64,000 nt of DNA from Entrophospora sp. SA101 (lineage: Eukaryota; Glomeromycota; Glomeromycetes; Entrophosporales; Entrophosporaceae). The notes beneath the pieces were generated by a model. The model worked only from the letters and a program-made list of their open reading frames with translations. It was not told the origin of the DNA and did not search any database. Where the stretch lies: assembly GCA_958430865.1 (NCBI GenBank), contig CAUDNR010002779.1, positions 119,366 through 183,365 on the forward strand, written 5' to 3'. Numbering within the stretch: the first letter of the stretch is position 1; the number at the start of each line of letters is the position of its first letter. Of the stretch, positions 1 through 64,000 are shown one piece after another. A program made the position numbers and the translations under genes.

Positions 1-2197
1 ACAATAATAATTAGGAATTATTAGAAACTTGTTAGTTACTTGCAAAGGTCAAAAGGAAATAATGCTTAGTAATATGATCCATGACATTTATTTTTTAGTG
101 CAAAGGTAAATACCGATTTATTATCGAGGGAACTTTGTTATTTTGAGAGAATATTAATTGTTAACTTTATTTAGGAAATCAATTTGTATATTTAGAAATA
201 ATTTAATATTATTATTACAAGAAGAAAAATAGTAAAATTTCCACGTGTTTTTTCACAAGTTTAAAATAAAATAATCAAAATAATAGAATAACAAAACAAC
301 TTAAGTGAATGTAAAAATGATTTAATCATACATTTTATAATTTATAATTTTTCTCTTAAACCATTTTTATTAAATTTGCCAGAATTTGCATGCTTCTTTC
401 TCCTCTCCACAAACACCAACAACACCAACATCGCCGCCGCGCCCAATTAATCAATTAATTAAATAGCAATTAAATAATTTCTTTGCGATAATTAATGATT
501 TAATTAAAATTAATAAATTTCTTAAACCAATCAATCAATCAACCGACCATCAACGAAAACAAACAAAACATTCGGAATCAATCAATCAATCAATAAATCA
601 ATCAAATTTCGATTATTATTATTGTTGTCATGATACTTTATTATTTGGTCATGTTATTCAGGAATTCTAAAATTTCTATAATTTAACAGGAAATTTATTG
701 GTTTAATAAGATTTTTTATAAAAAAAGATTGTCCGCATGAATGTGCCAAACTTCCGAGAGAGTGAGTGTGCCTTTTCTTTTGCTCTTTGATTGACATTTA
801 TGTATACGGAGTATATATATATGTACGAATGATTCGATATGATATGTATAGATAGAATAATAGAATAAAAAACCAATTGATCCACCCACCATTCATTCTT
901 TAGATTGTGTTGGGAGAATAAAGAAGAAGAAACAAAGAGCTTTAAACCGCTATACTGTATTAGAATCTATAACAATCAATTTCAATTTTATGCTAAAATG
1001 TCATAATAAAATAGTACAATAAATAAATATATTAAGCAATGTTACACCAACTTATTATTAATTTTATTAATTTTATTAATTCAAAAAAAAAAAAAAAATA
1101 ATAAAAAATTACCATTTTTATCATCTTGGTAAAATAAAAACAAAAACACAGCGTTAATGCTCGGATCATGACGCTGCTTGTTACCGCCGTTATTAAATAG
1201 CAAGGTGATTTGATTAGAAATTAAATTAATTAATTAAAACCTTTATATTTTTACTTAATTCACAAAAATTATTAATAGTAGTGTATTTGTTACAAAAACA
1301 AAATTATTATATTAATGCTAATTACTATTATTGATTAATTAGGCTATGTATTTTAATTAATTAGTGGTGTGTTCGTTAATTAATTAATTAATTAATTCGT
1401 GGTTAATTAATTTAATTAATCACTAATTAAACATTTGACAGTTTAATTTTACACTCTAATAATGATTCATAATTAATAAGCGATTGATTAGTTGAGCGAG
1501 CGAGAGAGAGGGTGAGTGAGTGGTGGATGATGATTTATTTTGTTGGTTAAATGAGAACAACAATATACTTGATGTTGATTGATATCTAATATTTTTAATT
1601 AAATCATGTGAAATCATAAAAAAATTGTATTCAAAGCAAGAAACATTCGAAATTTTGTGTGTGTGTTTGAGTGTTAGTGTAACATTACTTTAAAAAAAAT
1701 TTCAATTATTTATCTACCATATATGTAAATGACAAACAAATTAATAGGATACTTTTTTCAAAACTGATTGCCTAATATTTTGTTCCATTTAGGAAAAACT
1801 AGAAAAAAAAAAAAAAAAAAAAGGTGACAGTCAATTAATTAACAGTTATGATTACAATCGCATGATCATTTTGGTATGTTTAATAATAACTATTGACAGA
1901 TGACCATAATCGTAATTACTATTAAAATCATACCACAAATAACCATAATTATCATTACCAATATTCTTTCTTTTTCCCCCATCCCTGCCTCTTTATTCCA
2001 TCGATTTGTTCTTTTTCTCATAATGAATAACTAATTATAACAATTCAGTAATATTAGTGATAATAATAATAGTATAATAACTGCAAAGATGATCATCACC
2101 ACCACAACCACACTGAATTAATAATATAAAGTATGTAAAATAGACGAAGGGAATTGATTGTGATGATTGCGGAGATGTTTATTACTACGATGATTAA

Positions 2198-2243
<46 letters not shown>

Positions 2244-5200
2244 ATGTGGAATATGTAATACGTTTTCAAATTTTATTTTTTATCTACCAAATTAGGAAGT
2301 GATGCAATAATATGGGCTCAATACGGAGTTTACTTAATGGAGGAAATTGTAATAGAGAATAACACAATCGAATGAATGGGATAGGAAAAATAAACAACCA
2401 GCAAAGCAATATGGAAATAGTAAATAAAAAAAATTAATGAATAAAGCAAAAAGAAGAAGAAGAAGGAATTAATTAGTAAATTAATTAATTTAAAAAAAAA
2501 AACAATTGAAAAATGCTTTGTATGGCAATTTCTAATAGTCTTAGGATATTGATTGCCTATAGATAGGGAGAATGCAAAATTTAGAAATAGGCGAGAAATT
2601 CATATTAGGATGAATAAAAAAAGAAAAAGCCGTTGTCATTTTTTGGATTGAATTGGGAATTGAATTGGGAATTGAATTGGTTTGGATTGGTCTAGTTTGG
2701 TTGGAGTGTGAGAGTGAGTGGGAATGAGTGATAGAGACACGTACTCCATAACAACTGATTGGTAATATCCAAATTATCAATAACCGAGAGAATTTTTACA
2801 AACAAATAATAATCGTCATTTTATTTTAACAAAAATAAATATTCCCATCATTCCCATTAATATTCATTCATTCCCATTATTAATATTATTAATATATGTA
2901 AATTTTTTAATTTTAAACAAAAAAATTTTTTTTTTCACGATCAAATTAGATTGTTTTACACTTTTAACACTAAATGCTATCAAGTCTTATCGTAGTAGCA
3001 ATTATAGTAATTAATGATATTATTACTATTAATAATTAACTAATTAGTAATTAATTAAATAACCGAGAGAGTCCATTCATCAACACATTTTTTAAACTAA
3101 ACAAGAACACTCTTCAAAAATCCATTGTATGTGTTTCTGAATTCAAAAAATTCATTGTGTCGTTATGATCGGCCTTTTCTTTTCAACCCCGCATTCCCTT
3201 TTTTTGTCTTTCCGCTCTCCGTTTTTAATTATAATTATAATTATTATTATTATTATTATTATTATGTTTGTCAAAAAGGTTTTAGTTTGAATTGTATCCA
3301 GATTTAGGTATATAAGTAAAAAATTCCGGGATTTGAGTTTTATATAGTGTGAGTGTGAGTGTGTGTAATATTTCTTACAAACAAGGTTCTTTTTTCAAAA
3401 AAAGCGTCCGGAAAAAAGATCATGGAAAAAAGATTTCAAAGAAAAAAATTCTTGTGTAAAATTTTTTGTTTGCACAATAATAGTTATTGTTATTATTTAT
3501 TTATATTATTATATTTGTTTATAACAGAAAAATCCTTTTTCGAAATTTTTTACTTTAAATCGTTAATTCCGTTAACACAAAACACAACAACTTTCCATAT
3601 TAATACAATAAAAAATCTTTCATGCAGGTTATTATAGTATATATTATAAGCCAAGTAATTATTAAAGTTTTATTAGTTTTAGAAATGTTTCGCCTATTTA
3701 ATGATTTTAGATTTTGGTTAATTAGTCAAGAGTTTAAATAATAATGGGCGAGACGGACAACCAAAAAATAAAGTTAATATTATTTTGTTTTGTTACAGTT
3801 GAGGATAAATCTTTTTATATTTTTTTCATATCCATGTAATTTTTTTTTTTTTTTGGGCGTATTTTAAAACAGCGCCATATTGTAAAAGGTTTCATTTACG
3901 ATGATGATAATGCGGAGTGTATTATAGAGGGAGTGTGAGTGAGAGAGAGAGAGAATATATTATTATAACATTTGCATGTGTGTATAATTGATGAACATTG
4001 GTAGTTATATCATATCTTAAATTTTTGCCATTTATTATTATTTATTACATGCTATCATTAAATATTTTCCTCTTTTGCCCACCCGTTCTCACTCACACCC
4101 ACACATTTGCTCTTTATTGACTATTTATTTGGATAAATATAATGTACCACAAATTTCCATTTAAAAGTCTAAATGGTTTTAAAGTTTTATTAAAGTTCAC
4201 ATGATTCAACGATCGAAAAATGCATGCTGCATATATATACACCAGATATGTGTTCTACGATTTTTGGTTTAATACACTCTTTTTAGAGTTTGCAGATAGC
4301 CTTTGAATGGATGAATAGGAGAAAGAGCGTGTGATTAGGGATGAGGACGAGGACGAGAATGATAATGAGGACGAGGATGAAGGATGAGGATGAGGGAGAT
4401 TTCGTGTCTAATTTATTATTTTGCATTTTACCATTTTAACATCACTTATTAACCTTAAATGCTAACAATATTAAAAGGTAAATAAATCCAATTAATAAAA
4501 GAATTAAGAACGCGTAAATATTTGTTGGGGTTTTTTTAAAAAAAAAAGAATAATTAATTTTCTAAAAATCATAAATAAATAAACAATGTGTAATTTGTTT
4601 TTAAACTCTTGAACTCATAATTGGTTTCCGTGTTGCACCAACCGTTAGCCTTGGCTTCCTATACAAATAAACACAAATGTGTTCACATACATGCTGATAT
4701 TGGGATAGTCATCGTGCTCTATCTTATATATATGAATCGACCAGTTGTCATGGTTGTCATCTACGTAGCTAAATGACCCCCCATGCATTATACGATGATC
4801 CAAAAATATCGTGTATCTTCTATTTCTACCCTTCCCCGAGTGAGAAAACTGCATGAATAATAAGCCTCGAAGATGTTAAATTGGATCACGATTTTGTATT
4901 ATCCATCAACGCCTATTAAACAACTTTTTTGAATATTTAATTAATCACAATAAGCAATGATCTGTAAATCGTGTGATTTAAACCGGAAAAAAATAATAAA
5001 ATCAAATCCGGTTGGGTATCATTTGACTAAATAACAACAACAACAACAATAATAAGACAACCGGATATTATCCGGAACAGATTTCTCGAACAGCTTCCCT
5101 TCCTCTAATTTAAAAGTTTTTTTTTTACAACTATGCAGATCATTGGTAATTTTGGTAATTTTTTAATTATTGTTATATTATTGTAATTATTGTAACTATA

Positions 5201-5758
5201 TTAATAATAATAATAACTGTTAAAGGAATTTGGCAATCTGATAAGCCTGAAAATTTTTTTTGAGAAAATGCTAGTAGCAAAAAGGCAGAGTATGTTATAC
5301 TAATATGCTGTATAAATGTTTTCGTTTCATTGTACTTAACTTAATTTATCCAACATCATTTGAGATTAACCTGATGTCATTCGAGTTTTTTATTTTCTCG
5401 TTTTTTCAAAAAGGGAAAATCCGTATTTCTTTTGATCCAATCAATCTTTGTCAAGCTCTTCTTTGTCTTTTAGCGTTTTAAGTGGTTTCATATTTAACGC
5501 TACTTTATTATTATTATAGTCATTGATTAAAATTTCAACAATGCAAAAAAATTTTATTTAATCAAAACAAAAAAGAAAGGCCCAGAATTTGAGTAAGGAT
5601 CTTGTGGAATATATATTTAGTCATATATGTTTATGAAAATCTTGTTCTTAATCTTGATTTAGTAATAACTTTATTTTAAATGAAACAATATCAGATATTA
5701 TTATAATGTCAATCAGAATTTTAATTCATTCAATGAATTTTGGAAATCTATTTAATTT

Positions 5759-5791
<33 letters not shown>

Positions 5792-8700
5792 CATTTATGT
5801 ACTAAGCCTTTTTTAAAAGAAAAAAATACAAGTTAAATTTTAAGGCGATATGCGATGATAGATTGGTACGTTGACGTATGTATGGGACGTGTTATTGTAA
5901 AAATAATGACGCGACAAAAAAAGAGTATCATTGTAGAAATCATTCAAACAAACCAACTAATCGGTTGATTATAATAATGATAATAATAATAATAAATAAT
6001 AATTAAATAACAATAATTTAAAGCAATTATTACATTAGTAGTGGTTTATGTATTGGGTGGGTATTCTCTCCCTCCTCCTCTGGATAACTAAAATACGTAT
6101 TTACTATATTTACTTTTATTAAAAATTTTTTAAGGCTTTTTTCAAAGCATTGAAATACACTTATATTATAATAATAATAACCCAAAAATACAATTTTCTT
6201 CAACGTTATAGACGTGTGCTATAAAAAACAACATGCCACCCACCACCGATACGTTCTAAAAATAAATGCGTATTTCTTATATACGATTTGCACTTTTTTT
6301 AATTTTCACACAAGGTACGGAATAAGCGAGTAACAGGTGCGAAATATGTGGCATACTGAAAGTGTACGCTTTTGTCTCCATACAACAAAACATACGGGAA
6401 ACCCTCATTTTTATTCATTATTATCTATAAAATCTATATCATCATCATCTTCATCAATAAACACAGAAATTGGAACATAGTTTTTCGAAAATTCTACATG
6501 ACAAAAAAATAAATAAAACATCATTTTGTGGTTTAAACTCTTTACAACTTTTTTAGTTTTTAAAAAAAAAGCAAACTTTTATTTGTTGATGGCGATTTTT
6601 ATGATTTTTATTTAATTATTATTATTTAGAATTATGAAAATTCACATGTTTAATATTTAAAAACCATAGATTCAATATTTCTTCCAGGCGCTGACTGTAT
6701 TTATGAATTCATAAGGCTAATACAACCAATATTTCTCGATTGATTTTAATATATTATATACATAATTATTGGTGGAATTGTTAAACTCATAATTACGTTA
6801 CAATAATTAATAAATTTTCGAGTTTCTAGGTAATGAATGATCTGAACTTCCATGTCTTTTATTAATTATCATAGGTGGTGACGACAGCAGTGCCTTCATT
6901 CAACATAATTCAATGCCATTGGTGAAAATGCGACAAAGCCTTTTATTATCGGCTATGCGAATAGAAAAAAAATAACGTTAGATAAAAATAATTCATATTC
7001 AAGAATATTAATAATTACAAATTATCCTATACTTTAGCTGGTATAACAAAAGTTGATGTTGTCATCATTATTATTATTCGAGTATGATACTTTACTCTTT
7101 ACTATTACCCTTGTTATTTGGGTTGGGCAGGGACGCAGATCATATAATATAAATAGTAGGTATGTTTTTTTATAAATTGATAAAAAAATATACTAATACA
7201 TATCTTTATTTAAGCTATTTTATATATCGAGACAAAATTATAACAACCCTTGTAAAATAAATATATATTTTTTAATTTATTTTTATATATATTACAAAAT
7301 ATTTTATACAGGGAATGAAATAAGAAGTTGATTGCAAGCATACCATACTATATATATAATGAACAAAATCAAGAGCTTATCAATAAAGTATCGTTTTTGA
7401 TGATGCTACGTGATCTCGATTGTAATAATTAAATTCCTTTCAGGATTGTGTAACAAGTGACAACGATTGTAAGTTAGAGGAATTTAAAATAATATTAACA
7501 AATCACTAAACTAATACCAGTGATGGCTTTATTTAAATGGCGTCAACTATAACAATCAACAACATTTTATAACTATAATGCGCAATTGTGTATTGTTCAT
7601 GTTTATCAATGGAATAATAATAACAAAATGTAGCAGCTATTTTGTTTATCTAACAAGGAGATCTCTGATTTTGTATAATAATATGGTGATATATAGGTAA
7701 CGCGAATTCACGATCGTAACACAATAGATATAGTAGGATTTTAACATTGTTAATATTGATTTATTTTTCGATAACGTTAGTAACGCGAGCAGTGGCCGTA
7801 ACACGTTATTATAACCAAAAGTATGATAGAACAATAAAGTAATTAATATCTATCTATGATACACTCACAATTTACTATACTGTTACAGTCTGATTGGATC
7901 GTCAGTAACATGCTATTTCCGTATATAAAGTACGCACAGTTTAATTATTATTAGTAATGTTCAGTATCAATATGGATTCATTAGTGTTTCCATGCCGGTA
8001 CCGTTCTCATATTTAACACGGAAATGTGCGCCTTTTATAGGCATCAGTTATTGTTTTGAATATATTTTTTCTTTGATGATGCTACACCAAATGGAGTTCC
8101 CTGTTATTATTACTATTACTATTATTATTACTAATACAAATAATTCCGGAAAACATACGGAGGATTACTGTTTTTCCATATTAATATTAATACGTTTTCC
8201 GGTAATTACCGTACAGAAAATGTATTATACAGAATACAAATACTAATACTAATACTAATACTAATTATAATACTAATACGGACTTGCGGGAAATATAAAT
8301 TCCGTTTGTGTTCTATTAGTATGTACAAAAAAACCAACCTACGGGAAAATGCGCTCTTTCACTAAAAAAGATTTCGTACCATTTCTGTATTAGTGTTAGT
8401 ATTAGCATGCTTTCGGTAGATCTTTCCCGTAAAAAAATTTTTATGGATAAATTTTGAAATCTTGCAATTTCCATGATGTTTAAGTCAAATTAGGACGATG
8501 ATGATTTTTTTTTTGTCGAGTGTTCTTTACTTTCATCGTTTAACAAAAATCTAACAAGGGAGTTTATAAATAATTTTTTATATTACATATATGGCGCGAG
8601 TCATCCTCTTGTTGCGCAGCACGGCCAAATTTCAAATATGATGCCAAATCTTTAAAATGCCAAGTCTCAATAACCCAAATAAGATAGAGTTTTCTAGCCA

Positions 8701-8860
8701 TAACTTAACAATAAGTTTTAGATCGTGTTAATATGAAAAAAAAAAAGTTATAGTAGTTTAAAGTTATGAATACAATCACCAAAAATAAAATAAAATGACA
8801 AGGCTCGATAACCAAACAAGCTAGAACAAAGACTTTCTGTTTTATTCTAAAGAAATCATA
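1..8860. other. Non-coding AT-rich region, left arm
   Basis: I see no gene that I can support. Open frames are short, lack family resemblance and mostly begin at non-ATG codons. The stretch contains homopolymer runs, ATTA/TTAA-rich tracts, a (TG)n microsatellite at 2201-2240, a GATGAG/GACGAG minisatellite at about 4339-4395, an (AT)n run near 5760-5790 and an ACTAAT tandem array at about 8241-8265. A possible 3'-terminal exon on the minus strand (6411-6493) has an acceptor-like AG and an acidic tail, but no upstream exon was found. Confidence 0.6.
2201..2240. repeat. (TG)n microsatellite
   Basis: Twenty uninterrupted TG dinucleotides. The copy in the other arm (46106-46145) has the same length. 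For a fast-mutating locus this argues that the two arms are extremely young, or come from the same reads. Confidence 0.95.
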
Positions 8861-8864
8861 TGTA

Positions 8865-8958
8865 GTGATGGGCGTTTGACTGTTATTAAAAAAATTTTTT
8901 TACAACAATATAATGATATCATATAATTGTTATATATAACAGTCACACCGCCATCATC
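8865..8958. mobile_element. Short fold-back element (MITE-like)
   Basis: A 94-base segment with imperfect terminal inverted repeats of about 22 bases. The left end begins GTGATGGGCG and the right end finishes CGCCATCATC. It is flanked by TA on both sides (863-864 within 8863-8864, and 8959-8960). The centre is itself nearly palindromic around a GATATC. A TA flank is typical of Tc1/mariner-type elements, so that class is inferred. Mirror copy at 39388-39481. Confidence 0.5.
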
Positions 8959-9643
8959 TATTAATTATATGGGAAAGCTTTTTAATAGAAAAAGAATCAT
9001 TATCTGATTTTTGAAACTTTTAAAGAGATAAACATCTCAAACTTTTATTATGCAAAGCAGGTATGATCTCCAATCCAAAATATTCCAAGTGATAGTTGTA
9101 ACATTAATCGGAATGCTTGTTTCACATTATGGCTGAAAAGCTCCGTAATTGCCGATCTTACAAGTCATAAGTTTTTGACTTTGGGTTTTTAAAAAATAAC
9201 AAAAAGTTATAAAGTCCTGCGCGCCGTATTCTTTTCTTCCGAATTTTCCCTATTGTAATTGAATAAAACTTTTCTTCAAAATTATCTCTTCGCTCGAGAA
9301 CAATGCGGGTGTTTAGAATTCCAGGACACTTGCAAAGAAAATATTTACTAATACTTTGCAAAAGTATTTAACATTGACCAGTGCAAGAAGAATTATTTGA
9401 AATCGTGGTAGTTTAATTGTGTATGGCAGTAATCAAAGTGCATATTAACACACTTTTTATGCAAAGTTCACATATAGTCCAATGGCTATATAGAACGAAT
9501 TTTCTTGTATGATCTGAATTAAAAATTGATATAATAAACTTTTTATCATGTTGCGCGAAAATTTTTATTTCGGTCAGAGATAACGTTAATTATTTAAAGA
9601 GGAACTATCTTTTGGAATAAATGGTGTCATAATAAAATTATTA

Positions 9644-9800
9644 TTATTTAAATCTTGGTCCAAATTCTTTTTTCTTGAGCTCTAATTCATATCTAGTCTT
9701 TTAACGTTCCAACTCTAATTAATTCTTTACATTTTATTTCAAGTTCTTTTTCTTTAAAAATCAATTCTATCAGCTCTTGCCTTATTATTGTTATTATTAT
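9644..9800 (-). pseudogene. Decayed 3' end of a charged coiled-coil gene
   Basis: On the minus strand a lysine/glutamate-rich stretch (QELIELIFKEKELEIKCKEL) is followed, after a change of frame near 9690, by TRYELELKKKEFGPRFK and a TAA stop at 9644-9646. The two pieces read as one amphipathic C-terminus only if a frameshift is accepted. I do not recognise the family. The upstream frame (9827-10123) has no clear relation. It is probably a relic, and a repeat-associated gene is possible. Confidence 0.4.
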
Positions 9801-10645
9801 TGTTATTTGTAATATTCGATTTACGTTTATTGCATCATTGTCTCGGGTGTATGGAAGTAAATACCTTGTCGAATGGATCTTGTTGTACAAGCCTCAAGCC
9901 CATTATTCCTCCCAGTAGTGCTACTACCAACATTGCATGAACATTTCACCATCCAGTTTACAAGATCTGTCTGTATATATAAAAATATTATCAAATATTG
10001 TTTATTAAATATATAAAACCAAAAAATAGTAAAATTTACTATAAAATGGCAGCATTTAAAAAGACTGGTTTTTTCCATAATGAATTGCTCTCGCATGAGC
10101 AGATTGGTATCACGGGCTGCCATGTTCTAAATATCAGATGGAATTTTGCAAAACAGCATTATTTAAGAGTTGTCACGTAAGTTATGGTCTTTGCATTTAA
10201 TTAGCCCTGACGTGAATAATGCAATTTCTTCTTTTAATACCCTGTCATTGGAATTAGAATTGTTGGAATTATTCTAAATAATAAAGTGTTAATCGATAAA
10301 ATTTTATTTAAACAATTAAATATATGATCATAATAAATGCAAAACCTTTCGAATCTCTTCCATCAGAATTTTCAAAATCCCATTCATAATAATCGAACAA
10401 AGATTCATCTATTGTGACAAAGAAATTTATTTAAATTTTTGGATAAGATGGAAATATCATACTAATTGTATAACATATAAAATTGTGACATAAACTAGCT
10501 ACTGGACTACACAACCTACACCTATCATGCTATACTAAATAAATGTATGCTCGTGGTATTAGTATATTATAATATATCAGTGCCATCGAAAAATGTTCAA
10601 TTTATTAAAAAAAATTCATAGTTTCAATAATTAGCTTCATGTAGG

Positions 10646-10767
10646 TGAATTTCTAACAGAAGTTGAAGGCCAATTAAAAGTTGAAGAAGAGGATGCTTGT
10701 GTAGTAATAAAGCCTGATGTGAATCGGGATAGATGGTAGACTTCAGAAGACTTTGTTGAATAGGTAA
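10646..10767 (+). pseudogene. Possible DDE-transposase relic
   Basis: One frame reads about 30 residues ending KPDVNRDRW, an in-frame TAG, TSEDFVE, and a second TAG. Fungal pogo/Tc1-like DDE transposases often have a KPG-x-N-x-DGWW-T-x-(E/D)-x-(L/F)-V-x-Q segment. With the two stops read as W and Q the fit would be good. Both stops differ from W (TGG) and Q (CAG) codons by single transitions. The assignment rests on memory of the family pattern and is tentative. Confidence 0.3.
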
Positions 10768-11308
10768 TATAGTTGAACTTGTTGAACTTAACTAAAATTT
10801 ATTTAAAAAAATTATTTATAATCAGCATGTGATTGATCTACCGAAATAATTTTATGTTGCACGCTTCTCGCAACTGTTATCGATTAGATAACATAATTCA
10901 ATACCATTTTCAAGCAATTAAATAAAAAGTTCTGCGATGCCTCTTTTTTTTTTCAGTATCAAAATTTGAAACCACAAAATGCCTCCTATTGAAGAAAACA
11001 AACCATTAAAATGATGACATGTGAAACGAAACAAAAATTTGTAATTCAACTGGCTTGCCGATCAGTATTGCACCTTATCATTGTCGATCATGCTAAGAAT
11101 TCCAAATATATTTATATGAACTTTATTATCTTTAAGTTAAAGGGAATTTTTATTTAAATTTTAAATTTTAAACTTTTCCACGTGTATTATTATGTAACAT
11201 CATGTCATCACGTAATACGATTAATAAAATTGGTAATTAACATTTGATTTTTTTTTCTTTTTAAATATATAATCAATATTAATAATATTTTATAGCAAAT
11301 ATAAAAAA

Positions 11309-13393
11309 ATGAATAAAGACAATATTCAAAATTCTGATCGAATTGTAATTTATACAAGAAATTTAATGAAACAATTTCCTGGTACAAAGGATAACAACGA
11401 AGTAAGTTACTATTATTATTGATATGATATAAAAAAATTTTATATTGATATTAATAATTTAAATATTTTTTAGTTAATTAGTTCTTTAGAGAATCTATTA
11501 AAAACGGTGATACTCAAGTATAATCTTGATTTGGACATAATTGAAATTCCCGAACCATCACTCTTAGATCATAAAATCACTGATGATAGAAGTGATTACG
11601 AAATCACAGGTTAATAAAATACAATATATTATATTTGTATGAATTTTTGTTTTTTGTAAAAAAAAAAATCGTTAATATTTTCTTTATTCTATTTTTAGCT
11701 AAATTATTTCTTTTAACATCAGAGAAATCATTCATTTCACAATCATTATATTATTTATTTAGATTACTTGGTATTAATTACTTGGATACATTGATCATTC
11801 ATTTTCATGGCCTTTTATACACCGATAAAGATCAACTAGTAGGGGAAGATGGGAAAGATGGGAAAGATGAGAAAGATGAGAAGATTGAAGATGAAAACAC
11901 AGAAAACAAAGAAGAAAAAAAAGAAGAAAAAAAAGTGGATTTTAATTATATAATAAATGTATGGCAAGAATTAGAAAAATTATATGATGATAGATATATT
12001 GGCAAATTAGGTGTAAGTGAATTTAATATGAATAGATTGAAGAAACTAATTGATGCTACAAAGGTGAGAAGAATTTTATTTCTATTGCGATATGAATTAT
12101 ACTTTAAAAAATTATTTATATATTTAATAATTTATTTATTTGCAGGTTCAACCAAAGATCGATCAGATTAATATAAAGAACCTTTGTTCTGTATCTCGTG
12201 AATTAATTGAATTTGGCAAGAAAAATGATGTAGAATTATTGACTCATAGTGATTCTGATGGTAAATTCATTTAATTATTTTTATGTGAATTTTTTTATAA
12301 AACAATTAATTAAAATGATACCTTGCTAATAATAATAATAATATAATATCAATTATCAGTAATTTTACCACAAGAGAATTTTCACAAGATTATAAAGGGA
12401 TATACTGATTCAATGAAAAAAGCCACCACTGATAAAGTGTTAGATGGTTCTGATGAGAATGAATATGTGCCACAATGGGTAATAAAATATTCTGTGGAGA
12501 TTAAATGCAGTGGCCTTTTATACACCGATAAAGATCAACTAGTAGGGGAAGATGGGAAAGATGGGAAAGATGAGAAAGATGAGAAGATTGAAGATGAAAA
12601 CACAGAAAACAAAGAAGAAAAAAAAGAAGAAAAAAAAGTGGATTTTAATTATATAATAAATGTATGGCAAGAATTAGAAAAATTATATGATGATAGATAT
12701 ATTGGCAAATTAGGTGTAAGTGAATTTAATATGAATAGATTGAAGAAACTAATTGATGCTACAAAGGTGAGAAGAATTTTATTTCTATTGCGATATGAAT
12801 TATACTTTAAAAAATTATTTATATATTTAATAATTTATTTATTTGCAGGTTCAACCAAAGATCGATCAGATTAATATAAAGAACCTTTGTTCTGTATCTC
12901 GTGAATTAATTGAATTTGGCAAGAAAAATGATGTAGAATTATTGACTCATAGTGATTCTGATGGTAAATTCATTTAATTATTTTTATGTGAATTTTTTTA
13001 TAAAACAATTAATTAAAATGATACCTTGCTAATAATAATAATAATATAATATCAATTATCAGTAATTTTACCACAAGAGAATTTTCACAAGATTATAAAG
13101 GGATATACTGATTCAATGAAAAAAGCCACCACTGATAAAGTGTTAGATGGTTCTGATGAGAATGAATATGTGCCACAATGGGTAATAAAATATTCTGTGG
13201 AGATTAAATGCAGGGGAATAGTTGCCAATAAAGGGTAAGTGATCTATCATGATAATATGTTGCAATTAATGTATTATATTAATATTATTCTTATAATATC
13301 ATCACAATAATTATTAGATATATTGTTATGGCAAGTAAATCTGAATCTAGTAATCTAGAAAGAAAATATAATTTGGGCGAAAAATTTTTATAA
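11309..13393 (+). CDS. GCLM: Glutamate-cysteine ligase modifier subunit, with internal duplication
   Basis: This encodes the regulatory subunit of glutamate-cysteine ligase, the first enzyme of glutathione synthesis in the cytosol. It has an aldo-keto-reductase-like fold and tunes the catalytic subunit. The normal exons are 11309-11401, 11474-11609, 11699-12063, 12146-12260, then the last two exons ending at 13234 and 13318-13393. Family landmarks are a LGINYLDTLIIH strand, the GKLGVSEFN segment, a KIDQINIKNLC segment, ELLTHSDSDG, and a C-terminal YVPQWVIKYSVEIKCRG. An acidic/lysine-rich insert of about 30 residues precedes the LEKL helix. Unlike the right-arm copy, this one has a 703-base tandem repeat of part of exon 3 through exon 5. 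The repeat keeps frame and splice sites and would add 174 residues (492 instead of 318). Confidence 0.85.
11808..12510 (+). repeat. 703-bp tandem duplication, first unit
   Basis: This unit is followed directly by an identical unit at 12511-13213. It covers the second half of GCLM exon 3, exon 4 and most of exon 5, with their introns. Its coding part is 256+115+151 = 522 bases, a multiple of three. The junction reads KC-SGLLY, fusing exon 5 back into exon 3 in frame. The right arm has a single copy. Confidence 0.95.
12511..13213 (+). repeat. 703-bp tandem duplication, second unit
   Basis: Second identical unit of the left-arm tandem duplication. After base 13213 the sequence runs on into the normal end of exon 5 (coding RGIVANKG) and a strong GTAAGT donor. 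Confidence 0.95.
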
Positions 13394-14704
13394 TTTAAAA
13401 TTGAAATTACTGTAATTATTAAAAAATTTGCTGTAATTATAAACTTTCTAATATAATAAATTAATTTTGTGCTGAGTCTTGTTTGTGACAAGTATAACTG
13501 ATATACAATGACTATCAGCCTTGAACAGAATATCCCTTGTCAGATCAATTTATATGTTAATCAAGAAAAAAATTTTTTTTTCACTTGTTTATTTACATTT
13601 TTATTCATTTATGCCTTAAAATAATGCTAATAATAATTTTTTTTTTAATAATAGGCATTCACACAACAATTCTTGGCAAAAATTAAAAATAGATCGAGTT
13701 TATTATATTTAAATTGGCTATTAACGAGCAAAGGAAGTAATTATTTATTTTCTGGTGACAATTTGTTGGTGGATCTTTGATAATTACATCAATTAATCTT
13801 TTTAAGTCATTTTTTAAGGAATAGCGTCAGCAAAAGCGTAAAAGGACCGCCAAAGAAATAGCCTCAGCTAACACCTGAGTGACAAAGGAATTGGGTGATG
13901 AAAAGATTAAAAAATATATAATAAATTTTTTGTCAAATTTGTAAGCGTGACTTAAGTGTCTCTTGGCAACGTGATTGAACCAAATAAAGTGTAGGATCAT
14001 ATTAAACCATCAAGGTAATTCCTTCAAAAGAATTCTGTCTCTTTTATAATCCCTCATTCTAGAGAGTTACCCGACGATTTTATGTTATTATTATTAATAA
14101 CAGGCATTATGTCTGTTGCAGGTTGGGTATTCGTCATCATTTGATTATTCTCTAGCTTGCGTAGGAGAATTCATCCGTGCTTCTTTGGGGAGTCAGATGA
14201 GAACAAAAATTTGTCAAGATTAAAGTTTAATTTGTAAACTTGGATTTTGACAATATTAAATTTAAAGCATATCATTTTTTTTTTTCGGTGATTAGGATGA
14301 TCCAAATTTAAAAGAAATAAATTGGTCAAGTAAAGTAAAATGACAAAATCCATATTGTATTTAGAGACTTTTAATTTATATTTCAAAATATTGTACAATA
14401 ATAAATTTTAACAAAGTTATAACAATAATAAAGTTTATAAATAATAATATTGATTTTCTTTAGAGTTACAGATGTACGCGTCACTTATTTCTCCAGTTAA
14501 CAACAGACAAATCTAACTTTGTTAGACACGCCAAATATCTATTAATCTTTTGCTATTTTTTAATTTAGTTTCTCATTTTTCTCATTTCAGATCTACAAAG
14601 AATTGTAGATTATAAATTCATGTGATACCACATCTAATTCGCGGCAAACAAAAAAAATTTATCAGATTATTATTATTCATTCTTTTAGAACAGTACACAT
14701 AATA
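13394..14704. other. Intergenic region between GCLM and Aurora kinase
   Basis: AT-rich DNA without a supported gene. At about 13820-13930 a slightly GC-richer patch gives a frame broken by four stops. It may be an old transposon relic but I could not assign it. The region upstream of 14705 presumably holds the kinase promoter. The mirror region is 34345-35655. Confidence 0.5.
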
Positions 14705-16430
14705 ATGAATTCATCCAAAATGGGGTTTTCTTTTCATCACTTTCCTATTACAAAGACCTTGGTAATGTATTTACATTTATTTTATATATTGTGTTGAGCA
14801 TTATTTGATTTGATTAATAGGTTAGTAATTTTTATATTAACAGCAACATCAACAACTGAAAATTAACAACAACAAAATCAAAAACAAAAACAGTAATAAT
14901 AATTTAAGAATCGAACGTGAAGCTAAAAACAAAGAAAATGCCAAGCCATCCTCTTCTATTAATAATAGTAATAATAATATTATTAGATCAATTGACCTTC
15001 CTACTAAAAAAAACGAAGATAATAGAAAAGATTTAATAATTGGAGGCTCATTGTCGTCTTGCTCATCTTTTGAACTATCTTCCGGACCTTCGCATTCCTC
15101 TCCTTCCTCTTCTACTTCGAATATTAGGTAATTTTCACTATTTTGGGTAGCAAAGTCAATGAGTGGATCAATGAGCCTATTAATCAATCTGATCACTTGT
15201 CCACTCGATCAATAGCCATAATGAACCAAAGATTTGGACATTAAACAATTTTGATATTGGATGTGGACTTGGTAAAGGACAACTTGGACGTGTTTATCTT
15301 GCAAGAGAGAAGACTAGTGGATATATTGTCGCATTGAAAGTAATGTCTATATCAGAAATTATTGATGCCAAGGCTGAAAAACAATTAAGAAGAGAGATTG
15401 AAATACAAAGTAATATAAGGTAGACAAGTAAATATTTAATTATTGATATAGGTTTATTAATTTTGTTATATTAATTGCCATATTGATTATCATTATAGAC
15501 ATCCAAATGTTCTACGTCTATATGGGCATTTCCATAATGAAACACACGTATTTCTAATTCTTGAATATGCAGCTAAAGGAGAGCTTTATAAGCAGTTAAA
15601 ACAATGTACTAGATTTACTGAAAAACGCGCATCAAGGGTTTGTACATTTCATTCAATTTAATTAGTGTGTAAGGAGGATATTGATAATGATATTAATTCA
15701 AAAATAAATATATACAAATAATAATTATTAGTATATTGCTCAAATGGCAGGTGCTTTAGCTTATCTTCATCAAAAGCATATTATACATCGTGATATCAAA
15801 CCTGAAAATCTTTTATTGGGTTCAAATGATGAACTTAAAATAGCAGATTTTGGTTGGTCAGTACATGCTCCCAGTCAAAGGTAATGTAATAATATATGCA
15901 CTAATATCATTATTGTCCATAACATCCATTATACTAACATATCCTATCTAATAAAGACGTAGAACATTTTGTGGCACATTGGATTACCTTCCACCAGAAA
16001 TAATCGAGTATCAAACTCATAATTCAAAAATTGATCTGTGGTCCCTTGGTGTTTTGTGTTATGAATTATTGTCTGGCTCTCCACCATTTGAGGAAGAAAC
16101 TGGCTATCGTGCTACATATAAAAGAATTAGGAAAGTTGATTTTAAAATGCCTGAACACATTTCAGAAGATGCTAAACATTTAATTGGATCGGTAAAATTT
16201 TTTCTTATTTACAAAACAAAAAAAGAGTATATTATTTCTTTTATCAAATACTTTTATTTTCTTCACGCATACGAACATGCACAAAAAAATAAATCAAATA
16301 GCTTCTCCAAAGAAATCCCGATAAACGATTACCCTTGGAAGAAATCTTGAAGCATCCCTGGATTTTAAAACATAAGAAATCTACTTTTAATAATAATAAT
16401 TATAATAATAATTATAATCACTATTGTTAA
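14705..16430 (+). CDS. Aurora-type mitotic serine/threonine kinase
   Basis: Seven exons (14705-14761, 14844-15127, 15216-15419, 15499-15637, 15732-15880, 15957-16191, 16302-16430) give 1197 bases and 398 residues. The N-terminal about 115 residues are low-complexity and basic, and contain a KEN triplet at residues 49-51. The kinase domain starts near residue 126. It has a GxGKGQLG glycine loop, the VALK lysine at about 155, HRDIKPEN at 247-254 and DFGWS at 267-271. The activation loop [15 protein letters not shown] has its threonine at about 281. DFGWS followed by an [13 protein letters not shown] loop is diagnostic of Aurora kinases (yeast Ipl1, fission yeast Ark1), which act at kinetochores and the spindle with INCENP. 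The protein ends in an asparagine-rich tail. An identical copy is at 32619-34344. Confidence 0.93.
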
Positions 16431-16871
16431 AAATTGTTTTTATTAATCTTGGTTTACAGTATATATATATTTATACAGAAGACATCATCAGAGTTCTGTT
16501 CATCAAAAAAATCTCCATAGGAGAAAAAGATTTTCTCGGTGGTTTCTTTTTGTTTAAAAAAGAATAACCCTCAATAATAGTGTTTTAAGTATTTCTTTTT
16601 AAAAATATCCAATTTGGACAAATTACATTATTTTTGAACCAGCCTGATCGCAAACTATATTAATAAATTTTTAAGGAATATTAGCTGTTAATTAAAAAGA
16701 ATTTTCTTTTTGTTGTCCGTCACTATGAATAATAATATTACTAAGAGAAGTAACTTCGACCAGAAACCTTAGTGCTGTCCTCAAAGCATCTTAAATTACA
16801 TAAAAGAGTTTGGTGGGTTTTACAAACAAAGTGAACATATATCAAAATTAAAGAACAAATTAATCACCGAG

Positions 16872-18120
16872 ATGGACATTAACGAATCGTTACTAGAAGA
16901 GAATGAAACAATTAAAATCAAAAAAATAAATAATAGACGTGAAAATAATATCACCAATTGCAAAGTATGCTTGGATAAGTCAATAACACATTGCCTCACG
17001 CCATGTAACCATTTGTTACATATTTTTAATTTACTTTCTTTTTTACTTGTTATAATAATTTAACTTTAATACTGATTGAGATATTAACTGCTATTCATTT
17101 TCAATATAATAATAATATTTATCATCAATATAAAAGTTTATTTTATTGGATTTGATCAAGTTCAGAAACATACTTCACAAATTTACATTCTGCAACAGTT
17201 TATAAGTTTATAAAATATGAAAGGATTCTGGAAACTTATGGTCTTATTTATGTTTCTCTTGATTTACAAGAGAAACTAATTCCTTTACAAAATGTTAAAG
17301 TGATGTAAATGGTTTGTTATTCACAATTAATGAATAATCAATTAATAATTATAATTTTTACTAACAATATTCCCTCTTTGGATTTTAACATTGTTGATAA
17401 GATTACTCAAGGTAACTAGCAAGCAAACAAATATGTTTAATTATGACATTTATTATCATTTCTTATTTTTTTTTTATTGTTTAGTTGTAATCTATCAAAC
17501 ATATAAAGATGTAAAAATTTATGAAGCTGCAGCAATTTGTGATTTTGAAGCAGAAATTGATGGCAAATATAAAGTTAAAGGTGTTGTGAAAGAATTGATT
17601 AAGCTGTTGATGTAATAATTTATAATATATATGTGCATTAGTTAATAGACTAATTATTATTATTATAGAAAGGATGTTTATTTGCTTGAAGAATAATTAT
17701 CAGATGTATTCCAATGCTCAATTGGAAATCTAAAAAGTAATCAGACGTAGTCATCAAAATCACTTATGTTGCTGAACTTAAACATGACTCAGAGAATGGA
17801 AAAATATGATTTTTTGCAAAAAGATATGGATGGATCTTCTTCAGCAATAAATTCAACAGCTAATGATGGTAAAAACTTGTACCTGATGATATAAAATATT
17901 CTGGGAAAGCAAATTATGAACTAGATTTAAAAGTTAATTGTAGAATGACCTCAGCCATTCAATAATTGAGTCTCCTTCTCTTACTCAATTGAATGTTAAT
18001 GGCAATTCTTAAACTTCTAATGTTACTTTGGCCAAACATACAGTATTACTTATTTAAACAAAGATTTTGCTTTAGTTGCCATGAATGAAGATCTTGATAA
18101 GCCAAGGTAGTTTTAATTAA
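16872..18120 (+). pseudogene. Degraded RING-finger-containing gene
   Basis: The ATG at 16872 opens a 63-codon frame. It contains CKVCLDKSITHCLTPCNH, which matches the first half of a C3HC4 RING (C-x2-C, then C and H ligands), but the rest of the RING is missing in frame. Further coding-like pieces follow: one around 17170-17306 ends in TAA, one at about 17391-17615 contains YEAAAICDFEAEIDGKYKVK, and one near 17670-17880 is interrupted by TAA and TAG codons. The pieces cannot be joined without crossing stops. RING proteins are usually ubiquitin ligases, but no function can be given to this remnant. Mirror copy at 30929-32177. Confidence 0.5.
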
Positions 18121-18234
18121 TTAGCTAATTAATTGTTTATATGTGTATTTATTATTATTATTATTTCTATTTATTTATTAAGGCATCTCTTGAATATAAT
18201 CCTAAAACAAAATATAATTGTTTAATGTTGACAT

Positions 18235-18943
18235 CAAGGTTGGGTGACAAAAATATTTTGGAGTGTAAAAAGTATTTCGTCAAATGGGGCACATGTGGCG
18301 AAATGTGACGAAAGTGATGAAAAGTGACAAAGGGTAAAGTCAAAAGTCAAATTGTGATAAAGATGACGAAATATAAAATTCAATTTTATTTAGATTTAAT
18401 TAAAACAAAAATTTAATTTTAAACATTTTTTTACATTGTAAATCATGTTTCTTGGTTGGATACTTAATTTTTGTACACAATGTTTTAGTAGGAATTGCTG
18501 CTTCACATCTATTGCTGGTTTCATAACTTTCTTCAAAATCTGTAGAATCATCTGATGATTCTGATTGTTGAAATGATACTTCATTTACTATTTTAATGGA
18601 GTGTAACCATACATCAAACACAGGACATCCTGTAGCTAATTCTTGATTATTGTTAAATGAACTTTCAGGTATATTATCTAATTTTAATGTTGCAAATTCA
18701 TATTATATGATGATGATTGAGAAGGAATTGGTGAATTGGGTGAATTAGAATTTGACATCATGAATTTTATTTACTCCATAATTTAAAATCTACAAAATAA
18801 TTGGTTTATTTTATTGTTTTGTTGATTTTGTCACATTCATCATTTTGTCACTTTTGTCAAATTACTCAAAGTGTAGAAAACCTATTTCGTCACATTTATT
18901 TTCGGCATGTGACAAAAAGGAGACATTTCGTCACCCAACTTTG
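18235..18943. mobile_element. Non-autonomous hAT-type transposon, intact (709 bp)
   Basis: The ends are 13-base terminal inverted repeats, CAAGGTTGGGTGA on the left and TCACCCAACTTTG on the right, differing at one position. They are flanked by a perfect 8-base target duplication GTTGACAT (18227-18234 and 18944-18951). Subterminal regions carry many copies of TGACGAAA/TTTCGTCA, as expected for transposase-binding sites. An 8-bp target site and short inverted ends fit the hAT superfamily. The interior holds a 73-codon minus-strand frame (18400-18621) with no transposase motif, so this is probably a deletion derivative. The left-arm palindrome boundary (about 18764) falls inside it. Confidence 0.85.
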
Positions 18944-19069
18944 GTTGACATTAGTTTCATGTTTATCACATTAAATTTACAGCTTTTATCAACACATTGA
19001 ATCAAATAAATAAATTTCAGAAGAATTACTAAATAAATGAACTCATTGGAGCTAATTCACAGTGAATCT

Positions 19070-19247
19070 CAATTTAACAGATAGTTTGGGCAATTAGGGA
19101 AAAATCTGTTAAACCAGAATATCTGCTATATTGAGAAGGTTTTTATTAAGGTTTATTATGGAACTGTTCTTTGAACTTTATCTGTAAAACTGAGATTTTT
19201 AATTAGTATCTGCTAAATTGAAGTTCACTAAATTGAGATTCACTGTG
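19070..19247. mobile_element. MITE-like element with 19-bp inverted ends
   Basis: The left end CACAGTGAATCTCAATTTA matches the reverse complement of the right end (TAAATTGAGATTCACTGTG) over 19 bases, enclosing about 178 bases. The interior has further partial copies of the same motif (CTGTTAAACC, CTAAATTGAAGTTCACT). CAGTGAA...TTTAA ends resemble pogo/Tigger-type elements, which is inference. A clear target duplication was not found. Confidence 0.55.
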
Positions 19248-21412
19248 TATACAACATTTTTTTATAAACAAGGATAACTATTATACAACATTTTCTATTG
19301 GGATGTTGACCATCATGTGTCTAGTTGAAATTACATGATACCATGTTGGACAAAAGTGTACAACATTTTGTTATTGCCATAGATCGGCGGGAAATGTCCT
19401 GTGACTGTCATTACCGATTTTTCCCGTTTATAGAATGATCAGTAACATTCACGTGACCACGCAATTTTTGATTGGAAATTTTTTCTCAAAAGGCACAGTA
19501 AGTTGCATATTGTGAGATCAAAATCCGCGTCTCACACAAATCTCTAGATTTTATTTATGATAATATGCCAACAATGTTAATACAATTTCTTCCAATTTAT
19601 TTATACTAAATCCCAACAACAATTTCCGCGAGTGTATATTTATGCTTTACTCTCAAAACTATCTTTTACTATCATTAAACAATTTCTTATATAAGAAATA
19701 CTAAATAATATCTTCTTTAGATTTTACAATATGTGTCCTGATCACGTTTCTTGGTGGGTGCCCTTCTCGCCGTTTTCCTCTTTGCTACCAAGTCACGTAC
19801 GTCTCTAAAACTACTAAAAAGTTTTATTAAATATTACCTTACTAAAAGAAAAGAAAAGAAATAAAAAAATAATAAAAATAATAGAGACAAATATAAAATA
19901 AGATAAAATAATTATGCACGGGATTAGTATGAATTCGTTGTTGGAGATAGATTTATTATCATTACGAAAATATAATATTCGAAGACAACAAGGACAATGA
20001 CAAGGACAAGGACAAGGACAAGGTTAATGACAGTGTTATTTATTATGATTAAAAGATGATTAACTAATGATTGTGATGATATTGACGATGATACATGAAA
20101 TTAAGAAAATTACAACGTTATTTATACATTTTAAAGGGTTTATCATCTAGTTCTCCGATTTCTAATTAAATGTATTACTTGAACCTTTTGTGTAGAATTA
20201 TTTTCTAAAGTGATCCAATCATTTAAATTCCTTCGTTTAAATTAAATCTAAGAATTAAAAGATTTGTTACATTTTAGAATGTTAGAATATTTATTTCTCC
20301 GTTGTTTGAGATATTTTCCGTGAGTCAATTATTTTATTGGTATTGGTGATTGAATAAAAATATGAAATTGGACTGGTTTTTGAATACTTGATCAGTTTTT
20401 CCGATTTTATTTGCGTGCAACTTCGTAAATCATTTCCGATTTATATATTAGTTATTAACATTAAATTTATACAAATGTCACACCTTTATGGTAATCACAC
20501 AGAAATGATAAAATATTTTTCATCTATTCACTTTCAAATAATAATAAACTTTTTTTTATAAATAAAAAAAAATTTGGCACTTCAATACAAAACTCATTTC
20601 GAAATAAAGTTACTTGCTAACAATACGTTAAAGTCAATTTTTGATCAATTTACAAAATTTTGAATGTATTCCAACAAATTTCACACTCACACACTTTTCA
20701 CAAACTAGATTGAAAAGAATAGCGTAAAAAGCATTTGTATAGAGAAGATTATATGAAAAACCATAGAATATAAGTTAAAGACATATACAGTTAATAGAAC
20801 AATAGACACATATATATTAGGTAGGGCTAAATATTACAAATTAACAAGTTGCAAAACTTTTTCCTATTTGCTTAAAAATATTTTATTATCATCATTATAT
20901 ATATATATACCTATCTATGATTTCAAAATATCTATTTACAAGATTATTACTTGATTAATTATAATATTAGATGTATAAGAATTGTTATTATTAAATAATA
21001 AATTATTTATTTACACACAAGAAAATTATATATTATTATTAAAAAAAATTTTTTGGAATACTAATTTTTTCTGATGCGGAATATAATTTTTTTATTTTTT
21101 ATTTATAGTGAGTGAAGTGAATTGATTAATATAATAGTTTTCTTTTCATTCAATTCTTAGAAAAAATAAGACTAAAAATCAAATCACATCACATCACACC
21201 AATTAATCTGATGTAACACTAATTCACTCTGATGATGTAACACAATTGTGATAACAAAGAATACTTTTCACCATGTTAAAATAATGATCAATGACCAATT
21301 GACAAAAAAATTAAGTACAATAGTAGCACCTAATCTTATAAAAAAAACTAATTAAATATTTAGATAGAAAAGAAAATATTCTAAAAGATAGAACGATATT
21401 TTTAAAAAAAGT
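19248..21412. other. Upstream region of the histone deacetylase gene
   Basis: No gene is supported. The region contains a short hairpin around CGGGAAA...TTTCCCG near 19388-19428, a GGACAA tandem tract (about 19985-20022), (AT)n runs near 20896 and 21526, and repeated TATACAACATTTT motifs (19250-19370). The promoter of the downstream gene should lie in the last few hundred bases. Confidence 0.5.
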
Positions 21413-24124
21413 ATGACTACTGAAACAAAAAAAAGAATAAACTATTTTTATGATTGTAAGTAACTATCTGATATTATTTTTTGTAAACTTTACAGAAAGG
21501 AGTTGTTGATAAAACATCGAGTGATTATTTATATATATATTGATGGGAGCAATTCTTAATTATTTTGTATATAGATGATATCATTGGGTTTGATCATGGT
21601 TCAAATCATCCAATGAAAACATTAAGAGTACAGATGACTCATGATCTAGTTATGAAATATGGATTGTGCAAGAAAATGGAAATCTTTGTATCCTATCTAT
21701 TTTGAACCTTAAAACTTTATGTGAATTGTGCTTCTACCAGTTCTTTATATCATTATTGTTGTTATTTTGAATCCTTAAGTAAATTATTCAAATTAAATTT
21801 TTTTAAAAAAAATAAAAAAAAAAAAATAAATATAATTAAAAATAAAATTTTTATAGAGACCTAGACCAAGTACATTTGATGAATTAACACAATTCCACAC
21901 AGATGATTATATAAATTTTTTGGAAAAAATTACACCAGATAATAAGGACTATTTTTTTAAAGAATGTACTAAATGTATGTAATTTTATTATTTTTTATAA
22001 TGCTTTTTCTTAGTTTACTAAAGGTCAAAAATACAAATTAACGTATTATGCTTTTAATATAAATGATAAAAATAAATCATTTAGTCAATGTTGGTGAAGA
22101 TTGTCCAGTGTTTATGGGATTACTTGATTATTGTAAAATAGCAACAGGAGGATCTTTAGGTAATTATTTTTCAAAGGGAAGCCCATATAGCAAAAAAAAT
22201 ATTATTTCCTTTGGAAAACCATGTATATTAATCAAATTATTATTGTTGTTTCATTTGTTAAAAAAGAGGGTGCGGCAAGGTTAAATTATGGATTATGTGA
22301 TATAGCTGTTAATTGGGCAGGAGGGTTACATCATGCAAAAAAACAAGAAGCTAGTGGTTTTTGTTATGTTAATGATATAGTTATCTCTATTTTAGAATTA
22401 TTACGGTATAAAAAAATATAATATATTCTAGTATGGAAAAATATTTTAAATTTAAAGGTTAAAAAATAACATTTTTTCTTTTTGATTGATAACAACAGGT
22501 TTCATCAACGTGTACTCTATATAGATATTGACATTCATCACGGAGATGGTGTAGAAGAGGCATTTTATAAAACAGATCGAGTGATGACGCTGAGTTTTCA
22601 TAATTATGGAGAATTTTTTCCAGGAACTGGAGATGTCAATGTATGTTTGTTTTTATTCTATCATAATTAAGAATGAATCATATGAATTTTTCTTTTTTAA
22701 AAATTTTTTTTTTTCAGACAGTCTTGATTCTTTTTTAATATTGCAATATTTGATTCATTTTTTCCTTTATTTTAAACATAAACAGGATGTTGGTATTGGC
22801 AAAGGAAAATATTACGCAGTAAATTTCCCTTTAAGAGAAGGGGTTGATGATGAAACATATAAATTTGTGTTTGAGCCAGTAAATAGAAATTTTTTTTATA
22901 TTTAAAATATAAAAAGTTATATTTATGATTTAACATAAAAATATATATTGATTATTATTTAGGTCGTGGAATATGTAATTGGATGGTACCAACCTTCAGT
23001 AATTGTTTTACAATGTGGAGCCGATTCATTAAGTGGTGATCGGCTTGGTTGTTTCAATTTATCATCCAAAGGTAAAAAATGTTAATAATAATGAAATAAA
23101 ACCCTTTATCAAAATAAATAATAATAAATAAAAATAATATTTAAAGGGCATGCACATTGTGTACGATTTGTAAAAAAGTTCAATATACCAATGCTAATAT
23201 TAGGAGGAGGTGGTTATACTATACGTAATGTGTCTAGAGCTTGGGCATATGAAACTGGAGTGGTAGTTGGACAAGAAATTGGACCAGGTTTTTCTATGCA
23301 TAAATATACATGTTGTTGGAACAAAGATGCATGCATACATACATATAATGCATGAATAATTTATTTGTTATTTATTTATTTAGAATTGCCACCAAGAACT
23401 GACTATGACTTTCATGATTATTTTGGACCAGAGTATAAACTAGATGTATTGTCAAGCAACATGGAAAATAAAAATACAAGAAAATATTTAGAAAAAACAA
23501 TGTAGTACTACTTACTATAAGAATGTTTAATTAAAAATTTTTTCCTCAGAAAAATAATATATTTTTTTTTTTGACAACTTGGTTGGTAAAAATTTTTTTT
23601 GACAAACTGATTTACTAATTCAAATTCTTAATTAGGAATTTGGTATTTAAAAATCTAGATAGATCACGGCATACACCTAGTGTACCATTACAAGGTATAT
23701 ATAAAATTATTTTTATGTATATTTGTTGAAATTTTATTAATTATTTTGAAAAAAAAAAAAAAAACAAATTAGAAATACCAGGGGGGAAGTTTTCATATGA
23801 AGATTCTGATGAAGATGATCCAGACAAAAGAAAATCAAGTAATATAAAAAATAATTATCAAGATCATTGTTACTATTTAATTTAATTGTTTTTAATCAGG
23901 TTCTATCATTTAAAAATATAGGGAGATTACGAGATAAATTGATTATACCAGATAATGAATATGAAGAGTCATCAGATGATGAATTGTATGATTGTGAATC
24001 TTCTGTTAAATTAGGCCCATCTAAATATGTATGTTCTTATCGTCATAAACTTACCAAAAAATCACCAGCAAACCCTGCATTCTTAGAAAAATGCATTCAT
24101 TACGAAAATTCAATATTTTGTTGA
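21413..24124 (+). CDS. rpd3: Class I histone deacetylase (Rpd3/HDAC1 type)
   Basis: This enzyme removes acetyl groups from histone tails using a zinc ion, within nuclear co-repressor complexes of the Sin3 type. Thirteen exons can be joined through GT...AG sites (first 21413-21455, last 23922-24124). They give 1419 bases and 472 residues, within the usual 430-480. All catalytic residues are present: the histidine pair in GGLHHAKK at 138-139, zinc ligands D174 and H176 in [10 protein letters not shown]262 in QCGADS, and the catalytic tyrosine 301 in GGGGYTIRN. These are offset by two from the human HDAC1 numbering. The acidic SYEDSDEDD tail is also typical. The donor in intron 9 (GTTTTT) is weak. 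This is the only intact gene in the palindrome spacer. Confidence 0.95.
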
Positions 24125-24373
24125 TATGCACATGTTTTTTTTAATTCAAAAAGAATACTTTCTTGTCAATAAAAACATTCTTAATATAGACTTGAATATA
24201 TATATGTATATATATATATATATTTTTCTATTAAAAAATCTTCATTGTTAATTTTATTTTCAAATCAAGAAAAAAAAAAAAGAATACAAATTTATTAATT
24301 GATTATATTGATTTGTGTTTATAATTATGATATATAAAAAAAGTATAAATCAATAATGTTATTACCATAATAG

Positions 24374-25182
24374 CTATACATAAGTAGGTCCACGCATAGT
24401 TGGTGCATTAAATGGATTCACAATAGGAGGTCTTTCCATTCCAGGTGGAACACCTTCAGAGTACATTCCCAGTCTATCATTATTGAAAAAGAATTGTAAT
24501 GAAAACTGTTTTGAATCAGGATCTCAGTGTGTAAAGAATTTTCCTTCGCCCTTATCAACCTCTTTACTTTGTATGGTTCAGCAGCAAAAAGCAAATATTG
24601 ATGTGCTTTGTTTGGTGGTTCAACTCTTTGTTCATAAGCTGACATGAATCGATGATGAGGTATAACATCCAATCCAATTTCAGGGTACTGAATTTGGAAC
24701 AATAAACCAAGTTGTCTGGTGATTAAATCTCACTTTGTAACCTGGTCTACCGATTTTTACTAAATTTTTCTTTATTTGGATTTTTGGTTGATTTTGTAAG
24801 GCAGGTTGTATATTGTTGTTTTCTTTTGCTTCATGTGCAGCTCTACGAGCAAGATTTGTTTGATGTTTTTTACCTTGAGTGTGAGCAAGATAACTACCCT
24901 CATTAGTGTGTAAAGTTAAACAAAGTTTACACTCATAAGAACCAAGATGATTTTTCATAAAATATGGATCCTTATTCAGATCAATTGTTTCCAATGCAAG
25001 TTTTCAGAGACATTCACGTCGATCTACATTTGTTTCTGAATATCCAGCTACACCACCACTACCAACCTTTGATCCTATATATTTGCAAATAAAACAAAAA
25101 AATCAAATAAATTAAAAGAAAGGTTCTATGTTTTTTTTCCAAATGTAATATGATGCCAACCTGGTCGATTTTGAAAATCCAT
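24374..25182 (-). pseudogene. SF3A2: Splicing factor SF3a subunit 2 (SF3A2/Prp11) pseudogene
   Basis: The conceptual protein follows SF3A2, the U2 snRNP zinc-finger subunit, closely. It starts MDFQNRPG, then has the C2H2 finger segment YECKLCLTLHTNEGSYLAHT and KKHQTNLARRAAHEAKE, then KIGRPGYKV, PEIGLDVIPHHRFMSAYEQR and AAEPYK. It cannot be translated through. A TGA at 25004-25006 replaces the arginine after DRRECL. A deletion after GRPGYKV shifts the frame. Several residues after AAEPYK are lost. Another TGA at 24523-24525 replaces the tryptophan of the FTHW motif. One intron (about 25079-25161) is kept, so this is a DNA-level duplicate rather than a retrocopy. SF3A2 is essential, so a working copy should exist elsewhere. 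Confidence 0.88.
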
Positions 25183-25749
25183 TTTCAATTTCTTTTTATT
25201 ATTATTATATGTGAGTTGAGAAAAAATTATTTTTCCTGTTGTGTTACAAAATTTCAGAATTTTATTCAACAAGTCATTTTCTGTATCACGAAAAAATCAT
25301 CAGCCTTTTAGGAAATCACAAGGAAAATCATTCCAAAATTTTTACGAATAGACATATTAATATTAATATAAAATGGTCCGCCTTATAACTCAAAGATTTT
25401 CTAATAAGTAAACCGATGGAAATGAAGCTTAGATATTTAGTTTTAATTCTATCAGCTTACTTTTTTCCTTCTTTTTTAACAAGGAGTTATAAACTTTTAA
25501 AGCCATGTGATAATCATTGACCTTATAGATGTCTATATTAGGAAGGTGGGTAGTTAATTTGAAAGTTATCACAACAAGATTACCCATATTTGAGAAAACT
25601 TTTATGCTTAATTCTTTCTTTTCTTGTAGGCAACTTGCAATCAAGTGAAGAAATTATCAACATTGTGAAAAATTAATTATTCAGAGATATTGACAAAGCT
25701 AGAGATGAATTCAAGGAATTATTTCAGAATAGAGAATTTGGACTTGTAA
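25183..25749. other. Non-coding region between SF3A2 relic and piggyBac relic
   Basis: AT-rich sequence with no supported gene. A 71-codon minus-strand frame (25429-25644) has no recognisable features. Confidence 0.45.
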
Positions 25750-26053
25750 TTTCATGAATTGTAGTAAGCATTGTTACAGGACCATTATCTATCCATAAAA
25801 GAGCCAAAACTTCATCAACCACAACTCCAGAAAGTGTATTCCAAATTAAGTCTGTCCTCACTTTTGGTTTCAAAACACTAGGAAATTTTGCTGAATTTTT
25901 ACAAACTGTACCACATGCACCAATTCCTCTATCCCTCAAGTATTTGAATTAATTGATGCTTGTAAAGTAATTATCCATGTATATATTAAAAGTTCTATTA
26001 GCTGGTAAATTTTTTACTAAATGAACAACTTCATTACCAATCTCTTGTTTGGG
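25750..26053 (-). pseudogene. piggyBac-type transposase fragment
   Basis: The minus-strand frame reads EIGNEVVHLVKNLPANRTF, then IYMDNYFTSIN, an in-frame TAA, FKYLRDRGIGACGTVCKNSA, then WNTLSGVVVDEVLALLW and DNGPVTMLTTIHEI. The MDNYFTS and RGIGACGTV motifs are hallmarks of piggyBac (DDE_Tnp_1_7) transposases, and the D of MDNYF is a catalytic acid. Only about 100 residues survive of a roughly 500-residue enzyme. The stop and the cysteine in CGTVCKN (normally arginine) are both one transition away from the expected codon. The 5' side ends abruptly at the repeat starting at 26051. Confidence 0.75.
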
Positions 26054-26220
26054 GCCGCCCATGTAAAAATGGTAATCCTTTTTTACAAAAAAGAAGTGAA
26101 ATCAGTGGAAGAATTTTCTATTATGCAAAAAACCAAATTTTGACCCTTGTTAAAAACATCTTTGCAAGTTTTAATGGTCAAAGTTTGCACCATGTAAAAT
26201 CTGATTGGTTCCCACAATGA
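26051..26220. repeat. Diverged direct repeat, copy A
   Basis: Shares with copy B (26341-26542) the blocks CCCATGTAAAAATG, TTTTTTACAAAAAAGAA, ACCAAATTTTGACCCTTGTT and ACCATGTAAAATCTGATTG in the same order. Copy A lacks an internal stretch of roughly 30 bases. It is probably a dispersed repeat inserted twice. No class is assigned. Confidence 0.75.
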
Positions 26221-26340
26221 CTAATCACGTTAACCAATTTAACACTAAATACTGATGTAAGATAAAAATTTTTTTTATACAATCTAAGTAACACCTCTTA
26301 TTTCTCTGATCAATATCATCCAAACCCATATTCTCTCTTT

Positions 26341-26542
26341 GGGACCACCCATGTAAAAATGTTAATTCTTTTTTACAAAAAAGAACTTATCTTCAAGTGA
26401 ATAAGAGAGAAAAAAAGTGATTGATGAAATGGAACTTCTATGGATAAAAAAGTTAAAACCAAATTTTGACCCTTGTTAAAAATGCCCTTTGAAAGTTTTA
26501 ATCAAAGTTCACACCATGTAAAATCTGATTGATTCCCATAAT
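26341..26542. repeat. Diverged direct repeat, copy B
   Basis: Second copy of the repeat at 26051-26220. It is longer because of an extra internal purine-rich segment. The two copies are separated by about 120 bases of unique sequence. Confidence 0.75.
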
Positions 26543-26977
26543 AACGAGTAGATATTAAAAAAATACTGGTTTATTGTGTGTATTTTGTTTTATCAAAGCA
26601 TTGTCTTAACAAGTTGGTTCTGGCTGACATGCATATATTAAAAAAAAATTTAATTAATATATAATAATTTCTGCTGATCAGTATATTTGTGTACATGTAT
26701 ATATAGCCCCCTTTTATTGGAATATTGTTATTATTATTATAAAATTTCACTATCAATTTCCTCCCTCTTTCCTTTAATTTTGAAATGTTCTCAGGATTAT
26801 TTTATTATTTATTTATTGTTTTGTTGTCATTTCTTTATTTTTTTTATTTTATTAATAATAATTTTATGTACTTGCTTATTTCTTTAGTCGAAAGGCTTTC
26901 TTGGAAATCAGCTAAGTTTTTTTTGTATTGTTTTTTATTATATTGTTACATTGTTCACATTTTTCATCATTTCTTTT

Positions 26978-27054
26978 ATAAATAATTCTTTTTTTTTCTG
27001 TAAAAACAATAATCATGGAAAATAACGCTAGCTCTAATAATATTAACGCCAATA
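26978..27054 (+). repeat. 77-bp exact copy of the HMG gene start, ending at the gap
   Basis: Identical over all 77 bases to 55766-55842, which spans the 5' leader and first 13 codons of the HMG-box gene. The match stops exactly where the N run begins. This fits a mis-joined contig end rather than a biological duplication. Confidence 0.9.
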
Positions 27055-27761
27055 NNNNNNNNNNNNNNNNNNNNNNNNNNNNNNNNNNNNNNNNNNNNNN
27101 NNNNNNNNNNNNNNNNNNNNNNNNNNNNNNNNNNNNNNNNNNNNNNNNNNNNNNNNNNNNNNNNNNNNNNNNNNNNNNNNNNNNNNNNNNNNNNNNNNNN
27201 NNNNNNNNNNNNNNNNNNNNNNNNNNNNNNNNNNNNNNNNNNNNNNNNNNNNNNNNNNNNNNNNNNNNNNNNNNNNNNNNNNNNNNNNNNNNNNNNNNNN
27301 NNNNNNNNNNNNNNNNNNNNNNNNNNNNNNNNNNNNNNNNNNNNNNNNNNNNNNNNNNNNNNNNNNNNNNNNNNNNNNNNNNNNNNNNNNNNNNNNNNNN
27401 NNNNNNNNNNNNNNNNNNNNNNNNNNNNNNNNNNNNNNNNNNNNNNNNNNNNNNNNNNNNNNNNNNNNNNNNNNNNNNNNNNNNNNNNNNNNNNNNNNNN
27501 NNNNNNNNNNNNNNNNNNNNNNNNNNNNNNNNNNNNNNNNNNNNNNNNNNNNNNNNNNNNNNNNNNNNNNNNNNNNNNNNNNNNNNNNNNNNNNNNNNNN
27601 NNNNNNNNNNNNNNNNNNNNNNNNNNNNNNNNNNNNNNNNNNNNNNNNNNNNNNNNNNNNNNNNNNNNNNNNNNNNNNNNNNNNNNNNNNNNNNNNNNNN
27701 NNNNNNNNNNNNNNNNNNNNNNNNNNNNNNNNNNNNNNNNNNNNNNNNNNNNNNNNNNNNN
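27055..27761. other. Assembly gap (707 N)
   Basis: A run of undetermined bases. The real 5' part of the kinase gene that resumes at 27762 should lie here or elsewhere. No coding sequence should be drawn across it. Confidence 0.99.
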
Positions 27762-28433
27762 ACAGATTTGGGGTTATGTGGACCAGTTGATGAAAAGTCA
27801 TCAAATAAAGTCTATGGAATTGTATCATATGTTGCACCCGAGTTACTTAGAGGCAATAACACAAAAAACACAAAAGAATCGGATATCTATAGTGTTGGAA
27901 TGTTAATGTGGGAAATATTTGCAGGTCACCCACCATTTGATGATAGAGCTCACAATCCTCGTTTGATTTTTGATATATGCGAAGGTTTACGACCACCAAT
28001 ACCACCTGGAATGCCTAAAGATTATGTGCAGATGATGCAGAGGTGTTGGGACGTGGATTCATCAAAAAGACCAACTAGTAGAGAGCTTTACGATTTTGCA
28101 ATAAATAAACATGATGAAATTATTAAAAATGAAACTCTTGAAAATAAAAGTTTAACAAATAGGAATTTAAAAAATAATAGTTTAATAAAAAGGTTATTCA
28201 AATTTTCTAAAATCAAGAAACATGAAATTGATTTTAATGATGATGGTAGCAGCAGCAGCAGCAGCAGCGGTGGTGGTGGTAGTGGTGCTTTGCAACAAGT
28301 ATACAAATCACATCCAGATGCATATCATACAAGTAGAATTTTGGATGAAGAGATTGCTAAATCCAAAAGCTTGAAAAGTTATACGAGTAATGATAGTTCA
28401 TTAAATGATCTTGATTTTAACTCTTTTCTCTAG
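27762..28433 (+). CDS. C-terminal part of a TKL-type protein kinase (truncated by gap)
   Basis: The frame enters from the gap at the activation segment. It shows TDLGLCGP (DLG in place of DFG), then GIVSYVAPELLRG (APE motif), ESDIYSVGMLMWEIFAGHPPFDD (subdomain IX) and MMQRCWDVDSSKRPTSREL (the RCW...RP motif of subdomain XI). The tail is serine/glycine-rich and hydrophilic, ending at TAG 28433. The RCWD...RP signature and the DLG variant are usual in the large tyrosine-kinase-like family of Glomeromycotina. The N-lobe, the catalytic loop and the start are missing. Substrate and role are unknown. Confidence 0.85.
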   Translation, partial: TDLGLCGPVDEKSSNKVYGIVSYVAPELLRGNNTKNTKESDIYSVGMLMWEIFAGHPPFDDRAHNPRLIFDICEGLRPPIPPGMPKDYVQMMQRCWDVDSSKRPTSRELYDFAINKHDEIIKNETLENKSLTNRNLKNNSLIKRLFKFSKIKKHEIDFNDDGSSSSSSSGGGGSGALQQVYKSHPDAYHTSRILDEEIAKSKSLKSYTSNDSSLNDLDFNSFL

Positions 28434-28999
28434 AATGTCAACAAAGGTGAATAAAACTTTCATTATTAATCACTATCAATATTAAATATTACAAGATTAA
28501 TTAATTAATTAATTAATATTAGATTATAGTAATAATAGTAAAAGAAAAGATGCGACGAATGACTAATTTAATCTCCACTATAAATTTGTTATTATCTTTT
28601 TTTATTTTATCATTATTTTGTTTTTCAAAGCTAAATTATAATAATGTTTTGAAATAATAAACTTTTTACAGTTTCCTGATTTTTGTTAAATGGTGATATT
28701 GTGAGGTATCATTTTAACTTTTGGGCTACTCTTGTCAGTTAATTCGATGCTTGTCAATTAGTTAGTTTATGAATTTACTTTGGTTCTTTCTTTCTTGGAC
28801 CTAGACGAATATGTTAATGTTACCAGATAACTGTAAATAAATAAATATGGCCTTTTTGCAATGCTATAAAGTTCATTTTATTCGCTTGTGATTGATTTTT
28901 TTCAGTTGTTTACCCTCGTTTACATTTATTGGCTGATTGTAAACTCGCTTTGGTTTACTATTTCCGATTATTAACCTTTGGACGATACTTCATTAACAC

Positions 29000-29155
29000 T
29001 AGTGTTGGTTTCCAAAACTAGTGGGTTTTGCAACCATTCAAAAGTCAAAACTAGTTTGATTTTTGGCTATTGACTTTTGACTTAGTTTTGACATATAACT
29101 TTTAATTTTAGTTTTGACTTTCGCCTCTTCAAAATAGTTTTGGCAACCAACACTA
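29000..29155. mobile_element. Short hAT-type MITE (156 bp)
   Basis: Inverted ends TAGTGTTGGTTTCCAAAACT and the reverse complement of AGTTTTGGCAACCAACACTA match with one difference and one shift. A perfect 8-base target duplication ATTAACAC flanks it (28992-28999 and 29156-29163). The interior has alternating AGTCAAAACTAG/TTTTGACTT motifs. It has no coding capacity. Confidence 0.85.
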
Positions 29156-29865
29156 ATTAACACCCAACGTTAGTCCTAATCTTGCTTGCTTTCTCACTAA
29201 AGCAAATAGACATGGCTTTTTACCAAATCTTTGCGAATGTAACCTTTTACCAAGACACTAACTGCAATTGTTTATTTTATCAAAGCGCTTTAAACAAAGA
29301 AAATAAAGACAATGTCCTTATTAAGTTTATTAATGATTAATTTTATTTATTTCTATCAAAGTTTACATTAATTATTCTTTGCAAGAACCGAAGTTATGCT
29401 TTTTCAAGCAAAGACCAGAAGTTGCCCTTTTCGTTGATAACTATAATAAGGATAAAGATAAAGATGGGTTTGTTATTACAAAGTAACTTAATCAATCAAC
29501 ATTGATTTTATAATTATTTACACAATAATTATAAAAGCTTTTGCGTAAATTTTCATTTGATAATAATTACACTAAAATTAGTCGACCTTGGAACATAAAT
29601 ACCGAATCATCAATGGTTTGAGTGTGTGTGAACTGAATTTGTATTCTATAAAAGAAAAACTTAGCTCCCTGGAAACAACCGATGAAGCAAAGGAGACTCA
29701 AGAAAAAAAAGACCTTGGAATATACATTTATAAGTTTTTTTAGGTTTTATTAGCCTTTAAAGCAATTTACTTGTGTCATTTTTGACTTAATGACAGTGAA
29801 TTTGACATGATAGTTTTTACAACTTTGGGAAACAACATTAGTATCTACTATGTACTAGTCATAGT

Positions 29866-29990
29866 CAGTGTCTGAAATTGAGTGCGGGGGTTTGTGTTAC
29901 ATATTGAATTTAGCCAATCAAATTTGTCCTTCTGGTAGAAAATTTAACGTTGATTGGCTAATTCAATATGTAACACAAACCCCGACACTG
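29866..29990. mobile_element. Short hAT-type MITE (125 bp) with long stem
   Basis: The ends CAGTGTC and GACACTG continue into a roughly 33-base stem (GGGTTTGTGTTACATATTGA on the left). A 13-base asymmetric insert lies near the left tip. The 8-base target duplication GTCATAGT is perfect (29858-29865 and 29991-29998). CAGTG-type ends with 8-bp duplications fit hAT. It has no coding capacity. Confidence 0.85.
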
Positions 29991-30138
29991 GTCATAGTAA
30001 TAGTTAGTTGAGCAAAAATGTCGTGTTGATTATGGTGCCACTTCGTGACGTCATAATTACAGAATCTCTAATGTTATTTTATATATTTGTTATAAAAATT
30101 ATAGGTGGACTGCACAATAAAGGTGAATTAATCTATAT

Positions 30139-30814
30139 CAAGGTTTGCTGACGAAAATAAATGTGACGAAATAGGGGTTTTAAACTTTGAGTAATTTGAC
30201 GAAAGTGACGAAATCAACAAAACAATAAAACAATAAAATAAACCAATTATTTTGTAGATTTTAAATTATGGAGTAAAATAAAAATTCATGATGTCAAATT
30301 CTAATTCACCCAATTCACCAATTCCTTCTCAATCATCATCATATAATATGAATTTGCAACATTAAAATTAGATAATATACCTGAAAGTTCATTTAACAAT
30401 AATCAAGAATTAGCTACAGGATGTCCTGTGTTTGATGTATGGTTACACTCCATTAAAATAGTAAATGAAGTATCATTTCAACAATCAGAATCATCAGATG
30501 ATTCTACAGATTTTGAAGAAAGTTATGAAACCAGCAATAGATGTGAAGCAGCAATTCCTACTAAAACATTGTGTACAAAAATTAAGTATCCAACCAAGAA
30601 ACATGATTTACAATGTAAAAAAATGTTTAAAATTAAATTTTTGTTTTAATTAAATCTAAATAAAATTGAATTTTATATTTCGTCATCTTTATCACAATTT
30701 GACTTTTGACTTTACCCTTTGTCACTTTTCATCACTTTCGTCACATTTCGCCACATGTGCCCCATTTGACGAAATACTTTTTACACTCCAAAATATTTTT
30801 GTCACCCAACCTTG
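30139..30814. mobile_element. Chimeric hAT-type element at the right-arm inner end
   Basis: From 30285 to 30814 this is the exact reverse complement of the intact element at 18235-18943. From 30139 to about 30284 it is only similar. Its tip reads CAAGGTTTGCTGAC, a 26-base subterminal segment is absent, and there are further small differences. The outer side keeps the parental target site (ATGTCAAC, 30815-30822). The inner flank is ATCTATAT (30131-30138), so the two flanks do not match. This suggests the ends come from two different insertions. Confidence 0.8.
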
Positions 30815-30928
30815 ATGTCAACATTAAACAATTATATTTTGTTTTAGGATTATATTCAAGAGATGCCTTAATAAATAAATAGAAATAATAATAATAATAA
30901 ATACACATATAAACAATTAATTAGCTAA

Positions 30929-32177
30929 TTAATTAAAACTACCTTGGCTTATCAAGATCTTCATTCATGGCAACTAAAGCAAAATCTTTGTTTAAATAAG
31001 TAATACTGTATGTTTGGCCAAAGTAACATTAGAAGTTTAAGAATTGCCATTAACATTCAATTGAGTAAGAGAAGGAGACTCAATTATTGAATGGCTGAGG
31101 TCATTCTACAATTAACTTTTAAATCTAGTTCATAATTTGCTTTCCCAGAATATTTTATATCATCAGGTACAAGTTTTTACCATCATTAGCTGTTGAATTT
31201 ATTGCTGAAGAAGATCCATCCATATCTTTTTGCAAAAAATCATATTTTTCCATTCTCTGAGTCATGTTTAAGTTCAGCAACATAAGTGATTTTGATGACT
31301 ACGTCTGATTACTTTTTAGATTTCCAATTGAGCATTGGAATACATCTGATAATTATTCTTCAAGCAAATAAACATCCTTTCTATAATAATAATAATTAGT
31401 CTATTAACTAATGCACATATATATTATAAATTATTACATCAACAGCTTAATCAATTCTTTCACAACACCTTTAACTTTATATTTGCCATCAATTTCTGCT
31501 TCAAAATCACAAATTGCTGCAGCTTCATAAATTTTTACATCTTTATATGTTTGATAGATTACAACTAAACAATAAAAAAAAAATAAGAAATGATAATAAA
31601 TGTCATAATTAAACATATTTGTTTGCTTGCTAGTTACCTTGAGTAATCTTATCAACAATGTTAAAATCCAAAGAGGGAATATTGTTAGTAAAAATTATAA
31701 TTATTAATTGATTATTCATTAATTGTGAATAACAAACCATTTACATCACTTTAACATTTTGTAAAGGAATTAGTTTCTCTTGTAAATCAAGAGAAACATA
31801 AATAAGACCATAAGTTTCCAGAATCCTTTCATATTTTATAAACTTATAAACTGTTGCAGAATGTAAATTTGTGAAGTATGTTTCTGAACTTGATCAAATC
31901 CAATAAAATAAACTTTTATATTGATGATAAATATTATTATTATATTGAAAATGAATAGCAGTTAATATCTCAATCAGTATTAAAGTTAAATTATTATAAC
32001 AAGTAAAAAAGAAAGTAAATTAAAAATATGTAACAAATGGTTACATGGCGTGAGGCAATGTGTTATTGACTTATCCAAGCATACTTTGCAATTGGTGATA
32101 TTATTTTCACGTCTATTATTTATTTTTTTGATTTTAATTGTTTCATTCTCTTCTAGTAACGATTCGTTAATGTCCAT
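30929..32177 (-). pseudogene. Degraded RING-finger-containing gene, right-arm copy
   Basis: Reverse-complement copy of the relic at 16872-18120. It has the same half-RING CKVCLDKSITHCLTPCNH and the same interrupting stops. Confidence 0.5.
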
Positions 32178-32618
32178 CTCGGTGATTAATTTGTTCTTTA
32201 ATTTTGATATATGTTCACTTTGTTTGTAAAACCCACCAAACTCTTTTATGTAATTTAAGATGCTTTGAGGACAGCACTAAGGTTTCTGGTCGAAGTTACT
32301 TCTCTTAGTAATATTATTATTCATAGTGACGGACAACAAAAAGAAAATTCTTTTTAATTAACAGCTAATATTCCTTAAAAATTTATTAATATAGTTTGCG
32401 ATCAGGCTGGTTCAAAAATAATGTAATTTGTCCAAATTGGATATTTTTAAAAAGAAATACTTAAAACACTATTATTGAGGGTTATTCTTTTTTAAACAAA
32501 AAGAAACCACCGAGAAAATCTTTTTCTCCTATGGAGATTTTTTTGATGAACAGAACTCTGATGATGTCTTCTGTATAAATATATATATACTGTAAACCAA
32601 GATTAATAAAAACAATTT

Positions 32619-34344
32619 TTAACAATAGTGATTATAATTATTATTATAATTATTATTATTAAAAGTAGATTTCTTATGTTTTAAAATCCAGGGATGCTTC
32701 AAGATTTCTTCCAAGGGTAATCGTTTATCGGGATTTCTTTGGAGAAGCTATTTGATTTATTTTTTTGTGCATGTTCGTATGCGTGAAGAAAATAAAAGTA
32801 TTTGATAAAAGAAATAATATACTCTTTTTTTGTTTTGTAAATAAGAAAAAATTTTACCGATCCAATTAAATGTTTAGCATCTTCTGAAATGTGTTCAGGC
32901 ATTTTAAAATCAACTTTCCTAATTCTTTTATATGTAGCACGATAGCCAGTTTCTTCCTCAAATGGTGGAGAGCCAGACAATAATTCATAACACAAAACAC
33001 CAAGGGACCACAGATCAATTTTTGAATTATGAGTTTGATACTCGATTATTTCTGGTGGAAGGTAATCCAATGTGCCACAAAATGTTCTACGTCTTTATTA
33101 GATAGGATATGTTAGTATAATGGATGTTATGGACAATAATGATATTAGTGCATATATTATTACATTACCTTTGACTGGGAGCATGTACTGACCAACCAAA
33201 ATCTGCTATTTTAAGTTCATCATTTGAACCCAATAAAAGATTTTCAGGTTTGATATCACGATGTATAATATGCTTTTGATGAAGATAAGCTAAAGCACCT
33301 GCCATTTGAGCAATATACTAATAATTATTATTTGTATATATTTATTTTTGAATTAATATCATTATCAATATCCTCCTTACACACTAATTAAATTGAATGA
33401 AATGTACAAACCCTTGATGCGCGTTTTTCAGTAAATCTAGTACATTGTTTTAACTGCTTATAAAGCTCTCCTTTAGCTGCATATTCAAGAATTAGAAATA
33501 CGTGTGTTTCATTATGGAAATGCCCATATAGACGTAGAACATTTGGATGTCTATAATGATAATCAATATGGCAATTAATATAACAAAATTAATAAACCTA
33601 TATCAATAATTAAATATTTACTTGTCTACCTTATATTACTTTGTATTTCAATCTCTCTTCTTAATTGTTTTTCAGCCTTGGCATCAATAATTTCTGATAT
33701 AGACATTACTTTCAATGCGACAATATATCCACTAGTCTTCTCTCTTGCAAGATAAACACGTCCAAGTTGTCCTTTACCAAGTCCACATCCAATATCAAAA
33801 TTGTTTAATGTCCAAATCTTTGGTTCATTATGGCTATTGATCGAGTGGACAAGTGATCAGATTGATTAATAGGCTCATTGATCCACTCATTGACTTTGCT
33901 ACCCAAAATAGTGAAAATTACCTAATATTCGAAGTAGAAGAGGAAGGAGAGGAATGCGAAGGTCCGGAAGATAGTTCAAAAGATGAGCAAGACGACAATG
34001 AGCCTCCAATTATTAAATCTTTTCTATTATCTTCGTTTTTTTTAGTAGGAAGGTCAATTGATCTAATAATATTATTATTACTATTATTAATAGAAGAGGA
34101 TGGCTTGGCATTTTCTTTGTTTTTAGCTTCACGTTCGATTCTTAAATTATTATTACTGTTTTTGTTTTTGATTTTGTTGTTGTTAATTTTCAGTTGTTGA
34201 TGTTGCTGTTAATATAAAAATTACTAACCTATTAATCAAATCAAATAATGCTCAACACAATATATAAAATAAATGTAAATACATTACCAAGGTCTTTGTA
34301 ATAGGAAAGTGATGAAAAGAAAACCCCATTTTGGATGAATTCAT
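32619..34344 (-). CDS. Aurora-type mitotic kinase, right-arm copy
   Basis: Identical mirror copy of the Aurora gene at 14705-16430, with the same seven exons and a 398-residue product. It keeps the VALK lysine, [13 protein letters not shown] and RRRTFCGT activation-loop motifs. The upstream sequence is also duplicated, so both copies should be expressed alike if the palindrome is real. A filamentous fungus normally has a single Aurora gene. If the arms are an assembly product, this is the same gene counted twice. Confidence 0.9.
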
Positions 34345-35655
34345 TATTATGTGTACTGTTCTAAAAGAATGAATAATAATAATCTGATAAATTTTTTTTG
34401 TTTGCCGCGAATTAGATGTGGTATCACATGAATTTATAATCTACAATTCTTTGTAGATCTGAAATGAGAAAAATGAGAAACTAAATTAAAAAATAGCAAA
34501 AGATTAATAGATATTTGGCGTGTCTAACAAAGTTAGATTTGTCTGTTGTTAACTGGAGAAATAAGTGACGCGTACATCTGTAACTCTAAAGAAAATCAAT
34601 ATTATTATTTATAAACTTTATTATTGTTATAACTTTGTTAAAATTTATTATTGTACAATATTTTGAAATATAAATTAAAAGTCTCTAAATACAATATGGA
34701 TTTTGTCATTTTACTTTACTTGACCAATTTATTTCTTTTAAATTTGGATCATCCTAATCACCGAAAAAAAAAAATGATATGCTTTAAATTTAATATTGTC
34801 AAAATCCAAGTTTACAAATTAAACTTTAATCTTGACAAATTTTTGTTCTCATCTGACTCCCCAAAGAAGCACGGATGAATTCTCCTACGCAAGCTAGAGA
34901 ATAATCAAATGATGACGAATACCCAACCTGCAACAGACATAATGCCTGTTATTAATAATAATAACATAAAATCGTCGGGTAACTCTCTAGAATGAGGGAT
35001 TATAAAAGAGACAGAATTCTTTTGAAGGAATTACCTTGATGGTTTAATATGATCCTACACTTTATTTGGTTCAATCACGTTGCCAAGAGACACTTAAGTC
35101 ACGCTTACAAATTTGACAAAAAATTTATTATATATTTTTTAATCTTTTCATCACCCAATTCCTTTGTCACTCAGGTGTTAGCTGAGGCTATTTCTTTGGC
35201 GGTCCTTTTACGCTTTTGCTGACGCTATTCCTTAAAAAATGACTTAAAAAGATTAATTGATGTAATTATCAAAGATCCACCAACAAATTGTCACCAGAAA
35301 ATAAATAATTACTTCCTTTGCTCGTTAATAGCCAATTTAAATATAATAAACTCGATCTATTTTTAATTTTTGCCAAGAATTGTTGTGTGAATGCCTATTA
35401 TTAAAAAAAAAATTATTATTAGCATTATTTTAAGGCATAAATGAATAAAAATGTAAATAAACAAGTGAAAAAAAAATTTTTTTCTTGATTAACATATAAA
35501 TTGATCTGACAAGGGATATTCTGTTCAAGGCTGATAGTCATTGTATATCAGTTATACTTGTCACAAACAAGACTCAGCACAAAATTAATTTATTATATTA
35601 GAAAGTTTATAATTACAGCAAATTTTTTAATAATTACAGTAATTTCAATTTTAAA
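34345..35655. other. Intergenic region between Aurora and GCLM, right arm
   Basis: Mirror of 13394-14704. No gene is supported. Confidence 0.5.
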
Positions 35656-37037
35656 TTATAAAAATTTTTCGCCCAAATTATATTTTCTTTCTAGATTACT
35701 AGATTCAGATTTACTTGCCATAACAATATATCTAATAATTATTGTGATGATATTATAAGAATAATATTAATATAATACATTAATTGCAACATATTATCAT
35801 GATAGATCACTTACCCTTTATTGGCAACTATTCCCCTGCATTTAATCTCCACAGAATATTTTATTACCCATTGTGGCACATATTCATTCTCATCAGAACC
35901 ATCTAACACTTTATCAGTGGTGGCTTTTTTCATTGAATCAGTATATCCCTTTATAATCTTGTGAAAATTCTCTTGTGGTAAAATTACTGATAATTGATAT
36001 TATATTATTATTATTATTAGCAAGGTATCATTTTAATTAATTGTTTTATAAAAAAATTCACATAAAAATAATTAAATGAATTTACCATCAGAATCACTAT
36101 GAGTCAATAATTCTACATCATTTTTCTTGCCAAATTCAATTAATTCACGAGATACAGAACAAAGGTTCTTTATATTAATCTGATCGATCTTTGGTTGAAC
36201 CTGCAAATAAATAAATTATTAAATATATAAATAATTTTTTAAAGTATAATTCATATCGCAATAGAAATAAAATTCTTCTCACCTTTGTAGCATCAATTAG
36301 TTTCTTCAATCTATTCATATTAAATTCACTTACACCTAATTTGCCAATATATCTATCATCATATAATTTTTCTAATTCTTGCCATACATTTATTATATAA
36401 TTAAAATCCACTTTTTTTTCTTCTTTTTTTTCTTCTTTGTTTTCTGTGTTTTCATCTTCAATCTTCTCATCTTTCTCATCTTTCCCATCTTTCCCATCTT
36501 CCCCTACTAGTTGATCTTTATCGGTGTATAAAAGGCCATGAAAATGAATGATCAATGTATCCAAGTAATTAATACCAAGTAATCTAAATAAATAATATAA
36601 TGATTGTGAAATGAATGATTTCTCTGATGTTAAAAGAAATAATTTAGCTAAAAATAGAATAAAGAAAATATTAACGATTTTTTTTTTTACAAAAAACAAA
36701 AATTCATACAAATATAATATATTGTATTTTATTAACCTGTGATTTCGTAATCACTTCTATCATCAGTGATTTTATGATCTAAGAGTGATGGTTCGGGAAT
36801 TTCAATTATGTCCAAATCAAGATTATACTTGAGTATCACCGTTTTTAATAGATTCTCTAAAGAACTAATTAACTAAAAAATATTTAAATTATTAATATCA
36901 ATATAAAATTTTTTTATATCATATCAATAATAATAGTAACTTACTTCGTTGTTATCCTTTGTACCAGGAAATTGTTTCATTAAATTTCTTGTATAAATTA
37001 CAATTCGATCAGAATTTTGAATATTGTCTTTATTCAT
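35656..37037 (-). CDS. GCLM: Glutamate-cysteine ligase modifier subunit, standard copy
   Basis: Single-unit version of the gene at 11309-13393. Six exons total 957 bases and give 318 residues. It carries LGINYLDTLIIH, GKLGVSEFN, KIDQINIKNLC, ELLTHSDSDG and WVIKYSVEIKCRG, in the family order. The last exon adds a tail beginning GYIVMASK. The last intron begins with a strong GTAAGT, so the TAA that overlaps it is not the stop. The protein is longer than animal GCLM (about 274 residues), mainly because of the acidic/lysine-rich insert. I take this copy as the ancestral form, because the left copy contains an obvious tandem repeat of it. Role: allosteric activator of glutathione synthesis. Confidence 0.88.
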
Positions 37038-37578
37038 TTTTTTATATTTGCTATAAAATATTATTAATATTGATTATATATTTAAAAAGAAAAAAAAATC
37101 AAATGTTAATTACCAATTTTATTAATCGTATTACGTGATGACATGATGTTACATAATAATACACGTGGAAAAGTTTAAAATTTAAAATTTAAATAAAAAT
37201 TCCCTTTAACTTAAAGATAATAAAGTTCATATAAATATATTTGGAATTCTTAGCATGATCGACAATGATAAGGTGCAATACTGATCGGCAAGCCAGTTGA
37301 ATTACAAATTTTTGTTTCGTTTCACATGTCATCATTTTAATGGTTTGTTTTCTTCAATAGGAGGCATTTTGTGGTTTCAAATTTTGATACTGAAAAAAAA
37401 AAGAGGCATCGCAGAACTTTTTATTTAATTGCTTGAAAATGGTATTGAATTATGTTATCTAATCGATAACAGTTGCGAGAAGCGTGCAACATAAAATTAT
37501 TTCGGTAGATCAATCACATGCTGATTATAAATAATTTTTTTAAATAAATTTTAGTTAAGTTCAACAAGTTCAACTATA

Positions 37579-37700
37579 TTACCTATTCAACAAAGTCTTC
37601 TGAAGTCTACCATCTATCCCGATTCACATCAGGCTTTATTACTACACAAGCATCCTCTTCTTCAACTTTTAATTGGCCTTCAACTTCTGTTAGAAATTCA
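37579..37700 (-). pseudogene. Possible DDE-transposase relic, right-arm copy
   Basis: Reverse-complement copy of the relic at 10646-10767 carrying the same two in-frame stops. Confidence 0.3.
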
Positions 37701-38545
37701 CCTACATGAAGCTAATTATTGAAACTATGAATTTTTTTTAATAAATTGAACATTTTTCGATGGCACTGATATATTATAATATACTAATACCACGAGCATA
37801 CATTTATTTAGTATAGCATGATAGGTGTAGGTTGTGTAGTCCAGTAGCTAGTTTATGTCACAATTTTATATGTTATACAATTAGTATGATATTTCCATCT
37901 TATCCAAAAATTTAAATAAATTTCTTTGTCACAATAGATGAATCTTTGTTCGATTATTATGAATGGGATTTTGAAAATTCTGATGGAAGAGATTCGAAAG
38001 GTTTTGCATTTATTATGATCATATATTTAATTGTTTAAATAAAATTTTATCGATTAACACTTTATTATTTAGAATAATTCCAACAATTCTAATTCCAATG
38101 ACAGGGTATTAAAAGAAGAAATTGCATTATTCACGTCAGGGCTAATTAAATGCAAAGACCATAACTTACGTGACAACTCTTAAATAATGCTGTTTTGCAA
38201 AATTCCATCTGATATTTAGAACATGGCAGCCCGTGATACCAATCTGCTCATGCGAGAGCAATTCATTATGGAAAAAACCAGTCTTTTTAAATGCTGCCAT
38301 TTTATAGTAAATTTTACTATTTTTTGGTTTTATATATTTAATAAACAATATTTGATAATATTTTTATATATACAGACAGATCTTGTAAACTGGATGGTGA
38401 AATGTTCATGCAATGTTGGTAGTAGCACTACTGGGAGGAATAATGGGCTTGAGGCTTGTACAACAAGATCCATTCGACAAGGTATTTACTTCCATACACC
38501 CGAGACAATGATGCAATAAACGTAAATCGAATATTACAAATAACA

Positions 38546-38702
38546 ATAATAATAACAATAATAAGGCAAGAGCTGATAGAATTGATTTTTAAAGAAAAAG
38601 AACTTGAAATAAAATGTAAAGAATTAATTAGAGTTGGAACGTTAAAAGACTAGATATGAATTAGAGCTCAAGAAAAAAGAATTTGGACCAAGATTTAAAT
38701 AA
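38546..38702 (+). pseudogene. Decayed coiled-coil gene 3' end, right-arm copy
   Basis: Identical reverse-complement copy of the relic at 9644-9800, with the same frameshift. The decay therefore predates the duplication of the arms, or both arms derive from one sequence. Confidence 0.4.
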
Positions 38703-39387
38703 TAATAATTTTATTATGACACCATTTATTCCAAAAGATAGTTCCTCTTTAAATAATTAACGTTATCTCTGACCGAAATAAAAATTTTCGCGCAACATGA
38801 TAAAAAGTTTATTATATCAATTTTTAATTCAGATCATACAAGAAAATTCGTTCTATATAGCCATTGGACTATATGTGAACTTTGCATAAAAAGTGTGTTA
38901 ATATGCACTTTGATTACTGCCATACACAATTAAACTACCACGATTTCAAATAATTCTTCTTGCACTGGTCAATGTTAAATACTTTTGCAAAGTATTAGTA
39001 AATATTTTCTTTGCAAGTGTCCTGGAATTCTAAACACCCGCATTGTTCTCGAGCGAAGAGATAATTTTGAAGAAAAGTTTTATTCAATTACAATAGGGAA
39101 AATTCGGAAGAAAAGAATACGGCGCGCAGGACTTTATAACTTTTTGTTATTTTTTAAAAACCCAAAGTCAAAAACTTATGACTTGTAAGATCGGCAATTA
39201 CGGAGCTTTTCAGCCATAATGTGAAACAAGCATTCCGATTAATGTTACAACTATCACTTGGAATATTTTGGATTGGAGATCATACCTGCTTTGCATAATA
39301 AAAGTTTGAGATGTTTATCTCTTTAAAAGTTTCAAAAATCAGATAATGATTCTTTTTCTATTAAAAAGCTTTCCCATATAATTAATA

Positions 39388-39481
39388 GATGATGGCGGTG
39401 TGACTGTTATATATAACAATTATATGATATCATTATATTGTTGTAAAAAAATTTTTTTAATAACAGTCAAACGCCCATCAC
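39388..39481. mobile_element. Short fold-back element, right-arm copy
   Basis: Reverse-complement copy of the 94-base fold-back element at 8865-8958, with the same TA flanks. Confidence 0.5.
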
Positions 39482-42400
39482 TACATATGATTTCTTTAGA
39501 ATAAAACAGAAAGTCTTTGTTCTAGCTTGTTTGGTTATCGAGCCTTGTCATTTTATTTTATTTTTGGTGATTGTATTCATAACTTTAAACTACTATAACT
39601 TTTTTTTTTTCATATTAACACGATCTAAAACTTATTGTTAAGTTATGGCTAGAAAACTCTATCTTATTTGGGTTATTGAGACTTGGCATTTTAAAGATTT
39701 GGCATCATATTTGAAATTTGGCCGTGCTGCGCAACAAGAGGATGACTCGCGCCATATATGTAATATAAAAAATTATTTATAAACTCCCTTGTTAGATTTT
39801 TGTTAAACGATGAAAGTAAAGAACACTCGACAAAAAAAAAATCATCATCGTCCTAATTTGACTTAAACATCATGGAAATTGCAAGATTTCAAAATTTATC
39901 CATAAAAATTTTTTTACGGGAAAGATCTACCGAAAGCATGCTAATACTAACACTAATACAGAAATGGTACGAAATCTTTTTTAGTGAAAGAGCGCATTTT
40001 CCCGTAGGTTGGTTTTTTTGTACATACTAATAGAACACAAACGGAATTTATATTTCCCGCAAGTCCGTATTAGTATTATAATTAGTATTAGTATTAGTAT
40101 TAGTATTTGTATTCTGTATAATACATTTTCTGTACGGTAATTACCGGAAAACGTATTAATATTAATATGGAAAAACAGTAATCCTCCGTATGTTTTCCGG
40201 AATTATTTGTATTAGTAATAATAATAGTAATAGTAATAATAACAGGGAACTCCATTTGGTGTAGCATCATCAAAGAAAAAATATATTCAAAACAATAACT
40301 GATGCCTATAAAAGGCGCACATTTCCGTGTTAAATATGAGAACGGTACCGGCATGGAAACACTAATGAATCCATATTGATACTGAACATTACTAATAATA
40401 ATTAAACTGTGCGTACTTTATATACGGAAATAGCATGTTACTGACGATCCAATCAGACTGTAACAGTATAGTAAATTGTGAGTGTATCATAGATAGATAT
40501 TAATTACTTTATTGTTCTATCATACTTTTGGTTATAATAACGTGTTACGGCCACTGCTCGCGTTACTAACGTTATCGAAAAATAAATCAATATTAACAAT
40601 GTTAAAATCCTACTATATCTATTGTGTTACGATCGTGAATTCGCGTTACCTATATATCACCATATTATTATACAAAATCAGAGATCTCCTTGTTAGATAA
40701 ACAAAATAGCTGCTACATTTTGTTATTATTATTCCATTGATAAACATGAACAATACACAATTGCGCATTATAGTTATAAAATGTTGTTGATTGTTATAGT
40801 TGACGCCATTTAAATAAAGCCATCACTGGTATTAGTTTAGTGATTTGTTAATATTATTTTAAATTCCTCTAACTTACAATCGTTGTCACTTGTTACACAA
40901 TCCTGAAAGGAATTTAATTATTACAATCGAGATCACGTAGCATCATCAAAAACGATACTTTATTGATAAGCTCTTGATTTTGTTCATTATATATATAGTA
41001 TGGTATGCTTGCAATCAACTTCTTATTTCATTCCCTGTATAAAATATTTTGTAATATATATAAAAATAAATTAAAAAATATATATTTATTTTACAAGGGT
41101 TGTTATAATTTTGTCTCGATATATAAAATAGCTTAAATAAAGATATGTATTAGTATATTTTTTTATCAATTTATAAAAAAACATACCTACTATTTATATT
41201 ATATGATCTGCGTCCCTGCCCAACCCAAATAACAAGGGTAATAGTAAAGAGTAAAGTATCATACTCGAATAATAATAATGATGACAACATCAACTTTTGT
41301 TATACCAGCTAAAGTATAGGATAATTTGTAATTATTAATATTCTTGAATATGAATTATTTTTATCTAACGTTATTTTTTTTCTATTCGCATAGCCGATAA
41401 TAAAAGGCTTTGTCGCATTTTCACCAATGGCATTGAATTATGTTGAATGAAGGCACTGCTGTCGTCACCACCTATGATAATTAATAAAAGACATGGAAGT
41501 TCAGATCATTCATTACCTAGAAACTCGAAAATTTATTAATTATTGTAACGTAATTATGAGTTTAACAATTCCACCAATAATTATGTATATAATATATTAA
41601 AATCAATCGAGAAATATTGGTTGTATTAGCCTTATGAATTCATAAATACAGTCAGCGCCTGGAAGAAATATTGAATCTATGGTTTTTAAATATTAAACAT
41701 GTGAATTTTCATAATTCTAAATAATAATAATTAAATAAAAATCATAAAAATCGCCATCAACAAATAAAAGTTTGCTTTTTTTTTAAAAACTAAAAAAGTT
41801 GTAAAGAGTTTAAACCACAAAATGATGTTTTATTTATTTTTTTGTCATGTAGAATTTTCGAAAAACTATGTTCCAATTTCTGTGTTTATTGATGAAGATG
41901 ATGATGATATAGATTTTATAGATAATAATGAATAAAAATGAGGGTTTCCCGTATGTTTTGTTGTATGGAGACAAAAGCGTACACTTTCAGTATGCCACAT
42001 ATTTCGCACCTGTTACTCGCTTATTCCGTACCTTGTGTGAAAATTAAAAAAAGTGCAAATCGTATATAAGAAATACGCATTTATTTTTAGAACGTATCGG
42101 TGGTGGGTGGCATGTTGTTTTTTATAGCACACGTCTATAACGTTGAAGAAAATTGTATTTTTGGGTTATTATTATTATAATATAAGTGTATTTCAATGCT
42201 TTGAAAAAAGCCTTAAAAAATTTTTAATAAAAGTAAATATAGTAAATACGTATTTTAGTTATCCAGAGGAGGAGGGAGAGAATACCCACCCAATACATAA
42301 ACCACTACTAATGTAATAATTGCTTTAAATTATTGTTATTTAATTATTATTTATTATTATTATTATCATTATTATAATCAACCGATTAGTTGGTTTGTTT

Positions 42401-42554
42401 GAATGATTTCTACAATGATACTCTTTTTTTGTCGCGTCATTATTTTTACAATAACACGTCCCATACATACGTCAACGTACCAATCTATCATCGCATATCG
42501 CCTTAAAATTTAACTTGTATTTTTTTCTTTTAAAAAAGGCTTAGTACATAAATG

Positions 42555-42587
<33 letters not shown>

Positions 42588-45500
42588 AAATTAAATAGAT
42601 TTCCAAAATTCATTGAATGAATTAAAATTCTGATTGACATTATAATAATATCTGATATTGTTTCATTTAAAATAAAGTTATTACTAAATCAAGATTAAGA
42701 ACAAGATTTTCATAAACATATATGACTAAATATATATTCCACAAGATCCTTACTCAAATTCTGGGCCTTTCTTTTTTGTTTTGATTAAATAAAATTTTTT
42801 TGCATTGTTGAAATTTTAATCAATGACTATAATAATAATAAAGTAGCGTTAAATATGAAACCACTTAAAACGCTAAAAGACAAAGAAGAGCTTGACAAAG
42901 ATTGATTGGATCAAAAGAAATACGGATTTTCCCTTTTTGAAAAAACGAGAAAATAAAAAACTCGAATGACATCAGGTTAATCTCAAATGATGTTGGATAA
43001 ATTAAGTTAAGTACAATGAAACGAAAACATTTATACAGCATATTAGTATAACATACTCTGCCTTTTTGCTACTAGCATTTTCTCAAAAAAAATTTTCAGG
43101 CTTATCAGATTGCCAAATTCCTTTAACAGTTATTATTATTATTAATATAGTTACAATAATTACAATAATATAACAATAATTAAAAAATTACCAAAATTAC
43201 CAATGATCTGCATAGTTGTAAAAAAAAAACTTTTAAATTAGAGGAAGGGAAGCTGTTCGAGAAATCTGTTCCGGATAATATCCGGTTGTCTTATTATTGT
43301 TGTTGTTGTTGTTATTTAGTCAAATGATACCCAACCGGATTTGATTTTATTATTTTTTTCCGGTTTAAATCACACGATTTACAGATCATTGCTTATTGTG
43401 ATTAATTAAATATTCAAAAAAGTTGTTTAATAGGCGTTGATGGATAATACAAAATCGTGATCCAATTTAACATCTTCGAGGCTTATTATTCATGCAGTTT
43501 TCTCACTCGGGGAAGGGTAGAAATAGAAGATACACGATATTTTTGGATCATCGTATAATGCATGGGGGGTCATTTAGCTACGTAGATGACAACCATGACA
43601 ACTGGTCGATTCATATATATAAGATAGAGCACGATGACTATCCCAATATCAGCATGTATGTGAACACATTTGTGTTTATTTGTATAGGAAGCCAAGGCTA
43701 ACGGTTGGTGCAACACGGAAACCAATTATGAGTTCAAGAGTTTAAAAACAAATTACACATTGTTTATTTATTTATGATTTTTAGAAAATTAATTATTCTT
43801 TTTTTTTTAAAAAAACCCCAACAAATATTTACGCGTTCTTAATTCTTTTATTAATTGGATTTATTTACCTTTTAATATTGTTAGCATTTAAGGTTAATAA
43901 GTGATGTTAAAATGGTAAAATGCAAAATAATAAATTAGACACGAAATCTCCCTCATCCTCATCCTTCATCCTCGTCCTCATTATCATTCTCGTCCTCGTC
44001 CTCATCCCTAATCACACGCTCTTTCTCCTATTCATCCATTCAAAGGCTATCTGCAAACTCTAAAAAGAGTGTATTAAACCAAAAATCGTAGAACACATAT
44101 CTGGTGTATATATATGCAGCATGCATTTTTCGATCGTTGAATCATGTGAACTTTAATAAAACTTTAAAACCATTTAGACTTTTAAATGGAAATTTGTGGT
44201 ACATTATATTTATCCAAATAAATAGTCAATAAAGAGCAAATGTGTGGGTGTGAGTGAGAACGGGTGGGCAAAAGAGGAAAATATTTAATGATAGCATGTA
44301 ATAAATAATAATAAATGGCAAAAATTTAAGATATGATATAACTACCAATGTTCATCAATTATACACACATGCAAATGTTATAATAATATATTCTCTCTCT
44401 CTCTCACTCACACTCCCTCTATAATACACTCCGCATTATCATCATCGTAAATGAAACCTTTTACAATATGGCGCTGTTTTAAAATACGCCCAAAAAAAAA
44501 AAAAAATTACATGGATATGAAAAAAATATAAAAAGATTTATCCTCAACTGTAACAAAACAAAATAATATTAACTTTATTTTTTGGTTGTCCGTCTCGCCC
44601 ATTATTATTTAAACTCTTGACTAATTAACCAAAATCTAAAATCATTAAATAGGCGAAACATTTCTAAAACTAATAAAACTTTAATAATTACTTGGCTTAT
44701 AATATATACTATAATAACCTGCATGAAAGATTTTTTATTGTATTAATATGGAAAGTTGTTGTGTTTTGTGTTAACGGAATTAACGATTTAAAGTAAAAAA
44801 TTTCGAAAAAGGATTTTTCTGTTATAAACAAATATAATAATATAAATAAATAATAACAATAACTATTATTGTGCAAACAAAAAATTTTACACAAGAATTT
44901 TTTTCTTTGAAATCTTTTTTCCATGATCTTTTTTCCGGACGCTTTTTTTGAAAAAAGAACCTTGTTTGTAAGAAATATTACACACACTCACACTCACACT
45001 ATATAAAACTCAAATCCCGGAATTTTTTACTTATATACCTAAATCTGGATACAATTCAAACTAAAACCTTTTTGACAAACATAATAATAATAATAATAAT
45101 AATAATTATAATTATAATTAAAAACGGAGAGCGGAAAGACAAAAAAAGGGAATGCGGGGTTGAAAAGAAAAGGCCGATCATAACGACACAATGAATTTTT
45201 TGAATTCAGAAACACATACAATGGATTTTTGAAGAGTGTTCTTGTTTAGTTTAAAAAATGTGTTGATGAATGGACTCTCTCGGTTATTTAATTAATTACT
45301 AATTAGTTAATTATTAATAGTAATAATATCATTAATTACTATAATTGCTACTACGATAAGACTTGATAGCATTTAGTGTTAAAAGTGTAAAACAATCTAA
45401 TTTGATCGTGAAAAAAAAAATTTTTTTGTTTAAAATTAAAAAATTTACATATATTAATAATATTAATAATGGGAATGAATGAATATTAATGGGAATGATG

Positions 45501-46102
45501 GGAATATTTATTTTTGTTAAAATAAAATGACGATTATTATTTGTTTGTAAAAATTCTCTCGGTTATTGATAATTTGGATATTACCAATCAGTTGTTATGG
45601 AGTACGTGTCTCTATCACTCATTCCCACTCACTCTCACACTCCAACCAAACTAGACCAATCCAAACCAATTCAATTCCCAATTCAATTCCCAATTCAATC
45701 CAAAAAATGACAACGGCTTTTTCTTTTTTTATTCATCCTAATATGAATTTCTCGCCTATTTCTAAATTTTGCATTCTCCCTATCTATAGGCAATCAATAT
45801 CCTAAGACTATTAGAAATTGCCATACAAAGCATTTTTCAATTGTTTTTTTTTTTAAATTAATTAATTTACTAATTAATTCCTTCTTCTTCTTCTTTTTGC
45901 TTTATTCATTAATTTTTTTTATTTACTATTTCCATATTGCTTTGCTGGTTGTTTATTTTTCCTATCCCATTCATTCGATTGTGTTATTCTCTATTACAAT
46001 TTCCTCCATTAAGTAAACTCCGTATTGAGCCCATATTATTGCATCACTTCCTAATTTGGTAGATAAAAAATAAAATTTGAAAACGTATTACATATTCCAC
46101 AT

Positions 46103-46148
<46 letters not shown>

Positions 46149-48345
46149 TTAATCATCGTAGTAATAAACATCTCCGCAATCATCACAATCAATTCCCTTC
46201 GTCTATTTTACATACTTTATATTATTAATTCAGTGTGGTTGTGGTGGTGATGATCATCTTTGCAGTTATTATACTATTATTATTATCACTAATATTACTG
46301 AATTGTTATAATTAGTTATTCATTATGAGAAAAAGAACAAATCGATGGAATAAAGAGGCAGGGATGGGGGAAAAAGAAAGAATATTGGTAATGATAATTA
46401 TGGTTATTTGTGGTATGATTTTAATAGTAATTACGATTATGGTCATCTGTCAATAGTTATTATTAAACATACCAAAATGATCATGCGATTGTAATCATAA
46501 CTGTTAATTAATTGACTGTCACCTTTTTTTTTTTTTTTTTTTTCTAGTTTTTCCTAAATGGAACAAAATATTAGGCAATCAGTTTTGAAAAAAGTATCCT
46601 ATTAATTTGTTTGTCATTTACATATATGGTAGATAAATAATTGAAATTTTTTTTAAAGTAATGTTACACTAACACTCAAACACACACACAAAATTTCGAA
46701 TGTTTCTTGCTTTGAATACAATTTTTTTATGATTTCACATGATTTAATTAAAAATATTAGATATCAATCAACATCAAGTATATTGTTGTTCTCATTTAAC
46801 CAACAAAATAAATCATCATCCACCACTCACTCACCCTCTCTCTCGCTCGCTCAACTAATCAATCGCTTATTAATTATGAATCATTATTAGAGTGTAAAAT
46901 TAAACTGTCAAATGTTTAATTAGTGATTAATTAAATTAATTAACCACGAATTAATTAATTAATTAATTAACGAACACACCACTAATTAATTAAAATACAT
47001 AGCCTAATTAATCAATAATAGTAATTAGCATTAATATAATAATTTTGTTTTTGTAACAAATACACTACTATTAATAATTTTTGTGAATTAAGTAAAAATA
47101 TAAAGGTTTTAATTAATTAATTTAATTTCTAATCAAATCACCTTGCTATTTAATAACGGCGGTAACAAGCAGCGTCATGATCCGAGCATTAACGCTGTGT
47201 TTTTGTTTTTATTTTACCAAGATGATAAAAATGGTAATTTTTTATTATTTTTTTTTTTTTTTTGAATTAATAAAATTAATAAAATTAATAATAAGTTGGT
47301 GTAACATTGCTTAATATATTTATTTATTGTACTATTTTATTATGACATTTTAGCATAAAATTGAAATTGATTGTTATAGATTCTAATACAGTATAGCGGT
47401 TTAAAGCTCTTTGTTTCTTCTTCTTTATTCTCCCAACACAATCTAAAGAATGAATGGTGGGTGGATCAATTGGTTTTTTATTCTATTATTCTATCTATAC
47501 ATATCATATCGAATCATTCGTACATATATATATACTCCGTATACATAAATGTCAATCAAAGAGCAAAAGAAAAGGCACACTCACTCTCTCGGAAGTTTGG
47601 CACATTCATGCGGACAATCTTTTTTTATAAAAAATCTTATTAAACCAATAAATTTCCTGTTAAATTATAGAAATTTTAGAATTCCTGAATAACATGACCA
47701 AATAATAAAGTATCATGACAACAATAATAATAATCGAAATTTGATTGATTTATTGATTGATTGATTGATTCCGAATGTTTTGTTTGTTTTCGTTGATGGT
47801 CGGTTGATTGATTGATTGGTTTAAGAAATTTATTAATTTTAATTAAATCATTAATTATCGCAAAGAAATTATTTAATTGCTATTTAATTAATTGATTAAT
47901 TGGGCGCGGCGGCGATGTTGGTGTTGTTGGTGTTTGTGGAGAGGAGAAAGAAGCATGCAAATTCTGGCAAATTTAATAAAAATGGTTTAAGAGAAAAATT
48001 ATAAATTATAAAATGTATGATTAAATCATTTTTACATTCACTTAAGTTGTTTTGTTATTCTATTATTTTGATTATTTTATTTTAAACTTGTGAAAAAACA
48101 CGTGGAAATTTTACTATTTTTCTTCTTGTAATAATAATATTAAATTATTTCTAAATATACAAATTGATTTCCTAAATAAAGTTAACAATTAATATTCTCT
48201 CAAAATAACAAAGTTCCCTCGATAATAAATCGGTATTTACCTTTGCACTAAAAAATAAATGTCATGGATCATATTACTAAGCATTATTTCCTTTTGACCT
48301 TTGCAAGTAACTAACAAGTTTCTAATAATTCCTAATTATTATTGT
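39482..48345. other. Non-coding AT-rich region, right arm
   Basis: Mirror image of 1-8864 with the same content, including the microsatellite (as CA repeats at 46106-46145) and the ACTAAT array (about 40081-40105). No supported gene. Confidence 0.6.
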
Positions 48346-49188
48346 GATTTACAAAATTAGGAATTGAATAGTTTTTTTTTTTTTTTTTTTGTGTTTAAAA
48401 CGGAATTATAACACAACGAAATATCATTGGAATGACAACGAAAAATCTAAAACTAAAGGAAAATTTTCTGTCCCAAACCAAATAAAACATTATTATTTAT
48501 TACTAAATATATAAAATAATTTTAATATTATTATTATTATGGTTTTCTATTTAATTAGTAATTGGGTAACAATGTTTTTTCTTCAAATAATAAATTTTTT
48601 AAAGAATCAATTAATTTGTAAATTATTATTATTTATTATTAGTATTATTTATTTTATTATCATTATAATTTATCATATTATAAACATTCATACAATAAAT
48701 TATATTTCCCAATAAAATTGTTACCTCCTGATATTATTTTTTTATTATAAAATTTGACTGTTACACAAGCAAGCCAATAAATTAATTTCACTATTCTATA
48801 GTATAAGCTGCTTGCTGTCTTTTTTATATTACTATTGTAAATAAAAAAGTTTATTTTAAAACTATTTTAATTTATACACGAGTAAATTAAAAAAAAATAA
48901 TATAAAGGGAACAAATATTTTAACTTTCAGTTTTTTTCTTTCAATTTTTTTTTTAAAAATTTAGTCTAAAAAAACTATTATAATAACAATATAAATAACT
49001 AACATAACACACATATATAAATAAATCTATAAGAACTATTATAAAACATATATATAAAAAAATAATCTATAAGAATTATTTTTATCATTTATATATATAT
49101 ATATATATATATATACGAAAAAAATCAAAAAAAAACTCTCGAAATAAAAAGCATCATTTTTTGATCCAAAAAAAAAAAAAAAAAGAAA
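48346..49188. other. Upstream region of the cyclin gene
   Basis: First sequence outside the visible palindrome. It is AT-rich with poly-T/poly-A runs, ATT-repeat tracts and an (AT)n run at about 49090-49115. No gene is supported. It probably holds the cyclin promoter and 5' leader. Confidence 0.5.
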
Positions 49189-50411
49189 ATGTCAAATATT
49201 TTGCTTAAAAATTTGGTTGACGGTCCCATTACACCTCAGATGATTGGTAAATATTTCTTTTTCCTTTTTGCTATTTGATCTTCAATTCAAAATCCAAATC
49301 AAATCATAAATTAATAATTATCTTTTAAAAATATATTTTATAGTGTATGTAACTCAAAAAGCAACTTCGGTTATTCCTTGCGATTCAATGCTTTCTTTAT
49401 CGTCGTCGTCGTCATCGTCAACACTTTCAAATTCAAATTCTAATCATAAATCTAACAATAAGAATAATAATAACAATAAGAAGAACAACAACAATAAGAA
49501 GAACAACAACAATAAGAATTTAAATCAATCATCTTCAGCTTCATCTTTATCAATAAACACCGATAACAATCATGTTCATCATATTCATCATGATGAAGAC
49601 CTTCAACTTTTACCACCCTTACAAAATTTCATACAACGTCTAGTAACAAGATCAAGCGTTTCAACTGCTACCTTTTTAACCACTATAATTTATCTGGATC
49701 GTTTAAAAAAGAAATTGCCTAAACTCGCTAGAGGTAAAATTTCTTATCCCTCGCTATTTTTGTGATTGTTCACGTGATTTAGTTAAAAGTTATCTGCATC
49801 ACGTGTTATTTATGTGGCTGTGCTAATCTATTTATTTTTATTTTTTTATAGGCATGCATTGCACTCGTCATCGAGTATTTTTAGCTATTTTAATAGTTGC
49901 ATCGTATGTTTCTATTTTTATTTTCATTTATCTTTTAGAAAAAAAAAAAAAAAAAAAAAAGGTTATTTACTAATTAAATTTTCTCTTCTTTTTTAAATAT
50001 AGAAAATATTTAAATGATTCATCTCCAAGAAATAAATATTGGGCAAGGTTCTCAAGTGTCTATTCCGTCAATAAAGTTAATTTAATGGAGAGACAATTGC
50101 TTACTTTGTTAGACTATGATCTTAGAGTAACAGAGGCTGAGTTATTATTACACTTGAGTCCATTCTTGAAATCGCCTTCTCTCTCAACATCATATAATAA
50201 TAACAGTACCGGTAATACGCTGATAAATACACTAAAATTACCTTATCCAATTAATGGTAATCTTAACAATAACAATAATTTGGATAATCTTGATAATCAT
50301 ACTATTAATAACAGTAATGAATACATTCAAAGAGCTCGCTCCTATCCTCAAATATCTATACCAAAATCTTTGCCACTTTCCATGTATGATAATGACAATA
50401 ATATGAACACA

Positions 50412-50449
<38 letters not shown>

Positions 50450-51197
50450 CAATGTATTTTCATCTCCATCATCGTATCAACCTTTAATTATTGATAATAA
50501 CAACAATTATAATTATAATGATGACAATGATGATGCAATGAACACTGATGAAGATGATGAATTTTTACCAAACACCAACAATGTCAACACCGTTATTAAC
50601 GATAATTCATTTTCAAATTTCTCTCAAAATATTGATCAACATCAAACAAAAGATCAATTTGGCAGAAGACTTTCCTCAACTTCTACATGTTCATCATCCT
50701 CCACCTCTTCCATAACAACTCCTACATCTGTTCCAACAGCGTTTCAAAATAATAGTAATAATTTACTTTTACAACAACAATTAAATAATTTACAATTATT
50801 ACAATTACAATTAAATTTGTTTAATAAACAACCTGACATTCCTTCAATTCCTTCAATAATCACACCAACTTCAACTAGTTATCTCCAATCCCAACATCAA
50901 TTAAATCAAAATTCACATAGCCATCATCATCATCATTATCAACAACAATCTTCGTTCCAACCACCACCATTAAAATCTCTTTTATCTGACGCTGGCGCGG
51001 ATAATTATTTTGGTTCCTCTGATTTTAATAATAATAATCACAACCAAATTCATCACGGTCATTACAATTACAACCTTCCCATTTTAAATGTTAATAATCA
51101 CAATAACAATAATAATTTTCATCAACATTACAATCATATAATTTTACCAAATCCTGTTAACACCACCACCACTACAAATGTCTCTTACATGGAATAA
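49189..51197 (+). CDS. Pcl/Pho80-type cyclin
   Basis: Four exons (49189-49246, 49344-49733, 49852-49903, 50003-51197) give 1695 bases and 564 residues. After an asparagine/serine-rich leader, the cyclin box (about residues 110-225) reads PLQNFIQRLVTRSSVSTATF, then TTIIYLDRLKKKLP, HRVFLAILIVASKYLND, YWARFSSVYSVNKVNLMERQ and LLTLLDYDLRVTEAEL. The YLDRL and ASKYLND...N-x-YWA signatures match the Pcl1/Pcl2/Pcl9 group that binds the Pho85-type CDK in G1 and morphogenesis. The remaining half is low-complexity with poly-N, poly-Q and histidine tracts, longer than in yeast Pcl proteins. Some of these tracts are AAT/AAC repeats that may vary in length between strains. The partner kinase is not in this window. 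Confidence 0.88.
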
Positions 51198-52969
51198 CAC
51201 TCTCATATCAATAATAATTAATTTCTCTAAAAAAAAAAAAAAAAAAAAAAAAGGACAATTTTTAAAACCAAAAAAAAAAGCACTTTTTTTTCTTTTGTAC
51301 ATTACTTCTTTTTTTCTTTAGAATTTTATTTAATTTTTTATTTAGATTTTGCTTTTTAGTTTAAAAATTATATATAATAATATATATAATATAAAATCAT
51401 TTATTATTATTATCATCATTATTATTATATATTAATATGTAAATAATAATTATTTTTTTCTTATACATATATATTTTTTCTTCTTTTTAGCATCAAAGAT
51501 TTATAAAAAAAAACATTCATTAATTAAAAACAATCCATTTTGAAATCATTAAAATAAAAAATATCAATAAATTAAAAAAAAAAAAGAGTTTGGTTTAAAT
51601 TAAATTTCTCGGTGAAAAAAATCGGTTATGTAAATCCTGTCACGTGAAGATAATAATATTACTATATTAATATACAATTCATTCTGCAACGAATGGCGGA
51701 TCTTCTTCAATAACGGACCTTGCGAATTTAGGCCCCAATTTTATCAATATTTATTATGTACTATTTATTCAGTTACGGATTCTCTCTGTAACGGGCATTG
51801 CGAACTGTATATATACAAATTTGTTAATAATCTACATATAATTCCCAGGTTTAGTTAGCACACACCCGTTGTACCCACCACGGGCATGAAGTCATGTAAA
51901 TCTTTCTAAAAATGTTAAAAATTCGTATATACCAATTGGGCTTTTCTATAATTAATATTAACATAAATCTTAAATTTTAACCCATTTTGGAAATCGCTAA
52001 ATATTCTTGTATTTGTGAAGGCATCGACTCGGCTTGCCGAAAGTAACCTATTTATCATTTTATAATGGTACTTACTGTAATAGAAGACTCTCCCAAAAGA
52101 AAAAAAAACCTGGGACCTAGAAAGCTTCGTGTCCTGAATGTTGTACATGAACAAATTAAGCTTGATCAATTATTTAAGAGTACAAATACGATCGATTTAT
52201 TGGCTTTACTAATAATAATAATTGTAATTAATTAAATTTTAAGCATGTAATTTATATGGTGTACAACGTATATAAATTAGTTATTAAGTCTCCTGATTCA
52301 TGGTAACATTTTGTTGTCTTCTAACTCTCTCTTACTCTCTCTCTCTCTCTAAGTTCACTTTATTGTTTAATAAAGAATATTATTTCTTTTTTTTGTTAAA
52401 CTGTAAACATTTATTATTAGTATAATGTTATTATATATTATATATTGGTAAGAAAATTTTTATGCATCTATTGGGTCAATTGTTCCTACAATTAAGCTAA
52501 TAAACAAATTTATTTTTAAAAATTAGTGTAACATTAAATTTGTCTGGGCGGCTTCATTTAGAAATAGATGCGAGTTTTTTGTTAATTTGGAATATGTGTG
52601 TAACATTGTGCATAGTTTTTATACATCAGAAAAAAAAATCGGATTTTTTAATTTTTTCAAATTTCTCTTTTTTCGATTCTATTTTTTCAGGCAAGGCAGA
52701 CGTAATAAAGGTTCGTTTGTATTGATTAACTATTCTTTTTTTTTTCAATTTAATAATATAACATGAAAATTTAATTAATTAATGTATTAATTTATTATTT
52801 CTGGTTTTTTTTTTTTTTTTTAGTCACATTCCTTCCTCTCCTAATCCCTTTCCTCTTCTACTTTTTTAAATAAAAAGTAGAATAAACCATTTTATTTATA
52901 AAATCATTAATTATTTTCCTGGTGAAAAACACTCAATTCATTTAACCATACATTACATACAAAAAAAAA
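51198..52969. other. Intergenic region, cyclin to exchanger
   Basis: No gene is supported. The region contains a long poly-A after the cyclin stop, AT microsatellites near 51370-51470, and two similar pieces around 51700 and 51790 (ACGGACCTTGCGAA and ACGGGCATTGCGAA). A CT microsatellite lies at about 52320-52350, and a poly-T tract at 52805-52823. Confidence 0.45.
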
Positions 52970-54888
52970 ATGTCTTATCCGACGCCACCTTACCAAAAAA
53001 ATTATCCAACGGATATTAATAATAATAACATTCCTAATAATAATAATAACTTTCCCAATAACGTTCCTCCTCATCATGGAATATTAAGGAGAGAACATAT
53101 AGAATATGATGATCGCAATAATCATCATAACAACAACAACAATAATAATTATAGTGATGATTATAATAATCACAACCATCCTTCAATAAATCACCAGTTG
53201 CAAACTAATCATATCAATGAAAAAAACGATCATTCCAATATTGGCCATGATCCAGAGGACGCTTCACGGGATATTCATATTCATACACCAAATATACTAA
53301 AAAAACCAAAGATTGTATCAAAAGACCCTGTGAAATGGTACAGGAACACACGAGAAATCTTACTTGCTGTTAAATCCAATTTTCTTTTAATATTCTTACC
53401 TCCTGCTATCATAATGAAAAGATTTGATGTAAATGACAATATATTGCTTTTCTTTAATTTCTTGGCTATCATTCCATTATCAAAAATTATGACAACCGGC
53501 ATTGATGATCTTTCAGCCAGATTTCATCCTGTAAGTAATCAATCCTGATCTATTTGTTTCAGTATTTCTTTGTCTATTCTCTGATTGATTTGATTGATTT
53601 GATTGATTCCTTTTTTTTTTTTTTTTTAAAGTCATATGGTGCAATTCTTCATGCGTTTGCCGGAAATTTTGTCGAATTGGTGATTTCATGCTATGCATTA
53701 TTGGATAAACAATATTCAATTGTTCGTTCTTCTGTACTTGGTGCAATTTTATGTAACATATTATTGGTAAGTGGATTTAATATACACACATTAAACCTAT
53801 TCATATACGCACATTCATTCATTCATTATACACACATTCATTCATTCATTCATTATTCATTCATTATTCATTCATTCATTCATTCATTCATTCATTCATT
53901 CATTCATTCATTCATTCGTTCGTTCATTCGTTCATTCATTGTAATACTAATTATTTACAAATTTGCTGCTTCAATAAAACAAAAGGTTCTTGGTGTTGTA
54001 TTTTTGGCAGGATCTTGGCCAAGAAAAAAGTCCAAGAGAGAGTCTATGAATGCTCATTTAAGCACACAACTTTTTGTATCCACTAGTGCATCTACCTTGG
54101 CTCTTGCTGTTCTTGCACTTGTCACTCCTGCCGCATTCAAAATTGCTGCTCCTGTGGGCACGGGCATTGAATGTGATTTACAGAATATTAGTCATGCTAT
54201 TGCTATCATTTTATTATTTGTCTATGCTGCTCTTTTAATATTTCAATTGAAAACTCATGTTACGTCTGTAAGTATATATATATTTATATGCGTGTGTTTG
54301 TATTTGTTTATTTCAGTTATTAATTTTATTAATTTTGGGGGATTTTTTGAAAATATACTAGACCATTTCTATGGATGAAGTTCACTACAGAGAAGCAAAA
54401 TATTTCCTTCTCTTTGACGTTTTCTTGTAAATACGATTTTTTTTAAATTATGTAAAATTACATAGATATGTTTGTATTTATATTTATATATTTTATATAT
54501 TTATTATTTCCAGAATTGTCAGCTCTATAACTGGTATTGTTGTATGTGCAAGATACCTAGTGACAAGTATTGAACACATGGCTCATAGTTTTCGACTTGG
54601 AAATGGATTTATCGGAATGGTTCTTTTACCTTTGTGTGGTATTTATCATTCTTTCACACACATATATTCTCCCTTCAACTAATAATGATTATGATGATAA
54701 TTTATTAACTTATTTAATAATTATAATAGTTGTTTCTAATTTCATGGAACATTATGATGCTATTAAAGAAGCTTCTGAAGATAAAATTGATACTGCCGTC
54801 GGTTTAATTCTTAATACATCTGTGGTAATTATTCATCATAATATTAGTCATTATCATTATTATGATTGTCTTAAAATATAACAATAAC

Positions 54889-54922
<34 letters not shown>

Positions 54923-55458
54923 ATAATATTATAGCAAATCGCTCTTTTGGTTGCTCCTGTTCTTGTGCTTTTTGGTTGGATTACATCAAGACCTTTGACA
55001 TTGGATTTTAATACTCTTGAAATTTGTGTACTTGCGTGCGCTGTTCTAATTGTCAATTATTTAGTAGCTGTATGTAAAACAATCACTAATATCCATATTT
55101 GATTTACTTGTAAGTTTATCATTATTTAATTAATGATTTTTTTTTTTCCTTTTAAAAATTATCTAGGATGGTAAAGCAAATTGGTTAGAAGGATACATGT
55201 TGATTGTAAGTAAAACACAAAAAATTAAATATAAAATTTCAAGAAAAAGAAAATTTTCAACAAATCTGATTATTGATTAATTGTTCTTCCATTTTTTAGG
55301 TTTCTTATGTTATCATTGCTGTTGCTTTCTTTTATTTCCCAAATATACCAGAACTCAAAGAAGCTGATATATTGAAATGTAATCCATTCAGCAGAAATTT
55401 ACCTCCAGATGATTTTGGTTTAAGTACAGGTAGTGGTGGTGGTGGTGATGGTCATTAA
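52970..55458 (+). CDS. CAX-family cation/proton exchanger
   Basis: Nine exons join to 1596 bases and 531 residues. The N-terminal about 120 residues are asparagine- and histidine-rich and hydrophilic. After this come about eleven hydrophobic segments. The two pseudo-symmetric halves carry the CAX alpha motifs: GNFVELVIS in the first and NFMEH in the second, followed by the usual NTSVQIALLVAPVLVLFGW. VRSSVLGAILCNILLVLG and FIGMVLLPL are also family segments. These carriers swap Ca2+ or other cations for protons across the vacuole membrane. The motifs deviate from the common GNAVEL and GNAAEH (F in both, S for G in the second), so the substrate is uncertain. The 219-base intron 2 contains an ATTC microsatellite. 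Confidence 0.85.
53813..53942. repeat. (ATTC)n microsatellite within an intron
   Basis: Roughly 28 ATTC/GTTC tetranucleotide units lie in intron 2 of the exchanger gene, between the donor at 53767 and the acceptor at 53985. They create a false open reading frame through the intron. Confidence 0.9.
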
Positions 55459-55765
55459 AATTTTAAATCGTAATCATAATTCCTCCTCATTCCTCATCTC
55501 GCGTCTTGCCTTTTTTATTTTTCCTCTTTTCCCATTTATTCTTTCCCGTTTAATTTTTTGGGCACGATAAATTTAGCTGATGGAAATAAAACAAATAGAT
55601 AAACACATTATAGATGCCTTCTTTTTTTTTTGTCAAAAAATAAAAAAGCTAAACCTATAAAGTTTATAATAATATATAGTTCAAAGTTTATAAATAAAAA
55701 TGTATAAAAGTTAAAACTCAAAAGTTTATCCAAAAACTATGATAAAAATAAATCTTGTTTCGAGA

Positions 55766-55842
55766 ATAAATAATTCTTTTTTTTTCTGTAAAAACAATAA
55801 TCATGGAAAATAACGCTAGCTCTAATAATATTAACGCCAATA
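55766..55842 (+). repeat. 77-bp segment duplicated at the assembly gap
   Basis: Leader and first codons of the HMG-box gene, identical to 26978-27054. This is the native context, since the reading frame continues here into a complete gene. Confidence 0.9.
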
Positions 55843-56497
55843 CTAATAATAAAAACATCAAAGGATCAAAAACGCAACAATCACAAAAGGCTGGTTGTAA
55901 GAATAATCGGAAAAAAGTTTTAAATAATGAAAAAACTCCAAAGAGACCTCTCAACGCATTTTTTATATTTGTTAGTGAGAAAAGGTACATGTAAAAAAAT
56001 CTTTGTTTACATTATATTTATATTTATGACTTTGGCTCTATTTATTTATGTTGCTATATAATTTTAGACCCGAATATATAGAAAAATATCCTAATTATAC
56101 TGCAATCAAACGTGCTTCTATTATTAGAAAATTGTGGAGTTCCATGTCCAAAAAAGAAAAAGAGGTTTATATGATATATATATATAGATCCTTCGATATA
56201 ATAATTAGACGCGTTGTATTTTCGATTTTTTTTTTTTTACATTAATACATTAACGTTTACGCTATTGTTATATATAGCCTTATTTTAATATTTCAAAGAA
56301 AAAAATGGAAGAATGGAAAAAAACCATGCAGGAATATAATAATAATAATAAATCAGTAAAGTATTAAATAAAATATATTTATATATATTAATTATATTTG
56401 AAATAAATTTTTATACAATATCTTTCATTATAGAATCATGATAATGTTAAAAATCAAACGAGTAACGTTGGTGGTGTAGAAGATGACGGTGACGAAA

Positions 56498-56531
<34 letters not shown>

Positions 56532-57163
56532 TAAAAAAGATTCAGAACCTCCTAACTTTATAACCAATACAGTTTCGAATATAGAGACAATAAGTTTTCA
56601 ATCTTTGCTTGATTCATTGAACGCTGTTAATACGATTAGCGCAAACGAAATTCAACCATCACCATCACCACCATTATTATTATCATCGTCGTCGTCATCT
56701 TCAAATACCAATGATACAAATAATGATAATAGCGTTTTGAGTTGTCGATTTTCAAACAATGACAACAACAGATCTATAACAAATAATTGCTGTTGTTGTA
56801 GCATCATGAATTCGTCCATAAACACTCAAAATTATGACAACGTAAATTCAAAACAGGAATATGTTAATTCAAATACATATAACATCAATCAAAATTCTAC
56901 TACTACTTCTTCTTCTTCAATTGCTTTTCAACAACCACAAGAAAGGGTACCGAGAATTCATAATAATATACAAGATTTTAATATCTCAATGCCTAATAAT
57001 AATAACGACAACAATAGCAACAATTGTAATGCTTGTGGTAATATACTAACTCAAAATATGCTAAACTTTCAGTCTTACCAGTCGCAACAGTCATCATTAC
57101 TAATACCTCAACAAAATGACTTTAGTAGCAAAAGCAACAATAACATACAACAATTTCAAAATC

Positions 57164-57197
<34 letters not shown>

Positions 57198-57795
57198 GGC
57201 TCTTCAAAATAATCAACGAGAAACTTATTGTTTCCAACAAATGTCATTTCCACAACAACAACGTCACGATAATCAATTTTATTCTCATGATAATAATAAC
57301 GTAACTGTAAAAATGGAATCAGTAGATAATTTTGAACCAATTGCGTTTTTTGAATCAGAGCCGAGAATTTTACAAATGCCACAGACTTCCATTCCTATTA
57401 CTACAATAGGAACATTTTACCCCCCACAGATTAACTCTTTCCCACAACAACAACAACAACAAACATGGAAATCCATCCCAACATCATCACCGTTATCATT
57501 ACAATACCAACTACAATTAGAACATATGATATTACAAACAATGAATTATCCACAAAAACCACAAAAATGGCAAAATATCCCACAAAGAAATCTTTTTCTT
57601 CCTAAACAACAATGGAGCCAACAACAACAATCAACACCTAATATTCTCACGAATTCACATTTGCATAATTCTCTTCTAAATAATAATAACAATGATAATA
57701 ATATCTATAAATTACCTTCAAACATATTTTCACAACAGCCAATTTACCTTCACCAGAATCCCTGGAATCTTGAACAACAAATTAATCCACAATAA
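55803..57795 (+). CDS. HMG-box transcription factor
   Basis: Four exons (55803-55984, 56068-56164, 56278-56355, 56434-57795) give 1719 bases and 572 residues. Residues about 47-115 form one HMG box: KRPLNAFFIFVSEKRPEYIE, then NYTAIKRASIIRKLWSSMSK, then EPYF and a lysine-rich third helix ending EEWKKTMQEY. KRPLNAFFIF with RKLWSSMS fits the sequence-specific MATA_HMG/SOX branch rather than architectural HMGB proteins. A pure aspartate run (GAC repeat, about 56500-56530) follows, and the rest is low-complexity with poly-Q, asparagine and serine tracts, as in activators. MATA_HMG genes are numerous in AM fungi, so this is not evidence for a mating locus. The start lies in the 77-base segment that is copied at the gap. 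Confidence 0.88.
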
Positions 57796-57996
57796 AACGG
57801 TTACAATACAATTCATAATCAACCTTATAATTAATTATTAATAGATTTGATTATTTGATTATTTATTTTTAATTAAAAATAAAATAAAATGTACTTTTTA
57901 TTTCTCTATATAAAAGCTTAATTTATTGCAATAATAATTATAATATTACACACACTAATTAATAAAAAAATTTAATTATTTAAATTTTAATTATCG
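57796..57996. other. Convergent 3' region of HMG and GATA genes
   Basis: About 200 bases separate the two stop codons. AATAAA-like motifs occur on both strands (for example near 57879). It is a shared tail-to-tail terminator region. Confidence 0.5.
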
Positions 57997-59467
57997 TCAA
58001 TATTGGTTATTACTATTTTCATTGTGTTTACTATTATTGCTGCTGCTGCTGCTACTGCTACTACTATTATTATTATCGTCGTCGATGCTATTATTATAAA
58101 TATCATGATTAACGTCAATATTTTCGCTATTATCGTTAGGTTTGTTTGGTGAAATTCGTTGTGGGGCACCTGGTCGTTGATACCCATGTTGTTTAAGGAA
58201 TAAACCACATCGATTGCCTATATATAAATATATATATAAAAGTAATTAATAATTAACATAAGAATATGATATAGAATAAACACAAACAATAATCTAATGA
58301 TGATAACCTACAAAGTTTACTGCCTTCTGACCCTCTCCAACAAGGAGTTTCTTGCGTGCCACAATTTTGACAACTTGGTGGTCCTGTCCCTGCCTTTTCC
58401 GGTTTAATTAAACGAATTTCTCCATCAGTATCAACTTCTGTAGGACGCTGTCTCCCCTTAACTTTAAGACTAGCAAAATACAAACATAAATATATTTATA
58501 TTCACCTATACATGTGTGTATATAAATAAAAATAAAAATAACATATATATTTAAATATACTAACTATAAGCCACATGCATTACAAAGTAAAGCTTCTCCT
58601 TGTAAATCTCGTCTCCAAGCTGGTGTTTCCCTTGCACCGCAATTTGAACATCGATAAATCTCGCCAGCTTTGATGATTTTGCCAGAATTAGTTCGAGGAG
58701 ATGCTATGGTTGCTCTTGATCTTCTTCTTCGTCGTCTTCTTGACTGAAAAGAATGAGTGTTTATTGAATTGGTATCAGATGAAATTGAACGTCTTGTTGT
58801 CGATGCATTATGATTGTTGTTGTTGACGTTAGCATTGCTATTACCATTGCCATTACCACTGCTATTGATAATGTTATTACAATGACTACATCCAATATTT
58901 GAGGTAATCTGTTCTTCATGATGTTGATTTAAAATTATCAAATTTCCTCCATTCATAATTTTGTGATTTTCCGCTGAAAAGGTTTTTGTATTTTTGTTAT
59001 TACTATTATTATTGCTACTACTGCTAATAATATTATTACCGCTATTATCACTTGTAGTATTGTTATCATTATTACTATCATCATCATTATTAGAATTATT
59101 GTTACTACAGGTAATAATATTTTCATTACTTGATAATGGATTTGATTTATTTGAATATAATACAGATGTTGGACTGTGGTTTACTCGATGAGGTGATGAT
59201 GACGACGATGATAATGACGACGGTTGTGAATAGAAACAACTATTGGGTAAAGCAAAATAATATTGAAGAGGAAAAGATAATCCATTATTGAATGAAGAGG
59301 GTCCTGTCGGTAAATTAGGAGAGGTTGGTTGACTATGGCCATGTTGGTGATTGCGATGAGGGAATTGATGATAATGGTGGTGATAGTGTTGTTGAGAAAT
59401 GTAAAGACATTGTAGGCATAACGATGATTCAAATTCCAATTTTGATTGATTGAGACCTGATAACGTG

Positions 59468-59499
<32 letters not shown>

Positions 59500-60072
59500 G
59501 GTTTCTTGTGATGTTATAGTATGATTAATGTGCGAAGAATTTGAATTGGTGTCCAAAATATTTGTAAGATTACATTTAATGCTGCTGCTATTACTGCTAT
59601 TATTAGAAAAAGGAGAAGAATTGATCATAATTTCGTCGGTAGGCTTATTTTGTGTATTATCGTCAGATTTCGTTGGTGATTTATCTGATGCATGATCGGT
59701 TATTTTGGTGAAATTTTTCTCTTTTGGCTTTAATAAACCATTATTATTAAGTTTGATGAATTCTTCGTCAAGTTGATTTTGTTGTTGCAAAGGTGATAAA
59801 GTATTGATTGGTGATTGTGTGCAAGTAGTGGTGGTGGTAGGATATGAACTTTGTATAATATTACAAATATTGAGAAGGGATAATGAATTATCAGATTTAT
59901 TTTTTGATGATGTCGACGGTGACGGTGACGATGTCAATAGTGATAAAACTTTTCCGCTCTTTTTAATAGAGTCTGGAATTTCTTTTGTTTCGTCCTTGTC
60001 GATTTGTCTCTCCTCGCAACTTTCAATTATTGGATTTTTCTCTTGCGCTGTTTGTTCAATATTTTCAGACAT
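57997..60072 (-). CDS. GATA-type transcription factor with two zinc fingers
   Basis: Three exons (60072-58565, 58469-58312, 58217-57997) give 1887 bases and 628 residues. The first about 440 residues are low-complexity (N, S, H rich). A run of arginines just before the first finger is a likely nuclear signal. Finger 1 is CSNCGARETPAWRRDLQGE followed by ALLCNACGLYLK; its loop between the cysteine pairs is 18 residues. Finger 2 is CQNCGTQETPCWRGSEGSK, then LCNRCGLFLKQHG, with a 16-residue loop. Both fingers are split by introns just before or after the last cysteine pair, using GTTAGT and GTAGGT donors. Two GATA fingers occur in iron (SreA/Fep1) regulators, but the loops here are not the usual 17 and I see no cysteine-rich linker. 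The target is unknown. Confidence 0.88.
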
Positions 60073-60783
60073 TATTAATAATAAACGTGTATTTGTAAAA
60101 AAATAGACTCTTTGAGCATATTAATTTAAGAGACGCGTAAATTTGTGTTGATTTTTTAAAAAAAAGGAAATAAGAAAAAAACAAGTTATATATAAACAAT
60201 TTACTATTATAATGAATATTATTTAATTAAAAAAGGAAAACTTTATTTAGTTATTTAGAGAATGAAAAAAAATTTTTTTTTTTGATAAATAGAACAACTT
60301 AGTTCATATATATTTTCAAATATTAATGTATAATAAATAAACGATCATTGGGGGAAAAAAACCTTATTTTATCACTCTAAAAATTGATTTTGTCGTTTTT
60401 TTTTTACTGATTTTGATGCTTTAGGTGATCAAAAGAAATCAATATTTTTTTACTTTAATAATTTAGTTCTTTGAAAATTTTCGTGAGAGGAAAATAATAT
60501 GTAAACTAATAAATATATATACGTAAAATATAAATAAAAAAAAAATGTAATGATTAATACTTAATTTATAAAAACTACTATATTTATATTGAAAAAAATA
60601 AGAGTCAAATATAAAACCTTTTAGTAATCACATATTAAAAGAATAATGATGCTCCCTCCTGATTTATAATCTCATCAACCATCACACACATCGTAACATA
60701 TAATAAACTGTCCAATAAATATTTTCATTAGATATTATTTTAAGGTCGGAGAAAGGGGGTTGGTTATAAGTGATTGATTACAG
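60073..60783. promoter_or_regulatory. Divergent intergenic region upstream of the GATA gene
   Basis: About 700 AT-rich bases lie between the GATA start (minus strand) and the coiled-coil exon (plus strand). They should contain the GATA promoter and possibly the missing first exon of the plus-strand gene. No specific site was identified. Confidence 0.4.
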
Positions 60784-61027
60784 GTCTCACTCATTAGATG
60801 ACACGAAATTTAAATCAAATCAATTGATTAAAAAAAAGGTACCAAAGGATGAAACAACGGCCCAATTTGAACACGCCAAATCATCGGTGTACGAAGAAAA
60901 GAAGGATATCGAAAAGGTGTTGGAAGTAGAGCGAAAAGCCAAAGAAAATGCCGAGAAAGCGAGAAGGCAACTTGAAAGTCGGATGGAAGAACTCATGGCC
61001 AAGAAAAGCAAGTTCATGTGCTTTTAA
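60784..61027 (+). CDS. Orphan coiled-coil terminal exon
   Basis: An exon-like frame begins after the acceptor TGATTACAG (60783) and ends at TAA 61025-61027. It encodes about 80 residues that are strongly charged and helical: EEKKDIEKVLEVERKAKENA then EKARRQLESRMEELMAKKSK, ending FMCF. Base composition is clearly less AT-rich than around it, which supports real coding. There is no in-frame ATG near the start, so at least one upstream exon is missing or unrecognised. A possible alternative last exon lies at about 61471-61520 (TEVTTSAITEEEDHVL then TAA). I do not recognise the family. The C-terminal coiled coil of a cytoskeletal protein is one possibility. Confidence 0.5.
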
Positions 61028-61882
61028 GACTGTTGTGTTGAATGTCAACTCTCATTATAACGAAATTCCCCTTTCAACACCTCACAATCACCATTTGTTC
61101 TTTATGTGAATCCGTGTGTGGGTATTCGAGATTAATTCATGACCAAAACAAAAATTTTCTTTTCATTTCGTCCTTAAAATTCATTACCTAAAATTTTTAA
61201 ATATTAAAAAAAAAAAACATGTATATATATATATTATTATAATTATTTTCAAAATTCCAAAACTCTTTTTAAATCATTCGCATTTTTCTTTTTTATCAAC
61301 CTTCTAAATTCGTTATACGGAGAGTTGACTGATTTGTAATTTATTATATATAGTTTTATACATGTATGTATACTTATTTGTAATTTTTTTTAAAAAAAAA
61401 TTTTTAAATAGAATCTTTTCTTCGCCCACTTATAAAACCATTCATCAATCGGAACAAACACTCTGTCAGGACTGAGGTCACCACAAGCGCCATTACCGAG
61501 GAGGAAGATCATGTGTTATAAATACCTCTGGATTGCTTTTGGGACAACATATTGTATTATATACATGTTATATATCTGTATAATTATTTATATATTTTAT
61601 AAATATATACATCATTTAAAAGAAACCAGCCAACCAACCAACCAGCCAACAACATCCCATGGATGCTCTTTGTATAGATAGAATTTGGATAATTATATTT
61701 ATTTATTTATTTATTTTTATATATAGAAACTAAAATTTATAAAATCATAAAAAAATTGTAAATTAAAGCTAATTGTATTTTTAATAATAGACTTATTTGC
61801 CGTTTGTTGTATTAAAAAGACTTTTTTTAACAAATAGATATATTAATCATTGTGTGTTATTATTATTATTATTATTATTATA
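61028..61882. other. 3' region after the coiled-coil exon
   Basis: Mostly AT-rich, with a GC-richer island at about 61430-61520 that could be a further exon or an untranslated region, and an ATTT tetranucleotide run near 61700. It ends in an (ATT)n tract next to the transposon. Confidence 0.4.
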
Positions 61883-63692
61883 TGGGCATGCTGTAACAAA
61901 ACCAGACAAAGTGAACATTTGTATTACTAAGAATTTCAGGGATCAAAATTTAGAGTAATTGGTAATAATATTAATATTAATATTAATGTGTATATCCTTA
62001 CACCCTACAATCATTTAACATTTCAACTAACAAATAGTAAGAATACTTTATTTACAAAATTTCGAAGGAAAAAAGCATGTCATAGTTATGTGGTATTAAA
62101 ATTGCAATTTTAGCATATAACATATATATATCATCTTACCAACCTTAGAGATTTCAATTTTGCGTTCATACTTTTTTCTCACAACTGATGCTCGGAAAGA
62201 ATTAACAGCTGGTGAATTTTTTTCAGCCTAATAATGATATAAAATCGTTACATACATCACATAAAGTCAATCTAACAAATTTGTATAAAATACATAAAAT
62301 ATCTGATGTGGATGGACTATGACAAGGCACGTAGCCCGCAACTCTAATAGTACGTAACCATCGGTTGTGTCATGGCAATAGCACGTAGCCTATCCAAGGA
62401 CACTCAAAGGAGGACGTACCCCACAGTCACCATCCTAATGCGTAATCAGTTGGCTATTCAAGTTTCTTCAACACCGACAGAACATATCATGTGCATGTGT
62501 TATATTCCTTGGACCCATACACATCAGGAATCTTACCTTGAGATTATCAATACACTTTTTAGCTTTGGCTCGTTGTTTTGTATTGTAGTAATTAACGATC
62601 TAATCAAGGTTCTTACGATAGGATAAATGTTCATTATTTCTGTTAGCTAAGAAGTCTTCACAATTCACTATATATCTCAAGTAACCAATCAAGGTCCAAC
62701 TTTCATTTTCTTTAAAGCATTCGTTAGAAATTAGCATTGTATTGGTATATATGTATAAAATGATTATTATGAAAAAGCCGTTATTGACCCGCGTAACATA
62801 ATAATAATAATGCAGATCGTGTAACGGTACACTAAAAATTTTAATATCGCGAACACTTCAAAAAAAAATTTCCCATTTCTCAAGCAATTTTTAACCGTAA
62901 TAAAAGTTTTAGAACCAGGCTAGAACTTCCCAATGACAATTAAAAGAAGAGACTAGCTTAAGTATTAGTAGTTCTATAATAGGCTGAAAATGCTTCCTTT
63001 TTACGCACTTATTTTAAGATTTTTATCCAAAAGAGGCACTACTAAATCTAACATCTATCATGTTAAAACTACTGTCTCTGACTTAAAAGATGAAGATTTT
63101 GCCAAAGCTGCTGATGAATGTAAAAACAATATTTCAAGGAATAAAGAAAATTATGATGATAAATCTATTTGATGATGAATACCATTTTGGGTTTTATAAT
63201 TGTTATGATTTATGTTTTTAAAAGGACTAAAAAGAAAAAATAGATCAATATGTAATAATAAGATTATTTTTCTTCCAAAAGTTTCTGCTTTTTGTTAAGT
63301 AATAGCACACCTTTATTCTGCTTTCTTTTTCTAACATTTATTATTTTCCTTTCTTCTTGGTAAATCTCATAGGTAATTTTTTCTTTTCTTAGATAAGTTT
63401 CAGTGTCTGAGTATTATTTATTTTGAAAACGTAAGGTGCAATTTTTTCGCCTTGTTCCTTTTTTAAAATACTTCTGATAGTACTATAATTCTTGGGTTCC
63501 ATAATAGACCTGATGTAATGAGTTCATATTAACTATTTTTGTATAGGGATAGTTTTATATATCACTTAAGATAACAAATGGGATATTATAAAACTGTTAA
63601 TTATTATCACATTACAAATGATAAATTTTGATCCCTGAAATCCTTGGTAATACCAATGTTCACTTTGTCTGGTTTTGTTGCAGCATGCCCCA
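61883..63692. mobile_element. 1.8-kb DNA transposon with long terminal inverted repeats
   Basis: The left end (TGGGCATGCTGTAACAAAAC...) and the reverse complement of the right end (TGGGGCATGCTGCAACAAAA...) match for about 65-70 bases with only about five differences. Both ends finish inside TATCAAAATTT-like sequence (ATCAAAATTT). TATA lies on both outer sides (61879-61882 and 63693-63696), so the target duplication could be TA or TATA. No transposase could be recognised inside. The interior has only short frames, the longest plausible one at 62990-63172, plus a GC-richer patch at about 62290-62480. Probably non-autonomous. Confidence 0.8.
62990..63172 (+). CDS. Small hypothetical frame inside the 1.8-kb transposon
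   Basis: An ATG-initiated 60-codon frame with a hydrophobic start (MLPFYALILRFLSKRG) and a hydrophilic remainder rich in K, D and N. It is not recognised and may be a transposase remnant, a passenger gene or chance. No splice context or homologue was evident. Confidence 0.2.
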   Translation: MLPFYALILRFLSKRGTTKSNIYHVKTTVSDLKDEDFAKAADECKNNISRNKENYDDKSI

Positions 63693-63696
63693 TATA

Positions 63697-64000
63697 AGAC
63701 ATGTCGCAAAGATTTACCAGAATCCCTGCTTGAACATGTAACCTACTACTACCCATTCTGTAATTTGACCAATCATTTACCAGTCAACGTAGAAAATGCA
63801 CCATCTTTCTTGATTAAAAAATTCATTAATTGATTGATTGATGAAGTCTTATGATTGGTCACGTTTATAATATAATGGACCTGAGCAATTACAAAATAAT
63901 TTTTAAGAGAGGTGATTTTTATATTTGTCAGTAAAATTCGGTATTAAATAGTATTTAATTAAAAATTAAATCAGTATTGAATTTTTCAATCATAACTTGC
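63697..64000. other. Terminal stretch without recognisable feature
   Basis: Outside the transposon. No open frame or repeat that I can support. Confidence 0.5.

What the first reader, a model, noticed from the sequence alone, without database searches (positions are those of the whole stretch)
1..48345. Giant near-perfect inverted repeat (arms at least 18 kb, spacer about 11 kb)
1-18764 and 30285-48345 are reverse complements in constant register, apart from one 703-base step. Even a 40-base TG microsatellite has equal length in both arms. Real palindromes of this size and identity are rare outside sex chromosomes and organelles. They imply a very recent event or ongoing gene conversion, and would be prone to hairpin formation and deletion. 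The alternative is an assembly artefact in which one locus (or two near-identical nuclear haplotypes) was placed twice.
Basis: partly seen in the sequence, partly recalled or inferred. Interest (0 to 1): 0.9.

Follow-up and report, generated by a model that had tools for sequence, protein, structure and literature searches.

The report
Duplicated assembly block, not a palindrome
A fungal genome sequence seems to contain a giant mirror-image stretch, but the evidence points to one stretch of DNA having been written into the assembly twice, as seems to have happened to many other genes in the same assembly.

Summary
The inverted repeat is in the sequence and is larger than reported. The left arm is C1407:106861-138133 (from 12.5 kb left of the window to window 18768). 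The right arm is window 30281-60851. That is about 31 kb per arm with no base substitution. The only differences are one T in a poly-T run and a 703-bp unit doubled in the left arm. The last 3.15 kb of the contig is a flipped extra piece.

The genome is the public assembly of the mycorrhizal fungus Entrophospora sp. SA101. Published SA101 work amplified single nuclei by MDA, assembled and merged them, and scaffolded with Nanopore data. Its authors report false duplication in one workflow (PMC6987183).

By my reading, 11 of 17 proteasome gene groups have equal-scoring extra copies. Besides C1407, 29 contigs hold equal-scoring pairs: 19 direct only, 10 with an inverted pair. Sampled blocks are 99.99-100% identical. 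The inner junction lies inside a ~0.7-kb dispersed repeat, where the arm end meets three different neighbours.

Verdict: assembly artefact, about 0.9. No reads were available to prove it.

The parts
1..18768 (+). Part of the left arm inside the window (the arm begins at C1407:106861, 12.5 kb left of the window)
30281..60851 (-). Right arm, reverse complement of the left arm
18769..30280. Spacer, 11.5 kb. It contains a kinase-like frame just after the N run (read by eye, not confirmed by a family search)
27055..27761 (.). Run of 707 N inside the spacer (assembly gap or withheld stretch; cannot be told apart here)
11808..13216 (+). 703-bp tandem duplication present in the left arm only; the right arm and contig C650 have one unit
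18228..18943 (.). Dispersed repeat of about 0.7 kb that contains the left inner junction (18768/18769)
30149..30821 (.). Same dispersed repeat at the right inner junction (30280/30281)
60847..64000 (+). Flipped terminal piece: direct copy of C1407:103708-106861, joined over 5 shared bases (GGATG); the contig ends exactly at the partner breakpoint

Best explanation
The structure is an assembly artefact. One stretch of the fungal genome (C1407:103708-138133) was written twice into one contig, the second time mostly in reverse. The likely route is this. MDA-amplified single nuclei gave many redundant contigs of the same locus. Merging or scaffolding them joined one copy to another through a dispersed ~0.7-kb repeat at the inner end, so that arm, spacer and reversed arm became neighbours. 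The left junction (18768/18769) may be genuine; the right one (30280/30281) is probably the false join. Shown here: the duplication, the near-total identity, the repeat at the junction, the same arm end with three neighbours, and similar redundancy elsewhere in the assembly. Inferred: which step (contig merging, Canu on MDA Nanopore reads, Chromosemble scaffolding, or MDA template switching) made each join. The confidence is for 'artefact' as a whole, and so includes the MDA-only rival below.
For: (1) Identity: no substitution over about 31 kb per arm. (2) Redundancy elsewhere: 11 of 17 proteasome gene groups have equal-scoring extra copies, 4 of 17 on the same contig (grouped by me). A sampled direct pair on C1256 shares 17.4 kb with 0 mismatches and 1 gap; a sampled inverted pair on C1683 shares 9,197 b with none, up to the ends of the stretches taken. 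29 contigs besides C1407 hold equal-scoring pairs, 10 of them with an inverted pair. (3) The inner junction lies inside a dispersed repeat. The arm end is joined there to the left spacer (C1407 and C650), the right spacer (C1407) and a third context on C2057. C650 carries the left junction at 100%. One search showed no second contig with the right junction (40 of 175 candidates scored). (4) Source: SA101 was sequenced from MDA-amplified nuclei. The authors report that duplicated genes rise as more single-nucleus assemblies are combined in workflow 2, and ascribe this to contigs not being merged properly. Real identical copies would not be expected to rise that way. C1683 is 258,935 b long; in their Table 1 only assembly 2n has a contig that long. 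(5) The 3.15-kb terminal flip is joined over 5 shared bases and stops exactly at its partner breakpoint; over 85% of MDA rearrangements were inversions with deletions, and over 70% of junctions primed at 2-21 nt matches (PMC1855051 abstract).
Against: No reads were available, so depth and junction-spanning reads are untested. The pooled assembly 3n is reported to have few duplicated core genes, but a short-read assembly would also collapse real identical copies, so that does not separate the readings. The authors' read-based size estimate of 119 Mb is larger than 3n (70.8 Mb); they ascribe the smaller size of 3n to repeats. The size and contig number held here (101.35 Mb, 2,123) match none of the seven rows of Table 1, so the link to 2n rests on maximum contig length and redundancy. 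The copies are not letter-for-letter clones: the 703-bp unit, one poly-T base, a 1,138-bp stretch missing from C650 and 3 mismatches in the flipped piece show partly separate assembly, which real copies would also show. Five of 17 proteasome groups have a single copy. 19 of the 29 contigs have direct pairs only, so MDA palindromes alone do not explain the pattern. The kinase-like frame beside the N run suggests, without proof, that the spacer itself is continuous.
Confidence: 0.9

Rival explanations
1. A real, very recent inverted duplication of about 31 kb (a giant palindrome) in the fungal chromosome, formed through the dispersed repeat and not yet diverged, or kept identical by gene conversion.
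For: The arms are continuous sequence with sharp edges. The small differences (703-bp unit, one poly-T base) show that the copies are not simple text clones. A dispersed repeat at the junction could also mediate real recombination. Few duplicated core genes in assembly 3n does not exclude it, because identical copies collapse in short-read assemblies.
Against: Similar redundancy affects core proteasome genes on many contigs, and the authors saw duplication grow with the number of single-nucleus assemblies merged. One search showed no second contig with the right junction (40 of 175 candidates scored).
Confidence: 0.06
2. A sub-case of artefact: one MDA chimera. Polymerase copied arm and spacer, then switched to a displaced strand at the repeat and copied the arm back; the palindromic molecule was sequenced and assembled faithfully.
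For: MDA chimeras were mostly inversions with intervening deletions (PMC1855051 abstract). 44-48% of MDA PacBio reads in an Arabidopsis test held palindromes, against 0.5% in unamplified DNA (PMC6218980). The terminal 3.15-kb flip has a 5-base match at the join.
Against: 31-kb arms plus an 11.5-kb spacer would need a molecule of more than 70 kb; average MDA read lengths in that test were about 9 kb. Direct pairs outnumber inverted ones on the contigs read. More likely a contributor to the misjoins than the whole cause.
Confidence: 0.15
3. Two nuclear haplotypes (heterokaryon alleles) of one locus placed head to head in one contig.
For: A third copy (C650) lacks a 1,138-bp stretch and the 703-bp doubling, so structural variants of the locus exist in the data.
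Against: No substitution between the arms over about 31 kb. C650 equals the left arm exactly over 7.5 kb, including 1.3 kb of spacer.
Confidence: 0.03

Closest known systems
False duplication in merged single-nucleus MDA assemblies (SA101 workflow 2, PMC6987183; passages and the Results section read)
   Same: Same strain; redundant copies of genes expected to be single-copy; a contig longer than 220 kb
   Different: The passages read do not describe inverted joins; the size and contig number held here differ from its Table 1
Palindromic MDA (WGA) artefacts in long reads (PMC6218980, Background and first part of Results read; PMC13265396 and PMC1855051, abstracts only)
   Same: Inverted copies of one locus, a short match at a join, strain reported as amplified by MDA
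   Different: Those are palindromes within reads; here the arms are 31 kb, the spacer is 11.5 kb, and direct duplicates are also common
Real large palindromes, such as those of primate Y chromosomes (recalled, no call)
   Same: Long arms of very high identity with a shorter spacer
   Different: Here core genes elsewhere in the assembly have similar extra copies, and the right junction has no second support in the contigs seen

Membership tests
Assembly false duplication / misjoin | Copies essentially identical, including non-coding DNA | tested here: met
   No substitutions in about 31 kb; 17.4-kb and 9.2-kb blocks elsewhere with none
Assembly false duplication / misjoin | Redundancy is widespread and hits genes expected to be single-copy | tested here: met
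   11 of 17 proteasome gene groups with equal-scoring extra copies (grouped by me). A second family, PF00118, did not complete
Assembly false duplication / misjoin | Joins lie in dispersed repeats, with one unique end attached to several neighbours | tested here: met
   Inner junction only:
Assembly false duplication / misjoin | Read depth shared between copies; no reads across the false join | not testable with these tools
   No reads are held
Real chromosomal palindrome | Both arm-spacer junctions supported by independent sequence | tested here: inconclusive
   Left junction also on C650; one search listed no other copy of the right junction (40 of 175 candidates scored)
Real chromosomal palindrome | Same arrangement in a relative or second assembly | not testable with these tools
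   Relatives came only as proteins; no second SA101 assembly was found in the tools used
MDA inverted chimera | Inverted join with a deletion and a short match at the junction | tested here: inconclusive
   Met for the terminal 3.15-kb flip (5 bases); the inner junction instead lies in a ~0.7-kb repeat
MDA inverted chimera | Sample amplified by MDA | tested here: inconclusive
   PMC6987183 says so for strain SA101; that the held assembly derives from those data is inferred from strain name and contig lengths

The most novel reading that the evidence does not exclude
A real 31-kb, substitution-free palindrome in a mycorrhizal fungus whose genome is full of recent local direct and inverted duplications of core genes, which would imply continuing amplification or gene conversion in its nuclei.
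Probability: 0.05. Interest if true: 0.75.

Novelty: not a real feature. Interest (0 to 1): 0.08.

Why it matters
It warns users of the public Entrophospora sp. SA101 assembly: gene copy numbers, family expansions, synteny and palindromes in it should not be trusted without read depth. If the structure were real, it would be one of very few giant perfect palindromes outside sex chromosomes and organelles (recalled).

Tried and rejected
Ciliate nuclear genome: rejected. Long frames under code 6 suggested it at first, but frames of up to 518 aa are open under the standard code and the best protein matches are Glomeromycota, with Entrophospora first.

Entrophospora candida as the source: rejected in favour of SA101. 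The first 150 residues of the GATA-factor gene match the SA101 protein at 100% and the E. candida protein at 98%, and an SA101 protein lies on a 25,735-base contig, the length of C650.

N run as proof of a false join: not used. It cannot be told from a withheld stretch, and a kinase-like frame lies beside it (by eye). C650 and C1256 begin with N runs of 9,637 and 1,833 bases, which may be masking.

Transposon explanation of the 1,138-bp stretch missing from C650 (window 3645-4782): rejected. The search found no full copy beyond the two arms, and the join shows only 2 shared bases.

Few duplicated core genes in assembly 3n as proof: dropped on checking. A short-read assembly collapses identical copies, real or not. 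For this reason I lowered the artefact confidence from 0.93 to 0.9 and raised the real-palindrome rival from 0.04 to 0.06 (and the novel case from 0.04 to 0.05). The MDA-only rival, a part of the artefact share, went from 0.2 to 0.15.

CCT/TCP-1 copy count (PF00118): not completed.

Literature, open-licence PMC library, 9 of 10 searches used: searches returned no paper; one search listed two papers, whose titles and abstracts concern lichen mitochondria and cowpea; some searches gave the papers cited or nothing used. PMC10512289 (passages) was looked at and not used.

Full report
What was checked. The window is C1407:119366-183365, the last 64 kb of a 183,365-base contig, in a held genome of 101.35 Mb and 2,123 contigs. 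Self-BLAST of the window, and of the window plus the 30 kb to its left, confirms the inverted repeat and enlarges it. In window coordinates the left arm runs from -12504 (C1407:106861) to 18768 and the right arm from 30281 to 60851. Between 13217 and 18768 the mirror is exact, 5,552 bases. From 12510 outwards only one T in a poly-T run differs in about 25 kb. The 703-base step is a tandem duplication present in the left arm alone; contig C650 and the right arm have one unit, identical to the left arm's second unit.

The contig end. Window 60847-64000 repeats C1407:103708-106861 in direct orientation with 3 mismatches, so the piece next to the arm is flipped. The join shares 5 bases (GGATG), and the contig stops exactly at the coordinate where the arm begins. 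This is what a template-switch chimera, or a graph piece placed the wrong way round, would look like.

Other copies. C650 (25,735 bases, the first 9,637 reading N) equals the left arm exactly over 7.5 kb, including 1.3 kb beyond the inner junction, and lacks a 1,138-base stretch that both arms have. It therefore supports the left junction. A query across the right junction (window 29900-30700) listed no other contig with that join; 40 of 175 candidates were scored.

The inner junction. Both inner ends lie within a ~0.7-kb dispersed repeat (window 18228-18943 and 30149-30821). The last 1.25 kb of contig C2057 equals the arm with 2 mismatches, and then passes through the same repeat into sequence that has no match in the window (C2057:37000-44778 tested). 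One arm end with three neighbours, each reached through the repeat, is the usual signature of joins made at a repeat.

Elsewhere in the assembly. Proteasome genes (PF00227) fall into 17 groups by my reading. Eleven have two to four equal-scoring copies (in one, C335/C876, only one of two exons scores equally), one has a near-equal pair and five have one copy. In four groups copies share a contig: C2 (orientations +, -, +), C1683 (inverted), C714 (direct, 2.2 kb apart, which could be an ordinary tandem duplication) and C1256 (four direct copies). C1256 blocks agree over 17.4 kb with no mismatch and one gap. C1683's inverted copies agree over 9,197 bases without a difference, up to the ends of the stretches taken. 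Same-contig equal-scoring pairs more than 1 kb apart were read from the tables, giving 27 contigs, 18 with direct pairs only and 9 with an inverted pair. Two more come (C2026 direct, C1550 inverted), making 29, 19 and 10; C1407 itself is not counted. Pairs with unequal scores (for instance C1697 and C1317) were dropped. The tables were read by eye, the lists are capped, and many of the queries were dispersed repeats, so the counts show that such pairs are common, not their true rate.

Which organism and which data. The GATA-factor gene near window 58277-60072 matches Entrophospora sp. SA101 at 100% over its first 150 residues and E. candida at 98%. An SA101 protein sharing 97% identity over 18% of a weakly aldo/keto-reductase-like exon of the arm lies on a 25,735-base contig, the length of C650. 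Strain SA101 was sequenced by sorting nuclei, MDA, Illumina assembly per nucleus with Lingon merging (workflows 1 and 2) or pooling first (workflow 3), and scaffolding with a Canu assembly of MDA Nanopore reads (PMC6987183, passages and the Results section). The authors report growing numbers of duplicated genes as more single-nucleus assemblies are combined in workflow 2, and ascribe them to contigs not being merged properly. They report few duplicated core genes in pooled assembly 3n, but a short-read assembly would collapse identical copies whether real or not, so I do not lean on that. A 258,935-base contig here (C1683) exceeds the largest contig of every row of their Table 1 except 2n (338 kb). 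Size and contig number match no row, so the exact deposited version stays open.

Interpretation. The simplest account is that one locus was represented by several redundant contigs and two were joined in opposite orientation through the dispersed repeat. MDA chimeras probably contributed: they were mostly inversions with deletions and short priming matches (PMC1855051, abstract), and 44-48% of MDA PacBio reads held palindromes in an Arabidopsis test, against 0.5% in unamplified DNA (PMC6218980). They are unlikely to be the whole story, because direct duplicates are more frequent than inverted ones on the contigs read. A real palindrome would have to coincide with similar identical duplications of core genes on many other contigs. 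Without reads this remains an inference, held at about 0.9.

Noticed in passing
G000 contigs C792 (216900-222600, locus L041) and C1734 (47600-49900, locus L042); similar matches on C1138, C624, C1611, C293, C2013, C1204: Bacterial-type genes that use TGA as tryptophan lie in the fungal assembly: IleRS-like and ValRS-like frames of 544 and 741 aa with 8 and 19 codons read otherwise than by table 11. This suggests contigs of a mollicute-like endobacterium of the fungus; that such endobacteria occur in these fungi is recalled, not from a call.
   Followed up: partly
L041 (C792:216900-222600): The IleRS-like frame stops at about profile position 551 of 861. Two genes resembling MADS methyltransferase (MAD2) and specificity (MAD5) subunits, both below their curated cut-offs, follow before the next synthetase match at C792:217027-217317. 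Real insertion or another misjoin was not resolved.
   Followed up: partly
L042 (C1734:47600-49900): The ValRS-like protein carries a Nudix/MutT-like stretch (about residues 213-320) ahead of its best ValRS match (361-739).
   Followed up: no
window 3645-4782 compared with C650: A 1,138-bp stretch with no full copy found beyond the two arms is absent from the C650 copy, with a 2-base match at the join: a variant between nuclei, an MDA deletion or an assembly gap.
   Followed up: partly
C1407:85089-87197 and window 19867-22000: A 2.1-kb piece of the spacer has a 95% identical direct copy about 54 kb to the left on the same contig, more diverged than the arms.
   Followed up: no
SA101 protein P0005 (contig of 194,603 bases): This public predicted protein contains a piece of the sodium/calcium exchanger twice, on both sides of a GATA-factor piece, as expected if the gene model crosses a duplicated join.
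   Followed up: no
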